Assembly: GCF_007860175.1 (NCBI RefSeq)
Contig: NZ_SJPX01000006.1
Span: 498,074 to 562,073, forward strand
Source: Rubripirellula reticaptiva
Lineage (GTDB): Bacteria; Planctomycetota; Planctomycetia; Pirellulales; Pirellulaceae
Length of the DNA: 64,000 nucleotides
Direction: 5' to 3'
Positions 1 to 64,000 of the stretch are shown here, piece by piece. The notes below the pieces were generated by a model, which worked only from the letters and a program-made list of their open reading frames with translations, was not told the DNA's origin and did no database searches. A program made the position numbers and the translations under genes. How positions within the stretch are numbered: position 1 is the stretch's first letter; each line of letters begins with the position of its first letter.

Positions 1-1
1 T

Positions 2-2467
2 TGGCGAGCTGACGGAAGTTGCTTCGATGCAGAATATTGGTCGTCCCCCAAGATGCGCAACGAAGAAGTACTTGGTTGCGTCATCACGTTCCTAGATATC
101 TCGGCGCGAAAAAAGACCGAGTTGGAACTGGCCGACGCGAGAACTCGCCTTGAAATTTCTTTGCAGGTCAGCGATGTGGCACCCTGGGTTTGGGACGCTC
201 AAACAAGTGGCCCAGCTCCTCATCCGACGCTCAATCGGCTGTATGGATTTGAAGAAAATGCTCATCCAGCGTTGGACGATTTCCTTGGCCGAATCGACGA
301 TTCGGCCCGCGAAAGAGTATCGGCGGCAATCGCACGCTCGATGCAAACCGGCGAAGTCTACGACGAAGAGTACCCGGTCCGTTGGCCTAGCGGAGAACAA
401 CGCCACGTTCGCGCTCGAGGTCGAGTCCGCACGAATCATCAAGGCGAGGTCGAGGATTTTTTTGGTGTTGCGCTCGATATCACCGAGCGAAAGGTTCGTG
501 AACTTGACATTGCCGAACGAGAAGCCCACTTACGCCGCGTGATTGATAACCAGCTCGGATTCGTCGGTGTCCTGGACTTGGATGGAACGCTTCTGGAAGC
601 CAATGCGACCGCGCTGCTTGCAGCGGGCCTTAACCGAGACGAAGTGATCGGAAAAAAATTCTGGGACTGTTATTGGTGGAACTACGACGAGGACGTCACA
701 AAACGACTGCACGACTCCTGCCAGCTAGCTTTGGCTGGTGAAGACGTTCGCTACGATGCAGTCATTCGTGTCGCGGGCGATGCCAGAACGGCGATTGATT
801 TCATGATTCGTCCGGTACGCGATGCGGAAGGCAGGATCACGCATTTGATCCCTTCAGGTGTCGATATCAGCGAACGCAAGCAGACCGAGATTGCTCTGCA
901 AGAAAGCGAGCAAGTGTTACGCGTAGGCATGTCGGTTGCCGAGTTTGCGTTGGCCCGAATTGAATATCAAAGTGGAACCATTCATCTAAGTCCTGAGGCA
1001 GCCCTGCTGTACGGCATCGGCAAAGAGGCAGTCACCGTCACACGCCAAGAACTTCATGACACGTTCCACGAGGACGACAAGCCAATGGTCAACAATGCAA
1101 TCAGTGCTTGTATTGCCAATCAAAATGACGGCCTGATGTCCTGCGAACACCGTGTCGTCTTAGCGGACGGAATCATTCGTTGGCTGGACGTCCGCAAACA
1201 GGTCTATATGGACAACACGACCGAGCCACCGACTCCAACCCATGGGATTCTTGCTGCGCAAGACATTACTGCCTCCAAATGGCTCGAGCAATCACTCAAT
1301 GAGTCACGCGAAGCGGCTGAAGCGGCGAACGAATCGAAGAGTGAGTTTCTGGCAAACATGTCTCATGAAATTCGCACGCCGATGACAGCGATCCTAGGAT
1401 ACGCAGATCTTGTTTCCGATCTTGTCGACAACCCGGAAGCTCTCGAGCACTTGCGAACCATTCGCCGCAATGGCGACTTCCTGTTGGATATCATCAATGA
1501 CATTCTCGACTTGTCAAAGATCGAAGCGGGCAAGTTGGACATCAGCGAGGAACGTTTTTCACCACAACGTCTGGTCGAAGACGTGCGAAGTATCATGGAG
1601 GTCCGTGCAACCGAAGAAAATTTGCGTTTGGATGTGGAGTATCACGGAAAAATTCCGTCAGTGATTCAGAGTGATGCCAAACGCTTGAAGCAGGTTCTGA
1701 TCAATTTAGTCGGCAACGCGATTAAGTTCACCAAAGAAGGTGGCGTCAAGGTGGTCGTTCAGTGCGAACCGCAGCAGTGTCAAATACGATTCTCGATCGT
1801 CGATACGGGAATCGGAATGAGTGAAGAGCAGCAAAAAAACCTGTTTCAGCCGTTCTCTCAGGGCGATGGCAATGTGAATCGAGAATTTGGCGGAACCGGG
1901 TTGGGGCTAGCGATCAGTAAACGATTGACCGAATTGCTTAGCGGTGAGATTAGCCTGGAAAGCAATCTTGGCGAGGGCAGCACGTTCGTCGTTACAATTG
2001 GAACAGGAAGCCTTGATCATATTGACATGATCGATCAGTCCAGCGAGATCGATGCAAAGCACCCCGTTTCGATTCACGATGAAATCCGACTCAGTTGTCA
2101 CGTATTGGTCGTCGACGACCGACGCGACATTCGTTTCCTCAGCAAGCGTTTCCTAACCGCTGCCGGCGCGACCGTAGCAGAGGCCGAGGACGGCGAGTTA
2201 GCGGTCGAGGCAGTAAAAAAGGCCCAGGAAGCAGGCAAGGCGTACGACCTAATCCTGCTTGACATGCAAATGCCGAAATTGGACGGTTATGAAACGGCAA
2301 AAGCCTTGCGTAGACTCGGCTACACCGGTCCGATCATCGCACTGACCGCCGACGCAATGCAAGGCGATATGAATCGCTGTATCGAATCAGGCTGCAACGA
2401 TTACCTTAGCAAGCCGATCGACAAACGACTCTTGCTGCACAAGGTAAAAACCTACGTTGCGATTTAA
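2..2467 (+). CDS. Hybrid multi-PAS sensor histidine kinase, 5' end outside the window
   Basis: Membrane-independent phosphorelay kinase. The reading frame is open to the left edge and begins inside a PAS domain (FDAEYWSSP, then VITFLDIS), so the start lies outside the window. In order: the end of one PAS domain, three further PAS domains each closed by a D-I-[ST]-E/A-R linker, a HisKA domain with H-box FLANMSHEIRTPM, a HATPase_c domain with DTGIGM and GGTGLGLAISKRL, and a C-terminal receiver with acidic DD, phospho-Asp in LILLDMQMP and Lys in LSKP. This is the architecture of a hybrid kinase that passes phosphate to an external phosphotransfer partner. No transmembrane segment is visible in the part present. 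The signal is unknown. Confidence 0.93.
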   Translation, partial: WRADGSCFDAEYWSSPKMRNEEVLGCVITFLDISARKKTELELADARTRLEISLQVSDVAPWVWDAQTSGPAPHPTLNRLYGFEENAHPALDDFLGRIDDSARERVSAAIARSMQTGEVYDEEYPVRWPSGEQRHVRARGRVRTNHQGEVEDFFGVALDITERKVRELDIAEREAHLRRVIDNQLGFVGVLDLDGTLLEANATALLAAGLNRDEVIGKKFWDCYWWNYDEDVTKRLHDSCQLALAGEDVRYDAVIRVAGDARTAIDFMIRPVRDAEGRITHLIPSGVDISERKQTEIALQESEQVLRVGMSVAEFALARIEYQSGTIHLSPEAALLYGIGKEAVTVTRQELHDTFHEDDKPMVNNAISACIANQNDGLMSCEHRVVLADGIIRWLDVRKQVYMDNTTEPPTPTHGILAAQDITASKWLEQSLNESREAAEAANESKSEFLANMSHEIRTPMTAILGYADLVSDLVDNPEALEHLRTIRRNGDFLLDIINDILDLSKIEAGKLDISEERFSPQRLVEDVRSIMEVRATEENLRLDVEYHGKIPSVIQSDAKRLKQVLINLVGNAIKFTKEGGVKVVVQCEPQQCQIRFSIVDTGIGMSEEQQKNLFQPFSQGDGNVNREFGGTGLGLAISKRLTELLSGEISLESNLGEGSTFVVTIGTGSLDHIDMIDQSSEIDAKHPVSIHDEIRLSCHVLVVDDRRDIRFLSKRFLTAAGATVAEAEDGELAVEAVKKAQEAGKAYDLILLDMQMPKLDGYETAKALRRLGYTGPIIALTADAMQGDMNRCIESGCNDYLSKPIDKRLLLHKVKTYVAI

Positions 2468-2512
2468 CCGCAACTTGGCGGGTTGTGACTAAATGCGACA
2501 TTGCAGCGAACG

Positions 2513-2632
2513 TCAGATAACAGGTTCGCCGCGCCCCAGCACCAACCCGATGATGAACAGCACCAAGAACACGACAAACAGAACCATGGTAATCGCAGTC
2601 GCAATTCCGGCACTTACACCAGAATGAACAAG
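2513..2632 (-). pseudogene. Remnant of a DUF1328-like small membrane protein
   Basis: The minus-strand frame ending at a TGA reads VSAGIATAITMVLFVVFLVL and then FIIGLVLGRG. This matches the second hydrophobic segment and tail of the ~55-residue DUF1328 (YtjA-like) membrane proteins. The first half is absent: a TGA stop lies directly upstream in frame, and no usable start precedes the conserved part except an internal ATG that would leave 24 residues. I infer a decayed gene. A very short membrane peptide from the internal ATG cannot be excluded. Confidence 0.45.
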
Positions 2633-2961
2633 TCAGCCGCCGGCGTAATTACGAAGATTGTCAAACCTCAGCTTGACAATTTACGCTCCCAAATTTAATT
2701 GGTGTGCCTCGTAGCCGTGAACACCGCTGTCTAGTGAGCGACGAATTCATGGAAGCGATTGTCGTGCAATGATCGATAACAGGCAACGTTTCGTTGCACG
2801 ACTAGGACTTCGCGGAAAAGTGTCGATCCGTTTCTGCAGGGCGGCCGCAAGCCGAACGTCAGTTTTGGTTTGTCGAATTCGAAGCCGCGTGAGATGTGCT
2901 ACGTCTACCGTAGTGCTGCCGCGTTAAAACTTACGTTATTGCCCCCCCAAACTGCGTGAAA

Positions 2962-2977
2962 CGGCATGTCGTTTGCT
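2962..2977 (+). promoter_or_regulatory. Sigma-54 type -24/-12 promoter before the desulforedoxin-like gene
   Basis: The sequence CGGCATGTCGTTTGCT fits the sigma-54 consensus TGGCACG-N4-TTGCW, with GG and GC separated by exactly 10 bases. It departs at the leading T and at the C of GGCAC. It would start transcription about 35 nt before the small metal-binding protein gene and may also serve the PP2C gene downstream. An intact sigma-54 activator gene lies about 4 kb away. Confidence 0.6.
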
Positions 2978-3022
2978 TCACGTGGTTGTGTCTAAAGCCC
3001 TTCACCAAACGCGAGTATAGAG

Positions 3023-3208
3023 ATGAGCGAAACTAGAAAACCATTGAAGATCGGCGACATGTTTCGCTGTGCCAAGTGCGGGTTAGAAATTCACGTTACC
3101 CAAGGCTGCGATTGCAAAGACTGTCGAGCTGATTTCCAGTGCTGTGGTCAGCCGCTTGAGAATGTCACGGCTGTGACCGTTCGAAAAGCGCAGTCCGAAC
3201 TGAACTAA
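3023..3208 (+). CDS. Small desulforedoxin-like metal-binding protein
   Basis: A 61-residue cytoplasmic protein with seven cysteines: C16-x2-C19, then C29, C31 and C34, then the pair C40-C41 followed by GQPL. The CxxC plus CCGQP pattern is that of the desulforedoxin / N-terminal desulfoferrodoxin fold, which binds one Fe or Zn with four cysteines. The additional C29-x-C31-x2-C34 cluster is not part of the standard fold and might bind a second metal or act in redox sensing. The gene starts with ATG behind a weak ribosome site and a sigma-54-like promoter. The exact function is not known to me. Confidence 0.75.
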   Translation: MSETRKPLKIGDMFRCAKCGLEIHVTQGCDCKDCRADFQCCGQPLENVTAVTVRKAQSELN

Positions 3209-3290
3209 AAGTCCTAAGCAGAAAACGATCGCTGGTCGCGGAAAACGGTGTTACCACCATGCGACAATTGTTTCTCGCGAGTTCGACCAT

Positions 3291-4310
3291 TTGGCTTACG
3301 ACAAGATTGATGAAGTGCTTATCGATTTGGCCAGCACATTGCCGAGCCAGCTTGGTCGCGCCGAAGTCGACTTCCAAAACCAATTCAAGCATTCCGAGCA
3401 AGCGTGCCCCACGAAGAGCAGACCATTGGATACCCAAGATAGTTTTGACGCCGCTGGCACGAGTGACATCGGTCAGAAGCGTGCTGAAAATCAAGACCAT
3501 TTTTTAGTCGCAAGTTTGCGGCGACAGATGGTTGTCGATCAAACGGATGTCCCCGCCAAGCAACAGGAAGAACTCTATGGTTGCCAGGAAGGTCGGCTAT
3601 TGGTGATTGCCGATGGTATGGGTGGGCATCATGGAGGCGAACAGGCTAGCCGGACAGCGGTTGAGTCGTGCGCTCAATACGTTTTGGACATGATGCAATG
3701 GTTCTTGAAACTGGCCCCTGGAAGCGAAAAGGACTTCGAGGACGAGCTATCGGATTGCTTGAAGTCCGTTCAGCAGAAGATTTGGGACAACAGCGTCGCC
3801 GGAGGCAGGCGAATGGGAACGACGGTAACAATGGCTTACGTGTTGTGGCCGAGAATGTTCGTCGTTCATGCAGGCGACAGTCGTTGTTATCTGCTTCGAG
3901 ATGGTGAACTCAAGCAGCTAACAACGGATCACACCATCGCTCAGCAGCTGGTGGACTCAGGCGGGATGACCCCGGATGACGCGGCTCTCTCAAACTGGCG
4001 ACATGTCCTATGGAATTGCGTCGGCGGGGGTGAAGAGCAAGTCCGACCGGAAGCGGTACGATGTCAGCTTAAAGACGACGATGTGATCGTTCTTTGCAGC
4101 GATGGCTTGACTGGAATGGTCGCGGATTCGGAAATTGCCTCAATCATCGGCAATGCATCATCAAGCGAGAAGGCAACGCAGGATCTAGTCGACGCAGCCA
4201 ACCATGCGGGCGGCAATGACAACATCTCGGTGATCGTTTGCCGGATCGTAGAATCTAGTAAATGTGACGAACAAGTTTCTGATGGGTTAGCGACCACCAG
4301 AATCTTGTAA
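3291..4310 (+). CDS. PP2C-family serine/threonine protein phosphatase
   Basis: Mn/Mg-dependent protein phosphatase. The PP2C domain begins about residue 53 (TSDIGQKRAENQDHF) and shows the metal-binding motifs VIADGMGGHHGG, VVHAGDSRCYLLRDG, VLCSDGLTGMV and GGNDNISVIV in the right order. It is a stand-alone catalytic protein of about 340 residues, without kinase, receiver or membrane domain. The first 50 residues are unlike the family and may form a helical docking arm. The start is uncertain: the frame opens with TTG and stays open further upstream with no ATG. It lies 82 bp after the desulforedoxin-like gene and may be cotranscribed with it. Confidence 0.88.
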   Translation: MAYDKIDEVLIDLASTLPSQLGRAEVDFQNQFKHSEQACPTKSRPLDTQDSFDAAGTSDIGQKRAENQDHFLVASLRRQMVVDQTDVPAKQQEELYGCQEGRLLVIADGMGGHHGGEQASRTAVESCAQYVLDMMQWFLKLAPGSEKDFEDELSDCLKSVQQKIWDNSVAGGRRMGTTVTMAYVLWPRMFVVHAGDSRCYLLRDGELKQLTTDHTIAQQLVDSGGMTPDDAALSNWRHVLWNCVGGGEEQVRPEAVRCQLKDDDVIVLCSDGLTGMVADSEIASIIGNASSSEKATQDLVDAANHAGGNDNISVIVCRIVESSKCDEQVSDGLATTRIL

Positions 4311-4312
4311 TT

Positions 4313-4345
4313 CAGGCACCGTTGTCGCGAACGGTTTTCAGCCTG
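4313..4345 (+). terminator. Terminator hairpin between convergent genes
   Basis: A perfect inner stem ACCGTT / AACGGT with loop GTCGCG is followed by TTTT. An outer stem CAGGC / GCCTG encloses it. It sits a few bases after the PP2C stop codon and before the end of the oppositely oriented membrane-protein gene, so it probably ends the phosphatase transcript. Confidence 0.6.
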
Positions 4346-4395
4346 TGATAAGAATTCCGACTCGGCCGCAAGCTAAGCGATTCACGCTAGGCTGA

Positions 4396-5091
4396 TTACT
4401 CCCCATCCTTTTTTACAATCAACTCCGCCGCATACGCCAGAACGTCGACAGCAATGTCGGCGACGATCGCTCGGCCCTTCGCTAACCAGGCGGCAGCGAA
4501 TGACCAGACCGCAACCCATTCCATCCAAAATAAAAAGTTGTAGTCATTGAAGATTCGTTTCCAATCGTCGCTAAGCAAAAACAAGTAGCCGCCCATCAAC
4601 ACGAGGCTTAACAGAATCACACTTCCACTGAGGCGATATATCCACGTTCGTTCTCTCAGATGCGGCTCCTCTTCCCGTCGGGAGTCACGCGGGAAGTGAT
4701 AGAGAGAGTAGAACGCGAGCGTCACGAAGAACACACCGCCACTGAAGGTATGCAGATAACCTGTCAACGATTTTTGAAACAACGGATCGCTATTGAAATC
4801 CAACGGGAAAAGAGCGACGCCAAGGGCAGAGACGCAGCCAAGGTTCGCCGTCCAGTTTTCGATGCGATCGTAGCCACGGTAACAAAACAAGAAGATTCCG
4901 ATCGCGCACAGGGTACCAACAAAGATGTCGCGCATGCCTGTGTGATAGTAGCTGCTCATGTTGTCTTGCACGGGCACTCCCGAAAGCAGACCGCCAATCA
5001 ATAACAACACGGGCAATAGCAATCCGCTTACCCCGATCGCCCGGCGAATGGTGATATAGGAAACGACGAGGATGCTAGAGTTGTCAAGCAC
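4396..5091 (-). CDS. Multi-pass membrane protein, DUF998-like
   Basis: About 231 residues with six or so hydrophobic segments. The conserved-looking core is SSYYHTGMRDIFVGTLCAIG, then FLFCYRGYD, then SALGVALFPLDF. This SYYHT-x-MRD/VG pattern is found in bacterial DUF998-like membrane proteins of unknown role. No ATG is available at the N-terminus. I chose GTG at 5091 because the frame further upstream only mirrors the GlsB-type gene in another frame and contains no start codon near the first membrane segment. It follows the GlsB-type gene by about 95 bp and is probably cotranscribed with it. Confidence 0.7.
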   Translation of the reverse strand: MLDNSSILVVSYITIRRAIGVSGLLLPVLLLIGGLLSGVPVQDNMSSYYHTGMRDIFVGTLCAIGIFLFCYRGYDRIENWTANLGCVSALGVALFPLDFNSDPLFQKSLTGYLHTFSGGVFFVTLAFYSLYHFPRDSRREEEPHLRERTWIYRLSGSVILLSLVLMGGYLFLLSDDWKRIFNDYNFLFWMEWVAVWSFAAAWLAKGRAIVADIAVDVLAYAAELIVKKDGE

Positions 5092-5186
5092 AAGTTCACT
5101 TGTTATCGGATCGGGTTCGGAGAAGGTGTCATCGAGTTCAGCCTCGGGATAAAGGTCACAAGCCGGAAGCCTATTTACTCCATGGA

Positions 5187-5441
5187 TTAGTCGATGAACT
5201 TCCCTCGACGAACTGAGATCGCGAGCAAGATGATCGCTCCCAAGATGGACCCGATCCAACCGCTGGACTGGATGATCGATCCACCTTGAAGTAGGTAGCC
5301 GATCGCCCCGCCGACAAACGAACCTGAGATACCGAGAATGATGGTTCGCATACAGCCCATCGGCTGTTGGCCCGGAACAACTCCCCGAGCAATCAGTCCA
5401 ACCACGAAGCCGAAAACAATCCAACCGAGAATCCAAAACAT
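5187..5441 (-). CDS. GlsB/YeaQ/YmgE-family small membrane protein
   Basis: An 84-residue, very hydrophobic protein with three membrane segments and the family's glycine-rich pattern: WIVFGFVVGLIARGVVPG, then GISGSFVGGAIGYLLQGG, then IGSILGAIILLAI. Members are transglycosylase-associated or stress-induced inner-membrane proteins, induced in several bacteria by acid, osmotic or stationary stress. It starts at ATG and is preceded by a -24/-12 type promoter about 100 bp upstream, which would also carry the membrane-protein gene that follows. Confidence 0.88.
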   Translation of the reverse strand: MFWILGWIVFGFVVGLIARGVVPGQQPMGCMRTIILGISGSFVGGAIGYLLQGGSIIQSSGWIGSILGAIILLAISVRRGKFID

Positions 5442-5478
5442 TGCGTGTGACCTATGAGTGGGGCGTCGAGATATATCG

Positions 5479-5533
5479 TGGCTCAGGCTTCCAGCCTGCG
5501 ACGGTGAAGATCGCAGCCGGGAAGCTTAAGCCA
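5479..5533. repeat. Imperfect palindrome in the 5' leader of the GlsB-type gene
   Basis: Two 23-base arms, TGGCTCAGGCTTCCAGCCTG(CGA) and the near-complement starting TCGCAGCCGGGAAGCTT, match at 19 of 23 positions around a 9-nt loop. Arms of the GGCTTCCAGCCTG kind recall dispersed intergenic repeats that I associate with Rhodopirellula-type genomes, but only one copy is in this window. It would lie in the leader RNA made from the adjacent promoter. Confidence 0.5.
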
Positions 5534-5544
5534 GGATCGGGTTT

Positions 5545-5560
5545 TGCAAACCCCGTACCA
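5545..5560 (-). promoter_or_regulatory. Sigma-54 type -24/-12 promoter before the GlsB-type gene
   Basis: Read on the minus strand, TGGTACGGGGTTTGCA matches TGGCACG-N4-TTGCW with one mismatch (C to T in the -24 element) and the strict GG-N10-GC spacing. The predicted start falls at the edge of the palindromic repeat, giving a leader of about 90 nt before the GlsB-type ATG. Confidence 0.6.
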
Positions 5561-5718
5561 GACCGACCCCGTCCCAACGCGACCCCGTACAAACGCGAAA
5601 GGTACGGCGGTTCCGACATCAGGCTGATCGACATTCGTCCATTTCTGCACATCGATTAAAAATACCGACAATTCGTCAACGCCAATTCCATCCGTGAAAA
5701 GCTGAAACCTCAACATTG

Positions 5719-6664
5719 ATGGCTCGCCAAAAAACCATTTCTCAATCCAAATGGTCTAGAACCGTGCCAAGCGTCCTCGTCATCGATGATGACCGTTCCA
5801 TCCTAACGCTTGCTGAGAAAACGCTGTCGGCAATCGCCAGTGTCGAAACAGCCGAGACAGCTGGCGAGGGACTTGAGAAGCTTCGCAATGATGATTTTGA
5901 CACCGTATTGCTAGACATACAGCTCCCCGATCAGAACGGATTGGCCGTCTATTGCGAGATACGCGAGCACGATCGCCGAATCCCCGACGTCTTCATGACG
6001 ATCGAGGCGGCGAGCAGTACGGCAATCGAAGCGATGCAATTGGGTGCGTTTGATTACATTGGAAAACCGCTGTCGGTCGAGCCGCTGCGTCACCTGATCG
6101 AGAAAGCTACTGAGCAGCGACAAGTCAGTAGCGTGCCTGTTGCGATCAGTGCCGATGAAGACTTGTCGGGCGGAGACGCAGAGCTACTCATTGGTCGCTC
6201 GCCGGCCATGCTGGACCTTTTCAAAGCAATCGAAAAGTCAGCAAGCAGGATGTCCCGATCTTGAGTAGGGGCGAAGGCGGAACAGGAAAAGAACTTGTCG
6301 CCCGCGCTCTCTTTTAATACAGCCAACGGAGTGACGAAACGTTTCTCGCGGTGAATTGCCGAACGAGATCACCAAAGGCAAAACCGTCAGTGACTCATCC
6401 ACCAATAAAGACACCGAACGCATTGAAGGAACGGATCTACCGCAACTCGTTAAACGACTGCTCGCAGGAAAATCCACGGATCTCTATGCCCAAGCAACTC
6501 TATGCCCAAGCAACCGAGCAAATGGAAAAATACGTCATTACCGAAGGTTTCAAATCAACCGAAGTCAAGCCGCTGGGATCCTCGGCATTACCCGAGGCAA
6601 GTTGCGAGATCGGATCTCGACGTACAACATTTCACTCAGTAGCCAAATTCAAGTTGGCTAATCC
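5719..6664 (+). pseudogene. Decayed NtrC-type sigma-54-dependent response regulator
   Basis: The intact-looking 5' part encodes a receiver (VLVIDDDRSI, phospho-Asp in TVLLDIQLPDQNG, Lys in DYIGKPLS) and a linker (LIGRSPAMLDLFKAIEKSA). A frameshift then ends the frame. In the next frame the Walker A continues as [16 protein letters not shown], a TAA replaces the expected Gln codon, and YSQRSDETFLAVNC follows. Most of the AAA+ domain is then missing. The C-terminal part survives in pieces, LYAQATEQMEKYVITEGF and SQAAGILGITRGKLRDRI (Fis-type helix-turn-helix). They are split by a 16-bp tandem duplication (6482-6497 and 6498-6513) and a further frame change. The receiver alone could still be expressed from the ATG. 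Confidence 0.88.
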
Positions 6665-6833
6665 TGCATCGCTGCAATGTTGAGAACGCAGCAGTCACAA
6701 TTCTGCGATCGGCGTCCTGCTACCCGGTCAATTTGCACTTCTTCATGATCGTTTCGTCCTAGAAAATGCCGACAAAAGTCTGCTCCAATTCTCTTACGTT
6801 GCGTTGACTCGTATCCTCGTTACGGATCAGGTC

Positions 6834-8171
6834 TTAGCAGGAAATTCCGTGCTTTTCGATCATGCGGTACAGTTTGCGGCGTTCGATGCCTAGTGCTTTG
6901 GCGGCTTTGGATTTGTTGCCGTTCTCGCGCTGCAAGACCTCGGCGATGTGTTGGCACTCGAGCGTGATTAGCGAGCCGAAAAATGGAATTGGGATGGCAG
7001 CCATCGGTGTCATCGGAGTGCGGACCTCTTCTGGAAGGTCACTAATTGTAATGTGCCCGTCGTCGGCGAGTATCTTGGCTCGTACCAACGTGTTGATGAG
7101 TTGGCGAATGTTTCCGGGCCAAATGTAGGCGACCAGAGCTTGTCGAGCGTCGTCGTCTAGTTCGTGGTCTTTATCCAAAATATGGTTGAGCAAAAGCTCG
7201 ATGTCACCATTACGCTCTCGAAGTGGCGGCAAGTCCAAGGCCATCACGTTGATTCGATAATACAAGTCTTCGCGGAAACGGCCTTCGGCAACCTCGGTTT
7301 TCATGTCGCGGTTCGTTGCTGCGACAATGCGAACGTCAACACGGCGTTCTTTGTGCGATCCGATCCGGCGAAGTGATCCGTCTTCGAGCACTCGCAAAAG
7401 TTTCGGCTGAAGTGCAAGTGGCAATTCTCCAATTTCGTCGATGAACAATGTGCTGCCGTCGGCTACTTCAAACAGCCCAGGTTTCATTGCCGTTGCGCCC
7501 GTGAACGATCCTTTCTCGTGACCGAACAGTTCACTTTCGACAAGGTTCTCGGGCAGGGCGGCACAATTGAGCGTGACGAGCGGACGTTCGCTACGAGAAC
7601 TACCAGCATGAATCGCTTGGGCGACCAGTTCCTTTCCAGTTCCGCTTTCACCTTGGATCAGAACCGCTTTGTCCGTTGGTGCGACTCGGTCAATCAACCG
7701 TCCGAGACGCTGCATTGGTTCCGAAGTACCAATCATCGCCGTGGCTTGTTTTCTGTTTCGTGTGATGACTTCGCGAAGTTGTAAGTTTTCCTTCCTTAGC
7801 CTCCGTCGTTCAATCGCGGCGATGCAACGACGTTCTAAGTCGCCCATCGCGAAGGGCTTCGTCTGAAAGTCGAAAACGCCCAACCTCATCGACTCGACAG
7901 CGTTATTGATCGTCCCTTCGCCGGTCAGCACGATGACTTCCGTTTCGGGATTCGATTCACGCATCCGCTGGACTAGTTCGATTCCACTAAGTCCCGGCAG
8001 GTTCCAGTCCAAGATGACGGCGTCAAAGTCATGCTTGGAGCATTGGTCGATACCGTCTTGGCCGCTAGTCGTTTGCGAGACCCGGTGCCCCTTCTTTTCG
8101 AACCAACGAGAGCACCCCTCGATGAAGTCGATGTCGTCATCGACAAAAAGTAACTCGATTGGTTTGGACAT
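6834..8171 (-). CDS. Sigma-54-dependent response regulator (NtrC/AtoC family)
   Basis: A 445-residue activator of sigma-54 RNA polymerase. The receiver has D11-D13, phospho-acceptor D55 ([10 protein letters not shown]) and Lys in FQTKPF. The AAA+ domain has Walker A GESGTGKE, the sigma-54 contact loop GSFTGA (a known-type variant of GAFTGA), Walker [14 protein letters not shown] and the R-finger region [11 protein letters not shown]. The C-terminal Fis-type helix-turn-helix is [21 protein letters not shown] chose the ATG behind AGGAAAG rather than a TTG 33 bases upstream. It is divergent from a FixL-like kinase, its likely partner. Candidate targets are the -24/-12 sites found in this window. 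Confidence 0.95.
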
Positions 8172-8405
8172 TATTGTGGCTTTCCTGAAAGCTGACGTCA
8201 CCAAGACCTGCGACTTTCCTTACCGCAACGAAAGTCTTGGCACCTTACGCTACAGTAGCGATGCCCGCATGTGCGCACCAATCGTGCAAATTAAGGCAAA
8301 CGAATTCCATCGACGCGCGGAAATCGATTGTTTCGATGCCTTTTATGACCAACCTCGCGCCGACGCACCGGTTGATTGTTTGAATGCAGCTAAGCGAGTA
8401 CCAAT

Positions 8406-10820
8406 TTGCCAATCACACACGAGGACATAGCCATCTCCACCTTTGATCCTCAACCTCCGAAGCCGCACTCACTCGGCGACGATCCTGGTCAGCCCCAACG
8501 CACTTCCATCGAATCATCCGAGGCGATGATGCGTGCGATCGTCGACGGTGCCGTCGATGGAATCATTACGATTGATCAACAAGGAATGATTGAATCCTGT
8601 AATCCATCGGGCCTTTGCATGTTCGGCTATGAGGCTTCGGAACTGATCGGTCAAAACGTGAGTTGCTTGATGCCGAAGACTTTCGCCGTCGATCACGATC
8701 GCCATCTCTCCGATTATGCGCGTACCGGGGAAAAGAAGATCATAGGCGTTGGACGCGAACTGGTCGGCCAAAAGAAAGATGGAACCACCTTTCCAATGAA
8801 ACTTTCGATCAGCGAGATTCGTGTCAGTGGTCGAAGACTGTATGTAGGCATCGTTCATGACCTGACCGAACGCGACCGCTTGCAGAGTCAACTGCGTGGT
8901 CGCAATCGCGTACTAGAGAATCTGGCGAAGGGCCAGTCCCTGGAAGAAGTGCTGGGCGACTTGATCGAGGTTGGCGGGGCATCGCGGCCAGATCTGATCG
9001 GTTCCGTTCACGTGCTGGATCAACGAACCGGCTGTTTGCGGCATGGAGCGTCACGACGTCTGCCCGCATTCTATTTGGAAGCGATCGACGGCATTGTCCC
9101 CGGCCCAAAGGTCGGTTCGTGCGGAACGTCAGCGTTTACCGGCCAGCGAGTGATTGTCGAAGACATCAATACCGATCCGTTATGGGAAGATTATCGTGAT
9201 TTGGCCGTACGCGCGAACTTGCGAGCGTGTTGGTCGGAACCGATATTTGATTCAAGCAAAAAGATTGTCGGTACGTTTGCCATTTACTATACCGAGCCTC
9301 GGACGCCAGACACCACCGATCTCGATTTCGTCCTAGACTCCGCGAAACTGGCAGCGATCGCAATCGAACGGGCATGCTCAGACGACATGCTACGTCAGAT
9401 GGCGACGATCCTCGATTCAACCGAAGATGCCATCATTTTGAAGAATCTCGACGGCGTTATCGAGAAATGGAACGAAGGTGCCGAACGTCTCTACGGCTTT
9501 TCGAACGACGAGGCCGTTGGCCAGTCGATCAAGATGCTTATACCGGAAGACCGAACCTACGAACTCGACGCAAACGCCGAGCGGCTTCGGCAGGGCGAAA
9601 GAATCGAGCACTTTGAAACCGTACGCGTGACCAAGGATGGGCGCCGCATCCATGTATCGTCGTCAATCTCGCCTGTTCGGGACTCCGCAGGAAACTTGTC
9701 GCACGTCGTAGAAATTCAAAATGACATCTCGTATCGCAAACGCTCTGAAGCAATCATTCGAGAGAATGAACGCAAGTTATCGACTTTGTTAAACAGTCTG
9801 CCGGGCGCGGTTTTCCGCGTCGCCAACGATGGCGACTTTACTTTTGAGTTCGTGAGTGACGGATGTTTGGAAGTATTTGGATACGCAGCATCCGAACTGA
9901 CAAATGCAAGAATGGTCATTCTTCCCGAGGACATGCCCAAAGTGTCGGATACGATCGCTCGCAGCCTAGAAGAACGCAAACCTTTTGATTATGTCCACCG
10001 AATTCGTCATCGAAACGGCGAAATCCGATGGGTTTGGCCGAAGGGACAAGGTGTATACGACGACAACGGTGAATTGTTGGCGATCGAAGGGTTCATCTCC
10101 GACGTAACCGAACTGCATGAATCTCGCGAACAACTTGTTCAGTCTGGTCGACTCGCCGCAGTCGGACAAATGATTTCCGCCATCGCGCACGAAAGCCGTA
10201 ACGCGCTGCAGAGAATCCAAGTCGGAACCGACATGCTTGAATTAGAGTTTGGTGACGACTCCGACGCGCATGATGATCTCCAGCGAATCAACCGCGCCAA
10301 GGATGACTTGCTTCATCTCTTTGAAGACCTTCGCACCTATGCAGCGCCCATCCAACTTGACGTTTGCCCAACGAACGTCGCCGAAGTATGGCAACAAGCC
10401 TGGACCAATCTGGAGGTGTCACGCGCAGGCCGCAACGTAGAACTTATTGAGGAGTCGTGCGATGTTGACTTGACATGTTGTATTGACGCGTTTCGTATCC
10501 AACAAGTTTTTCGCAATCTCTTCGAGAACGCGTTGGCCGCATGCAGTGATCCGGCACGAATCATCGTTTCTTGTCATGATTCAGATCTCGAAGGTGCGCA
10601 GGACGTGTGCATTACCGTGCGCGATAACGGTCCCGGATTATCGGACGAACAGAAAAAGCGGATATTTGAGGCCTTCTTCAAGACAAAGTCGAAAGGCACT
10701 GGGTTAGGCATGGCAATTGCTCAACGTATCGTTCAAGCACATCAGGGGAAAATTGCGGTTACAGAAGCCAAGGATGGCGGAGCCGAGTTCCTGATCATTT
10801 TGCCACGGATATTTAAGTGA
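8406..10820 (+). CDS. PAS(FixL-like)-GAF-PAS-PAS sensor histidine kinase
   Basis: An 804-residue soluble kinase. PAS1 (about 40-155) resembles the haem PAS of FixL: H97 aligns with the proximal haem histidine (His200 of B. japonicum FixL) and R117 in KIIGVGR aligns with Arg220, which controls O2 signalling. The flanking KKDGTTFPMKLSISE is also FixL-like. A GAF domain (about 175-322), PAS2 (about 328-447) and PAS3 (about 452-572) follow. The HisKA domain has H595 in AIAHESRNALQ. The HATPase domain has NLFENALAA, VRDNGPGLS and GTGLGMAIAQRIV. The start is TTG, uncertain. Its stop overlaps the GTG of the receiver gene (GTGA). Haem binding is inferred by alignment from memory. Confidence 0.92.
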   Translation: MPITHEDIAISTFDPQPPKPHSLGDDPGQPQRTSIESSEAMMRAIVDGAVDGIITIDQQGMIESCNPSGLCMFGYEASELIGQNVSCLMPKTFAVDHDRHLSDYARTGEKKIIGVGRELVGQKKDGTTFPMKLSISEIRVSGRRLYVGIVHDLTERDRLQSQLRGRNRVLENLAKGQSLEEVLGDLIEVGGASRPDLIGSVHVLDQRTGCLRHGASRRLPAFYLEAIDGIVPGPKVGSCGTSAFTGQRVIVEDINTDPLWEDYRDLAVRANLRACWSEPIFDSSKKIVGTFAIYYTEPRTPDTTDLDFVLDSAKLAAIAIERACSDDMLRQMATILDSTEDAIILKNLDGVIEKWNEGAERLYGFSNDEAVGQSIKMLIPEDRTYELDANAERLRQGERIEHFETVRVTKDGRRIHVSSSISPVRDSAGNLSHVVEIQNDISYRKRSEAIIRENERKLSTLLNSLPGAVFRVANDGDFTFEFVSDGCLEVFGYAASELTNARMVILPEDMPKVSDTIARSLEERKPFDYVHRIRHRNGEIRWVWPKGQGVYDDNGELLAIEGFISDVTELHESREQLVQSGRLAAVGQMISAIAHESRNALQRIQVGTDMLELEFGDDSDAHDDLQRINRAKDDLLHLFEDLRTYAAPIQLDVCPTNVAEVWQQAWTNLEVSRAGRNVELIEESCDVDLTCCIDAFRIQQVFRNLFENALAACSDPARIIVSCHDSDLEGAQDVCITVRDNGPGLSDEQKKRIFEAFFKTKSKGTGLGMAIAQRIVQAHQGKIAVTEAKDGGAEFLIILPRIFK

Positions 10821-11194
10821 TACCTCCCTTACGAATTGCCATTGCCGACGACGAAGCCGATATACGGCAGTACTTTCGTCGGCTCTTGCCTCGACTCGGC
10901 TATCGGTTGGTTGGTGAAGCGCAGAACGGTCTCGAGCTGGTGAAACTTTGTCTTAGTGAAAAGCCCGATCTCGTCATCACCGACGTGATGATGCCTGAGA
11001 TGTCGGGTATCGAAGCGGCAGTGGAAATCAATAAGACGCAAAACGTTCCTGTCATCATTTTGTCGTCCCACGAACGACCGAGCTGCGAAGACGAAGGACA
11101 GACAGAAACCACCGGCATCATCGACTATCTTCAAAAGCCCGTGAGCCTATCCGACCTGAAAGCAGCCATCCTACGGGCCTGCCCCGCAGCGTGA
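10817..11194 (+). CDS. Single-domain CheY-like response regulator
   Basis: A 125-residue receiver without output domain. It has D11-D12, phospho-acceptor D56 (LVITDVMMPEMSG), the conserved Ser in IILSSHERP and Lys in YLQKPVS. It starts with GTG overlapping the TGA of the upstream kinase, so the two are translationally coupled and probably form a pair. It may act as a phosphate sink or intermediate between this kinase and the divergent sigma-54 regulator, or dock on another protein. Confidence 0.92.
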   Translation: MIPPLRIAIADDEADIRQYFRRLLPRLGYRLVGEAQNGLELVKLCLSEKPDLVITDVMMPEMSGIEAAVEINKTQNVPVIILSSHERPSCEDEGQTETTGIIDYLQKPVSLSDLKAAILRACPAA

Positions 11195-11444
11195 GTGACT
11201 AGCATGTCTGACTCTTGTGCGCACCCGTCGCAAAAAATTTCCACTATCCGGCATGTGAAACGAAATTGATGCGTGGACAAGAAATGTTTTGCGTTCAACA
11301 GACAAGACAGTTCGAAACGTCTACTGCTCGATGATCCTTTGAACTATTTGCTTTCTCTTCTTCTGTACTTCGCGACGTATCGGAAACGTCGACTACTGCG
11401 GCGGTTCAACAGATAAGGATTTCCTTCTCGTTGTAGCTAGGCAT

Positions 11445-12029
11445 TCATGATTCGTTTCCACCGTTCCATGACTCGATCGCTGGCACGTTGCTGTCTTCGT
11501 GTTGGTAACACAGGATGCTCAGCGATGCTGTGTTAAGAATCAGATGCTCGCCGACTTGAACAGGCAATTCGATCCATCTTGCCCCCAGCACTCGCCCGAT
11601 GTGGCTGTGTGCAAACAAGGCAACGTTGCCATCAAGTTTCTTGAGTCGCCTGATCAGCCGATCAGCACGAGCAGAGACTTCATCAGGCATTTCGCCACCG
11701 GGACATCCATCGCGAAAGAGATTCCAATCAGGCCGTTGCGTGTCGACATCTGCATGCGTTTGCCCTTCATAGTCGCCATTGTCCCATTCAATCAGATCGG
11801 GCTCCGTCTCGGCGCCTTCGCTGCAAGCAGCCAGTTCGCAAGTCTGGCGGGCTCGCTTAAGCGGACTGACTAATACGTGGTCAAACGTGATCGAACGAAT
11901 TCGCTCACCAAGTCGCCGGGCCTCTTGTTGGCCGTTTGCGGTCAAAGGAATATCAGCACGGCCAGTGTGCTGACCTGACTTGGACCACTCCGTCTCGCCG
12001 TGTCGCATGAAATATAGTCGTAGTGTCAT
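11445..12029 (-). CDS. Histidine phosphatase family protein (phosphoglycerate mutase-like)
   Basis: A 194-residue protein with the catalytic RHG motif at LYFMRHGETEWS, the second-half LVSPLKRARQTCELA and the distal histidine in ALFAHSHIGRVLGARW. These are the residues of the cofactor-independent-of-size 'histidine phosphatase' superfamily, which includes sugar phosphatases, CobC and dPGM. The short length argues for a phosphatase acting on a small phosphoester rather than the housekeeping mutase. The ATG overlaps the stop codon of a decayed HAD phosphatase gene upstream (ATGA), showing it once sat in that operon. It ends the long minus-strand gene train. Confidence 0.85.
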   Translation of the reverse strand: MTLRLYFMRHGETEWSKSGQHTGRADIPLTANGQQEARRLGERIRSITFDHVLVSPLKRARQTCELAACSEGAETEPDLIEWDNGDYEGQTHADVDTQRPDWNLFRDGCPGGEMPDEVSARADRLIRRLKKLDGNVALFAHSHIGRVLGARWIELPVQVGEHLILNTASLSILCYQHEDSNVPAIESWNGGNES

Positions 12030-12325
12030 TGTTCATTCCTGTTGTCTTCCAAACAAACCACGATCGCTTCGACGACCCGCTTGGTTTGCTGTGGGTATTT
12101 GACTTGGATCGATACCACACCAGCCTATTTTGCTGGGTAGTCATTTGCGTCTGGAAACAGGGCATCGCCGACGAAGATCATTTCGCTGAATTGAACGCCA
12201 AAAATTTCGCGAATCTTCCGGATGCTATACGCTTTGTCGGTGCCCTTCTTGGTCACGTCAATGGACGAGATGCCTCCGAGCCAGATAGAGTACTGAGGCA
12301 ACGATTCATCCAGTTTAACTTTCAT
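12026..12325 (-). pseudogene. 3' remnant of a HAD-superfamily phosphatase (PMM/SPP-like)
   Basis: Only the C-terminal third is present: SIDVTKKGTDKAYSIRKI, then EMIFVGDALFPDANDYPAK. An in-frame TAG follows, after which the homologous tail (AGVVSIQVKYPQQTKRVVEA) runs on to TGA. The KGTDKAYGI and VGDALFPGGNDYP patterns are those of HAD-IIB sugar phosphatases or phosphomannomutase-like enzymes. The catalytic DxDGT half is missing. The remnant abuts an aldolase remnant in the same frame, so one deletion probably joined the two genes. Confidence 0.8.
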
Positions 12326-12828
12326 CTATTTTCGTTTTGCAAATTTCGCATCGCAATGCTCTTTCGCTTCGATGCAACCGTAGTTGGATCTTCCATCGCC
12401 GATGGTGATGACCGCGAGCCACTTGGCAATGCCAGCCTCGTCTGTGCGCACACTGCCAGCCGTCTTCGTTAACCGTCCACCCGTTCCGTGATCTTCTCAC
12501 CCGAATGCCGAGCCAAGTCTTTGGTGCACGTGTCCACTTTAATGCCAGGAATGATGCCGGTTACGGCGAGGGCTTTGGCAAAACGGAGTTTCGTCGGTCA
12601 AAGCTGGCGGATGGTTTATTCATCGACGATCATGCCACTAATGCAATCACTCAAACCCCGGGTCGTGACGATCATATCGCGGTAGTCATGACGGCGTTTC
12701 TCCATTTGCGGGATGCCTTGTGCCGAAAATCGTTTGCTGCAAGTCGCATCATTTTCATCCATCGCCAGCATTCCCTTGCCGTCGGCGAACATCGCTTTTG
12801 CGGTTTCAATCCGCCGTTTGACAGTCAT
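12326..12828 (-). pseudogene. 5' remnant of class I fructose-bisphosphate aldolase
   Basis: The ATG-started frame reads [20 protein letters not shown], then the family's RRHDYRDMIVTT and SGMIVDE, and hits TAA. It continues through TIRQ, a TGA, FAKALAVTGIIPGIKVDT, KDLARHSGEKITE, another stop, and AKWLAVITIGDG before a TAG. This is the first half of a class I aldolase in order, with at least three stops and some frame changes. The Schiff-base lysine half is lost. The start overlaps the end of the phosphoketolase gene by 23 bases. Confidence 0.88.
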
Positions 12829-15214
12829 TGATTGCAATTTCCTTGCTCCATTTCCACTCGCGAATCTCCGGCATGTCGAGGCCGTGTTTGCGGATATACG
12901 TGTAGTGTTCTTGCAGCTTGTCGATGAGTTGTTTTTTCAATCGAGCGCCCGCATTGCCGGTCTGCGGCAAGCGGTCGATGGTGTCCATCACCAGATGAAA
13001 CCGGTCGAGATCATTCAGAACAGTCATGTCGAAGGTCGTCGTGATCGTCCCTTCTTCCTTGTAGCCGCGAACATGTAAATTTGTGTGATTGGTTCGTCTG
13101 TAGGTCAGCTGGTGAATCAATGACGGATAACCGTGAAAGGCAAAGATGATCGGCTTGTCGCAAGTGAACAACGCGTCAAAATCTTTATCACTCAGCCCGT
13201 GTGGATGTTCGGATGCCGGTTGCAACTTCATTAGGTCAACGACGTTCACAACGCGAACTTTCAGGTCGGGCAAGTGTTCCCGCAGAATAGAAACCGCGGC
13301 CAAGGTCTCAAGCGTCGGCACGTCACCACAGCAAGCCATGACGACATCCGGTTCGGCGTCGCCATCGTTGCTCGCCCAATCCCATTTGCCGATGCCAGCG
13401 GTGCAGTGCTTGACCGCGTCCTCCATTGACAACCACTGAGGTGCTTTGTATTTACCCGCAACGACCACATTTACATAGTCTCGACTCCGCAAACAGTGAT
13501 CCCACACGGACAGCAAACAATTCGCGTCGGGCGGCAGATAGATACGAACCACTGACGCTTTCTTGTTCGCGACGTGGTCGATGAATCCCGGGTCTTGATG
13601 CGTGAAGCCGTTGTGAGCTTGCTGCCAAACGTGCGAAGCGAGCAGATAGTTCAGCGACGCAATCTTTTCACGCCACGGTATTTCGGCTGTGATTTTGAGC
13701 CACTTTGCGTGTTGGTTGAACATCGAATCAATGATGTGAATGAACGCTTCGTAACTGTTGAAGAGCCCGTGTCTGCCCGTCAGCAGGTAGCCCTCAAGCC
13801 ATCCTTCGCATTGATGCTCGCTGAGCATTTCCATGACACGCCCGTCATTGTCCAAGAACTCGTCATTGTCTTTTGTGCGAGCTTCCCACTGCCGATCTGT
13901 GACTTCAAAGACCGAGTTCAAGCGATTGGAAAGAGTTTCATCCGGCCCGAAGATGCGAAAGTTTCGTTGCTTGCGATTGAGCTTGACGACGTCGCGAAGA
14001 AACTCACCCAGGACGTGCGTGTCAGCGGCTTCTACAGCACCAGGAGCCGGCACCTCAACCGCATGCTTCCTGAAATCTGGCATGATCAGATCCTTTAACA
14101 GCAATCCGCCATTGGCGTGTGGATTGGCTCCCATCCGCCGCGCTCCAACCGGAGCCAATTCGGCTAGCTCCTCAAACAATCGCCCCTGTTCATCGAATAG
14201 CTCTTCCGGTCGGTAGCTCTTCATCCATTCTTCAAGTTGTTCCAGATGTCCCGGGTGATCATCGTCAATGTGCAGTGGCACTTGATGTGCCCGGAAGGTT
14301 CCTTCGACTTGCAAGCCATCAACGAATTTTGGCCCGGTCCAACCCTTAGGCGAATTGAGCACAATCATCGGCCACCGTGGTCGGGACGCATCGTCGTTAT
14401 CGCGTGCATTTGATTGAATGTCGCGAATTTCTTCAATCACCTTGTCCATCACCTGTGCCATCTGCTTGTGCATCGTCTCAGGATCGTCGCCTTCGACGAA
14501 ATACGGCTTCCACCCACAGCCCTTGAAGAACTGTTTCAATTCCTTATGAGGGATGCGGGCAAAGACCGTTGGATTCGCGATCTTGTATCCGTTCAAATGC
14601 AAGATTGGCAGGACAACGCCATCGGTGATCGGGTTAAGGAATTTGTTCGAGTGCCAAGACGTGGCAAGCGGCCCAGTTTCCGCTTCGCCGTCTCCTACCA
14701 CACAGGCCGCGATCAAATCCGGATTATCAAACACCGCCCCAAAAGCATGGCTGAGCGAGTAGCCAAGTTCGCCACCTTCATGGATCGAACCAGGACATTC
14801 GGGCGAAACGTGGCTGGGGATACCACCAGGAAATGAAAACTGTTTGAACAGTTTTTTCAGTCCAGCTTCATCCCGCGTGATCTCGGGGTAGACTTCGCTA
14901 TAGGTCCCTTCGAGATACGTGTTCCCAACGATTGCTGGCCCGCCATGCCCGGGACCGGAGACGTAAAACATGTTTAAATCGAACGCTTGAATCACACGAT
15001 TCAAATGCACATAAATGAAGTTCTGGCCCGGCGTCGTCCCCCAGTGGCCGAGCAGTGTTGGCTTTACATGCGATCGCTCCAGCGGTCGCTTCAGCAGCGG
15101 GTTGTCGTACAAATAGATCTGGCCAACCGACAAGTAGTTTGCCGCGCGCCAGTAGGCATCCATCTTGTGCAGCAGTTCGGGTGTGATTTTTCGTTCTTGT
15201 TGCAGCGCAGCCAT
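12806..15214 (-). CDS. xfp: Phosphoketolase (xylulose-5-P / fructose-6-P)
   Basis: Thiamine-diphosphate enzyme of 802 residues, the normal family length. It cleaves xylulose-5-phosphate and often fructose-6-phosphate with phosphate to acetyl phosphate plus a sugar phosphate. Family signatures are visible throughout: [44 protein letters not shown], the ThDP motif [19 protein letters not shown], and [11 protein letters not shown]. It starts at ATG and lies 109 bp after glgP on the same strand, so glycogen-derived hexose phosphate can feed it directly. A class I aldolase gene followed it but is now broken. Confidence 0.97.
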
Positions 15215-15323
15215 GGTTAGGTTCCCTGTTTTTGATACCGGAGTTCGTTGTGACTTTCGACGTCAGTTGACTGATACTCGTTTCGAGTCGTGCAACGCTT
15301 TGTCGGTTGATAGAATTCGCCAC

Positions 15324-17873
15324 TCATCGCTGCCACCGGATCAGATCGAGTTCCAATGGAACACTAACGCTGTCATGGTTCGGTACAATGCGTGGTGTGA
15401 AGTGGGCGGGCGGGCGTGTTGCTCTGACGGATACGTGATAAGTCGCCCAGTGTGACTCTGTTTCATCGGGCGTTTCTGTTCGAGACATCGCTTGTCGAAC
15501 GGATGCTTCGTCAGAAACTGCGTTGGCGTATATCTCCACTCGCACAGAGTTCGGATCCAGCCCATCGAAGAAAACATCGACTTCAAAAACATGCTCTTCA
15601 TCGGTGGACTCTACTCGCACGTCGCCGAACTTCAGGGAGGACCACTTGTCACGAAGCGAATGTTGCCAGTGAACAATATTGGTCCCTACGGTGCCGCCGA
15701 GTGCCGATCGGTTGCGATAGTCGAAGGCCGCAGGTAGGTAGTGCTCGTCGGTGTATTCACGCACTGTGCGGACGGCTGAGAACAGTGGCGTCAATTGCGA
15801 CATACTGGCCCGCATGCGTGAGAGCCATCGAGCTGGGATTCCTTGTTCGTTGCGGTCGTAAAATTCGGAGACGACTTCGTTTTCGAGCAGGCTATAGAGC
15901 TGTTCGGCCTCGAAGGCATCCCAGGCTGGATCGTCACCGTGTTCTTGACCATCGCCTATCGCCCAACCAACTTCGGGCGTGTAAGCTTCGGCCCACCAAC
16001 CATCTAGCTCGGACAAATTGATGCCGCCATTGACGAGCACTTTCATGCCGCTAGTTCCGCTGGCCTCCCAAGGACGACGAGGCGTGTTGATCCAAACGTC
16101 GACGCCTTGAACCAAGTGTTCGGCCAGCAACATGTCATAATCGCTCAAGAAGATCACGTGACTGCGCGCAATCGGGTGTCGGATGAATTCGATCCACTTG
16201 CGAATCAAGTCCTGTCCGGCAACGTCCGCAGGATGAGCCTTGCCAGCGATGATAAGTTGAACAGGACGTTCGGAGTTGGCGAGCAAACGCAATAGCCGAT
16301 CGGGGTCATGCAACAACAGGTTGGGGCGTTTGTACGTTGCGAACCGACGGGCAAAGCCGAGCGTCAAGGTGCTTGGGTCAAGCAGATGCTTGGCTGCTTC
16401 GACTTCTTCGGGCGATGAACCCGAAGCCGCCAATTGCCCCGACAATCGTTCGCGGGTGTATTCGACGAGTGAGTGCGATGAATCAACGCGGAACCGCCAT
16501 AGTTGTTCGTCGGATACGCGATAGATATCGCACTCGAGCGTTTCGCTCATTCCAAGCCAACGATTCTTTCCACACGAATGAGTCCAAAGCGCATCCGCCG
16601 CCGCCGAATCCCAACTTGGCATGTGGACGCCGTTCGTTACGTGCCGCACAGGAACTTCTTCTTCGGGCCATTTCGGGAACAGAGGCTCAAAAATGTGGCG
16701 GCTGACTTGTCCATGCAAACGACTGACACCATTAACGCTACCGCTGCCACGGATCGCCAAGTAGGCCATGTTAAATGGCTCCGAAATGTCGTTGCGATTC
16801 TGTCGACCGAGTGCGAGCAGTTCATCGACGGAAATACCCAGCCTCTGCTCGGCGTACCGACCGAGATACTGCTTGATCAAGCTTGGAGAAAACCGATCAA
16901 AACCCGCCGTCACCGCAGTATGCGTTGTGAAAAGATTTCCGGCTCGCGTCACCGCAAGTGCCACCTCGAATGACTGTCCCGATGCATCCATGTAGCTGCG
17001 TGCGCGTTCCAAGATGGCAAAGGCGGCATGGCCTTCGTTCAAGTGACATACTTCCGGTGCGATCCCAAGTGCCGCCAGCAATCGCCAGCCGCCAATGCCG
17101 AGAATCATTTCTTGTTTGAGACGTAACTCTGGTCCGCCACCATACAGTTCGCTGGTAATGCCTCGGTGTGCTGGGAAGTTTGCGGCATCATTGCTGTCTA
17201 GCAAATACAGCTTCACTCGACCAACCTGAACTTGCCAAGCTCTTAGCCACACCGAGTAGCCCGGCAACTCAATTTTCAAACGCAACCATTCGCCGTCCTC
17301 GCCCCGAAGTGGACGAATCGGCAACTGGCCAGGATCGTTGTAGGGATACAGTGCGTGCTGTTGCCCTTCGATGTCAATGGTTTGCCGAAAGTAGCCTTGT
17401 TGATAGAGCAGCCCTACCGCGACAACCGGCACGCCCAGGTCGCTGGCTGCTTTGAGTTGATCGCCGGCGACATTGCCAAGACCACCGGAATAGATTGGCA
17501 ATGCTTCACTGAGCATGAACTCCATACTAAAGTACGCGACGCAACTGAGCGGCGAGTCAGCATGCGTTTGTTGAAACCAAGCTGGTTGCTCTGCCGTTTG
17601 TCGGCGAATGCTGAGCAATCCATCAACCTTTGCACGAAAATCAACATCGCCAAGCACTTGCTCCAGTCGCTGACGTGACACCGTTTGCAGCACCACCCAC
17701 GGATTGTGCGTATTCTTCCACAATTCGGCATCCAATCGACGCCAAACTTCATCGGTCGCGTGATTCCATGATGACCGCAAGTCGAGCGCCAACTCGGCCA
17801 GCGAATCGACACCGTCAATTTCGATGGGAAAGAGATCATAGATCGGATGCACATGACGCGGGTTAACCGTCAT
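15324..17873 (-). CDS. glgP: Alpha-glucan (glycogen) phosphorylase
   Basis: A GT35 enzyme of about 849 residues that releases glucose-1-phosphate from glycogen. Visible signatures: SWNHATDEVW near the start, SMEFMLSEALPIYSGGLGNV, LNEGHAAF, and the pyridoxal-phosphate region RPWEASGTSGMKVLVNGG with its lysine, followed by NLSELDGWW. It belongs to the shorter, allosterically simple type of phosphorylase. The ATG lies two bases after the stop of the SpoIIAA-like gene, so translation is coupled; an ATG 18 bases upstream is possible but would overlap that gene. A C-terminal extension of about 130 residues (FEVDVFFDGLDPNSVRVEIY) forms a beta-rich tail. Confidence 0.95.
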   Translation of the reverse strand: MTVNPRHVHPIYDLFPIEIDGVDSLAELALDLRSSWNHATDEVWRRLDAELWKNTHNPWVVLQTVSRQRLEQVLGDVDFRAKVDGLLSIRRQTAEQPAWFQQTHADSPLSCVAYFSMEFMLSEALPIYSGGLGNVAGDQLKAASDLGVPVVAVGLLYQQGYFRQTIDIEGQQHALYPYNDPGQLPIRPLRGEDGEWLRLKIELPGYSVWLRAWQVQVGRVKLYLLDSNDAANFPAHRGITSELYGGGPELRLKQEMILGIGGWRLLAALGIAPEVCHLNEGHAAFAILERARSYMDASGQSFEVALAVTRAGNLFTTHTAVTAGFDRFSPSLIKQYLGRYAEQRLGISVDELLALGRQNRNDISEPFNMAYLAIRGSGSVNGVSRLHGQVSRHIFEPLFPKWPEEEVPVRHVTNGVHMPSWDSAAADALWTHSCGKNRWLGMSETLECDIYRVSDEQLWRFRVDSSHSLVEYTRERLSGQLAASGSSPEEVEAAKHLLDPSTLTLGFARRFATYKRPNLLLHDPDRLLRLLANSERPVQLIIAGKAHPADVAGQDLIRKWIEFIRHPIARSHVIFLSDYDMLLAEHLVQGVDVWINTPRRPWEASGTSGMKVLVNGGINLSELDGWWAEAYTPEVGWAIGDGQEHGDDPAWDAFEAEQLYSLLENEVVSEFYDRNEQGIPARWLSRMRASMSQLTPLFSAVRTVREYTDEHYLPAAFDYRNRSALGGTVGTNIVHWQHSLRDKWSSLKFGDVRVESTDEEHVFEVDVFFDGLDPNSVRVEIYANAVSDEASVRQAMSRTETPDETESHWATYHVSVRATRPPAHFTPRIVPNHDSVSVPLELDLIRWQR

Positions 17874-17875
17874 GA

Positions 17876-18235
17876 CTATTCCACAAGCCATTGGCGAGCT
17901 GATTCGATGTCGCTTTGGTCAAAGTACTTGATTTTCGCAGTCGTGAATGGCTTACAGAAAACGGCCATGCCATGTTCCCACTTCGTCTCACCAACGATCG
18001 CTAGACGTTCAATGTCGTTAAAGTGCTTTGCATCAAACTTGATGTCTTGCCACATCGCACCTGCATCCCATCCATGAAAATCATGCATGGAAAACAGTAT
18101 CCGAATCTTCCCGAACTCTTCGATCTGGCGTTCGACCGAAGGCAAGAACAATTTGTAAGCTTCTGTATCGAGCTTCCCGGTAATTCGAATCTCCAACACG
18201 TTTCCGTTTTGGACTTCGCTCAATTCGACAGACAT
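17876..18235 (-). CDS. SpoIIAA-like (STAS-fold) protein, copy 1
   Basis: A 119-residue cytoplasmic protein of the SpoIIAA-like / DUF3478 type. It has a beta start (NVLEIRITGKLDTEAYKLFL), a middle FHGWDAGAMWQDIKFDAKHF and a basic strand IERLAIVGETKWEHGMAVF. The family shares the STAS fold but lacks the anti-anti-sigma phosphorylatable serine motif. Its role is unknown; carrier or lipid binding has been discussed. It is the first gene behind a strong -24/-12 site and just before glgP. A second copy opens the ATPase train on the other strand. Confidence 0.85.
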   Translation of the reverse strand: MSVELSEVQNGNVLEIRITGKLDTEAYKLFLPSVERQIEEFGKIRILFSMHDFHGWDAGAMWQDIKFDAKHFNDIERLAIVGETKWEHGMAVFCKPFTTAKIKYFDQSDIESARQWLVE

Positions 18236-18298
18236 CTCAACACCTTCCGTTTCTTAGCGACAAATGATTGCGTCCGCTTGAACGCTGCAGAAGACTCT

Positions 18299-18314
18299 TG
18301 CAAGTTAAGTGCCA
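18299..18314 (-). promoter_or_regulatory. Sigma-54 type -24/-12 promoter before SpoIIAA-like/glgP/xfp
   Basis: On the minus strand TGGCACTTAACTTGCA matches TGGCACG-N4-TTGCW at every fixed position but one, with GG-N10-GC spacing. It is the best sigma-54 site in the window. The predicted start gives a leader of about 50 nt. A perfect dyad GCAAGC-N5-GCTTGC is centred about 100 bp upstream (18380-18396), where an activator dimer could bind. Confidence 0.75.
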
Positions 18315-18528
18315 AGAATCGAATGTCTTACTTTCAACCGTTTGCTGACGCTGGAGGGCATTTCGCTCTCTGATTCAATGCAAGCCAATTGCTTGCTGGA
18401 AACGATGTCATCCATCGCACACTCCTATGCCCATATGTGCACGGTTGCCCCACGTTCCAAAACGTCATCTTGGTCGACCTTCATTCGATAGGTCTAAATG
18501 CCGCGTCCCGTGGATGCGCCCGACGAGT

Positions 18529-19251
18529 CTAAGTTACTTCGTTGTTAGCGGATCGCTTATTCAGCAGTGCCTTTAGCCAAGTCGAAATGGCGAGCATCAG
18601 CACAGCAAGGACTGCCGCTCCGATCATCAGCTTCGGGTCGACTTTTGCCGCCGCGGCACCGAGTCCGATAAAGACCACAGAGTTCATCACATGGCAGAAC
18701 CAGACAATGAACATGTAACGCCGAAACGGCAGGTTTGTCAGTGCCAAAGAATACAGCTTTAATGCATACGGCAATCCCGGCACGGTCACAAACAAAGCGG
18801 TGAACCAGATCTGATGCCGCTCGGGAATTGTCGGCAGTTCGAAACGAGTCTGGCTAAGCCATGCTTCCAAGCGTCGACGATGATTTCCATGCGCAATATG
18901 CCACGCAACGAATGTGTGAAACGCCATACCCACAAAAGCAATCAAGATGGACAACGCAAATCCGTATTTCAGGCCACTTGCCAGCAGGGCGACACTGATT
19001 GGAAATCCGAACAGCGGCAGAACGAGATAAGCGGGAAGAAACAACCAAGTCGGTAACGCGGCCCCGAATTGTTTTAGGCTCTCCTGAGTCAACTGGTCTT
19101 GCCAATACAAATAGGCCATCAGCGTCAGAATGCTCCCTGCAAAGAGCATTCGCAATTTTCGGTTGACGGAACGCGACGGTTTAGCATCAGCAGATTCTCG
19201 TGCCTGAACATCTTTTTGTTCGAGCGAAGTGTCTGCCTCGGCAGTTGTCAT
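18529..19251 (-). CDS. VTT-domain (TVP38/TMEM64/DedA-like) membrane protein
   Basis: A 240-residue protein with a charged N-terminal tail of about 33 residues and five or six membrane segments. The VTT core shows FLPAYLVLPLFGFPISVALL, then KYGFALSILIAFVGMAFHTF, and a reentrant-type VPGLPYALKLYSLALTNLPF. The family moves or scrambles lipids in the inner membrane. The gene follows a phosphodiesterase/EEP fusion gene with a micro-ORF in between. VTT domains are elsewhere found together with phospholipase D and EEP domains, which supports a shared lipid role. That link is inference. Confidence 0.85.
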   Translation of the reverse strand: MTTAEADTSLEQKDVQARESADAKPSRSVNRKLRMLFAGSILTLMAYLYWQDQLTQESLKQFGAALPTWLFLPAYLVLPLFGFPISVALLASGLKYGFALSILIAFVGMAFHTFVAWHIAHGNHRRRLEAWLSQTRFELPTIPERHQIWFTALFVTVPGLPYALKLYSLALTNLPFRRYMFIVWFCHVMNSVVFIGLGAAAAKVDPKLMIGAAVLAVLMLAISTWLKALLNKRSANNEVT

Positions 19252-19256
19252 CAGTT

Positions 19257-19412
19257 TTACTTTTCGATTGCTGCGTTCGGATTGACGTCGGCGGGTAAAG
19301 CCGAAAAAGATCCTTCCTCATATTTCGGCGGATAGCTGTTCTCGCCCGCCGTACGAGGATTGGTTTCGAAGAAGCCACACTCGCCACCGATCGATCGGCT
19401 AGGACCTACCAT
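19257..19412 (-). CDS. 51-codon micro-ORF between the EEP fusion and the VTT gene
   Basis: The ATG lies inside the last codons of the phosphodiesterase/EEP gene in another frame (14-bp overlap), and the frame ends 5 bases before the VTT ATG. The product is soluble, polar and proline-rich, reading MVGPSRSIGGECGFFETNPR near its start and ending PADVNPNAAIEK. It fills almost exactly the 147-bp gap between two cotranscribed genes and has no hydrophobic segment. The tight fit suggests a real translated gene. I do not recognise a family. Confidence 0.5.
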   Translation of the reverse strand: MVGPSRSIGGECGFFETNPRTAGENSYPPKYEEGSFSALPADVNPNAAIEK

Positions 19413-21954
19413 TCGTCACGACTTCTCCCGATGTAAGGCCGCCTGACAAGAGATTTCCAGCAACTCTCATGGTTTTTGGGTGGGAACAATCATCGCCAAA
19501 CAAGACAAGTTCCGCGCACACTGGCAGGTGATCAGACGCCACGACCGCCGTATGTGTCTTTGGTACGTTGACGCGTTCCACTCGAAAATGGTGACTGACC
19601 AAGATGTGGTCGATGCGTCGCATCGGCATGACGGAGGCAAACGTTTTTTGAGGTTGATGGTCTTCGGCCAGCGTCTGAGCACAATGCATCAGTTTCGTCA
19701 GTCGCTTCATTGTCTGTGACGTCGGACCAGCGTTCAAGTCACCGGCAAAGATGACGGGTTCTTTCTTCGGCAGGTCACTCAGCCACCGTTCGCTGAGAAG
19801 CTCGTCAACTTGTTTGCTGCGTTCCTTCTGCGTCAGTCCCAGGTGAGTATTTAGAACATGGACGCGACCCGCGTTGGTTTCAATCGACACCCAGATGGCT
19901 CCGCGGGCTTCTCGTTTGTCTCGATGATCAAAGTCGGTGAGAACTTTCTGCTGCACGACAGACATCGGAAAACGGCTGATGATCGAAAGGCCGTATTGCT
20001 CCGCATCCGATAACCAGACTGGAAAGAAGCAATGAGACATTCCCAGGTGAGCGGCGATGAAAGCCGTTTGATCCTGCGAACCGGATCGTTGTCGATTCAC
20101 GTCCATCTCCTGTAACGCAATAATGTCAGCGTCAACACTGGAAATAACATTCGCAATTCGAAGAGGTCGACATTTTCCATCCATGCCGATGCAATGGTGC
20201 GTGTTGTACGTCATTACACGAAGGCTAAACTCTTTCTGTCCATCCAGTTCATTCTTCGCAGCAACAACGTGCCGATCTTTCGCCGAGCGATTAGCATCAT
20301 GCTTCAGTTGGGCCTCATCGGATTCCCATTTTTTTAGAAATCTTCCCGCTCCGTCATATAGATCCACTCCACGAATGTACTTTTCTCCTGCAAAGGTCGT
20401 TCTCGCATGGTGTTTCATCATCGTGGGCAACAACGCGAAGCCTCGCGTTTCTTGGGCTCCTATACTGCCGTGAGCTCCATTTTCCCGCACAAACGTCAGT
20501 GGTGGCAGTTTTGGATCCCAACCACAGATAACCACGTCACCTGAATTTTCGTTTTCCGTCAGCGCCGCCAGATCGTCGGCCACTTCATGTGCGAATGGAT
20601 GGCTATCACCGCAAACCTGCTGAATGTCATCCGGCAATATCCACAGGCCTCTAGCGTTCCGCGCCAACACCTTGCCATCGTCGGTTCGATATACAACCAG
20701 CGGAACTTGTCCCCGCGTCACGAGATCTTCCGCACAGGTAGCCTTTGCCTCGTCCGGGACGAGCACCGGAAAGTAAACATGTCCGATCGGTCCCTGAGCA
20801 GTGACGATGACTTGTTCTGCCAGTTCGCTCTCTGTGATCTTTGGAGCTTCTGTTCGCCCCCGTTTGATTTTCATCAGTTGACGCATCCGCTGGTCCAGGT
20901 GTTTTTCACCGTTCGTTGGATCGAGACTTCGAACCATATGATGGCCCAGCGGTCCGTCTCTCAAGGCGTCCGCGACCGCGTTCTGAATGGTCTGACCAGT
21001 TTCGAATTCGTAAATACGAGTTTCTTCCTGACCGTGGTCAGAAAACACAACGACTTCGTAGTCTCGCGCGTCCGATAGTTTGGCCGTCTTGAAGATGTCT
21101 TCAATCGTCTTATCAATGCCCTTCAAACCCCAGTGTGCGAACGCGGATGAGGGGCCTCGGCGATGGGACTGCTCGTCGTAGCCCAGCAGGTTCGCATAGA
21201 TGACGATCGTTCCTTGGGCCACCGATAGTTTGACGGCGATTCGCACCCATTCGCGAAGCACGATTGACACGAGCACCCGGGCGGGGACGAACTTGATCTC
21301 ACTGATCCATTCGCGTCGCGCGAAAATTCCTTGGATCATATCGGCGAGTCCGATGATCACTTCGACACCGGTCAACAAAGCGATCCGCAACAACGTGAAG
21401 AAGTAGAGGAAGAAAATGGACATCAATCGCAGGGGATTCAACGCCTCTAAAACGCGAGGGACGTCCGTCGTTTCGAAACAGCAACGAGCCTCCTTGGCTC
21501 CACCGGAATAGATGTTGGAATAGCTCGCTCCGCTCTCTAACAACGGCTTTGCATCGTCCAGAAACTCCTCGACGACCGTTTTGACGGCGTCGTGGTCATA
21601 CATTCGAAACACTTTACCAGACTTCCGATGCAGAAACTGAAACGCCGGTACAGCTCCCTTCACTCCGTACATGACTTCCGCCTGCACGGCTGGCGTCGTT
21701 GACGGGATACCCGAATAGAAACTCAGACGGTGAAAATAGCGGCGCTCAATCAGTTCCTTCAGAAACGGCAAACGCTTCTTTTCAATTGCGGCCTCGAATT
21801 GTTGACGCGATAGACCATCGAGCTGCAGGATGATTAGTCCGGGTTTGTGCGATTCGGATTTCGCGACACCATACCCCAACCACCGACTGAGCAAATGACT
21901 TCGGCTGAGCCCGCGACGAAGGCGGCGATAGGTTTTTCCGAGTTTGGTGAGCAT
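19399..21954 (-). CDS. Fusion: type I phosphodiesterase/nucleotide pyrophosphatase + EEP domain
   Basis: An 851-residue protein with two hydrolase domains. The N-terminal part (about 38-520) belongs to the alkaline-phosphatase superfamily: GLIILQLDGLSR, the nucleophile region SGIPSTTPAVQ, VVVFSDHGQEETR and NGAHGS. It is interrupted by a hydrophobic hairpin (about 180-220, IFFLYFFTLLRIALLTGVEV) that probably anchors it to the membrane. The C-terminal part (about 575-830) is an endonuclease/exonuclease/phosphatase domain: RVMTYNTHHC, DIIALQEMDVNRQRSG, VLNTHLGL, VIFAGDLNAGPTS, RRIDHILVSHHF and ASDHLPVCAEL. All EEP catalytic residues seem present. Nucleic acid, nucleotide or phospholipid headgroups are possible substrates. 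Context with a VTT protein favours lipids. Confidence 0.88.
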   Translation of the reverse strand: MLTKLGKTYRRLRRGLSRSHLLSRWLGYGVAKSESHKPGLIILQLDGLSRQQFEAAIEKKRLPFLKELIERRYFHRLSFYSGIPSTTPAVQAEVMYGVKGAVPAFQFLHRKSGKVFRMYDHDAVKTVVEEFLDDAKPLLESGASYSNIYSGGAKEARCCFETTDVPRVLEALNPLRLMSIFFLYFFTLLRIALLTGVEVIIGLADMIQGIFARREWISEIKFVPARVLVSIVLREWVRIAVKLSVAQGTIVIYANLLGYDEQSHRRGPSSAFAHWGLKGIDKTIEDIFKTAKLSDARDYEVVVFSDHGQEETRIYEFETGQTIQNAVADALRDGPLGHHMVRSLDPTNGEKHLDQRMRQLMKIKRGRTEAPKITESELAEQVIVTAQGPIGHVYFPVLVPDEAKATCAEDLVTRGQVPLVVYRTDDGKVLARNARGLWILPDDIQQVCGDSHPFAHEVADDLAALTENENSGDVVICGWDPKLPPLTFVRENGAHGSIGAQETRGFALLPTMMKHHARTTFAGEKYIRGVDLYDGAGRFLKKWESDEAQLKHDANRSAKDRHVVAAKNELDGQKEFSLRVMTYNTHHCIGMDGKCRPLRIANVISSVDADIIALQEMDVNRQRSGSQDQTAFIAAHLGMSHCFFPVWLSDAEQYGLSIISRFPMSVVQQKVLTDFDHRDKREARGAIWVSIETNAGRVHVLNTHLGLTQKERSKQVDELLSERWLSDLPKKEPVIFAGDLNAGPTSQTMKRLTKLMHCAQTLAEDHQPQKTFASVMPMRRIDHILVSHHFRVERVNVPKTHTAVVASDHLPVCAELVLFGDDCSHPKTMRVAGNLLSGGLTSGEVVTNGRS

Positions 21955-22030
21955 GGTAGACGGGATTTCTGGAGCTTGCGCTATGTCGGTTGACCTGTGA
22001 CACTCGGTTTGTGGGGTAAAAGAAGGAGTT

Positions 22031-23317
22031 CTACGTCAGCGTTGCTCTTGTCGCTTCTGTTTCGATGACTGCTGCTGACAACGCCGACGCTTTCTCTTCC
22101 ATCAGATTCCATTCCGCTTCCAATCGTCCTTGAATCAGCTCCCACGTCGTGAGATCGTGGTCGTGCTTGGATTCGTACTGACCAATCAGCGTCGTGTACA
22201 ATTCTGCTAGCCGATCGGCACAGGACTTCAGTCCGTAAGACTCGACCGACAGCCGAGCGTCCTCCGCGATCCGTCGCAGGCGTTGTCTGTTTTCGGAGAG
22301 CAGCGTCAACGCTTCAACGAAATCGGCTTCCGTCGCATCACCTGCCAACAGTCGACCATTACGTTCGTCGACAATTTCTCGAATGCCCGGCCCGTCCAAG
22401 GCGACCACGGGAGTGCTCGCGGCCATGGCTTCGGCAATCACTAATCCCTGTGTCTCCGATTGCGACGCGAATGCAAAGACGTCCATTGCGGCATATGCGT
22501 CGGCGAGATCCTGACCGGTTTGTCGACCAACGAAGACAATCTGATTCGGTGCAGCGACCGATTCAAGAATCTGCACCATTTCACGGCGTGCGGGCCCATC
22601 ACCTACCACCACAAACACAGCGTGTTCATGGTCCGCAAGATATTTGCCAAGGGCATTGGTCAGGAAGGTTAGATTCTTTTCAGCCGCCAAACGGCCAACA
22701 TGCCCGACCACCAGTGCATCCTGCGGGATACCAACTTTCTCTCGAAAACGTTGCTGGTTTCCGCCGCCAAAGAATTTCAGGTCAATGCCCGTGGGAATGG
22801 TCGTAATCGGCACGTTAACACCGCGTTTTCGCAGCAATGCTTCGATACTTTCGCTGGGAGCAATCACGTGATGACACAGATTGCAATATTCCGTCGCCAT
22901 CTGAATGGCCACGCGTTTCATGGCATCCGAATCCAGCGGTACGTAGTGCGTGTACTGTTCGTACATGGTGTGATGAGTAAATACCAGCGGCAACTGACGT
23001 TCGTAGGCGGTTCGTAGCGCCGCATCGCCCAGCAGAAATGGGTGGTGACTGTGAATCAGTTGCGGCCGAAGCTGATCGATATGCTCAGACAACAAGTACG
23101 GCTGCGGTAGTCTCAACGAAAAATCGCTGCCGTTAAAATTCTGAATCGCCGGCACTCGGAAGACATGCTCGGTCGATTCTTCAGCCCCTTCGAACTCGGG
23201 CGCGATGATGTTGATATCGAATCCTCGTCGTCGAAACTCTTCTTCGTACGTGTTCACACTGCGTGCTACCCCGCCAACGTGAGGAAGGTAGGTGTTAGTG
23301 AACATTGTAATTCTCAT
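22031..23317 (-). CDS. GT4-family glycosyltransferase
   Basis: A 428-residue GT-B fold retaining glycosyltransferase. The N-terminal domain opens MRITMFTNTYLPHVGGVARS with SHHPFLLGD and THHTMYEQY. The donor domain shows VVGHVGRLAAEKNL, VVVGDGPARREM and the E-x7-E motif SQSETQGLVIAEAMAASTPV. Close pattern matches are glycolipid-forming enzymes (diacylglycerol glucosyl- or mannosyltransferases), so a membrane lipid acceptor is plausible. A C-terminal tail of about 40 residues is helical. It lies 70 bp after the glucoamylase-like gene and 76 bp before the phosphodiesterase fusion, all on one strand. Confidence 0.9.
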   Translation of the reverse strand: MRITMFTNTYLPHVGGVARSVNTYEEEFRRRGFDINIIAPEFEGAEESTEHVFRVPAIQNFNGSDFSLRLPQPYLLSEHIDQLRPQLIHSHHPFLLGDAALRTAYERQLPLVFTHHTMYEQYTHYVPLDSDAMKRVAIQMATEYCNLCHHVIAPSESIEALLRKRGVNVPITTIPTGIDLKFFGGGNQQRFREKVGIPQDALVVGHVGRLAAEKNLTFLTNALGKYLADHEHAVFVVVGDGPARREMVQILESVAAPNQIVFVGRQTGQDLADAYAAMDVFAFASQSETQGLVIAEAMAASTPVVALDGPGIREIVDERNGRLLAGDATEADFVEALTLLSENRQRLRRIAEDARLSVESYGLKSCADRLAELYTTLIGQYESKHDHDLTTWELIQGRLEAEWNLMEEKASALSAAVIETEATRATLT

Positions 23318-23387
23318 GGTTTCGTTCCTATCAATGACGACTCAATGACGACGATCGTGTCTGGTTCGCTCAACCGTGCAACCGGAG

Positions 23388-25718
23388 CTAACCGTCCGAT
23401 GTCGAAATAAATTCCGACTCGTCGATTGGCAACCCGTCGGGCACCAGTCTTTGCAGTGGCTTGGCCGACCCAAGTTTCACGTTCTCCATTGGCTGAAAGC
23501 CTGGGACGCGAACATCGATCTGTGGAGCAGAGGCGTGCCAGTGATCATCAATGATGACCATCGGGTTTGACTGAGGTGTGATGATTCTGACACTGATTTG
23601 TCCCCACGGCGTGTGAGTCGGACCGAAGACAATGTCGGTGTCCTGACTGAACCACTCACGAAACAGACCAGAACCAATGATCAGTCGATCGTGTTCCTCT
23701 CGCACGAAGCAGTTGCGAATCATCATCACCCATTCGCCAGCCGCCCAGCCATGCTGGCCGTCTCCCATGCAGCCACCGAGCGTTCGTGGATGAATGGCTT
23801 CTGGCCACTGACCCGTCGGCGAGGCAAGCTCCGCGACCGTGTCCATGAGGTCACGATAACGATCGTCACCGTTTCGCAACAATGTTTGAGCAACATCGAG
23901 CGTCAGGTACGCATTGATACCCGAATGAATCATGTCCTGAAAAAAACCGCCTCGAAAAAAGTGATTTTTCAGAATCGCTTCGACCGTCGCCGTGATCCGC
24001 TGGTCGTTGGGAGAAGTCAATTGCAGTGGATAGTCGGCAACCAGCGAACCAATCGCACCGGAATCTAGTCGTCGATACGGCGAAGCGGGAACGCCACCGA
24101 GCGTTTTGGATTTCGGCAGATCGGATAAACTGCGATAGATGGCCGCGTGAAGATTGTCCGCCAAAGTGCTCGCTCTGCTAGCTTTCGAATCATCCCCCGC
24201 TTCACGCCAAATCTCCGCTGCCGCGCGAGCTCCCGCTTCCGCCCAAAAGTCGTCCCAGTAGTAAAAGTCGTTTGGTCCGAGATGTTCTGCACTGAAGCCT
24301 GCTGGCAGCAAGCCGGAGTGCCGAAGGTTCTCGTCGCCGGCGACACGCTTCCTGTCGATCCACTGGACAGCTTTGTCGAGAGTTTTCATCAACGGCTTCG
24401 AAAGCGGTCGATGGGTAATTTTCCGGAAACGATTCAATACCCACAGCACCTGACCATTCGAATCCCACTCACCATCCTGCGATCGAAAATACCCGTTGCG
24501 CTGCTGACGCTCGGGGAACTTCTGTAACATGCGTTCACATCGCTCGATCAAACCGATCGACATTAGCGGATTCATCATCAGGCAAGCGTCGCGAAACCAA
24601 AAACGACGATAGGTGTATGGTCCGGGCACGATGTCGTCGACGGACAGCACCACGAGCGTCTTCACGGCGCTGTCGTACAAATTCTGAATCCGAACGTTGG
24701 GCACGGATAACGTGGCAACTTCCGCATGAATATCGCCCCATGTCACCGAGGGGGCAAACTGTGCGGGATTTCCCTGAGCCTTCAGTTCGCCCTGCAACGG
24801 TACTCGAACCGTTAACGCCAGCTTGTCGCCATCGAAGTGAAACACGGACGCTGCCGTTGCCATTCCCTGATCACAGAATTCGGTGACCGGTACCGCCGCA
24901 GAGGAGACGATACTGTCGGCATCGTTGATCTGGGACACCACGTCACCTTCGTCATAATGCGACGTCAGCAAGCGGTCTGCCGAACGGTCCGTCAGCACTT
25001 TTGTCGCTCCATTGACCAACCAGCCGATCGCGTCAGGCAACGATTCGACAACGTCAATGAATTGGATTCCTTCTGGGTTGTACGGACGAATCCCCATCGC
25101 CAAGTTACCGCCACCGACTGACGTCGCAGTGACCGATACTTTCAGCACCGGTTGGTTATCTTCCACCACGACTTCGGTGACCGTTCGCAAATGCAGTTCG
25201 CTCTCACTAGTGATTGTCTCGATAGCGAGCTCATTTCCGTTGGTAAGCGACTGCTTGCAGTGGTCGTCCTTGACGCGACTTGGCACAAGCTGATGACCAT
25301 CCGCATCGGTCAGCCAAAAATCAAGCGACCAGCCATCGTATAGCGGAGTCACAAGCCCTCGAGGATCGACGATCGGAGACAACGACAATTCGGGCAGACC
25401 AACGGCCGTCCAGTTTCGGTGCGTCAAGTTGATATGACTGAACGAGAACGCTCGAGGCAGAAACGAGTCGTCGGCCGGATCAAACTGTCGCTCGACCCAA
25501 TAGGGCCAGACCCAGTCCAGGTTATGCTGAATCGCCTTCGTGTTGATCAGTCCCCGAGCATGGAAGTGAATACCAGCGCGCAGCAGTTCGATCGGTTCCT
25601 GCACTTCCGATGGTTGCGAAAACTTCCGAATCCGAGCCAGCCACAACGCGGGGTCCGCGATCCCGTAGGCTCGGGCCGCTCGCCGAACGATTAGTTTCCA
25701 TGGCAGAAATCGAAACAC
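23388..25718 (-). CDS. Six-hairpin glycosidase, glucoamylase/debranching-like
   Basis: A 776-residue protein starting at GTG. The N-terminal 380 residues are beta-rich with no clear family. The C-terminal half is an (alpha/alpha)6 domain: YRRFWFRDACLMMNPL, DGEWDSNGQVLWVLNRF, FYYWDDFWAEAG, GSLVADYPLQL, GINAYLTLDVAQTLL and MGDGQHGWAAGEWVMM. Acidic pairs in WFRD and YYWDD are candidate catalytic residues as in GH15/GH133-type enzymes. No signal peptide is seen, so it probably works in the cytoplasm, in line with glycogen breakdown by the phosphorylase of the same gene train. The exact family is uncertain. Confidence 0.75.
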   Translation of the reverse strand: MFRFLPWKLIVRRAARAYGIADPALWLARIRKFSQPSEVQEPIELLRAGIHFHARGLINTKAIQHNLDWVWPYWVERQFDPADDSFLPRAFSFSHINLTHRNWTAVGLPELSLSPIVDPRGLVTPLYDGWSLDFWLTDADGHQLVPSRVKDDHCKQSLTNGNELAIETITSESELHLRTVTEVVVEDNQPVLKVSVTATSVGGGNLAMGIRPYNPEGIQFIDVVESLPDAIGWLVNGATKVLTDRSADRLLTSHYDEGDVVSQINDADSIVSSAAVPVTEFCDQGMATAASVFHFDGDKLALTVRVPLQGELKAQGNPAQFAPSVTWGDIHAEVATLSVPNVRIQNLYDSAVKTLVVLSVDDIVPGPYTYRRFWFRDACLMMNPLMSIGLIERCERMLQKFPERQQRNGYFRSQDGEWDSNGQVLWVLNRFRKITHRPLSKPLMKTLDKAVQWIDRKRVAGDENLRHSGLLPAGFSAEHLGPNDFYYWDDFWAEAGARAAAEIWREAGDDSKASRASTLADNLHAAIYRSLSDLPKSKTLGGVPASPYRRLDSGAIGSLVADYPLQLTSPNDQRITATVEAILKNHFFRGGFFQDMIHSGINAYLTLDVAQTLLRNGDDRYRDLMDTVAELASPTGQWPEAIHPRTLGGCMGDGQHGWAAGEWVMMIRNCFVREEHDRLIIGSGLFREWFSQDTDIVFGPTHTPWGQISVRIITPQSNPMVIIDDHWHASAPQIDVRVPGFQPMENVKLGSAKPLQRLVPDGLPIDESEFISTSDG

Positions 25719-25769
25719 GTGGACGCCTCTTTCAATTCAGGATTGCATTGGCCTCTCGGGGCCGTCGAG

Positions 25770-26837
25770 TTACTCATTGAAGATGACAAGCGGCTTGAGA
25801 ATTCCGTCTTCTTTGGTTTCCATCATGTGCAACGCTTTGTCGACGTCATCGAAAGCAAATCGGTGGGTCGTCAGCGGCGAGGGATCGACACGGCCGTGTT
25901 CGATCAGTCCCAGCAAACGCGACATGCGGACGTTTCCGCCCGGGCATAAACCTGTGCGAATGACTTTGTCGCTCATGCCGACACCCCATTCCACTCGTGG
26001 GATATCTACGCTGTCACCGTGGCCGAAGTAGCCGGCGACTGAGATAGTGCCGCCAGGACGAGTCGCCTTCACGCAAGCCTCAAATGTTGACTGAGCGCCC
26101 AGGCACTCGATTGCCGAATCAACGCCGACTCCGCCGGTCAGTTTGCGAATCTCTTCCACAGGGTCGCCCTGCGTGTAGTTGATCGTTTCGTCTGCTCCGA
26201 AATGCCGAGACATTTCCAAGCGTTTTGATACTCCGTCGATTCCAATGACAAATCCCGCGCCGAGCAATCGAGCGCCGACCGTTGCCATCAATCCGACAGG
26301 GCCCTGTGCGAAGACTGCCACGGTACCACCCAACGGAATGTTCGCGTGTTCGGCCCCCATGAAGCCGGTCGACAGCATGTCACAGGCATAGACCGCGATG
26401 TCGTCGGAGATCGACGCAGGAATGTGCGTCAGATTCGCGTTTGCATCGTTGACATGGAAATACTCCGCGAAGTTGCCGTCTTTTGTGTCGGCGTATTTCC
26501 AGCCGCCGAGCATCGTGCCGCATTGCGACGTGTAACCTCGCTGGCAATTCTCGCAGTGGAAACATGGCGTGATCGCGTTGACGGCCACACGATCGCCCTC
26601 CTTGAATCCATGCACTTCGCTTCCGAGTTTTGCGACAACACCAACGGCTTCGTGCCCAAGCGTCATGTTGTGCCGATCACCGATCGCTCCCTTGAGCGTA
26701 TGGACATCGGAAGTGCAGACCAACGCTCGAGTTGTTTTTACGATCGCATCGTTCGGCCCGGGTTCAGGAATCGGCTTGTCGACGAACTCGACTTCGCCGA
26801 GTCCTTGCATCACAAACGCTTTCATGGTTTTCGTCAT
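25770..26837 (-). CDS. Zinc-dependent alcohol dehydrogenase, secondary-alcohol type
   Basis: A 355-residue MDR enzyme. Catalytic zinc ligands are C41 (LVCTSDVH), H62-E63 (LGHEAVG) and the acidic residue in YACDMLSTGF. Structural-lobe cysteines are in CFHCENCQRGYTSQC. The Rossmann motif is AQGPVGLMATVGARLLG. The sequence GWKYADTKDGNFAEYFHV places it with the isopropanol / secondary-alcohol dehydrogenase group, which reduces acetaldehyde or ketones with NAD(P)H. It is the first gene of the minus-strand train, behind a -24/-12 site, and fits as the reductant sink beside phosphoketolase. It starts at ATG with AAAGG upstream. Confidence 0.92.
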   Translation of the reverse strand: MTKTMKAFVMQGLGEVEFVDKPIPEPGPNDAIVKTTRALVCTSDVHTLKGAIGDRHNMTLGHEAVGVVAKLGSEVHGFKEGDRVAVNAITPCFHCENCQRGYTSQCGTMLGGWKYADTKDGNFAEYFHVNDANANLTHIPASISDDIAVYACDMLSTGFMGAEHANIPLGGTVAVFAQGPVGLMATVGARLLGAGFVIGIDGVSKRLEMSRHFGADETINYTQGDPVEEIRKLTGGVGVDSAIECLGAQSTFEACVKATRPGGTISVAGYFGHGDSVDIPRVEWGVGMSDKVIRTGLCPGGNVRMSRLLGLIEHGRVDPSPLTTHRFAFDDVDKALHMMETKEDGILKPLVIFNE

Positions 26838-26875
26838 TGTTGATCGCCTTTGGAGATTCGGTTTGGTCTCAGAAA

Positions 26876-26891
26876 TGCAATCACTGTGCCG
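26876..26891 (-). promoter_or_regulatory. Sigma-54 type -24/-12 promoter before the alcohol dehydrogenase
   Basis: On the minus strand CGGCACAGTGATTGCA fits TGGCACG-N4-TTGCW with two departures and the strict GG-N10-GC spacing. The predicted start leaves a leader of about 30 nt with a good ribosome site. It would drive the train from alcohol dehydrogenase to the VTT gene. Confidence 0.65.
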
Positions 26892-26931
26892 CTGATAAAA
26901 ACAGGCAGAAAGAACGGCTTTCCCTCATGCA

Positions 26932-26949
26932 CTGCGCGTTTACGCGCAG
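26932..26949. promoter_or_regulatory. Perfect 8-bp dyad, candidate activator site
   Basis: CTGCGCGT-TT-ACGCGCAG is a perfect inverted repeat in the divergent promoter region. It is centred about 75 bp upstream of the predicted start of the alcohol dehydrogenase transcript, a usual distance for a sigma-54 activator, and about 50 bp upstream of the mgtC-like start codon. It might equally be a small hairpin in the mgtC-like leader. Confidence 0.4.
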
Positions 26950-26990
26950 GTTGTGCACACTATTGCTCAATCATCACCAAGGTAAACAGC

Positions 26991-27452
26991 ATGAACTACA
27001 TCGAAGCGTTCATTCCAACGGCAACGGCCATTGGATTAGGCGGCGTGATTGGGATGGAACGACAAATCAGCGGTCACTTTGCCGGTTTAAGGACGCACAT
27101 GTTGGTATCGCTTGCCTCGGCCTTGTTCGTCCTGGCATGTCGTGACTTAACCGCCCAATCCACGGTCGATTTGACACGAGTTGTACAGGGTATCGCGGCA
27201 GGAGTCGGATTCATTGGCGCGGGCACCATCTTGAAGACGAAGCACGAACATGGCGTGCTAGGTTTAACATCAGCTAGCACGGTCTGGCTGTCAGCAGCCA
27301 TTGGAACCGCATGCGGTTTGGGGCAGTATCCGTTGGCCGTCACCAGTGCCGTGATGACGATCATCGTTCTGGTCATTCTGCGACCCGTCGAAAATCACTT
27401 CGGTAACAAGTCGAAACGGAATCGTAAAACCGGTCTCCCTTCGAACGACTAG
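26991..27452 (+). CDS. MgtC/SapB family membrane protein
   Basis: About 153 residues with four membrane segments and the family pattern: ATAIGLGGVIGMERQ, the conserved Arg in GLRTHMLVSLASALF, QGIAAGVGFIGAGTILK and GLTSASTVWLSAAIGTACG. Family members affect Mg2+ homeostasis, membrane potential and, in pathogens, F-type ATP synthase activity. The ATG after AAGG was chosen; an upstream extension of the frame lacks any membrane-protein character. It is divergent from the alcohol dehydrogenase and precedes the second SpoIIAA-like gene and the N-ATPase operon, a suggestive place given the reported MgtC-ATPase link. Confidence 0.9.
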   Translation: MNYIEAFIPTATAIGLGGVIGMERQISGHFAGLRTHMLVSLASALFVLACRDLTAQSTVDLTRVVQGIAAGVGFIGAGTILKTKHEHGVLGLTSASTVWLSAAIGTACGLGQYPLAVTSAVMTIIVLVILRPVENHFGNKSKRNRKTGLPSND

Positions 27453-27566
27453 AGACGAGTCGAATCGTCCGAAGATCGTAAGCTTCGACGAGAAAGTTGG
27501 AGGGCAATGCGACAGAGACTGGCCGTATTCGCACACGTTCGCACACAAAACCATGTCAAGCCGACA

Positions 27567-27582
27567 CGGCACAACATGTGCA
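27567..27582 (+). promoter_or_regulatory. Sigma-54-like -24/-12 site before SpoIIAA-like/GH130/N-ATPase
   Basis: CGGCACAACATGTGCA keeps the GGCAC element and GG-N10-GC spacing but has G instead of T at the first base of the -12 block, so it is the weakest of the five sites. It would start transcription about 60 nt before the second SpoIIAA-like gene. Confidence 0.5.
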
Positions 27583-27652
27583 TTACAAGTCTGTCGCCGA
27601 GGTCACTAAGACTTCCATCGTCATATCGAACGACAATCCAAGAAAACACCCC

Positions 27653-28048
27653 ATGCTCAAACACACATTGCTTTCACACGAGGGGATTCTGATTCTCGAA
27701 CCCTCCGAAACGCTAGAAGCTACTGACTTTGAAGCAGTGGTTCAGGACATTGACCCCTATCTCGCCGAGCATGATTCGCTGGCTGGAGTGATGATTTTCG
27801 TAAAGGCGTTTCCCGGTTGGTTGAATCTTGAAGCCGCGATTGGCCACTTGCAGCTCGTCGCAAACTATCACGCAAATATCCAACGACTCGCAATCGTTAG
27901 TGACAACGGTCTACTCACTGCCTTGCCAACATTCGCCGCTCACCTCGTCCATCCCCACGTCAAGCATTTCTCGGAATCCGAATATGAAGATGCGTTAGGC
28001 TGGTTGAAAGCGGCAAAAGAGTGTGAAGTCAGCAAAACCCCAGCGTGA
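27653..28048 (+). CDS. SpoIIAA-like (STAS-fold) protein, copy 2
   Basis: About 131 residues, with LLSHEGILILEPSETLEATD, then FVKAFPGWLNLEAAIGHLQL and IQRLAIVSDNGLL. The fold pattern is that of the first copy near glgP, but sequence identity between the two is low. No serine phosphorylation motif of true anti-anti-sigma factors is visible. The ATG is used, since the frame upstream of it overlaps the promoter-like site. It stands first in the plus-strand train that carries GH130 and the ATPase. Confidence 0.82.
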   Translation: MLKHTLLSHEGILILEPSETLEATDFEAVVQDIDPYLAEHDSLAGVMIFVKAFPGWLNLEAAIGHLQLVANYHANIQRLAIVSDNGLLTALPTFAAHLVHPHVKHFSESEYEDALGWLKAAKECEVSKTPA

Positions 28049-28109
28049 GTTCGCTCACAAAATCTTCTGTCTCTCGACCGCGTAACATCATCTTGCCCCA
28101 AACCTTGCG

Positions 28110-30685
<2,576 letters not shown>

Positions 30686-30695
30686 GGAAACAACG

Positions 30696-31103
30696 ATGTC
30701 GCCATCAAACATGAATCTCAAAGTCCTGCTGCCATTTCGTATCTTCGATCAAAAGACCGATGTACTGCGGATTGTTGCCGAGTCACGAGAGGGTTCATTT
30801 GGGCTGTTACCAAACCGGCTCGATTGCGTCGCTTCGTTAGTGCCCGGGATTCTGGTTTATGAAACGGACACCGACGGTGAAGTTTTTGTAGCAGTCGATG
30901 AAGGCGTCCTGGTCAAGACAGGCTATGACGTGTTGATTTCTGTTCGGCAAGCAATTGGTGGGGCAGACCTGTCACGGCTTCGTCATTCGGTCGAACAGGA
31001 GTTTCTGACACTCAGCGAATCCGAACGCAACGTGCGGTCGGTGATGGCGAAATTGGAGACAGGTTTCCTCCAACGCTTCGCTGGGTTTCAGCATGAACGA
31101 TGA
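30696..31103 (+). CDS. atpC: N-ATPase F1 subunit epsilon
   Basis: A 135-residue epsilon subunit with the beta-sandwich pattern (REGSFGLLPNRLDCVASLVP, GEVFVAVDEGVLV) and a short C-terminal helix pair. It starts at ATG after GGGA, 10 bases after atpD, and overlaps atpQ by 11 bases. Second gene of the N-ATPase operon; it links the gamma shaft to the c ring. Confidence 0.92.
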   Translation: MSPSNMNLKVLLPFRIFDQKTDVLRIVAESREGSFGLLPNRLDCVASLVPGILVYETDTDGEVFVAVDEGVLVKTGYDVLISVRQAIGGADLSRLRHSVEQEFLTLSESERNVRSVMAKLETGFLQRFAGFQHER

Positions 31104-31434
31104 AAACAATCAACTGCAACCTACGAACCCGACCTCGCCACTTGCGAAGCAGATTGATGCGAAGGCGAAACGCATGTTGAAAGCCAGAAGAAACCGTGCA
31201 CCAAACGTTTGGTTTGGATTGGGAATGATCGGACTGATCGGTTGGTCCGTGACGGTACCAACCCTAGTTGGTGCAGCACTTGGAATTTGGTTAGACAAAC
31301 ACCATCCTGGAAGCCATTCCTGGACACTGGCTTTACTGGTTACTGGACTCGCCATTGGCTGCCTGAATGCGTGGCACTGGGTCGCCAAAGAAGAAGCCGC
31401 CATGCATGACGATCAGGAGAATAGTGATGAATGA
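31093..31434 (+). CDS. atpQ: N-ATPase subunit AtpQ (AtpZ/AtpI-like)
   Basis: A 113-residue protein with a charged N-terminal third and two membrane helices: FGLGMIGLIGWSVTVPTLVG and TLALLVTGLAIGCLNAWHWV. The KHHPGSHSWTL loop between them is typical of the AtpI/AtpZ-like AtpQ of N-ATPase operons, proposed to help assemble the c ring. It overlaps both neighbours (atpC by 11 bases, atpR by 8). Confidence 0.88.
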   Translation: MNDENNQLQPTNPTSPLAKQIDAKAKRMLKARRNRAPNVWFGLGMIGLIGWSVTVPTLVGAALGIWLDKHHPGSHSWTLALLVTGLAIGCLNAWHWVAKEEAAMHDDQENSDE

Positions 31435-31747
31435 AACTCTACTTTTGCTAACGCTACTGGCCGCCGTCGCAGGCGTCTTGATTGGAATGATTTTCTTCGG
31501 GGGCCTGTGGTGGACCGTGAACAAGGGCATGACGTCTCGCTACGCCGCGTTTTGGTTTACAGGAAGTTTGATCCTACGAGTCGGCGTCGCGCTCGCAGGT
31601 TTTTATTGCATTGGACATAACAATTGGCAAATGATGTTGGCCTGCTTGCTCGGGTTCGTCATCGCGCGAGTTGTGGTGATGCGGTTGACTGGTCCGCGGC
31701 TACAACATCCTGCTTCGTCATCGACGGAGGTTCATCATGCACCTTAG
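31427..31747 (+). CDS. atpR: N-ATPase subunit AtpR
   Basis: A 106-residue membrane protein with three helices (LLTLLAAVAGVLIGMIFFGG, FTGSLILRVGVALAGFYC, MMLACLLGFVIARVVVMRLT). Two arginines lie within helices (LILRVG and VIARVVVMR). In N-ATPase operons AtpR is a conserved subunit found nowhere else, thought to contact the carboxylate-bearing c subunit. The ATG within GTGATGA overlaps the end of atpQ. Confidence 0.88.
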   Translation: MNETLLLLTLLAAVAGVLIGMIFFGGLWWTVNKGMTSRYAAFWFTGSLILRVGVALAGFYCIGHNNWQMMLACLLGFVIARVVVMRLTGPRLQHPASSSTEVHHAP

Positions 31748-32456
31748 TCCTGACGAACTGGTCTTCTGGCAGTATGCAGCCTTCAAGCTAAACGCCACGA
31801 TTGTCTACACCTGGGGGATCATGCTGTTGCTGGTCGTCGGGTCCAAGTTGATTACGCGGAATCTTTCCACAAGTCACACGCGGTCTCGTTGGCAGAACTT
31901 TCTTGAAATCATTGTGACGTCGATTGAAACTCAGATCGAACAAGTAGGCATCTCCAATCCTAGGAAGTATTTGGGGTTCCTGGGAACGTTGTTTCTATTT
32001 GTTGCTGCCGCGAGTCTCTGCACCATCATTCCAGTCTATGAACCACCCACCGGATCACTCTCCACCACGGCAGCTCTCGCCCTGTGTGTGTTTGTGGCGA
32101 TTCCAATGTTCGGTATCGAAGAACGCGGCTTGTTTGGCTACCTGAAATCGTACGTCGAACCGACGATCATCATGCTGCCGTTCAACATCATTAGCGAAGT
32201 GTCTCGCACACTGGCCCTGGCCGTGCGACTGTTCGGCAACATGATGAGCGGTGCGATGATTATCGGAATCCTACTGACGATCACGCCATTCATATTTCCC
32301 GTCGTGATGACGCTGCTGGGTTTATTGACCGGAATGGTCCAGGCATACATTTTCAGCATACTCGCAGCTGTCTATATCGCGGCAGCTACACAAGCGACAA
32401 AACGCAAACAGGATGTCGAGAACAAGCTCGACAATCAAGTTGCGAAAATCGCGTGA
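31737..32456 (+). CDS. atpB: N-ATPase F0 subunit a
   Basis: A 239-residue stator subunit with five to six helices. The conserved helix near the c ring reads EVSRTLALAVRLFGNMMSGA, with the essential Arg in LAVRLFGN, and the last helix is rich in small residues (VQAYIFSILAAVYIAAAT). It overlaps atpR by 11 bases and provides the ion half-channels. Confidence 0.95.
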   Translation: MHLSPDELVFWQYAAFKLNATIVYTWGIMLLLVVGSKLITRNLSTSHTRSRWQNFLEIIVTSIETQIEQVGISNPRKYLGFLGTLFLFVAAASLCTIIPVYEPPTGSLSTTAALALCVFVAIPMFGIEERGLFGYLKSYVEPTIIMLPFNIISEVSRTLALAVRLFGNMMSGAMIIGILLTITPFIFPVVMTLLGLLTGMVQAYIFSILAAVYIAAATQATKRKQDVENKLDNQVAKIA

Positions 32457-32496
32457 TGCAGCTCATACACCAACTACGCTCAATCAAGGAAAAATC

Positions 32497-32778
32497 ATGG
32501 ACAGCATTACCATTATCGGGGTGACCTCAATCATCTGTGCTGCATTCGCAACGAGCATCGGCTGCATGATGCCGGCAATTGCCGAGGGAAAAGCAGTAGC
32601 AACAGCGCTGACGTCGCTGGCGCAGCAGCCGGATGCCTCGTCAACCATAACGCGCACCCTGTTTGTTGGCCTGGCAATGATCGAATCTACGGCGATTTAC
32701 TGTTTCGTGATGTCGATGATTCTGATCTTTGCCAATCCGTTCTGGAATCACTTCATCACGCAGACGGTAGGAAATTAG
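32497..32778 (+). CDS. atpE: N-ATPase F0 subunit c
   Basis: A 93-residue hairpin subunit that forms the rotor ring. Helix 2 carries the ion-binding E63 in MIESTAIY, the E-S-T-x-I-Y pattern of sodium-binding c subunits. Helix 1 has a second carboxylate, E30 in PAIAEGKAV, a feature of N-ATPases. The glycine-rich packing motif of helix 1 is weak here (SIGCMMPAIAEG). ATG follows AAGGA with good spacing. The coupling ion cannot be settled from sequence alone; N-type rings with two carboxylates have been argued to be Na+ or H+ specific. Confidence 0.93.
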   Translation: MDSITIIGVTSIICAAFATSIGCMMPAIAEGKAVATALTSLAQQPDASSTITRTLFVGLAMIESTAIYCFVMSMILIFANPFWNHFITQTVGN

Positions 32779-32782
32779 TCTG

Positions 32783-33589
32783 ATGCTAATCGACTGGTTC
32801 ACTGTCGCCGCCCAAGCCGTCAACTTCCTTATTCTAGTGTGGTTGCTGAAGCGATTTCTTTACAAGCCGATCCTCGATGCCATTGATGCAAGAGAAAAGC
32901 GAATCGCTTCAGAACTCGCAGATGCCGACGCAAAACGCGTCGAGGCAAGCAAGGAACGAGAGGAGTTTCAGCAGAAGAATCGAGCGTTCGATCAGCAACG
33001 CCAGTCAATGTTGACCAAAGCCGCCAATGACGCAAATAGCGAACGCCAGCGATTGTTGGCAGACGCCAAAAATGCGGCCGAAACTATGCGAGCCAATCGC
33101 GACGATGCGCTCCACCGAGAACACGTTGCACTAAGCAAAGAGGTCACCTGCCGAACTCAGACGGAAGTCTTTGCTATCGCGCGAAAAGCTTTGACAGACT
33201 TGGCCAATCTCAGCCTTGAAGAACAAATAACAGACGTGTTCATCAGACGACTACAGGAACTCGATGATGACGAGAAAGCAGACTTTGCAGGTCCATCCGA
33301 CGCACAGGACAACTCGATGATCGTGCGAAGTGCGTTTGATTTACCCACAGCTCAGCGAGCCAAGCTCCAGGACGCGATCAATCGGGCGTTTTCGATGGAA
33401 GTCGCCCTGACGTTTGAAACCGTACCAGACGTGATCAGCGGCATTGAACTGACATCCAGCGGGCGGAAGATTTCATGGAGCATCGTGGAATATTTATCGT
33501 CGATGGAAAAACGCATTGGCGAGCTGCTTCAGGACCAATCTCAGCCTGTATCAAAGTCCGACCCCCAACCCCAGAAGAAGACTGGATGA
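32783..33589 (+). CDS. atpF: N-ATPase subunit b with a delta-like C-terminal domain
   Basis: A 268-residue protein: one N-terminal membrane helix ([20 protein letters not shown]), the b-type [17 protein letters not shown], a long charged coiled coil to about residue 150, then a globular part with the delta-like end [20 protein letters not shown]. No separate atpH is present in the operon, so this fusion supplies both the peripheral stalk and the delta connection to the alpha subunits. Normal b subunits have about 160 residues. The stop overlaps the atpA start (ATGA). Confidence 0.9.
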
Positions 33590-35139
33590 ACTCGGAATCA
33601 ACCAGCCTGCTGAACAGCTTTAACAGGGCGTTCGCCGACCTCCGTCAGGCGAGAGAAAGTTTTGCGCCTGAATTAATTGCACACGAGGTCGGTAGAATTG
33701 CAGCAGTCTCCACAGGAATTGCACGCGTTTCCGGACTGCCGGCAGTGGGCTCTGACGAATTAGTGAAGTTCCCTGGTGATGTCTATGGCATCGCCTTCAA
33801 CGTGGACGAGACCGAGGTTGGAGTTGTTCTGCTTGGCGATTACGCGCACCTGCACGCCGGCGACGAAGTGCAACGCACTGGCCGAGTCATGGATGTGGGG
33901 GTTGGAAGTCAATTGCTGGGACGCGTCATCAATCCATTGGGCCGACCGCTTGACGATCGCGGCCCCGTGGCCACCCGCCGGCGTCTTCCCATCGAACGCC
34001 CATCCGCTGCAATCATGGATCGCTCGCCCGTCAACGTACCGTTGCAAACGGGATTGAAAGTCGTTGATGCGATGATACCGATTGGCCGCGGTCAAAGAGA
34101 GCTGATCCTTGGCGACCGCCAAACCGGGAAGACGACGATCGCGATCGACACCATCCTCAACCAACGAGGCAAAGACGTCGTCTGTGTCTACTGCGCGATC
34201 GGCCAGCGAGCATCCGGAGTTGCCAAAGTGGTCGCAGCTTTGCGTGAAAATCATGCGATGGAGTACACGGTGGTCGTCGTCACCGAAGGAAATGACGCGC
34301 CCGGACTGGCATATATCGCTCCATACGCAGCGACCAGCATCGCCGAGCACTTCATGGAAGAAGGACGCGATGTGCTGATTGTTTACGACGACCTGACACA
34401 ACATGCTCGTTCCTACCGAGAACTGTCACTGTTGCTGCGCCGGCCGCCAGGTCGCGAAGCCTTTCCTGGTGATATTTTCTATATCCATTCACGATTGCTG
34501 GAACGATCCACCCACCTGCGAGCAGAACTTGGCGGCGGTTCACTGACGGCTTTGCCGATCATCGAAACCGAGGCTCAAAACATGTCGGCTTACATTCCGA
34601 CAAATCTGATTTCCATCACAGACGGGCAAATCTATCTCTCGCCATCGCTGTTCGAGCTTGGCGTTCTGCCAGCAGTTGACGTGGGCAAATCAGTTTCCCG
34701 CGTGGGTGGCAAAGCACAACATGCAGCCTATCGAGCAGTGGCCGGTGATCTGAAACTCGGATACGCACAGTTCGAGGAATTGGAAAGCTTCGCCCGCTTT
34801 GGTGCTCGCCTGGATGAGCCGACACTGAAGACGATCGAACACGGCAAACGCATTCGAGCATGTTTAAAGCAACCTGAACTGTCTCCGGTATCTGTCGCGG
34901 CACAGATAGCCGTACTGCTGGGGCTGACGGCGAAGCTCTTCGATACGATTCCGCTCGACAAAATCGTTTTAGCTGAGCGTGCTCTGACCGACGCTGCGGC
35001 CGATCTACCATCATATCTGTGTGCTCGATTCGAGACAGCGGATTCACTTAGCGACGATGACCGGCAAACGGTGATTGAAGTCGCCCGCAAAGCGCTCGAA
35101 CCATTTCAGGTCCCGTCATCGACAGGACCGAAACCATGA
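33586..35139 (+). CDS. atpA: N-ATPase F1 subunit alpha
   Basis: A 517-residue non-catalytic alpha subunit. The N-terminal barrel has [18 protein letters not shown], the P-loop is [13 protein letters not shown], and further signatures are [31 protein letters not shown], and the ending [10 protein letters not shown]. The start ATG overlaps atpF's TGA; the earlier in-frame start codon lies within atpF and is rejected. It pairs with AtpD in the hexamer. Confidence 0.96.
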
Positions 35140-36071
35140 GCGACACCATCGCCGGGCTCCGCCGAACAATCGATAGTGCCGGAGACCTGCAATCCGTCGT
35201 GAAGACAATGAAGGCGATGGCTGCTTCGAGCATTGGCCAATATGAACAATCCGTACGTTCGCTGGGCGACTACGCTCGAACGGTCGAACTGGGGTTGGGT
35301 GCGTGCTTTCGAGCAGCCGAAGCGGAAGCTTTATCTATGTCGACAGATAGCCTTCCGTCAACAAAATCAAACCCGCGCCTGATCGCTGCGGTTGTATTCG
35401 GTTCCGATCAAGGGTTGGTGGGCCAGTTCAACGAAGTCGTCGTGGAGTACGCTAGTAAAGCTCTTGCGGAGATGCGCGGCACACCAAAAGTCTGGGCCGT
35501 CGGCGAGCGTGCTCATTCACGACTAACCGATACCGGGTTGCCGGTACTCGGGCTTTTCAATGTGCCAAATTCCGTCAAAGCAATTACTCCTTTGATCGGC
35601 GAAATTCTTATTTCCGCTGAAGAACTTCGCATTCAAGGCCATGCCGTCGAGCTACATCTATTTTACAACCGCCCCATGTCCGCCGTGGTTTACGAACCGG
35701 TTCACCAGCAACTATTGCCTCTCGATGAGAGCTGGCAGCGTCGGCTGGCGACAACTCCCTGGCCAACTCATCACCCGCCGGAAGTCATGGGAAACCGCAC
35801 AAAGACACTGCGAACCCTGATTCGCGAGTACCTGTTCGTCTCACTCTTTCGAGCCTGCGCTGAATCACTGGCCAGCGAAAACGCCAGTCGTCTGTCCGCG
35901 ATGCAACGAGCTGAAAAGAACATCGAGGAATTGCTCGCAGACCTCAACAGCAAGTTCCACCGTCTACGTCAAAGCAGCATCGACGAAGAGCTTTTCGATG
36001 TCGTGTCCGGCTTTGAGGCGTTATCGGACGAACATCGGAGTAAACCGCCGAATCTGCGACATTCTCGCTAA
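35136..36071 (+). CDS. atpG: N-ATPase F1 subunit gamma
   Basis: A 311-residue central shaft subunit. The N-terminal helix reads [20 protein letters not shown] and the C-terminal helix contains [20 protein letters not shown], the paired coiled coil of gamma. The middle ([17 protein letters not shown]) is the Rossmann-like domain. It overlaps atpA by 4 bases and ends the nine-gene operon; the next gene begins about 165 bp later. Confidence 0.93.
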
Positions 36072-36235
36072 CTGAGCGTCTTTGGGCGGACGGAGTTTGG
36101 TGGAGTGCCATCCAGAATGGACTAAAACACGCTTTGTCCGCCAACCCGACAGATATGTGATTTGCCTCTACAATACCGCACACTTTCACGTGGATTGCTA
36201 CACATGCCATCCCGAAACCTAGGTTTACACTCATC

Positions 36236-37258
36236 ATGAAAAATCTTGTTGGGGTGATTGCTCGTCTAGCCTTGGTTGTTGCCGTTGCGGGGGTAGGTTA
36301 TTTCGGTTGGCAATGGTGGCTCGCGCAACAACCTGAACCGCTGCCGCAGGGAATCGTGTTTGGCAATGGGCGGATTGAAGCGGTCCAGGTCGATGTTGCA
36401 ACCAAATACGCCGGTCGTGTCGAAGACGTTCTGGCACGCGAAGGAGATCTGGTTGAAAAGGGCCAGCTGCTGGTGCGAATGGATACACTCGAATTGGAAG
36501 CCGCCTTGGCGCAGACGCAAGCCCAATTTGCAGAAGCCGAACAAGCGATCACCCAGTCAGAGGCGATCCTACTTGAACGTGAAAGTGAGCTCAATCTCGC
36601 TGAAAGTACTCTGCGTCGCGCCGAAAAACTACTGCCTCAACGGGCGCTTTCACAAGAGGAATATGACCAAAAGAAAAGTCAGCGAGAAGTCGCCAGTGCG
36701 TCGGTGGCGGCTGCGAAAGCTTCGGTCAACACTGCAAAACGTTCAGCAGATGCCGCCAAGGCAGCCGTCAACCAAATCGAAGTCCAAATCGCCGACGCCC
36801 AGTTAAAGGCGCCTACCATCGGTCGCGTTTTGTATCGGCTTGCTGAAGAAGGCGAAGTCCTCGCCGCTGGCGGTAAGGTGATGACCTTGATGGATCTCAG
36901 CGATATCTACATGGAAATCTTCCTGCCGGCAAAGGACGCGACTCGGCTTTCCATTGGCGCCGATGCTCGGATCGTGCTTGATGTTGCCCCTGGTTACGCG
37001 GGAGTCGCCAAAGTTACCTTCGTATCGCCGGAAGCCCAGTTCACGCCGAAGCAAGTGGAGACTCAGGAAGAACGTGACAAGCTGATGTTCCGCGTCAAGG
37101 TTCATGTCCCGCACGACCAAGTCGTGAAGCACATCGAGAAAATCAAATCGGGCATCCGCGGAGTCGCATATGTGAAGCTCGACGATTCCGTCGCCTGGCC
37201 GGCTGAACTCAATCGCCTGTTCCCCGACGACCTTTCGCAGATGAAATACGAACGATGA
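36236..37258 (+). CDS. HlyD-family membrane fusion protein of an ABC exporter
   Basis: A 340-residue periplasmic adaptor. One N-terminal membrane anchor (VIARLALVVAVAGVGYFGWQ) is followed by a lipoyl-type half motif (VEKGQLLVRMDTLELEAAL), a long coiled-coil hairpin (about 85-185) and barrel domains. It resembles E. coli YhiI. Its stop overlaps the start of the ABC gene by 4 bases (ATGA), so the three genes from here form one operon for export of an unknown compound. Confidence 0.92.
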   Translation: MKNLVGVIARLALVVAVAGVGYFGWQWWLAQQPEPLPQGIVFGNGRIEAVQVDVATKYAGRVEDVLAREGDLVEKGQLLVRMDTLELEAALAQTQAQFAEAEQAITQSEAILLERESELNLAESTLRRAEKLLPQRALSQEEYDQKKSQREVASASVAAAKASVNTAKRSADAAKAAVNQIEVQIADAQLKAPTIGRVLYRLAEEGEVLAAGGKVMTLMDLSDIYMEIFLPAKDATRLSIGADARIVLDVAPGYAGVAKVTFVSPEAQFTPKQVETQEERDKLMFRVKVHVPHDQVVKHIEKIKSGIRGVAYVKLDDSVAWPAELNRLFPDDLSQMKYER

Positions 37259-40032
37259 ACGTTCCCGTTCGTGTCGAGACTAGTTCGCAAGTTGGTAACG
37301 TCGCTGAAGTAGCAGGCGTGACCCACGTCTACGGCACGACGGTGGCGTTGGACGATGTGTCGTTGCAAATTCCGTCCGGCAAGACGTTGGGTTTGATCGG
37401 CCCCGATGGAGTCGGAAAATCGACATTGCTGGGTTTGCTTTCGGGTGCTCGCAAAATGCAAACCGGCGCCGTCACCGTGTTTGACGGAAACATGGCCAGC
37501 ACGAAGCATCGTAATGCCGTCTGCACGCGCATTGCCTACATGCCACAAGGTCTGGGAAAAAATCTCTACCAAGAGCTGAGCGTTCACGAGAATCTGGACT
37601 TCTTTGGCAAGCTCTACGGCCAATCACGCGGCGAACGCAAAGCACGTATCGAGCGACTGACGACGGCGACAGGGCTTGCTTCGTTCCTGAACCGACCAGC
37701 GGGAAAACTTTCTGGTGGCATGAAACAAAAACTTGGCTTGTGCTGTGCCTTGATTCATGATCCCGACTTCCTGATCCTTGACGAACCGACGACCGGAGTT
37801 GACCCTCTGTCTCGTCGCCAGTTCTGGGAGCTGATCGACTCCATTCGCGCCGAACGATCGGGCATGAGCGTCTTGGTGTCGACCGCCTATATGGACGAAG
37901 CTCAACGATTCGATCGGCTGATCGCGATGAACGCGGGAAAAGTTCTAGCGACCGGCACACCGGACGAAATCAAGGCGAACACGAAAACAGACAATTTGGA
38001 GCAAGCTTTTGTCGCGTTATTGCCGCCTGAGAATCAAGGTGGCAAGCAAGTGCTGACGATTCCGCCGAGAACCAAAACCGATGGCGATGCGGCAATCGTC
38101 GCCGAGGGTTTGACGCAGCGTTTTGGCGACTTCACTGCCGTCGACAACGTTAGTTTCCGAATCGAGGCCGGAGAGATTTTTGGATTCCTGGGCTCAAACG
38201 GTTGTGGCAAGACGACCACGATGAAGATGCTGACAGGCTTGTTGCCGCCAACCGAAGGCAAGGCGTCGCTGTGGGGCAAAGAAGTGGACGCAAAGGATTT
38301 GGCGACGCGATACCGCGTTGGCTTTATGTCGCAAGGTTTCTCGCTATACGGGGAACTGACGGTCCGACAGAACCTGCAACTGCATGCCCGTCTTTTTCAC
38401 ATGCCGGCTGCTAAGACGCAACAGCGAATCGAGAAGCTCGTCGGCCGTTTTGGTTTGACACAATACACCAATGCGAAAGCGAATTCGTTACCACTGGGGC
38501 TGCGTCAGCGGCTTTCCCTTGCGGTTGCCATCATTCACGAACCGGAGATGTTGATTCTGGACGAGCCGACGTCCGGCGTTGATCCAGTCGCTCGCGATCA
38601 ATTCTGGGAACTGTTGATCGACTTGTCGCGAAGCCAAAACGTCACGATCTTCATTTCAACGCACTTCATGAACGAGGCCATGCGGTGCGATCGAATTTCA
38701 CTGATGCACGCAGGAAAAGTGTTGGTGCAAGACAATCCGCAAACGATTGCGAATTCGGAGGGTGGCGGAGTCCACGGACTCGAGGAAGCATTCATCCGCT
38801 CCATTGAAAAAGCCAACGGTGCGTCGACGTCCCCGGATGTGGATGCCGTGACCACAATCGACAACCCACAACGAGCGATCTCGACTCAGCCGATCGATCG
38901 ACCACTGGCGGGACTCACGCGACTGCTTGCTTACAGCTATCGCGAAACCATGGAAGTGCTGCGTGACCCGGTTCGGCTGACATTTGCATTCGGCGGCAGC
39001 CTGCTGCTGTTGTTGGTGATCGCGTACGGTCTTTCCTCGGACGTCGAAAACCTCTCTTACGCCGTTCTCGACCAAGATCAAACTCCGGCGAGCCGAACGT
39101 ACCTGCAAGAGTATTCGAGTTCTCGCTACTTCACCGAACAGCCGGAACTGCTCAACGAAGACGACCTTGAAGCGAGGCTCGCTACTCGGAAAATCACGAT
39201 GGCGATCGAGATTCCGCCTTCTTTTGGACGCGACTTGAAACGTGATGGGAATCCTGAAGTCAGCGTGTGGATCGACGGAGCCGAAACGTCTCGGGCATCG
39301 ACGATCGAAGGCTATGTCGAAGGCGCTCACAGAAAATCGATCCAACGGTTCGCTCGTGAGAGTACTTCGCCACAAGTTCAAAGCGAGCTTGCATCGTTTG
39401 AACTTCGTTACCGATACAACCCGACGTTTGAAAGCATCTACGCGATGGGACCAACCATTCCAACCATGATGCTGCTGTTGTTTCCGGCAATTCTGATGGC
39501 AGTCAGTGTCTCTCGCGAGAAGGAGATTGGCACGATCACTAATTTCTATGTCACGCCGACGCGACGCATGGAGTTCTTGCTCGGCAAACAACTTCCCTAC
39601 ATCGGTATCGGGATGGCTAACTTCGCGATTCTGACGGTCGTCGTGGTTTACTTGTTGCAAGTTCCGATGAAGGGAAGCCTGCTAACGCTCACGTTCGGTG
39701 CGTTTCTCTACGTTACCGCAACCACGGGTTACGGTTTGTTGGTCTCGAATCTCGCTTCCAGCCAAGTGACGGCGGTGTTGCTGGCGGCGATCCTGTCCAT
39801 GATGCCAACCATGCAGTTTTCGGGCATGTTCCAACCCGTTTCCACACTCGAAGGCGCTGCCCGCGTGATGGGAACCCTATGGCCCGCCGCGTACTATCTG
39901 CACCTCAGTGTAGGGACGTTTACAAAAGGACTCAGTGCCGTCTCGCTGATCCCCGACCTGGTCAAACTCGCGATGTTCTCGCCCGTGTTCTGGCTGCTTT
40001 GTGTTCTCCTTCTCAAGAAACAGGAGAAGTAA
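37255..40032 (+). CDS. ABC exporter, two ATPase domains fused to an ABC-2 permease (RbbA-like)
   Basis: A 925-residue protein. NBD1 (about 15-250): Walker A GPDGVGKST, signature LSGGMKQKLG, Walker B FLILDEPTTGVDP. NBD2 (about 285-515): Walker A GSNGCGKTT, degenerate signature LPLGLRQRLS, Walker B MLILDEPTSGVDP. The permease half (about 560-925) has one N-terminal helix, a large extracytoplasmic domain, and five C-terminal helices starting at TIPTMMLLLFPAILMAVSVS. The order and the LPLGL signature match RbbA/YhiH of the YhiI-RbbA-YhhJ system. The second permease follows 2 bp downstream. Confidence 0.93.
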   Translation: MNVPVRVETSSQVGNVAEVAGVTHVYGTTVALDDVSLQIPSGKTLGLIGPDGVGKSTLLGLLSGARKMQTGAVTVFDGNMASTKHRNAVCTRIAYMPQGLGKNLYQELSVHENLDFFGKLYGQSRGERKARIERLTTATGLASFLNRPAGKLSGGMKQKLGLCCALIHDPDFLILDEPTTGVDPLSRRQFWELIDSIRAERSGMSVLVSTAYMDEAQRFDRLIAMNAGKVLATGTPDEIKANTKTDNLEQAFVALLPPENQGGKQVLTIPPRTKTDGDAAIVAEGLTQRFGDFTAVDNVSFRIEAGEIFGFLGSNGCGKTTTMKMLTGLLPPTEGKASLWGKEVDAKDLATRYRVGFMSQGFSLYGELTVRQNLQLHARLFHMPAAKTQQRIEKLVGRFGLTQYTNAKANSLPLGLRQRLSLAVAIIHEPEMLILDEPTSGVDPVARDQFWELLIDLSRSQNVTIFISTHFMNEAMRCDRISLMHAGKVLVQDNPQTIANSEGGGVHGLEEAFIRSIEKANGASTSPDVDAVTTIDNPQRAISTQPIDRPLAGLTRLLAYSYRETMEVLRDPVRLTFAFGGSLLLLLVIAYGLSSDVENLSYAVLDQDQTPASRTYLQEYSSSRYFTEQPELLNEDDLEARLATRKITMAIEIPPSFGRDLKRDGNPEVSVWIDGAETSRASTIEGYVEGAHRKSIQRFARESTSPQVQSELASFELRYRYNPTFESIYAMGPTIPTMMLLLFPAILMAVSVSREKEIGTITNFYVTPTRRMEFLLGKQLPYIGIGMANFAILTVVVVYLLQVPMKGSLLTLTFGAFLYVTATTGYGLLVSNLASSQVTAVLLAAILSMMPTMQFSGMFQPVSTLEGAARVMGTLWPAAYYLHLSVGTFTKGLSAVSLIPDLVKLAMFSPVFWLLCVLLLKKQEK

Positions 40033-40034
40033 GA

Positions 40035-41159
40035 ATGAACTCACTCGCCAACATATTCTGGTTAGGAACGAAAGAACTGCGGACGTTGCTGGGCAGCATC
40101 GCCTTGATGGGTTTCTTGGTTTACTCGTTCACTTTCAGCGTCTACCAACAAAGCGAAGGGGTTCCCGAAGACGTCAATCGAGCGTCGGTGGCGTTTGTGG
40201 ACGAAGACCAATCAACGTTGTCGCGTAATATGCGTGCTGCGTTGTATCCGCCTTACTTCAAAGTCCCCGTAGAGATCACTGCCGACGAAATCGACGGATC
40301 CATGGACGCGACCCGGTTCCTGTTTGTGGTTGTCATTCCGCCGAATTTTGAATCGGACGTTCGCGACGGGAAATCGCCAGAAATTCAAGTCAATATTGAC
40401 GCAACCGCTGTGCGACAAGCCGCGCTGGGAGCCGGATACATCCAGTCGATCTTGACAAAAGAAATCCGTCGCTTCGCGAACCGCACTGATGCGGTTGCCG
40501 TTCAGCCGATCAAATTGGTCAAACGCAAAGCTTTCAATCCGAACGGCACGAACAGTTGGAACCGCGCCTTCACGGGATTGCTGGATCAACTATCGATGTT
40601 GACCATCATCCTGACCGGCGCAGCCATTCTGCGTGAACGCGAACATGGCACGCTTGAGCACTTACTCGTGATGCCGCTAACTTCGTTTGAGATCGCGATC
40701 TCCAAGGTGTGGGCAAATGGGATCGTGATTTTGGCGTTTTTCGTGCTGTCGATGATCTTTGTGGTCGAGGGGGCAATTGGGGTTCCGATTGCGGGTTCGC
40801 GGATGCTGCTGCTTAGTGGTACGGTGGTTTATCTGTTTGCCGCTGCGGCGGTAGGCATCTTGCTGGCTACCATCGCGCGAAGCATGGCTCAATACGGACT
40901 GCTTTGCATGATTACGATCATCCCGATGATGATGCTCTCTGGTGGAATGAGTCCATTGGAAAGTCAACCGGATTGGTTGCAACGAATCACTTGGTTCTTG
41001 CCATCGCGACAATACATGAGTTTTGCTCAAGCGATCGCGTTTCGAGGTGTCGGCTTTAACAATGTTTGGCCTGAATTCATTGCGATGGTAGGGTTGGGGC
41101 TGGCCGCCTTTCTAGGTAGCCTCCGGCTGTTTCGCCGCTCCATCTCAGCCACCGGATAG
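40035..41159 (+). CDS. ABC-2 type permease (YhhJ-like)
   Basis: A 374-residue membrane subunit with the same layout as the permease half of the preceding gene: one N-terminal helix (SIALMGFLVYSFTFSVYQQS), an outer domain of about 190 residues (PPNFESDVRDGKSPEIQVNI) and five helices, with REREHGTLEHLLVMPLTSFE before them. ATG lies 2 bp after the ABC gene. It would pair with that protein's own permease half to form the pore. Confidence 0.93.
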   Translation: MNSLANIFWLGTKELRTLLGSIALMGFLVYSFTFSVYQQSEGVPEDVNRASVAFVDEDQSTLSRNMRAALYPPYFKVPVEITADEIDGSMDATRFLFVVVIPPNFESDVRDGKSPEIQVNIDATAVRQAALGAGYIQSILTKEIRRFANRTDAVAVQPIKLVKRKAFNPNGTNSWNRAFTGLLDQLSMLTIILTGAAILREREHGTLEHLLVMPLTSFEIAISKVWANGIVILAFFVLSMIFVVEGAIGVPIAGSRMLLLSGTVVYLFAAAAVGILLATIARSMAQYGLLCMITIIPMMMLSGGMSPLESQPDWLQRITWFLPSRQYMSFAQAIAFRGVGFNNVWPEFIAMVGLGLAAFLGSLRLFRRSISATG

Positions 41160-41459
41160 CGACACATCATAGACATTGGTGACGTTCCGCAACTCAGCCG
41201 CAACGCAGACCAATTCCGCAACGTCGTCGCTGTACCCGTCCACCTACAGCATCGTTGGCTATAGCCCATCACCAACCGCCTTGTCATCGGCATTCTGACG
41301 GTCGCGATGTTTGTCGACTCAACGTCGCTTTGGAGCGACCAAGTCCTACCAAGAATCTACATCCCGTATTCCCCGGCTGTGGCGTCGCGGTTTCGATGGG
41401 TTACCGCATCTGGCGTCAGGTTCGCCGGTCGTCGGGATGATTGGGCGAGGACTCATGTG
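41160..41459. other. Intergenic stretch between exporter operon and coiled-coil gene
   Basis: No recognisable gene. Short open stretches on both strands (for example LVIGILTVAMFVDSTSLWSD on plus) look loosely protein-like but are cut by stops and have no start. I see no convincing terminator here. Confidence 0.4.
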
Positions 41460-41873
41460 TCAGCAGGCCTCTTCGAGAGCACTCGCGACCATCGCCACCT
41501 TTGCCATCGCTTGGTGGTGGTGTTTCTTCATACGTTCGTGGGCGGCACGTTGTCTCGCGTGGAGGTCAGCCTCCCGTTGGTGATGCTCACATTGTGTTTT
41601 ATCCAAACCGGCTGTGGATTCGTTCTGCAAGTCGGCCGCGAGGCTCTTTTCATGATGTTCCAAGCCGCTTTCTAGTGATGCAATCGAATCGGCATGATCG
41701 TTCACGCATTGGCCGTGCTCGTTGATTTGACGAAGCGCTGCCTGCAGCTGCACAATTGCATGGGAATGCTCGGATCGCCAGCTCTCGATGTCGTCGTTCC
41801 AGCAAGCTATGTCGCTTTGCCAATGGCGATGGTCGGCATGGAACTGAGTCGCGGTTTCCAGTTTCGTTGACAT
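41460..41873 (-). CDS. Histidine-rich coiled-coil protein of unknown function
   Basis: A 137-residue, highly charged and helical protein rich in His, Gln and Ala, with no cysteines arranged as zinc sites. Heptad-like runs cover about 25-120 (LQAALRQINEHGQCVNDHAD, then LESGLEHHEKSLAADLQ). A His cluster KKHHHQ stands near the end. I chose the ATG of MSTKLETATQFHADHRHW; the frame is open further upstream but without protein character. It may bind metal or act as a small filamentous protein. I do not recognise a family. Confidence 0.6.
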   Translation of the reverse strand: MSTKLETATQFHADHRHWQSDIACWNDDIESWRSEHSHAIVQLQAALRQINEHGQCVNDHADSIASLESGLEHHEKSLAADLQNESTAGLDKTQCEHHQREADLHARQRAAHERMKKHHHQAMAKVAMVASALEEAC

Positions 41874-42259
41874 AGGATTTACTCGCCTAGGTGAAAAGGG
41901 TTGAACTTCGTCACAATCGATTTGCAATGCACATACCAACCGGAACCAAATTCGCGTTTCCCTCGTTGAAGTCGTCGAGACTTTCGGACCGAACTGATTC
42001 GGCCTCAAATGATCTTCTTGACGAAAATGCGAGCGAATAGTGTTCCGTAATGGACAATCAATTCGTGTTAGTCCTCGAGAAAACTCGAAAGCTGGATACC
42101 GCGGTTGCGAGGACAATCAACCAAACGCAAATAGCAACGATTTGCCGAATTGAGCACGGACGCACAGTTTTTCGCTCAGGTGTCCGCCGACGGCATTTAC
42201 ATCTCCATAGCATGGTCGTCGGATAGAAAATCGATGTAACGATGACCGAGTAACTTGTC
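41874..42259. other. Intergenic stretch before the IS3 remnant
   Basis: No gene that I can support. A 59-codon ATG frame starts at 42050 but has no family resemblance or ribosome site. The right end merges with the degraded transposase sequence. Confidence 0.4.
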
Positions 42260-42433
42260 ATTGGAAGTCTGAAAGATGCGACTAAGATGCGATAGCCCGA
42301 CGGTGACTTGATCCATCACAGTGATCGCGGTGGCCAGTACGCTAGCAATCGCTTTCGCCAGATTCTGAAGCGGTCGTCAATTCGACAGAGCATGAGTCGC
42401 GCTGGTGACTGCTATGACAACGCATTCAACGTC
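42260..42433 (+). mobile_element. IS3-family transposase remnant
   Basis: A fragment of the OrfB integrase core: [17 protein letters not shown] followed by [13 protein letters not shown]. These are the second catalytic Asp region and the block before the catalytic Glu of IS3/IS150-type DDE transposases. An in-frame TAG replaces a codon just before PDGD. The first Asp, the Glu block and both inverted repeats are gone. It joins directly to an alkB-like fragment in the same frame. Confidence 0.85.
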
Positions 42434-42822
42434 GCTCTGCCATGCACACCGACGCTACTTGAGATCGAGGGGAAGATCGAAGCGATTCGAGTCCGGTATA
42501 ATTACAGCCTCTTGAACCGCTACCGATCTGGTCAGGACAGTATGGGTATGCACGCCCATGACGAGCCTGAAACGGGGTACGTAATCGGCTCGTTGTCGTT
42601 GGCAGCGACTCGGAACTTTCGTATAAGACACAACAAGACAACGGAAACAATGACCATTTCTTTCTTGGTCACGGCTTGCTCATCATCATGGCCGGAACGA
42701 TGCAACAGTTCTGGAAACATGAAATCTCTTTGACAAAGCAGCCGGCAGAAGAACGGATCAACCTGACGTACCGGCTGGTTGTGAAGCCTGCAGGAAACTC
42801 AGAGGATGCCGTAGGTAATTGA
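42434..42822 (+). pseudogene. 3' part of an AlkB-like 2OG-Fe(II) dioxygenase, frameshifted
   Basis: Conceptual product: [20 protein letters not shown], then [35 protein letters not shown], and after a one-base frame change near 42660 [18 protein letters not shown] and ERINLTYRLVV. This is the AlkB demethylase core in order. The iron-binding HxD reads HAH, so a ligand is lost, while the distal His (WKH) and 2-oxoglutarate Arg region (RINLTYR) remain. The N-terminal half was replaced by the transposase fragment. Confidence 0.82.
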
Positions 42823-42990
42823 AGGAAACTATCTTGGTCAGAAGAATTCATGTCCGTTTTGCGGCTTTGATCTAAACAAGATCTATATCCAAAACGACAG
42901 TGAGCTCTTGATCAGGGACGGCTTCCCCGCCTAAGAGCCATTCGTTACTCGTTCCAAGATTCTAAGTTTCCAAAAAAGCAGCGACTTAGA

Positions 42991-44277
42991 CTACTTCGAC
43001 GTATTGCTCTGAAATTGGAGTCCGGCCTTCTCGTTTGGAAATGCCGTCTGTACGCCCCCCGCGCAACCGTTGTCTTTTTCGCATCGTCCGCTGCCGACAA
43101 GGAGGCGACCATGAGTCATACCCTCGATCCCCAGCGAACAGTCAATTTCGTAGCGCCCCTGCATCCGAAAGTCAGTGTCGGTGACAAGTAGAATTTTCGG
43201 ATCGCCGTAGCAGCCAAACCACCAGCGGTCGTTGGCGAACGTGGCCGTCTGAATCCCCAGACGTGTGTGGCCGCTGTTGATGATGTACTTTTTCAGGAAC
43301 TTGAACTCGCTGTCATACTCGTAGACGTAGTTTTCCTCGACTCCATCTGGCAATCCGCCCACAACAACGAAGTGGCCGTCCCGATAGCCGATCCCGCCTG
43401 CTCCGTGGAAGACTTCCTGCGTTTCATGCCGAGCAAGTTCTGTTAGGGTCTCAGCGTCGTAGACGTAGACCCATGAATCGGCGTTGCCCTCTGGATCGTT
43501 GAACTTGCCGAGGTTTACAGCGACGTACAGCTTGCCGTCATGGAAGCAAAGATCGCCGTGGTGGTTGGCGACCGAGATCGTGTTCAACACCTTGCCTTCC
43601 ATGTCGGTCTTCACAAGTGTTGTTGTGAACGACCAAAAGATCGAGATTTCGTCGGTACAAACTCCTTGCAGGTGATGCTTGTACGTCCCTTCGCACAGAA
43701 CTTTGAACATCTCACCAAGGGATTTTCCAACCTTGATCCATTCGACTTCTAGCTTGAATGGTCCCGGCGTCTTGTCGCCGAGGAGAAACCCGAGGCCAGT
43801 CAGCGTGCTTGGATCGAGTTTTTCGTTGGGGAAACGCTGACCTCGCCATGTGGCGGAGAACGTGTCTAACGGAAACTCGACTTCGATCCACTCATCCTTT
43901 TTCGTCTTGAATGACTGTCGGTAAGAGAACCTATTTTTCTCTGTATAGAGATTGATGTTGTACTCCCGACCATCTCCCTTCACTCGGGTGACGATCACAT
44001 CGTCTTGCTTCAGCGCGAGGTTGCCATCTCTTGCTCTGACCGAGGCAAAGCCGCCGTTGTTCTTCAGCGACAATGTGCCGAAGAATTCCATATTGTTGTC
44101 TTCATTGATCTTGAAGCGACCATCCGAGCGGCCACCCATCACGCCATCGTTGACGGTCTGCCATGCCTTGGCAGATTCCGGTTGGTCGAACCCGAAGAGA
44201 ACACGTTCTTCGGCTTCGGCCACGGAGACAGCGGCAATTACGAAGAGCATTGCTGCGAAGATTGTCGTTCGATTCAT
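42991..44277 (-). CDS. Secreted CIA30-domain protein with a C-terminal propeller-like domain
   Basis: A 428-residue protein with a signal peptide (TTIFAAMLFVIAAVSVAEAE). Residues about 25-190 form a CIA30-type jelly-roll domain: WQTVNDGVMGGRSDGRF, GGFASVRAR and YTEKNRFSYRQSF. The second half (about 200-400) has repeated beta units such as GDLCFHDGKLYVAVNLGKF and WVYVYDAETLTELARHETQE, suggesting a propeller. CIA30 domains occur in complex I assembly factors and in bacterial secreted proteins with carbohydrate-binding-like folds. The ATG with signal peptide was chosen over a longer open frame. Role unknown. Confidence 0.8.
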   Translation of the reverse strand: MNRTTIFAAMLFVIAAVSVAEAEERVLFGFDQPESAKAWQTVNDGVMGGRSDGRFKINEDNNMEFFGTLSLKNNGGFASVRARDGNLALKQDDVIVTRVKGDGREYNINLYTEKNRFSYRQSFKTKKDEWIEVEFPLDTFSATWRGQRFPNEKLDPSTLTGLGFLLGDKTPGPFKLEVEWIKVGKSLGEMFKVLCEGTYKHHLQGVCTDEISIFWSFTTTLVKTDMEGKVLNTISVANHHGDLCFHDGKLYVAVNLGKFNDPEGNADSWVYVYDAETLTELARHETQEVFHGAGGIGYRDGHFVVVGGLPDGVEENYVYEYDSEFKFLKKYIINSGHTRLGIQTATFANDRWWFGCYGDPKILLVTDTDFRMQGRYEIDCSLGIEGMTHGRLLVGSGRCEKDNGCAGGVQTAFPNEKAGLQFQSNTSK

Positions 44278-44341
44278 GAGTATACCTTTGTAGTTTATCT
44301 TGCCGATTTTATTCACAGCAGACGTCCGACAATCTGCGAAA

Positions 44342-44529
44342 TCACATCTGCCTCCAATCTGGCAGGCCCTGCCGCATCGTCTTCGTTGTTTCGCTTGCGT
44401 CGAACTCTTCAGGGTCGAAGTCGCCTGCCCATTCCAATATCCGTTCGTGTTCCTCATGTTTCGAATTGGCGATGGCTTCAAGAAACTCGGCATGGCCCCA
44501 GACTCCACCTTCCTTGTCCAAACTAGCCT
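44342..44529 (-). pseudogene. 3' fragment of a pRiA4b ORF-3 / IS1096 TnpR-like protein
   Basis: The frame after a TAG reads GGVWGHAEFLEAIANSKHEE, then HERILEWAGDFDPEEFDASE, and ends at TGA. This is the conserved tail (GYxEFLEAIxDPxHEEHEEMLEW, FDPExFD) of the plasmid pRiA4b ORF-3 family, usually about 180 residues and linked to mobile DNA. The first two thirds are not recognisable upstream. It lies between the ssrA terminator and the CIA30 gene. Confidence 0.75.
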
Positions 44530-44678
44530 AGTGAATTTGAATACTCGACAGTCCGACCGACCGCCGTGCTTGACCGAAAGCTGTCCTTGGGCCTTGATGC
44601 AACGCTGTGGCACCCCTTGTGGTGCTACTCAGCACGGCAAATTGCCCGTGAGGAAGCGGTCGTGTGCGGCAAGTTCAA

Positions 44679-44717
44679 TAAAAAAAGCCGAGATGCGATT
44701 TCTCACAACTCGGCTTT
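44679..44717 (-). terminator. Rho-independent terminator of ssrA
   Basis: On the minus strand AAAGCCGAG and CTCGGCTTT form a 9-bp stem with a 16-nt loop, followed by a T-run (TTTTTTTATT counting the stem end). It begins directly after the tmRNA 3' end. Confidence 0.85.
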
Positions 44718-44719
44718 AG

Positions 44720-45095
44720 TGGAGGCGGCGGGGATTGAACCCGCGTCCCGCGATGCGTCCACGAGACCGTCTACGTGTGTAGTCTGACTATTTGTGCCTC
44801 ATTGAAGAGGCTTTTCACTTCGTCCGGCGCTGCCTGACAGGCTCCGCACTCTGCTAACTCGAAACTTTTTTAGCCCTCCGCGTCTCGAGTAGGACGGAGG
44901 ACGATCCAGAATTGTGACGGGTTTTCAGGCGACTCTGGCGGCCCCCATCAACCCGGGCTACCTGTTATTAGGCGGCCAGTGCGAAACTTTCGTTTGCAAT
45001 TAAAAATTTGTGATCAGCTTTTAACGTGGCCAACTGATCAACCACGACACGCAAGCCATCGCTTCCAATCATCCGGTCGAATCCAGATCACCCCC
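44720..45095 (-). ncRNA. ssrA: Transfer-messenger RNA (tmRNA)
   Basis: One-piece tmRNA of about 376 nt that rescues stalled ribosomes. The 5' end GGGGGTGATCTGGATTCGAC pairs with CGCCTCC at the 3' end as a complete 7-bp acceptor stem (one G-U and one U-G pair), followed by discriminator A. The T arm is GCGGG-TTCAATC-CCCGC. The CCA is not encoded (CTA follows). The tag frame is GCA AAC GAA AGT TTC GCA CTG GCC GCC TAA TAA, giving ANESFALAA, with the resume codon at 44995-44997. The ending ALAA is the usual protease-targeting end. Confidence 0.95.
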
Positions 45096-45335
45096 AGGTC
45101 TGGGAAGTGCTTCATGCGAAACACTCGGTCGCAATTTGCAACTACAACCATCATATGCAGGATGGCGGTTTTCGTCCAGGTAACTTGTTTGAACCGGATC
45201 CAACTTGACGGCACGAACGCTTGCAGACAGAATGTCTGTAGTGGATTCAACCGCCCTTGATGTCGGAACCCTGCGATGTGCCAAATTTGTTCAATTACCA
45301 GTCGCTCAATTCATACTTCCCGAACCATTCACGAA

Positions 45336-46622
45336 ATGAATCGCGGATTTACGATGGTTGAACTGTTGGCGGTGGTTGCCATCATCGGGGTCTTGGTCGG
45401 GTTGTTGTTGCCAGCTGTCCAATCGGCTCGCGAAAGCGCTAGACGGACCAGTTGCTCGAGCAATTTGATACAAGTGGCGATTGCGACGAGCGCCTATCAC
45501 GACGCGTTCAAACAATTGCCGGTCCAACTATCGGGGACCGACGGAAGTTCAAAACCGGGGGACGATAACAACCGGCGACTCAGCGCTTTCGTCGCCCTAT
45601 TACCGTTCATGGACGCTGCAAATCTGTGGGATCAAATCCAAGAGCCGCTAGCACGTCAAACGGAATATGAAGCCGGCTTTGACGCTTGGATCGGGATGGA
45701 CGACTACCAAAATTTTGAAAGCGATCTGTTAGACGAGAATGGTAAAAAGATCAATGACGGAACTGAATCACCTTGGCCGGCTGGCGGCCCCGACCCGTCG
45801 GATGCCTATGCGCCGTGGTATACCGAGCCCAAGGAACTTCGCTGCCCCAGCGATCCAGGCGTCGGCCGTCCATCGATGGGACGGTCAAACTATGCCTTCT
45901 GCATTGGCGATGGAATCGATTGCAGTGAATCCGGCCCAATGAAAGACGTCGGCGGCGTCTTCGTCATCGACGACAATCTCGCGAAACGCACCAAGGTTGC
46001 CATGCGAGGCTTATTTGTCCCCCGCGTTGTGACGCGTTTCTCCGATGCAACGGATGGGCTTTCCCATACGATCATGCTTGGCGAGATGGCAACGGACTTA
46101 GGCGACTCCTACATTTCGACTCACCCGGTCGTCGCTATGGTCAGCAAAGTTCCCGATGCAAAAATTCTGATGAATGACCCCGGTTGGGTTCGAATGAGTG
46201 ACTACGTGGATTTGGACCGGCCCCGATTCTGGACCAACGCGGCGATCGTCAGCACTGTGTCGGGAATCCCCAGTGCTCGGCGCGGACACCGCTGGGCCGA
46301 TGGAATGCCGCTTTATACTTCTTTTAACACGATATTGCCCCCGAATCGCGAGTTGGTGTTGCAAGCGGATTCAGATGTATCAGGCGGTGTGTTTCCAGCC
46401 AGCAGCCGGCACCAGGGTGGTGCTCACGTTGCTTTCGGAGATGGTGCGATTCACTTCATCACCGACAGTATCGATGCAGGAAACGATCACGAGCCGACAG
46501 TGTATCTAGGCAATGACGTCGGGCCGGATCGCGAGAGCCCGTACGGTGTTTGGGGGGCCATGGGCACCGCGGCGAGCCAAGAGTTGGCCGCTAATCAGTG
46601 GCCCGCGTCGAGCGACCAGTGA
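45336..46622 (+). CDS. DUF1559 type IV pilin-like prepilin protein
   Basis: A 428-residue planctomycete-type pseudopilin. The N-terminus RGFTMVELLAVVAIIGVLVG is a prepilin peptidase and methylation site (cleavage before F) with a hydrophobic helix, followed by LLPAVQSARESARRTSCSSN, the family hallmark. The C-terminal conserved region is SRHQGGAHVAFGDGAIHFIT. Tens to hundreds of copies are normal in planctomycete genomes, and their surface role is not settled. It stands alone, with its own terminator right after the stop. Confidence 0.93.
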   Translation: MNRGFTMVELLAVVAIIGVLVGLLLPAVQSARESARRTSCSSNLIQVAIATSAYHDAFKQLPVQLSGTDGSSKPGDDNNRRLSAFVALLPFMDAANLWDQIQEPLARQTEYEAGFDAWIGMDDYQNFESDLLDENGKKINDGTESPWPAGGPDPSDAYAPWYTEPKELRCPSDPGVGRPSMGRSNYAFCIGDGIDCSESGPMKDVGGVFVIDDNLAKRTKVAMRGLFVPRVVTRFSDATDGLSHTIMLGEMATDLGDSYISTHPVVAMVSKVPDAKILMNDPGWVRMSDYVDLDRPRFWTNAAIVSTVSGIPSARRGHRWADGMPLYTSFNTILPPNRELVLQADSDVSGGVFPASSRHQGGAHVAFGDGAIHFITDSIDAGNDHEPTVYLGNDVGPDRESPYGVWGAMGTAASQELAANQWPASSDQ

Positions 46623-46665
46623 ACTGAGCGACCGCAGAACAAAAATTCTGCGTCAGCTCAGTTTT
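46623..46665 (+). terminator. Terminator hairpin after the DUF1559 gene
   Basis: ACTGAGC...GCTCAGT encloses an inner GCAGAA...TTCTGC stem with an internal bulge on each side, followed by TTT. It overlaps the stop codon region of the DUF1559 gene. Confidence 0.65.
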
Positions 46666-46770
46666 CGCGTTCAGTCTTAGCGGGGCCCGTAAGCGTTCAC
46701 GCAAGAATCGGTCCTTGACTAAATCCCCACGGGCTCCAGTGCTAGCGAGCGCTGAGCTTTGCGAACGAGT

Positions 46771-49700
46771 CTATTTTGGACCGTAAACAACGCCTTGCAG
46801 CAAGTGGAAGGTTTCCTTGCCTTCCAAACCGATGCGAATGAACTTTGCCTTTGTGTTCTTTGGCAGATCGATCATCCATTCGGACCTTGGTTTTTCGGCC
46901 GACCAAACCTTCTTGTAGTCCGTGTCGTTGTCGCTGATCCAGACCGTCAATCCTTTGGCTCGTTCGACGAAGCCCTTTCGATTGCTGAGCCAAAGTTGAC
47001 TGATCGTTTGAACTTCTGGCAAGCGAATCGTGACATAAGGACTGTTGGTGTTTTCCTGTGAGTGAAACGCAAAGTCAAACTTGGTGCGTTTGTGAGGCGA
47101 CAGAAACAGATGCAATTCGTCGTTGTGTATTGAATCTGAAAAACCGCGTCCAGGCATCAACCACGCATCACGCGAAATCTCAACGGAGCCAGCGTGCGTC
47201 CGCAGGGGCGTCGGATTCTTGTACTTGGCGCGAACCCAGCCATCGACACTTTCAATTTTGATTCCGTTTTGCTGCTTCAGGTATTCGACCAGATCAAGAA
47301 ACTCAATCGGCGCGATCGTCTTGGCCAAACCTTCGGGCATCGAACTCGCTTTCATTTCCTTGCGAATCTCAATGTCATCTTTCAGCAGCGTCTCTTCCTT
47401 TCCATTTGCGATACCCAACGTGATCGAATCATCGTCTTCCTTCAAAATGAATCCGTTGTGGGTACCGCCGTCGTAGTCCAGCAGCAGGACCGTCTCGTAA
47501 CCCTTTGCGATTTCGTCGTTCGGCAACACGATCGACGTGATCAGCTTGTGCGGGTCCATGCGGCTACCGATATCCGATAGTTCGGGACCAAACTTTTTGC
47601 CAATGTCGCCGATCATGTGGCACGCCGAACAAACTTGTTTGAAAACCCCTTCGCCGCGAGAAGCGTTTCCGCCTCGGATCCCCACAAGTTGCCCGATTGC
47701 CGCTTTGCGTTTTTCAACCGACGCATCCACATCATCGGCAATTTCAAGAGGCAAAACGGCATGGCCACCGGGACCGCTCATGTTGCGGTACCGCTTGAAA
47801 TGCAGCTTTGCCTTATCGGACGCCGACGCCAGAAAGGTGGCTGACTTTTCGGAGGGGCCCCAGATTGGTTGCAGTGCGTGCAAGGTGTGTTCGAGTGTGT
47901 AATCGATCCAGTAATCCAACGGGTAGTCGACCACTGACAAAGCCAACTCGGTCGCATCGTCAGATTCCAGGAAACTGATCGCACGAACCGCTTCCAATCG
48001 GACTCGTGGATGCGGGTCTTTTACCGCTGTTTCGAATACTTCACGTGCGGATTCAAAACGATCCTGTTCGCTTGACACTGTTTGCACGGCGGCAGCTCTA
48101 GCATGAAAATCGTCACTCTGCATGACCCGCCAGACCAAACCGGGATCAACGTCACGGAAACTCTCTTGAATCCACATCGCTTCGCAAAGTCGCTGGGCAT
48201 CCGCTTCGTAAGCAAGCCACTTATCGAGAGCTGAAAAAACGTCGTCCTTGGAACGCACACGCAGTTCACGTCGCACTCGGTACCGTGTTCGCAGTTCGGG
48301 AACCAGCAATTCGGCTAGCAATTCGTCGATCGACGCTGCTTCCAAATTCACGGTCTTTAGCAGTGGCTTGTTCGTGTTCACCATCCGATAAACACGTCCG
48401 TGAACATGGTCGCGGTTGGGGTCACGCTGAGAGTATTGCATGTGACCGATCAGCGCATTGCACCAATCGCCGAACCAGATCGCACCGTCGGGACCGATTT
48501 TTGGGTCCACCGGACGGAAGGTCGCGTCGGTGGACGACAACAGATCGTCAATCCGCTTGCCAACCATGCCAGCAGAATCGGGATCGTCGGCGAGTTCAAA
48601 TCGCGGCATGCCATGCATGTTGATCACACACGCATAGATAAATTGACCCTGCATCGAATCGGGCAAATGTCGCGACAGCAGGAACTCGTTACCAACTGCT
48701 GGTCGCATTCCTTCGTTATCAAAGACCGGTTCCAGCGTTTTTCGTGTGTCAACCTCTTTGCCGGACAGCGGCGCGATCCAGTGTTGTTTCGCGTTGGTGC
48801 CGTCACCCACGATTCCATTGCCCCAGTTGTCGAACACCAAACACCAAGGGTTGCCGTAGCCCGGCGTGACAAAGTGGCGGAAACTCATCGACAAGGGATC
48901 GTAGATGTAGTCACCACCGCGATTGCGATTTCGGAATGGCCCCCAAGGCGTTTCAAGAGTCGTCGACAGCGAGATTCCCTCAAGCATGTGCAACTGGCCG
49001 CCGTGCGAGTACTCCCAGGCTCCGACCGTGTGGTGAGTGTCATCGGTAGCAATGCCATCAATCACCTGGTCGACTTCGTCTGCTTTGTCGTCGCCGTCGG
49101 TGTCTTTCAAGAACAAGATCCGAGGCTCGTCGACGACCAAGACGCCACCGTCAAAAAACTCGAACCCGGTCGGACAAATTAGTTTGTCGTAAAACGTGGT
49201 CGACTTATCTGCCTTACCGTCACCATCGGTATCTTCCAAGATCAGCAACCGGTCACTGGGACGCTTCGCACCTGGTTGCCACTGGGGATAGTTAGGCATG
49301 CACGAAACCCACAGCCGGCCTCTCGAATCAAACGCAATTTGATTTGGATTCGCCAGTTCGGGGAACTCTCGCTCGGATGCAAACAGCTCGACCTTGAATC
49401 CATCCGGCACCGTCATCGACTTGATCGATTCTTCGGGTGTGGGATAGATGAGTTCGTCGGGTTCGCGACCAGCGCGAAAATTTTCATCGCGGGTGCCGAA
49501 CATCGTTTCCGGCGTGAAGACTTCGCCAGTGTTCGAGTCATCGGGCTCATCTGCGACTGGACGTCCGGCTGCCAAGTCCCAAATATAGCGGTCACGAACT
49601 TCGTTCATCGCACGGATCTTGCGATACTCGGTTGGAAACGTCTCGGTGTCGAATGTTCGCCGTCCTCCATAGACGTACCAACCATTTAGCATTCGATAAT

Positions 49701-50523
49701 CTTGCAGGTGCAACCACGACTTGTCGTTCACCCACTTACGAACTCTCTGATAGCGTGTAGCGTCCGACTGAATTGGGCTATCGTCCAACAGGACGGTGCC
49801 AAGTTGCTTGGCCATCAACTGATCACCACGCTCGTTCAAGTGAACCCCATTGATTGTGAATTGCAGACCAGGTTGCTGGGCGAAAGCGGTTGCGGTTTCG
49901 GAAAACAGGTCGACAAATTGATGCCCGTCTTCGGTCGCCAATCGTTTGATTGCGTCGGTGTAGATTTCCAGACTCTTATTGCGTTTGTCCGCATCGGGAT
50001 GCAGTGGATTGCCACTCGACTCGAAAGCCGTAGGGCTGACCAGCACAAAACGAGCTTGGCCTTCGGTCCCAGCGTATGTTGACGAAAGTTCTGCGATCCA
50101 TTTGCGATAATTGGCAACAAACTGTTCGACATCGGACGCACTATCGCCTGCAAACGACTCGTTTGCACCATAGAAGCAAAGAAACACGTTCGGCGAAAAG
50201 ACCTTCAACGGGTCGTCGATCGTCGTGTAACTGTTGGGACGCTGACGGTTTCCAACTTCGTCTGCTGGCCAACCAAAGTTGCGAAACTTGATCTGTTGGT
50301 CAGGGAGAGTCAGGTGCAGCTGCGTTTCGAAGTTTCCGTACAGATTCATCCGTTCGGCAAGCGAGTTCCCGACCGCCGCGACTCGATTGCCATCGCTGAA
50401 CGCCACTTGCGTAGGTTCATCAGCGAAGGCGGGCTGCCAAACGATTGAGAGCAGGAAACAGGAGGCCGCCAGAGTGCCGGCGCGCAGGAATGGAGCGGTT
50501 GATTGCATAGAGGCAAACTTCAT
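46771..50523 (-). CDS. Giant PVC-type membrane-bound dehydrogenase with SGNH and cytochrome c domains
   Basis: About 1250 residues with a signal peptide (APFLRAGTLAASCFLLSIVW). In order: an SGNH-hydrolase domain (VAAVGNSLAERM, about 40-245), a glucose/sorbosone dehydrogenase-like propeller (about 360-760: FKVELFASEREFPELANPNQ, GRLWVSCMPNYPQW, DTDGDGKAD), HEAT-like repeats (about 800-950), a haem c domain with CSACH (GEGVFKQVCSACHMIGDIGK), and a C-terminal beta domain (about 1130-1250). This is the 'PVC-type dehydrogenase' common in planctomycetes, thought to oxidise sugars in the periplasm. The start is ATG at 50523, with another ATG 15 bases later. The extra SGNH domain is less usual. Confidence 0.9.
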   Translation of the reverse strand: MKFASMQSTAPFLRAGTLAASCFLLSIVWQPAFADEPTQVAFSDGNRVAAVGNSLAERMNLYGNFETQLHLTLPDQQIKFRNFGWPADEVGNRQRPNSYTTIDDPLKVFSPNVFLCFYGANESFAGDSASDVEQFVANYRKWIAELSSTYAGTEGQARFVLVSPTAFESSGNPLHPDADKRNKSLEIYTDAIKRLATEDGHQFVDLFSETATAFAQQPGLQFTINGVHLNERGDQLMAKQLGTVLLDDSPIQSDATRYQRVRKWVNDKSWLHLQDYRMLNGWYVYGGRRTFDTETFPTEYRKIRAMNEVRDRYIWDLAAGRPVADEPDDSNTGEVFTPETMFGTRDENFRAGREPDELIYPTPEESIKSMTVPDGFKVELFASEREFPELANPNQIAFDSRGRLWVSCMPNYPQWQPGAKRPSDRLLILEDTDGDGKADKSTTFYDKLICPTGFEFFDGGVLVVDEPRILFLKDTDGDDKADEVDQVIDGIATDDTHHTVGAWEYSHGGQLHMLEGISLSTTLETPWGPFRNRNRGGDYIYDPLSMSFRHFVTPGYGNPWCLVFDNWGNGIVGDGTNAKQHWIAPLSGKEVDTRKTLEPVFDNEGMRPAVGNEFLLSRHLPDSMQGQFIYACVINMHGMPRFELADDPDSAGMVGKRIDDLLSSTDATFRPVDPKIGPDGAIWFGDWCNALIGHMQYSQRDPNRDHVHGRVYRMVNTNKPLLKTVNLEAASIDELLAELLVPELRTRYRVRRELRVRSKDDVFSALDKWLAYEADAQRLCEAMWIQESFRDVDPGLVWRVMQSDDFHARAAAVQTVSSEQDRFESAREVFETAVKDPHPRVRLEAVRAISFLESDDATELALSVVDYPLDYWIDYTLEHTLHALQPIWGPSEKSATFLASASDKAKLHFKRYRNMSGPGGHAVLPLEIADDVDASVEKRKAAIGQLVGIRGGNASRGEGVFKQVCSACHMIGDIGKKFGPELSDIGSRMDPHKLITSIVLPNDEIAKGYETVLLLDYDGGTHNGFILKEDDDSITLGIANGKEETLLKDDIEIRKEMKASSMPEGLAKTIAPIEFLDLVEYLKQQNGIKIESVDGWVRAKYKNPTPLRTHAGSVEISRDAWLMPGRGFSDSIHNDELHLFLSPHKRTKFDFAFHSQENTNSPYVTIRLPEVQTISQLWLSNRKGFVERAKGLTVWISDNDTDYKKVWSAEKPRSEWMIDLPKNTKAKFIRIGLEGKETFHLLQGVVYGPK

Positions 50524-50715
50524 CGTTGGTCTGACCGATGTCGTAAGAAGGTTAGGGAGGGAACTCAAGAGCGGCAGGGAGCCTTGCAAATGGCTACCCC
50601 AACTATAACCAAAAAACCGAAGGGTTCCTATTTCCCCAACGCAATTGTTTATCGGCTATCCTAATGGCTCGCAGTTCCCCTCAAAAACGACACCGATTTC
50701 CAAGGATCTTTACCG

Positions 50716-52074
50716 ATGGACGCTACCCGCCGTGGTTTTTTGAAAGCCACCGCCGTCGCAACTTCCGCGCTTACCGTTTCGAAAACTGGTCTCGCCGCTG
50801 ACGAACCTCAAAAGCTTCGCCTGGCATCGATTGGCGTCGGAGGAAGTCGCGGTCGGTACAACCGAGGCGGCCAGATCGCTCGCGACGCCGCCAAACACGC
50901 GACGATGATCGCAGTCTGCGACGTCGACGATTTGCACACCCAGGAATTCAACGACGCCTTCGACGGCAAGCTGAACATGTATCGCGATTATCGCGAAATG
51001 CTAGAAAAGGAAAAGCCCGATGTCGTCACCATCGGCACTCCCGACCATTGGCATGTGCCGATTGCAATCGCGGCCCTAAAATCCGGCGCGCACGTCTATT
51101 GCGAAAAGCCCCTGACGTTGACGATCGACGAAGGCAAACAGATTCGCAAAGTCGTCGAAGAAACTGGCAAGACGTTCCAGGTCGGAACTCAGCAGCGAAG
51201 TTCAAAGGGTAACTTCTTGACCGCTGTGGCCATGGTTCAGAGCGGCAGACTCGGGAAAAACGTCAACGCCTACATTGCGATCGGCGGCGCACCCGAGGAC
51301 GGTCCGTTCGAGTCAACTGCGGCACCGGACGATCTCGACTGGGAAATGTGGGTTGGACCTGCACCGGACGCCGACTACAGCGAACAGCGCCGCAAGCAAT
51401 TCCGATGGTATTTTGACTATTCGGGCGGCAAGATGACTGACTGGGGCGCTCACCACATCGACATCGCTCAGTGGGCGTTGGCACCAGGCGAAGATGGCCC
51501 CGTAAAAATTTCGGGCAGAGGCGAGTTTCCGGCAATCGTACCGACGGATTTCAATTGGAACGCGTACCTGAACGGCGAAGCATCACTGCCAAACGGTTTC
51601 AACACCGCAACGAAGTTCAGCATTGATCTGGCCTTCGCCAACGGCAACACGATGAGCGTCAACGATCACTACAAGCGAGAAAACGAAAACGTCGACTTCC
51701 CCAACGGCATTCTATTCGAAGGTGAAAAGGGACGCATCTTTGTCAATCGCGGCAAACTCGAAGGTAAGCCCGTCGAAAGCTTGACGGACGCTGACCGTGC
51801 CGAACTTGACGGCCTGATAGTGAAACTATGCAAAGGAAAAAGCCCAGGGAATCACATGAAGAATTTCTTCGAGTGCATTGCCGATGGTGGCGAACCGATT
51901 TCGGATGTGCGTTCGCACCATCGCACAATGACGTCCTGCCACCTCTGCAACATCTCGCTAATGCTGGGCCGAGAATTGCAGTGGGATCCGAAATCGGAAC
52001 AGTTCGTCGACGACGACCAAGCTAACCAGCTGCTATCGCGAAAGTCTCGTGAAGTCGCAATGGCGGTTAGCTAA
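50716..52074 (+). CDS. Tat-exported Gfo/Idh/MocA-family oxidoreductase
   Basis: A 452-residue protein with a twin-arginine signal (TRRGFLKATAVATSALTVSK), then a Rossmann domain (LRLASIGVGGSRGR) and the family signature VYCEKPLTLTIDEGKQIRK. The catalytic-type Lys-Pro (EKP) and a His in WGAHHIDIAQWAL are in place. It acts on a sugar or inositol-like substrate with bound NAD(P) in the periplasm. Strong ribosome site AAGGA. It is divergent from the PVC dehydrogenase, and both types are common in planctomycete polysaccharide use. Confidence 0.93.
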   Translation: MDATRRGFLKATAVATSALTVSKTGLAADEPQKLRLASIGVGGSRGRYNRGGQIARDAAKHATMIAVCDVDDLHTQEFNDAFDGKLNMYRDYREMLEKEKPDVVTIGTPDHWHVPIAIAALKSGAHVYCEKPLTLTIDEGKQIRKVVEETGKTFQVGTQQRSSKGNFLTAVAMVQSGRLGKNVNAYIAIGGAPEDGPFESTAAPDDLDWEMWVGPAPDADYSEQRRKQFRWYFDYSGGKMTDWGAHHIDIAQWALAPGEDGPVKISGRGEFPAIVPTDFNWNAYLNGEASLPNGFNTATKFSIDLAFANGNTMSVNDHYKRENENVDFPNGILFEGEKGRIFVNRGKLEGKPVESLTDADRAELDGLIVKLCKGKSPGNHMKNFFECIADGGEPISDVRSHHRTMTSCHLCNISLMLGRELQWDPKSEQFVDDDQANQLLSRKSREVAMAVS

Positions 52075-52123
52075 GTCGTCTGGTAATCGCTGACTCCGCA
52101 GATCGCGAATCGCAGAAGCAAGC

Positions 52124-52150
52124 ACAACGGATCGTGTTCCGATCCGTTGT
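52124..52150. terminator. Perfect hairpin between convergent genes
   Basis: ACAACGGATCG-TGTTC-CGATCCGTTGT is a perfect 11-bp stem with a 5-nt loop in the 120-bp gap between two convergent stop codons. It has no T-run on either side, so termination is likely but not certain. Confidence 0.5.
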
Positions 52151-52195
52151 CCAATTCGTGGTGCCAATTTGAAGAAACCGGACCGAGGAAACCGA

Positions 52196-53494
52196 TCACG
52201 CGTTCTCGTGGATTCGCTTTAGTTCACGTCGACAGCGGGCGATCATGTTTTGCAAGATGACGTAGGAGTGGTCCGCGTCAAGTCGTTCGCTGATCAGTTC
52301 TTCGCACGCCTGCGATTCGATCTCGTTTAGCGTCCGGTACCAACTTGCTTGATCGACATTGCCCGCCGACAAATTTGCATTCGTTTGCAACTCCTGCACG
52401 CGTTGATAGTACACATCGACGCGATTCTTGCGGTTCTGGTCAATCCACTTCTTGACGCCATGCAGACCGCTGAATGTCAAAAGCGCCAGCGTGATCAGAA
52501 GCCCGATCGACTCGGCATTCTCGGCCAGAAAACCTGGCTCGTTGCGCCGATAATACGATTCGGCACCTTGATGAAGCGGAAATTGCAAACTCGATCGGCT
52601 CGAAGTTTCGTCGAGTCCGCTTAACAGAGGGATTTGATGTCCTAGCACGGCTTTATGCGCGAAGAGCGTTTGCACCAAATCGCGAGCAAGCTCGTCGTCC
52701 CAGTCGCCACGGCAAGCTAAGACAGCGGCAATGCCAACGGCGGCGATCGGCCGTCTTGGCTTTCCCTCGTACGCCATTAACGGAATATCGGTGTAAGTCG
52801 CGTACGGATAGTGAGTGCGAAATCCGTCGATGAACGCTTCCTCGGAAACAACCGAATCGACATCGGAACCGACTTGAATATGGATCGGTACCAACTCGAA
52901 ACGATCGTCGCTGAGTAATCGCCCGATCACTTCAGCACCAACACCGACCAAGAAAAATGCTGCGTCTAGCTCGCCGCTTTCCAAACCAATTTCGGCGTCC
53001 TGGAAACCCAAGTGATCCAGATTATCGGCGGGTAGTTCGATTCGTGAAAACGACAATAGCTCACGGACCAACTGGAACGTTCCTCCGTCCTTTGATCCCA
53101 AATTCGTTTTGTGTTTGGCGAGGTCGTTAAGGCATGTGATTTTGGCTTCGCGGCGACAAACCAGATGCAAAGACTCGGTGTACAGCATCGCCAAGCTGCG
53201 TACCGCCGCATTGGCTATCGCGTCGTTTTGAACGATTGCGACATCCGTAACTCCGCTTTCAAGCCGAGCCACATTTTCGGCGCTGCCAGCACTCGATTGC
53301 AACGTCCACTCGACTGAAGGCCGATGATTCTCGAACGCGTTACCTAACTCGGTTGCCAGTTGATGGTAAACGCCGCTTTCGGATCCCGTCGACATCACGA
53401 CACGCAGCTTCGTTTCCATGCGCAGGAACCACCACCCCAGCCCGAGTGCTGGAATCGCTAGGAACAAGGCGGCAAACCAGATTTTCGGATTCAA
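52196..53494 (-). CDS. TAXI-family TRAP-type solute-binding protein with C-terminal membrane helix
   Basis: A 432-residue protein. The N-terminal helix (WFAALFLAIPALGLGWWFLR) is a signal anchor. The binding domain has VVMSTGSESGVYHQLATELG, SAGSAENVARLESGVTDVAI and VQNDAIANAA, the start of TAXI periplasmic binding proteins. A second helix near 340 (LLITLALLTFSGLHGVKKWI) and a cytoplasmic tail of about 80 residues with ELQTNANLSAGN and EIESQACEELISERL are unusual for a free binding protein, so it may signal or stay membrane-bound. No TRAP permease is next to it. Confidence 0.85.
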   Translation of the reverse strand: MNPKIWFAALFLAIPALGLGWWFLRMETKLRVVMSTGSESGVYHQLATELGNAFENHRPSVEWTLQSSAGSAENVARLESGVTDVAIVQNDAIANAAVRSLAMLYTESLHLVCRREAKITCLNDLAKHKTNLGSKDGGTFQLVRELLSFSRIELPADNLDHLGFQDAEIGLESGELDAAFFLVGVGAEVIGRLLSDDRFELVPIHIQVGSDVDSVVSEEAFIDGFRTHYPYATYTDIPLMAYEGKPRRPIAAVGIAAVLACRGDWDDELARDLVQTLFAHKAVLGHQIPLLSGLDETSSRSSLQFPLHQGAESYYRRNEPGFLAENAESIGLLITLALLTFSGLHGVKKWIDQNRKNRVDVYYQRVQELQTNANLSAGNVDQASWYRTLNEIESQACEELISERLDADHSYVILQNMIARCRRELKRIHENA

Positions 53495-53541
53495 TGATCT
53501 ATCGTCCGTGAAAAGAATATAAGATCGACGAATGCGCTACT

Positions 53542-54669
53542 CTAAACTCGCCCTCGCCAAGCGACTTTGCGGCCTAGCAGCGAGTTCCCAAACGCCACCC
53601 ACTGCAGAGACACAAATATCAAAGTCGCGAAGCTATGTAGGAATATGCCGAGAACAGGCTGCCGAAACGATTTAGCCGCCATCGCTCGTGGCATGTGGCC
53701 GATCACTACGGCAAACACCGAAATCAGAATCGCAATCGGCTTGTGGGTCAACAGAGAAACAATCAGCATTGCGACTGGCAATACACTGCTGCCAATTAAC
53801 AGCAACGTAAAAGGCACGATCAATGTCGGACTGGCAATCCCTTCGCTCGCATTCTTCAGCACGCCCTGGACCACCTCGTACGCGTTTCCGTACATTCGGC
53901 ACTCAGCAAGGTTGGTGCCGTCAATCACATCCGTGCACATCCCAACGCCGCGGAACGATCGTGGTAGTTTGATTCCGTCGTGCCGTGATCCCTTGATCGA
54001 TTCATGAGTGCCCGCACGTTGGTAAGCCGCCTTGGTGGTCATGAATAGTTGGCCACAACCAGCAGCGTACGAAGGATGCGTGCTGGCACGCATTCGATGC
54101 AGCGGCAAGAAACCTAGCAAGATGAAGTGCATCATTGGGATGATCAACTTTTCCAACCAAGTCTGAGTTTCTTGATGAGGAAATGCGCTGAGAAGATGAA
54201 CACGCTTGTTATCCTGATAGGCGGCCATAATCGCGATAGCCTCCGGCGACAGACGGACGTCAGCATCCAGGAATACCAGACGATCGAACTTGGCCGATTC
54301 GGCCAGTTGGAAACATGCATGTTGTTTACCGTTCCAGCCTGATGGCAGCGGATTGCCAGTAATCAATTGAACGCGATCATCGGCAACGCCCAATTCATGC
54401 ACCACTTCGGCGGTTCGATCGGTCGAGTGGTCATCCAGCACGATGACTTCCATCGCGACATCGCGACTGGCCAGTGCGGCCGAGACGCACTTCGCGATCG
54501 CAGCCTCCTCGTCACGTGCCGGGATCAATACGGATACCTGAACCGGGTTCAACGCGGACCGGTCTAGCAACGCGTCTGCCCTATCGCAGAATAGTGGCAG
54601 ATTCTTTGAAAACATCGCCATCGGGATCATTGCGATCACCAACGCGATCAGCGACAGAGCAACGATCAT
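53542..54669 (-). CDS. GT2-family membrane glycosyltransferase
   Basis: A 375-residue protein with an N-terminal helix, a GT-A domain (VSVLIPARDEEAAIAKCVSA, DDHSTD, the metal-binding LVFLDADVRLS) and three or four C-terminal helices (IVPFTLLLIGSSVLPVAMLI). The pattern matches CrtQ/HpnB-like glycosyltransferases acting on carotenoid or hopanoid lipids. Its ATG overlaps the stop of the acyltransferase gene (ATGA), so the pair probably acts in one pathway, such as making an acylated glycosyl-lipid or carotenoid. Confidence 0.9.
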   Translation of the reverse strand: MIVALSLIALVIAMIPMAMFSKNLPLFCDRADALLDRSALNPVQVSVLIPARDEEAAIAKCVSAALASRDVAMEVIVLDDHSTDRTAEVVHELGVADDRVQLITGNPLPSGWNGKQHACFQLAESAKFDRLVFLDADVRLSPEAIAIMAAYQDNKRVHLLSAFPHQETQTWLEKLIIPMMHFILLGFLPLHRMRASTHPSYAAGCGQLFMTTKAAYQRAGTHESIKGSRHDGIKLPRSFRGVGMCTDVIDGTNLAECRMYGNAYEVVQGVLKNASEGIASPTLIVPFTLLLIGSSVLPVAMLIVSLLTHKPIAILISVFAVVIGHMPRAMAAKSFRQPVLGIFLHSFATLIFVSLQWVAFGNSLLGRKVAWRGRV

Positions 54670-55466
54670 TTAAATTGGCTTCCATGTTCTGACCGAAACT
54701 TGTTTCCCGTTACCAAGGATTTCATTCGTCGCGTCCATTCATAGACGCCACCGGCGCCGCGTTTGCCCATCAGCAAGTTATCGAATGGATCACTCGACCG
54801 AGCGATCGCAAGTTCGGCCAGCCGAAACTGATTTTCTCGCAAGCTTTGCTGTAACTGATCGTTCCACTGCGGTTTCAATAAACTCGCATGGTCAGAAATT
54901 CGAATGGGAACGCCCAGTCGCGCCAAGCATACCGGCAGCCGTTCATCCCAGAAGACATACTCAAGTGCCAAGGGTAGCACCCATCCGTCGGATCGACGTG
55001 AACAAAGATGGGCAAGACCTGGCATCAGCTTTTCGCGATGATCACGCGCGTCGGCGAAGCGGCCTTCGGGGGTCATCCAAATCGACGACGTGGACGAGTC
55101 CAAAATCTGATTGCTCTGTTTCAAGAACCGCGCCGTGCCGGCTACCGAATCCATTTGAACGCCATAGAACCCCAGTTTGGCGAGCACCTTGTAGTGGGCG
55201 AGTGCTTCGGCCGCAATCGGCGCTCGGAATTGTCGTCCAGGAAATAATGTCAGGTTCAAAAAGTGCGCCACCATCGGATCCCACCACGACGGATGGTTTC
55301 CGTAAACAATCAGCGGCCCGTCGCAGCAAACCGCTGCACCGCAGCGAGATTCACGTTCAATGGCAATCGCATGAAAGTGACGACGCAGGTACGGTTTCAA
55401 AAAGCGATGGAAGCCATTTTGAAACCACTTCGCAACCGGTGGAACGGCTTCGCAATTGTCTTTCAC
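54666..55466 (-). CDS. PlsC-like acyltransferase
   Basis: About 266 residues with the lysophospholipid acyltransferase motif NHPSWWD (the HxxxxD type) after the catalytic block IVYGNHPSWWDP, and the second block WMTPEGRFADARD (usually xPEGTR). It transfers an acyl chain to glycerol phosphate or a related lipid. The frame is open beyond 55466 into the end of the upstream gene; I chose GTG at 55466, which leaves a 31-bp gap. It is translationally coupled to the GT2 gene downstream. Confidence 0.82.
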   Translation of the reverse strand: MKDNCEAVPPVAKWFQNGFHRFLKPYLRRHFHAIAIERESRCGAAVCCDGPLIVYGNHPSWWDPMVAHFLNLTLFPGRQFRAPIAAEALAHYKVLAKLGFYGVQMDSVAGTARFLKQSNQILDSSTSSIWMTPEGRFADARDHREKLMPGLAHLCSRRSDGWVLPLALEYVFWDERLPVCLARLGVPIRISDHASLLKPQWNDQLQQSLRENQFRLAELAIARSSDPFDNLLMGKRGAGGVYEWTRRMKSLVTGNKFRSEHGSQFK

Positions 55467-55497
55467 GCGATCGACCGAGATGAAGCAAGTTGACGAC

Positions 55498-56256
55498 CTA
55501 GAAGAGGCAAGGCGCGCCGCAGCGTTGGTGAATTTGGTTGCATACCTGCGGATCGATTCGCAAGCACTTCGCAAACTCACGCAGATAACTGGCTTCCAGT
55601 TGGTTGTCCAAATCGATCGCCATCAATGAGACCTGATACACCTCGTATTCCATTCCTTGTGGCAACGCGTGAATGAAAGCGTGGACGTCATGACGTCGGC
55701 CAAATTCGCGGCGCAGGTACTGGACTTCGTCTTGGTCAAGAGGTTGCAGCTGATCCAAAATACGATCTTGTTCGAGCGCGTCAATCCTGCCGTCGGATTG
55801 GGCGGCCATCACCATCGCTTCGATCATAATTTCAGCGCGGCGGCCATATCCGAGCCCGCTGTGATGATCATGATGCGGTTGATGTTGCGGGCGAGGCGCG
55901 TGACGCACGACCGGTGGATTCAGCCCGACGGGAGGCCGACCGACGTTTGCCTGGGCGATGCGGGGATCAAAGTTTGGATTGACGTAACCCGACTGCTGGA
56001 CCCATTGATTCGCTGGTGCCGGAAGCCGACCACCACTACGGTGGTGCCGATCGACTGAGTCGCGAACGATGTGCTCAAACGACGAATGGTGGTTTTGATC
56101 AAATCGAGGATCAATTGGACGATGCCCCGGGTTGGGTCCACGGCCTGCGTTAGCATCGGCGATGCCATTAAGAATTTGCCCCAATACAGCGCCATTACCG
56201 CCCGTTCGCGCTGCTCGTTGGCTCAACAAACTGCCGAGTACTTTTACCGCATCCAT
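55498..56256 (-). CDS. YebE/DUF533-type TerB-like protein
   Basis: A 252-residue protein. The N-terminus MDAVKVLGSLLSQRAARTGG matches DUF533 proteins. A low-complexity, His- and Pro-rich linker (about 40-140, with HQPHHDHHSG) follows, then a TerB-like helical domain (about 140-240) with GRRAEIMIEAMVMAAQSDGR, the acidic QSDGRIDALEQDRIL, and PQGMEYEVYQVSLMAIDLDN. TerB-like domains bind metal ions and appear in stress and membrane contexts. ATG follows GGAG. Confidence 0.85.
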   Translation of the reverse strand: MDAVKVLGSLLSQRAARTGGNGAVLGQILNGIADANAGRGPNPGHRPIDPRFDQNHHSSFEHIVRDSVDRHHRSGGRLPAPANQWVQQSGYVNPNFDPRIAQANVGRPPVGLNPPVVRHAPRPQHQPHHDHHSGLGYGRRAEIMIEAMVMAAQSDGRIDALEQDRILDQLQPLDQDEVQYLRREFGRRHDVHAFIHALPQGMEYEVYQVSLMAIDLDNQLEASYLREFAKCLRIDPQVCNQIHQRCGAPCLF

Positions 56257-56325
56257 CAATCACTCCGGTCAACCGTTTGGGTCTACATGATTCCCAAAGT
56301 ATAGCGGGACGGCATCGATCCGAGT

Positions 56326-56673
56326 TCAGCAGTCGGCAACTTCTAAATGATTATGAATTCGCAGGCCCTGGGCGAGAGGACGAACCGCCTCGGTCGCAAC
56401 TTGCTTGACATAAAACGAACTGACGGTTCCCTCGATGATCAGCTCGGAATCCGTGCAGATGCACCGCGCCAACTTAAGTTCCCGCATGCCGGTTTCCTGA
56501 ATCGCTATCGCAATCGCATCCATTCGATCGGCAGTCGCCATCAACTTTCGCGACCGTCGACTTGCCAGTCGAGTCTTCGCTACTTCGCCCGAATCAATTG
56601 CCCCTCGGACAACGTCGTCGTTGCGGTTCCCCGCCGTTGCATCCAGCGAGCTCACTGCGCTAGAGATGGTCAT
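56326..56673 (-). CDS. BON-domain-like small protein
   Basis: About 115 residues. The C-terminal half reads LARCICTDSELIIEGTVSSF and then VATEAVRPLAQGLRIHNHLEV, the pattern of a single BON domain (V-x-L-x-G-x-V, then a helix and I-x-N-x-L/I). The N-terminal half is basic (ASRRSRKLMATADRMDAI). I chose the ATG behind GAGGAAACG. BON domains bind phospholipids or other cell-envelope ligands; no signal peptide is visible, so the location is unclear. Confidence 0.65.
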   Translation of the reverse strand: MTISSAVSSLDATAGNRNDDVVRGAIDSGEVAKTRLASRRSRKLMATADRMDAIAIAIQETGMRELKLARCICTDSELIIEGTVSSFYVKQVATEAVRPLAQGLRIHNHLEVADC

Positions 56674-57032
56674 CGTTTCCTCGATAAATTGAAGTTTGGT
56701 CGGCTTGAAAGACACGAAACCGATCCTTGGTTTAAAGCCATGTTCATTCTCGAAGAAATATCACGATGCGGTTTCATTTTCACCCTCAACGGACTTTACC
56801 GGCAATCCCACTTTCACGTAAATTTCGCGGTTCTTGTCAGTTTGTCGTTAAAACTGGTGTCGCGGCTTAAATCCATGAAGCACGGCAAATCTGACTTCGA
56901 CTCCTAGGCGATAGGCCTTTGAAGCAATCAGTGTGCCAATATCCTGGGCAGCGTGCCCGAGGACACAGAATTAAAGCGATTCTGCGGTGACCAATCGAAC
57001 CAGCGTAAAAGCCAGCAGGGTAGCAGAACGAA
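56674..57032. other. Intergenic stretch after the ankyrin gene and upstream of the BON-like gene
   Basis: No gene, hairpin terminator or repeat that I can support. It should contain the promoter of the BON-like gene at its left end and the 3' end of the ankyrin transcript at its right. Confidence 0.4.
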
Positions 57033-58367
57033 TTAGCGAGCCGCATTCACACGATTTTTAGCGTGATCGAGCGCCGCGATCGTTTCCGGCGACGGTTTGA
57101 AACTTCCTGGGCGTTTACCCGATGCAATCATAGTCGGCGTCCAACCATGCTTGTTTTTCTGGTCCCAAACGAGCGGATCCGCACCGCGCGCCGCAAGTCG
57201 CGCTACCGCAAGCGGGTAGTTCCGGTACGCTGCACCGTGCATCACTGTTTCGCCGTTGGCATCCACGTGATTGGGATCCAGCCCCAGTTTGATCAGCCAG
57301 TCAATCACCGCTAGTACTTCGGGCTCTGTCCCAGCTTCCTCACCCACCGCAACCACCCCAATCCCCGCGGCCGCCATTAAGGCATTGCAATCATCCACGT
57401 TGGTTAATTGCGGGTCAGCTCCGAGTTCCCACAACAATTTCATCAGAGGCAGATCGGCAGTTTTTGCAGCCAGCAAAAACGGTGTAGCACCGCGATGGTT
57501 CAGTCTTGCTTTGCCGCCGCTTCCCTTTTTCAGCTTGGCATTCACGTCGGCGCCCGCGTCAGCGATTGCTCGGACAAACTGCAGACTGGGGACACTTCCC
57601 GATCCTCGCGGCTCAGGATCACCCTGGACATTGTCACCGCGGTCAGTTTTCCGCACCCAAGTGATCGCATGCAGCGGGGAGTATCCACTGCGTTGGTCGT
57701 TCGGGTCGGCGCCGCCGGCGACCAACCACAACGCCAATTCAAAATGGCCACTCTCGACCGCCAACAGCAAGGCCGACGATCCCTTTCGAGGATTTCGGCC
57801 GTTCGTATTGTCGGGATCCATCACATCGTTGACATCGACACCCGCCTGCACCAGTCGCTGACAAGTTTCGATTTGCCCTTCGCGAGCGGCAAACAGCATT
57901 GCCGTGAATCCTTGTTTGGTACGAATCCCCAGTTGCGCACCGGCACGCACAAGCGTGTCGACGACGTCTGTGTTGCCTTCCGCCGCAGCCCACATCAACG
58001 CGGTTTGTCCGCTCCGCTCGGTCTCGTCGATGACCGCGCCATGGTCAATCAGCATCTGAACAATGGTGACGTCACCCGTCCTTGCTGCGGTCATCAGCGG
58101 AGTCTCACCGCCAGCGATTTCCTTGTTCGGATCAGCTCCCGCGGCCAACAACACTTTCGCGACTTCTGTGCGGCCATACGTGCAGGCAACCGAGAGCGGT
58201 GTCACGCCGTAAGTGTTCGGTGTGTCCGGTGCGACACCCTCAGCGATCGCCTTAGCGACGTCACGCACGCTTCCCGTCTGGGCAGACCGATACAGATCGG
58301 CTGCGTGACTAAAACCTGAAACCGCGACAGCGACGGTCAAGCACAGACAACGAAAGGTCGGATTCAT
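57033..58367 (-). CDS. Secreted ankyrin-repeat protein
   Basis: A 444-residue protein with a signal peptide (FRCLCLTVAVAVSGFSHAAD) and about ten ankyrin repeats, for example YGVTPLSVACTYGRTEVAKV, GETPLMTAARTGDVTIVQML and GQTALMWAAAEGNTDVVDTL. The last unit ends near 440. The repeat face is a protein-binding surface with no enzyme domain. It starts 8 bp after the zinc-ribbon membrane protein gene, so the two form an operon. Similar periplasmic ankyrin proteins are common in planctomycetes; partner unknown. Confidence 0.92.
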   Translation of the reverse strand: MNPTFRCLCLTVAVAVSGFSHAADLYRSAQTGSVRDVAKAIAEGVAPDTPNTYGVTPLSVACTYGRTEVAKVLLAAGADPNKEIAGGETPLMTAARTGDVTIVQMLIDHGAVIDETERSGQTALMWAAAEGNTDVVDTLVRAGAQLGIRTKQGFTAMLFAAREGQIETCQRLVQAGVDVNDVMDPDNTNGRNPRKGSSALLLAVESGHFELALWLVAGGADPNDQRSGYSPLHAITWVRKTDRGDNVQGDPEPRGSGSVPSLQFVRAIADAGADVNAKLKKGSGGKARLNHRGATPFLLAAKTADLPLMKLLWELGADPQLTNVDDCNALMAAAGIGVVAVGEEAGTEPEVLAVIDWLIKLGLDPNHVDANGETVMHGAAYRNYPLAVARLAARGADPLVWDQKNKHGWTPTMIASGKRPGSFKPSPETIAALDHAKNRVNAAR

Positions 58368-58375
58368 TTTTTACC

Positions 58376-59059
58376 TCAATTCGAGTTGGGACTCTTCTTC
58401 CACCCTTCACTCATCTCTTCAGCATAAACACGTTTGCCGTCTCGCACCGCATGACTGCGAGGTGAATCGTCCCATACTTTCGCATCACCTTCCTTGATAA
58501 TTTCAAGAACATCTTCGACTTCGATATTATGCAGCAATGAAAAATGAACGAGTTCGCGGTCGTACGTCTTTTCCAGCATAACCTCCAAGTTCTTCCGCAC
58601 GCGGGTCCCCTGCGGCAAGATCAGAGCCTTCTCAACCGTCGTTTTCGCGACAGCGCGATAGTCTGCGTAGATCGCCATTCGTTCGCTTTCCGGCAAATCG
58701 ACCTCGCGATAAGGTTCAGGGATTCGCGGCTTGATCGTTTCGGCTTCGGGCGATTCGATTTCGGACGGCGCGGGAGTTTGGCTGATCAGCATGACGCTGA
58801 CTCCGATGATTCCCAACAGCACCATTCCCGCTGCGACCAACCCACCAATGATGGCGAAGTTTACTTTGTTGCCTGAATCTGTTTCGACGGCCGCTTCCGC
58901 CAATTGCTTCTGCTGTTTTGCGTCTGCACTGATCTGAGCGGCGCCCGGATTATCAACATTCCAAATCGTCGCACAGGACGGGCACTTCACGTTTGCCATC
59001 GCGACTGGGACGTTCAATGAAGTGCCACACCCAGGGCATTTGACGCTGCGAACCGACAT
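58376..59059 (-). CDS. Zinc-ribbon single-pass membrane protein
   Basis: A 227-residue protein. An N-terminal zinc ribbon has CPGCGTSLNVP and CPSCATIWNV (two CxxC pairs). A charged linker, one membrane helix (about 68-91, IIGGLVAAGMVLLGIIGVSV) and an extracytoplasmic domain (about 100-225) with no family I recognise follow. The topology has the ribbon inside. It is the first gene of the pair with the ankyrin protein. Confidence 0.85.
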   Translation of the reverse strand: MSVRSVKCPGCGTSLNVPVAMANVKCPSCATIWNVDNPGAAQISADAKQQKQLAEAAVETDSGNKVNFAIIGGLVAAGMVLLGIIGVSVMLISQTPAPSEIESPEAETIKPRIPEPYREVDLPESERMAIYADYRAVAKTTVEKALILPQGTRVRKNLEVMLEKTYDRELVHFSLLHNIEVEDVLEIIKEGDAKVWDDSPRSHAVRDGKRVYAEEMSEGWKKSPNSN

Positions 59060-59138
59060 GCCGGAAACCTACGGACAGAGTTTATAACGAATACTAATTC
59101 AAGATATTTCGCGTGCGATGCGATCGCAAGAATGCTCG

Positions 59139-59978
59139 CTACTCTTGTTGGTCTGCGATTTCACGATCATACAACGCTCGGATTTCATCCAAGTCGACAT
59201 CGACCGGCGGCATTTGAGGGTTCATGTCGGTCAACGTTTGATGCACGATCCCGGCAACCGAAGCGTCACGGTACCACTTGTTGTCCGCAGGGATCACGAA
59301 CCATGGCGACTCGTCCGAATTACACTTTTCAATAGCGTCTTCATAGGACTCGCGATACGCGTCCCATTTGTCTCGCGCGGTGTAGTCGCCGGCGTTCAGC
59401 TTCCAGTGTTTGTCCGGGTTATCGAGCCGTTTCTTAAATCGCTCTAACTGCTCAGCCGGACTAATGTGCAAATAAAACTTCAGAATCCGAGTGCCTGCGG
59501 CAGCCAAGTTAGATTCGAATTGATTGATGATGTTGTATCGTTTGCTCCATACGCTTTTCGGAACCAAGTCTTCGACACGAACCACCAAGACATCTTCATA
59601 GTGCGACCGATTGAAGATCGACACCATCCCCTTTGCCGGCGTGCACTTATGGATACGCCACAAGAAGTCATGAGCCCGTTCGATTTCGGACGGCACTTTG
59701 AAAGGATAGGTTCGGCATCCCTGTGGGTTCATCTGGCCAAGAACTTTTCGGATCAAACCATCTTTGCCAGCCGCGTCGGGTGCCTGCAAAACAACCAACA
59801 ACGATTGCTTCTGTTCGACAAACATCCGGTACTGAAGGTCACGGATCTCCTTGGTCAGATCAGCGGTGATCTCCTTGGCTTCCGCCTTGTTCTTAACGTC
59901 GCCTGTGTCGTCTGTCGAAATCGACTTCAACTTGGCGGCCTTTCCTGGCTCAACGCGGTGTCGTTTGATGAAATCCAA
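59139..59978 (-). CDS. ppk2: Polyphosphate kinase 2 (PPK2)
   Basis: About 279 residues. It transfers phosphate between polyphosphate and nucleotides. P-loop-like signature VVLQAPDAAGKDGLIRKVLG, lid SEIERAHDFLWRIHKCTP, FNRSHYEDVLVVRV and KFYLHISPAEQLERFKKRLD, followed by WKLNAGDYTARDKWDAY. The single-domain length suggests class I or III (phosphorylates NDP or NMP using polyphosphate). The start is unsure: I used TTG behind AAGGG, giving LDFIKRHRVEPG; a TTG 69 bases upstream is also open. Confidence 0.9.
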   Translation of the reverse strand: MDFIKRHRVEPGKAAKLKSISTDDTGDVKNKAEAKEITADLTKEIRDLQYRMFVEQKQSLLVVLQAPDAAGKDGLIRKVLGQMNPQGCRTYPFKVPSEIERAHDFLWRIHKCTPAKGMVSIFNRSHYEDVLVVRVEDLVPKSVWSKRYNIINQFESNLAAAGTRILKFYLHISPAEQLERFKKRLDNPDKHWKLNAGDYTARDKWDAYRESYEDAIEKCNSDESPWFVIPADNKWYRDASVAGIVHQTLTDMNPQMPPVDVDLDEIRALYDREIADQQE

Positions 59979-60169
59979 GATTATGCCCTTGATTTGCGGC
60001 GTGAAAGACCAAGCAAGCGTGAAAGACCCGCGACTCTGGCGACCCAATCTATCAGCTTACGAACACCTCCGTCGATCCCACCCACCAGACCGATGCGATG
60101 CGATGAAATCTCTGGCATGCCGCGTTTCGCGGTACGCATGTCGGAACAGGTGCACGCGTCGACGTTCGC

Positions 60170-61627
60170 CTAAGCAACAGCCGATTCTTTCTCGTATCGC
60201 ATAAAGGTGCGAACACCAAAGATTGCAATCACCACGAAGCAGACCAGTGGCAAGTAGAACGAGTTTCGCACGCCAAGCTCGTCAATGAACTTGCCCTGAA
60301 GCAACGGCAGCAGAGCACCGCCGACGATCGCCATGATCAAGCCAGCTGAACCGAGTTTGGCTTCTTCAGCAGGCAGTCCTTTCAGCGCGATGCCATAAAT
60401 CGTCGGAAACATCAGTGACATGCATGCGGAAATCAGTACCAAACAGCACAGGCCTGTTTTGCCAGGCAACGTGATTGCACCAAAAGTGAACGCGATCGCA
60501 ACAATCGAAAGCGCCGCCAGCAATTTCCCAGGGCTTACGTACTTCAACAGGAACGTGCAAACAAAGCGGCTGACCAAGAAGATTACCATTGCCGCGATAT
60601 TCCACGTTTGGGCTTCGGCCAACGACAAACCGACTTGCTCCATTCCGTAGTGAATGATGAAAGTCCAGCAGGTAATTTGTGCTCCAACATAAAACGCCTG
60701 AGCAATGACGCCTTCGCGGTAGTGTGCTTTGCCGAGCAGTCGACCAGCCAATTCCCCCATCGGCGCATCGGGCACTTCTTGCGCAAAGGTTGGCATTTTG
60801 GTGAATGCAAACAAGGCTAGGAAGCCCAGCACGACTGCCGCGATCACGACATAGGGCGTGCGCACGACACCGAGATCGTGCTGCTGCATCGCCAGAAAAG
60901 TTTCGGGCGTTTTGCTCTTCATGTTTGCCAATCCTTTGCTGACCGCACCATCAAGAGCACCAAACTCTTGGTCGAAATCTGGCAAGCCTTCGGGATAGTC
61001 TGCTGTAACGTACGTGACCACTTCGGCCGACTTCGATTCCATCTTGGACCGAAAGTCACCGACCTCAAGGTTCGGCGCGATGATCGTTGAAGCGATGATC
61101 ATTCCGGTGAGTGAGCCGATTGGGTTGAACGCCTGAGCAAGGTTCAAACGCTGGGTCGCCGTTTCGGGTGGCCCCATCGCCAGGATGTAGGGATTACAAC
61201 TGGTTTCCAGAAACGCCAGCCCGAACGTCAAAACGTAAAATCCAGCAATAAAAATCCAAAAGTTCGCATTGAGACTGGCCGGGATGCTAAGCAACGCGCC
61301 GACTGCGTACAGCGCGAATCCGATCATGATCGCACCCTTGTACGAAAATTTACGGATGAACATTGCTGCGGGAAGCGCCATGGTGAAGTAGCCGCCATAG
61401 AATGCAAACTGCACAAGCGAACTTTGCGTATTGCTGATCTGAAAGACTTCTTTAAACACCTTCACCAGCGGATTGGTGATGTCGTTGGCGAACCCCCAAA
61501 GTGCAAAGCAGCATGTCGTCAGCACAAAGGCCATCAAGTATTGCTTGGGGATCACTTCGTGAGCTTTGCCCGATTGATTCAGGCTCGGATCGTTGTAAGC
61601 ACCGTCGTCTTGAGGTGTTTCCGCCAT
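60170..61627 (-). CDS. fucP: FucP-like L-fucose:H+ symporter (MFS)
   Basis: A 485-residue MFS carrier with twelve membrane helices. It has FucP hallmarks: CCFALWGFANDITNPLVKVF, FYGGYFTMALPAAMFIRKFS, FLETSCNPYILAMGP, and RLNLAQAFNPIGSLTG. A long loop of about 60 residues follows helix 6. It starts at ATG. It lies after an aldo/keto reductase and an alpha-L-fucosidase on the same strand, which supports L-fucose as substrate. Confidence 0.92.
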   Translation of the reverse strand: MAETPQDDGAYNDPSLNQSGKAHEVIPKQYLMAFVLTTCCFALWGFANDITNPLVKVFKEVFQISNTQSSLVQFAFYGGYFTMALPAAMFIRKFSYKGAIMIGFALYAVGALLSIPASLNANFWIFIAGFYVLTFGLAFLETSCNPYILAMGPPETATQRLNLAQAFNPIGSLTGMIIASTIIAPNLEVGDFRSKMESKSAEVVTYVTADYPEGLPDFDQEFGALDGAVSKGLANMKSKTPETFLAMQQHDLGVVRTPYVVIAAVVLGFLALFAFTKMPTFAQEVPDAPMGELAGRLLGKAHYREGVIAQAFYVGAQITCWTFIIHYGMEQVGLSLAEAQTWNIAAMVIFLVSRFVCTFLLKYVSPGKLLAALSIVAIAFTFGAITLPGKTGLCCLVLISACMSLMFPTIYGIALKGLPAEEAKLGSAGLIMAIVGGALLPLLQGKFIDELGVRNSFYLPLVCFVVIAIFGVRTFMRYEKESAVA

Positions 61628-61687
61628 GGAGAGATCTCGTTGGTGTCGTTGGGATGATTTCGATAGGACAAAGACGGAAACGCCAGC

Positions 61688-62752
61688 TCAGACAGTTCCC
61701 AGATACGGATAGCTGCGGTCGATCAGCTTTGCATCTTTCATCGCAAGCCAAAATTCGTTGCATTGAGTGGCTCTGCATAGATGAACGTTCTCAGCGATAC
61801 GACCTGGGCGACTGCTATTGAGCGCTGTTGCGACAACGCCCGGCGGCGACATGCCAAAGGCGACGCAAGCCTCTGCGGGGCGGACCGAGTAACGGTCGCA
61901 GACTTCGTAAAAGCGAGTCCGCCAATGGATCAGTTCTTGATCTTCCGCCGACTCGCCCGTCACCTTTCGGTAGTCAAAAAAGGCACCGCCGGTCAAAAAT
62001 CCAGCGTGGAAAACCGCGGAATTGATGACTGGAATCCCCCGCTCGTAAAGTGACCGCACAAACGCCAACAGTTCCGGCGGATGCGTATAGATCGTCAAGC
62101 TGGTCGCTAACATCACCCAGTCAAGTTTGCACTCGTTGGTCAATCGCATCGACGTTTTCCAATCTTTGGAACCGACGCCAATTGCCGACACTTCACCACG
62201 CTCTCGCAATTCGGTCAAAGCCTGATACGCGCCGACGACGTCGTCCCACCTCTTTTCGCGATCCGCATCGTCGACGGCTCCGGCAAGGTATTCGTCGGGA
62301 TCATGAACTGACACCATCTGGGGTCGGTACGGCGCAAGAAGTTCGCAACCTTGGTGGTAGCATCGCAGAATCCCATCGTAACTGATGTCTTGGACGGCAT
62401 CATGTTTCAGATCGACCCACGCCCCCGGTTCGAACGTTGGCTCGGGAGTCCGCATCGGCACACGCCGCCAGCCCAACTTGTTGCTGATCAGAATCCGGTC
62501 TGGGTTAATTGCCAAATCCGAAAGCGCCTTTGCCATCGATTCCAGCGCCAGCCCCGCACCGTATTTCCCCGCCGAATCAGCAGCGACAACATCCGGGACG
62601 TTTTCGAACCACTGCGAAACGATCTCTCGTTTCGCAGTGTCATCGATCGCTTGATACAGATTCCCCAGCGCGCTAGTGCCAAACACGATCCGAGGAAGCT
62701 GCAAAACAGGCTTCCCTACCGTCGAAGGAGAGGTGGTCGTTCTCAATGGCAT
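61688..62752 (-). CDS. Aldo/keto reductase, L-fucose (D-threo-aldose) dehydrogenase-like
   Basis: About 354 residues of the AKR (alpha/beta)8 fold: LPRIVFGTSALGNLYQ, catalytic-type Asp/Tyr in DSAGKYGAGLALESMAKAL, Lys in RILISNKLGW, and His in PQMVSVHDPDEYL. The group includes NAD(P)-dependent L-fucose or D-threo-aldose dehydrogenases that oxidise fucose to the lactone. ATG at 62752 was chosen; a TTG lies 27 bases upstream. It is between fucP and the fucosidase, giving a non-phosphorylating fucose route. Confidence 0.88.
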   Translation of the reverse strand: MPLRTTTSPSTVGKPVLQLPRIVFGTSALGNLYQAIDDTAKREIVSQWFENVPDVVAADSAGKYGAGLALESMAKALSDLAINPDRILISNKLGWRRVPMRTPEPTFEPGAWVDLKHDAVQDISYDGILRCYHQGCELLAPYRPQMVSVHDPDEYLAGAVDDADREKRWDDVVGAYQALTELRERGEVSAIGVGSKDWKTSMRLTNECKLDWVMLATSLTIYTHPPELLAFVRSLYERGIPVINSAVFHAGFLTGGAFFDYRKVTGESAEDQELIHWRTRFYEVCDRYSVRPAEACVAFGMSPPGVVATALNSSRPGRIAENVHLCRATQCNEFWLAMKDAKLIDRSYPYLGTV

Positions 62753-62787
62753 CGAGATCCGGCTAGGCTTGAGAGACAAAACTGAAA

Positions 62788-64000
62788 CTACTGAGTGACC
62801 TTCAAGACATACGCAAACTCGGACGGTTTGACGCTCGGCAGCTTAACCTTCAATCCATCCTCAGTCCGATTCCACTCTAAAGTTTCCTTTGAGCCAAGCA
62901 TCGTGACCGAGCCGATCTCGCCAGCATAGTGCTCGGAGCCGCTCGCCAGCGTTTTGACAGTCACTTCGTTGCTTTCGGGCCAGGCGAGGCCGGTTACGTA
63001 AAGCGTGTCGCCCTTTGCGGTGAATCGCAAGTCGTCGGATGTGAACGGTTTATCCTTGGACTCCGAGACATGACCGGTTGAAACCGTCGTCGATCCTTCG
63101 CCGAAGGTCTTCCAATAAGTCGTGTCGTAAATCGCTTCACCGTTGATCTTCAACCATCCGCCAATCGCTTTTAGGATCGCTTGATCTTCTTCCGGGATCG
63201 TTCCGTCAGCTCGCGGACCTACGTTCAACAGCAGACATCCATTCTTGCTGACGATGTCGACCAAATCGTCGACCAAACGATCAGGAGTCTTGTAACGCTG
63301 GTTTTCGGTGTAGCCCCATGAACTCGCACTTACCGCAGTATCGGTTTGCCAGAAAGGCTTACGGATTTCCGCCATCTTCGAGCGTTCTTTATCCAAGACC
63401 GCAGCGTTCTCGGGGAACGCATCAAACTTGTAGTTGATGATGCCGAGCCCATCGGACCACTTCGAAGACGCATTGTAGTAGTAAGATGCGAACTTCTTCA
63501 GGTGATCGGCATAGTGGTTGTTCTCATACGTCAGTTTTCGATCCGGAGTGATTCCAAAGTCGAACCAGAACACGTCTGGCTTGTACTTGTCGACCAACTC
63601 GCACGACCGAGCCAACCAATCGTCCTTGAACTGTTGGTCCTGAGGTGGAAAGAAGTTCTGATAATCCCAAGCATTGTCTTGGAACAAAAACGGCATCGGA
63701 CGCCCGTACAGGTCGGCATACTGGGGATCCGCGTTGTCGTACGCTTCGTTTCGTACGTAAAACATCCAATTGAAGGCACGGTGACTGCTGACGCCAAACT
63801 TCATTCCTTCGCCACGAACCGAATCCGACAGTTCTTGGATCACATCGCGTTTCGGTCCCATCTCGCTGGCGTTCCACCGAGTAAACGAGCAGTCGTACAT
63901 GGGAAAACCGTCGTGGTGCTCGGCAACCGGGATTACATACTTGGCCCCCGTCTCTTTGAACAGTTTGGCCCACTCTTTAGCATCAAACTTGTCGGCTTTG
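62788..64000 (-). CDS. GH29 alpha-L-fucosidase, 5' end outside the window
   Basis: The frame is open to the right edge: the sequence before the first visible ATG reads FDAKEWAKLFKETGAKYVIP and then VAEHHDGFPM, the standard GH29 start region, so that ATG is internal. The catalytic nucleophile Asp lies in DVFWFDFG. A C-terminal beta-sandwich begins after NVGPRADGTIPEEDQAILKA. The enzyme removes alpha-L-fucose from sulfated or mixed algal polysaccharides or glycans. Its N-terminus and any signal peptide are outside the window. It heads the fucose block. Confidence 0.95.
   Translation of the reverse strand, partial: KADKFDAKEWAKLFKETGAKYVIPVAEHHDGFPMYDCSFTRWNASEMGPKRDVIQELSDSVRGEGMKFGVSSHRAFNWMFYVRNEAYDNADPQYADLYGRPMPFLFQDNAWDYQNFFPPQDQQFKDDWLARSCELVDKYKPDVFWFDFGITPDRKLTYENNHYADHLKKFASYYYNASSKWSDGLGIINYKFDAFPENAAVLDKERSKMAEIRKPFWQTDTAVSASSWGYTENQRYKTPDRLVDDLVDIVSKNGCLLLNVGPRADGTIPEEDQAILKAIGGWLKINGEAIYDTTYWKTFGEGSTTVSTGHVSESKDKPFTSDDLRFTAKGDTLYVTGLAWPESNEVTVKTLASGSEHYAGEIGSVTMLGSKETLEWNRTEDGLKVKLPSVKPSEFAYVLKVTQ

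Follow-up and report, generated by a model that had tools for sequence, protein, structure and literature searches.

The heme-PAS oxygen-sensor kinase FixL works with FixJ, a regulator of the LuxR type that does not use sigma-54. The Mycobacterium DosR dormancy regulon also depends on heme sensor kinases and has many universal stress proteins and nitroreductases among its targets, with a regulator of another type and no sigma-54. To our knowledge, the roles of the many sigma-54 activators of planctomycetes have been little explored. In Myxococcus xanthus, the NmpRSTU system combines a protoglobin kinase, part of a relay of several kinases, with an NtrC-like regulator acting at sigma-54 promoters with a dyad enhancer, GCGCA-N5-TGCGC; among its reported targets are a universal stress protein, a CBS protein and a P-type ATPase, together with cbb3 oxidase and heme synthesis, oxygen limitation is the proposed signal, and nmpSTU homologs have been noted in a Planctomyces (PMC11841059, PMC6211767). 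For Pirellula sp. strain 1 / Rhodopirellula baltica, a predicted sigma-54 regulon and its enhancer-binding proteins have been catalogued, with a sigma-54 promoter proposed upstream of the thioredoxin RB10378 (Studholme and Dixon 2004, via PMC2754498, PMC12316311).

The DNA analysed here, referred to as the window, is a 64,000-nt stretch of Rubripirellula reticaptiva (NZ_SJPX01000006.1, 498,074-562,073, forward strand). We consider it rather probable that it carries the core of a regulon under sigma-54 that serves low-oxygen/low-energy survival in a planctomycete group, with a FixL-type kinase signalling to an NtrC-type activator. Such a system would resemble NmpRSTU in its NtrC-like regulator, its sigma-54 promoters, its dyad type of enhancer, targets of the universal-stress-protein, CBS and P-type ATPase kind, and the proposed signal of oxygen limitation. 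The two differ in sensor (FixL-type heme PAS instead of a protoglobin kinase relay), in targets (glycogen phosphorylase, phosphoketolase and alcohol dehydrogenase (ADH) instead of a set including cbb3 oxidase and heme synthesis) and in the half-site (TGTGCG/CGCACA instead of that of the GCGCA dyad). Pfam detected no protoglobin in the window's two kinases, nor was an NmpU/hybrid-kinase relay found there. With FixL/FixJ the planctomycete kinase shares its heme-PAS family, by PDB sequence matches, but its neighbour is an NtrC-type rather than a LuxR-type regulator; with DosR the analogy is one of content only.

Placement of the -24/-12 sites

The initial annotation placed five sites with GG-N10-GC spacing at 2962 (+), 5545 (-), 18299 (-), 26876 (-) and 27567 (+), each upstream of a correctly oriented gene, and all were recovered at these positions and strands. 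Counted against TGGCACN5TTGCW, the three strongest have not one or two mismatches, as first described, but none (18299) or one (5545, 26876), while 2962 and 27567 have two. The -12 element lies 45 (2962), 103 (5545), 63 (18299), 38 (26876) and 70 (27567) bases from the start codon, the gene behind 2962 being one of 61 codons that the gene caller overlooked. The genome carries one rpoN, and a GG-N10-GC core with TGGCAC/TTGCW 5' of a correctly oriented gene is present at 18299 and 26876.

Exact matches in the window number two against 0.07 expected, the second, at 56923, not being among the five. Matches with up to two mismatches number 42 against 33.2 +/- 5.4 expected, and because this count was reached in 9 of 100 shuffles, two-mismatch sites are uninformative by score alone. 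Genome-wide there are 19 exact matches and 17 of the reversed pattern, 13 of the 19 being non-coding, 5' of a gene and in the right direction. At a site-score cut-off of 12.5, with weights that are approximations, 400 kb of evenly spaced sequence from the same genome held three upstream-placed sites, none with an upstream TGTGC/GCACA. Positions 1-30000 of the window hold four, all with this element (2962 is classed as 'other' since the caller overlooked its gene), and positions 30001-64000 hold two (41923, 56923), neither with it. Four sites per 30 kb at the background rate have a Poisson P of 9e-5. Raw counts are unremarkable; in the comparison with the genome background, as had been suggested, it is upstream, oriented, non-coding placement that is denser in the first 30 kb. 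Across 41 loci, many of them picked as islands, upstream sites number 61 vs 3 for the reversed motif, and coding hits 55 vs 59. A second island in the same genome has six upstream sites, with a half-site at only one.

Operons and the upstream half-site

The strongest and best conserved promoter, TGGCACTTAACTTGCA (18299..18314, minus strand), is the exact match. It had been read as serving glycogen phosphorylase and phosphoketolase; the operon and its conserved promoter stand, with the correction that the first gene encodes a SpoIIAA-like protein (17876..18235, minus; PF11964, 1.1e-30), followed by an 855-aa alpha-glucan (glycogen-type) phosphorylase (15324..17891, minus; PF00343, DUF3417, TIGR02094 above cut-off) and a phosphoketolase (XFP; 12806..15214, minus; three XFP Pfam domains). 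In an alignment of seven upstream regions from six genomes, mean column identity is 46%, and of the 11 invariant columns 8 belong to the core. With the same threshold and 700-base stretch throughout, a site precedes the phosphorylase in five of seven related loci (window counted) vs none of 76 loci from other lineages; under these settings one relative, G027, has the phosphorylase and no site 5' of it. An inverted pair, GCACATATGGGCATAGGAGTGTGC (18417..18440, minus), about 103-126 bases 5' of the promoter, is a probable activator site; comparable elements line up with it in G003 and G034, and in part in G018.

The promoter CGGCACAGTGATTGCA (26876..26891, minus; one mismatch) precedes a zinc ADH (25770..26837, minus) and, behind it on the same strand (18529-25718, minus), genes for a 776-aa protein of unknown function, a GT4 glycosyltransferase, a phosphodiesterase/endonuclease-type protein and a VTT membrane protein. 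Among five relatives with a close ADH the site occurs in four (G057, G075, G003, G024) and is absent in G073; TGTGC/GCACA lies 5' of it in three of these four, and the aligned upstream regions keep the core except in G024, whose site sits elsewhere. The link of this site to ADH is upheld by its conservation and by upstream half-sites, TGTGCACA (26952..26959, minus; half-site model).

The candidate CGGCACAACATGTGCA (27567..27582, plus; two mismatches) follows a direct repeat of upstream half-sites, GCACACGTTCGCACA (27531..27545, plus). Here too the first gene is SpoIIAA-like (27653..28048, plus; PF11964, 2.5e-14), ahead of a GH130 phosphorylase (28110-29258, plus) that begins the GH130 and N-ATPase stretch (28110..36071, plus). 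The ATPase genes run beta, epsilon, AtpQ-like, AtpR-like, a, c, b, alpha, gamma, the defining N-ATPase order. Subunits a and c exceed the cut-offs of the 'alternate F1F0 ATPase' models TIGR03306 and TIGR03322, the AtpQ-like and AtpR-like genes (TIGR02230, TIGR03165) stand in order, subunit b matches OSCP/delta weakly, and no separate delta gene is present. GH130 genes in G040 and G139 have no site of at least 12.5 within the 1.5 kb examined, and of eight further N-ATPase loci two carry their own site and one more (L199) weak sites only. For the earlier assignment to GH130 and the N-ATPase, the half-sites are good, but the promoter is a single two-mismatch site and is not conserved.

An upstream half-site is common to the promoters at 26876, 27567 and 18299. 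CGCACA is the top 6-mer 5' of 18 relatives' sites listed by hand, occurring 13 times (1.47 expected) and at 10 of the 18. Under a strict half-site model, built from 15 promoters of relatives with orthologs of the window's operons excluded and ranked against 295 control regions, 26876 lies above all controls, followed by 27567 (0.3%), 18299 (1.0%), 5545 (12%) and 2962 (52%), with a combined P of 5e-5. With non-coding sequence as the background, CGCACA comes 4th of 1369 6-mers in the first promoter group, 108th of 1470 for the universal-stress-protein islands and 39th of 701 among the six called window promoters alone; given the low ranks in some groups, it is not an element that all promoters share. 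At scores of at least 14, TGTGC/GCACA accompanies 26 of 42 upstream sites vs 7 of 22 coding matches (P 0.035).

The two remaining sites are weak candidates, with weak upstream-element ranks. The candidate TGGTACGGGGTTTGCA (5545..5560, minus; one mismatch) precedes a gene for an 84-aa transglycosylase-associated protein (5187-5441, minus; PF04226, just above cut-off) and has one upstream TGTGC, ranking at 7.5% outside the strict test. The weakest of the five, CGGCATGTCGTTTGCT (2962..2977, plus; two mismatches), precedes a gene for a 61-aa Cys-rich small protein (3023-3208, plus; no Pfam match) and ranks at 27% outside that test. Neither gene has a relative among the fetched loci. The original list of five was also incomplete: TGGTATGTGCATTGCA (41923..41938, minus; score 14.8; no upstream half-site) precedes a gene for a 137-aa protein (41460-41873), homologs of which are preceded, at -64 to -70, by a site at two loci of G003 (one scoring 18.5, the other a weak 11.4) and at one of G075 (a weak 11.5), with none upstream of the L148 homolog (27% identity).

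Activator, kinase and rival explanations

A sigma-54 activator with a GSFTGA loop, noted earlier among the sites, was confirmed as an NtrC-type response regulator of clade A (6834..8204, minus), with the receiver (PF00072), AAA+ domain carrying a GAFTGA-type loop (PF00158) and Fis-type HTH (PF02954) of an NtrC-type enhancer-binding protein. Divergent from it lie a histidine kinase (8406..10820, plus), whose first PAS (~8505-8900) is a FixL-type heme PAS, and, behind the kinase, a single-domain response regulator (10817..11194, plus; PF00072). The heme PAS of FixL has a proximal heme His, and an arginine of its FG loop contacts bound oxygen. The window's PAS matches PDB FixL 1d06 at 3.5e-29 with the proximal His aligned and kept, as it is in five kinases of relatives that lie close to an activator of clade A or B. 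At the arginine position five relatives' kinases have arginine and the window's kinase has lysine, for which reason the domain is named FixL-type, not FixL. Within the stretch fetched around each activator, a FixL-type PAS (at least 42% identity) occurs at three of eight clade A and three of six clade B loci, window counted, at a distance of up to 12.9 kb. A heme-PAS kinase with its proximal His beside the activator makes low oxygen the likely signal. The initial annotation had named no signal.

The promoters may be real and yet answer to the genome's clade B paralog (C6:314k), with the clade A neighbour controlling other genes, a reading we hold unlikely though of some weight. The activator tree has two clades, the window's genome has one member of each, and their recognition helices (ERRKLYR, HRRKLYR) are near-identical; three genomes, moreover, have FixL-type PAS kinases 3-13 kb away from clade B activators. 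The best activator matches in G057 and G075 (58%) belong to clade B, with none in clade A, and both genomes keep TGTGC-type half-sites at their ADH promoter and have another site ahead of a SpoIIAA-like gene. Since these relatives retain the promoters with the second clade only, the earlier claim of one activator for all is unproven. Set against the paralog, the universal-stress-protein islands, several with a clade B activator, prefer GATGCA or a CGTGC-N6-GCACG dyad, related but different, over TGTGCG, and the clade A activator is co-located with the promoters in the window and in G003.

Slightly less probable again is that this lineage uses sigma-54 as its general stress sigma factor, the island sites being part of a broad set with no oxygen-specific regulon. 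A published survey reports chaperone and UspA groups as enriched in the sigma-54 target sets predicted for Planctomycetia (PMC12316311), and in other parts of the genome exact sites stand 5' of GroES, Hsp20 and Pmp3-type genes, so named by reading of the sequence. However, TGTGC/GCACA is missing at 10 of 11 upstream exact sites outside the window and at all three background sites, which argues that the island has an element of its own, and a heme-PAS kinase adjoins it. That the sites are chance matches chosen by eye in 64 kb is very improbable: two-mismatch matches are about as frequent as in shuffles and exact ones genome-wide barely exceed the reversed pattern, but placement, density, footprints and upstream half-sites oppose chance, and 18299 and 26876 are conserved within diverged flanks. 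Chance survives as an explanation of 2962 and, to some extent, of 5545 and 27567.

The proposed regulon and its meaning

In the regulon that we favour, the FixL-type kinase would sense oxygen and phosphorylate the divergent NtrC-type activator, which, possibly with its paralog elsewhere in the genome, would bind TGTGCG/CGCACA half-sites some 25-130 bases 5' of the -24/-12 promoters and let sigma-54 polymerase open them, presumably at low oxygen. Either activator might serve a given promoter. Predicted targets in the window are the SpoIIAA-like/glycogen phosphorylase/phosphoketolase operon, ADH and the genes behind it, and probably SpoIIAA-like/GH130/N-ATPase. Sites in relatives precede genes for universal stress proteins, a GlgC-type enzyme, an ADP-forming acyl-CoA ligase, thioredoxin and nitroreductase, which would be added targets; the thioredoxin behind a site in G003 parallels the published proposal for RB10378 in R. 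baltica, of the same bacterial group. Of the earlier idea that glycogen use, fermentation and an ion pump are switched on together, the local clustering, the conserved promoters at 18299 and 26876 and the upstream element shared by three promoters, that of SpoIIAA-like/GH130/N-ATPase included, are in favour, whereas the N-ATPase promoter is not conserved and the single activator is unproven.

More tentatively, and with somewhat less than even confidence, FixL-type sensor, NtrC-type activator and sigma-54 may form a DosR-like dormancy/fermentation regulon that captured a laterally spread glycogen-phosphorylase/phosphoketolase cassette by means of -24/-12 promoters and enhancers, both missing from those genes in 76 of 76 other-lineage loci. 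The promoter group, enhancer element, activator pair and probable oxygen sensor are jointly testable. If true, this would be a clear example of a mobile metabolic cassette that, in a new group, was rewired to a sigma factor with no apparent hand in its control in other lineages; the regulon would also be a further case, beside NmpRSTU, of sigma-54-mediated oxygen control.

Placement of the putative sigma-54 sites

Five putative -24/-12 promoters were described in the initial annotation, at 2962 (+), 5545 (-), 18299 (-), 26876 (-) and 27567 (+), and all are found with the GG-N10-GC spacing and strands claimed for them. The site at 18299 precedes genes for a SpoIIAA-like protein, an alpha-glucan phosphorylase and a phosphoketolase, while that at 26876 precedes a zinc alcohol dehydrogenase (ADH), behind which four more genes follow on the same strand. 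One protein of this ADH gene run, of 776 amino acids (23388-25718, -), matched no family in Pfam or in NCBIfam at E 0.001. The site at 27567 leads into genes for a second SpoIIAA-like protein, a GH130 phosphorylase and an N-ATPase. The remaining two stand before small proteins, a transglycosylase-associated protein of 84 residues (5545) and a Cys-rich protein of 61 residues without a Pfam match (2962). A further site, at 41923, precedes a protein of 137 residues. Three homologs of this protein, from two loci of the related genome G003 and from G075, are likewise preceded by a site, at -64 to -70, which in two cases is weak. A tmRNA with the tag peptide ANESFALAA lies at 44717-45095 (-).

The genome (7.85 Mb, 13 contigs) contains one rpoN-type gene and 22 strong AAA+ activator domains. 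It also gives 46 matches to PSD1 (PF07587), against 0 in any of 14 control genomes; 41 PSD1 copies are given for Rhodopirellula baltica in PMC2754498, so that the host is taken to be a planctomycete. Exact matches to TGGCACN5TTGCW number 2 in the window (18299 and 56923) against 0.07 expected, those with at most two mismatches 42 against 33 expected, and exact matches genome-wide 19, compared with 17 when the pattern is reversed. Given this exact-match excess together with two-mismatch counts near expectation, counting alone backs 18299 and not the two-mismatch sites. Consensus enrichment was therefore rejected as an argument, the excess at two mismatches and among exact genome-wide matches being small or nil, and the case rests on placement and conservation rather than on counts. 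Contig C6, which makes up 0.9 Mb of the genome, holds 10 of the 19 exact matches. The exact match at 56923-56938 (-) is without an upstream half-site (the TGTGC/GCACA-type element treated below), and the nearest called gene is 207 bases off. The match at 10706-10721 (+), AGGCATGGCAATTGCT, was rejected as a promoter because it lies inside the coding sequence of a kinase (8406-10820, +) and near-identical matches recur in the kinase genes of relatives; this recurrence is a protein constraint and a caution for matrix scans.

Placement was assessed with genes from a simple codon-based caller and a matrix of approximate site weights, at a threshold score of 12.5. Across 41 loci, non-coding, correctly oriented upstream sites number 61 against 3 for the backwards motif, compared with 55 against 59 for matches in coding sequence. 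Since many of these loci had been picked as islands, background density was taken from 20 segments of 20 kb spread evenly over the same genome; these 400 kb hold 3 upstream sites, none with TGTGC or GCACA upstream. Positions 1-30000 of the window hold 4 upstream sites, all four with this element, and 2962 is a fifth provided that its small gene is real; positions 30001-64000 hold 2, neither with it. The local density proposed in the initial annotation thus stands out from background, with 4 sites in positions 1-30000 against 3 in 400 kb. Genome-wide, 13 of the 19 exact sites are non-coding and upstream. A composite pattern occurred genome-wide 53 times against 43 backwards in one scan and 36 against 20 in another. 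Loci were available for 60 of these 89 composite matches, of which 58 were carried forward after removal of 2 overlapping duplicates. No hit was obtained for two of the 58; among the other 56, 11 lie in non-coding DNA upstream of a gene, a figure that counts one place twice and includes some poor cores.

Conservation of the promoters and spread of the cassette

A genome is here called related if it shares its genus, family or order with that of the window. Seven such genomes (G003, G034, G075, G018, G058, G027 and G083) have the phosphorylase at 72-81% identity, six being testable for the site, as the contig of G083 begins inside the gene; G139, a partial match, was left out of the set. A site at or above threshold lies before the phosphorylase or the preceding SpoIIAA-like gene in the window, G003, G075, G034 and G058 (5/7). 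Two weaker sites found by eye, one in G018 (11.2) and one at the SpoIIAA-like gene of G058 (11.4), fall under 12.5 and outside the 5/7, and G027 has no upstream site at the common threshold. One Fisher test took 6/7, counting G018, so that 5/7 is the stricter figure. Seven upstream regions, drawn from six genomes, align with a mean column identity of 46%, and the TTGG.A...TGC core supplies 8 of the 11 invariant columns. The ADH site is present in the window and in four of five relatives, its core being retained in the alignment, although in G024 the site sits at another distance than the aligned core. The ADH of G057 is 96% identical to that of the window, making its promoter a close copy and weak evidence; those of G075 and G003 are more diverged. 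Conservation in relatives, which the initial annotation had named as a check, therefore holds for the phosphorylase and ADH promoters.

The N-ATPase, an alternate-type F1F0 enzyme judging from subunits a and c, has 27567 as its one proposed promoter. No site precedes the GH130 relatives of G040 and G139, the GH130 locus of G083 (L184) being excluded because it begins inside the gene, and two of eight other N-ATPase loci (G030 and G048) have their own site, 47 and 105 bases upstream of beta. Control of the N-ATPase by 27567 is probable.

With 62-74% identity, the 855-aa phosphorylase recurs across Acidobacteria, Nitrospira, Gallionella, Anaerolineae, Bacteroidota and further groups, among the best 80 matches (L081-L160); phosphoketolase is also present in 24 of these 80 stretches and an N-ATPase subunit in 10. 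Judged from these sequences, phosphorylase and phosphoketolase form a widely transferred cassette. Within 700 bases upstream, a site was found at none of 76 phosphorylase, 22 phosphoketolase and 5 N-ATPase loci of other lineages, 4 of the 80 loci having failed length or coverage conditions. An initial control at 400 bases, too short where a SpoIIAA-like gene intervenes, gave the same outcome. Present in relatives and absent from these other lineages, the promoters belong to this bacterial group and not to the cassette.

The upstream half-site and further candidate target genes

A putative activator-binding half-site, TGTGC or GCACA, lies at most 130 bases from all five originally described sites, compared with 19.5% of random non-coding places within 150 bases. 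Upstream of 18 sites in relatives the leading 6-mer is CGCACA (13 occurrences in 10 regions against 1.47 expected). Against non-coding background it ranks 4/1369 in a first promoter group, comprising loci that surround activators of clade A, that of the window's own activator, or the counterparts of the window's operons in relatives. The rank is 39/701 in the window's six called promoters and 108/1470 in universal-stress-protein islands, in which GATGCA and a CGTGC-N6-GCACG dyad stand out. The leading dyads, CGC-N0-ACA and GAT-N0-GCA, have P about 1e-6, uncorrected for the many dyads tried. Palindrome EM gave 154 against 57-69 in three shuffled sets for the first group, a fit that may be dominated by few repeat-rich promoters, and 102 against 56-63 for the universal-stress-protein islands, whose half-site model was poor and was set aside. 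At the SpoIIAA-like operon the half-sites form an inverted pair, which can be aligned with the sequences of G003 and G034 and in part with that of G018.

A half-site model from 24 regions of relatives, five sites being hand-added and orthologs of the 18299 and 26876 operons included, was ranked against 295 own-genome controls, placing 26876 at 0.3%, 27567 at 0.7%, 18299 at 1.4%, 5545 at 7.5% and 2962 at 27%. With nine orthologs removed (15 training regions), 26876 scores above all controls, followed by 27567 (0.3%), 18299 (1.0%), 5545 (12%), 2962 (52%), 56923 (56%) and 41923 (78%).

In relatives, sites precede genes for universal stress proteins, an ADP-forming acyl-CoA ligase type protein, thioredoxin, nitroreductase, a FixG-type protein, CBS proteins and a GlgC-type nucleotidyltransferase (named from reading of the sequence; Pfam gives NTP_transferase), with the half-site present at some and absent at others. 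Elsewhere in the window's genome, a site and a half-site together precede two universal stress protein genes, at C2:327982 and C4:1076, and a weak nitroreductase-family match on C6 has an exact site without half-site. Site and half-site also occur at C2:1645857 (L312), before a protein whose start reads as YHS-type copper P-type ATPase-like. Predicted Planctomycetia sigma-54 targets include UspA and chaperone groups according to PMC12316311, a paper whose main text mentions neither phosphoketolase nor phosphorylase, glycogen or COG1064. For R. baltica, a sigma-54 promoter has been proposed before a thioredoxin, and rpoN is reported not to respond to heat shock and to be lowered at high salinity (both in PMC2754498).

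Activators, sensor kinase and probable signal

The tree assigns the window's NtrC-type activator (6834-8204, -), divergent from the kinase, to clade A (8 rows, support 100/100). Another activator of the genome, with genes for universal stress proteins close by, groups in clade B (11 rows, 100/99). This second activator belongs to an island at C6:280-340k (L230-L232) that also encodes cytochrome c, DsrE, universal stress proteins and a protein weakly matching the nitroreductase family; one of the six upstream sites there has a half-site. The initial annotation had one activator switching on glycogen use, fermentation and an ion pump together. A single activator is not borne out, as G057 and G075 keep the promoters while their best activator match is clade B (58%); no activator at clade A level (at least 68%) is among their matches listed, the tree covering the best match only. 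The recognition helices of the two own-genome activators are nearly identical. Upstream of the kinase a good candidate site exists in G003 and weak ones elsewhere, the window scoring 9.9 towards the activator; no sigma-54 promoter is proposed here for activator or kinase. At 5764-6365 (+), a receiver and a short frame-broken sigma-54 AAA+ piece form a remnant activator beside the intact one.

Among the open-literature matches listed, no paper treats this combination of sigma-54, activator, heme-PAS kinase and fermentation operon; the nearest tested analogue is NmpRSTU, whose NmpR also controls a P-type ATPase (PMC11841059). The five sites are confirmed as observed, and their reading as a regulon is supported in part and extended: two promoters, those of the phosphorylase and ADH operons, are well supported and a third, at 27567, is probable, 5545 and 2962 are weak, and one further site has been added.

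The best solved-protein matches of the first PAS domain of the kinase are the FixL heme-PAS structures 1d06 (3.5e-29) and 1dp6 (1.6e-26), followed by DosP; the proximal histidine aligns, with lysine in place of the FG-loop arginine. In relatives, five kinases encoded 0.8-12.9 kb away from an activator of either clade share this domain and keep both histidine and arginine. A FixL-type PAS with its proximal histidine, recurring near activators of both clades, makes oxygen the likely signal, and the target genes suggest that the system would be switched on at low oxygen.
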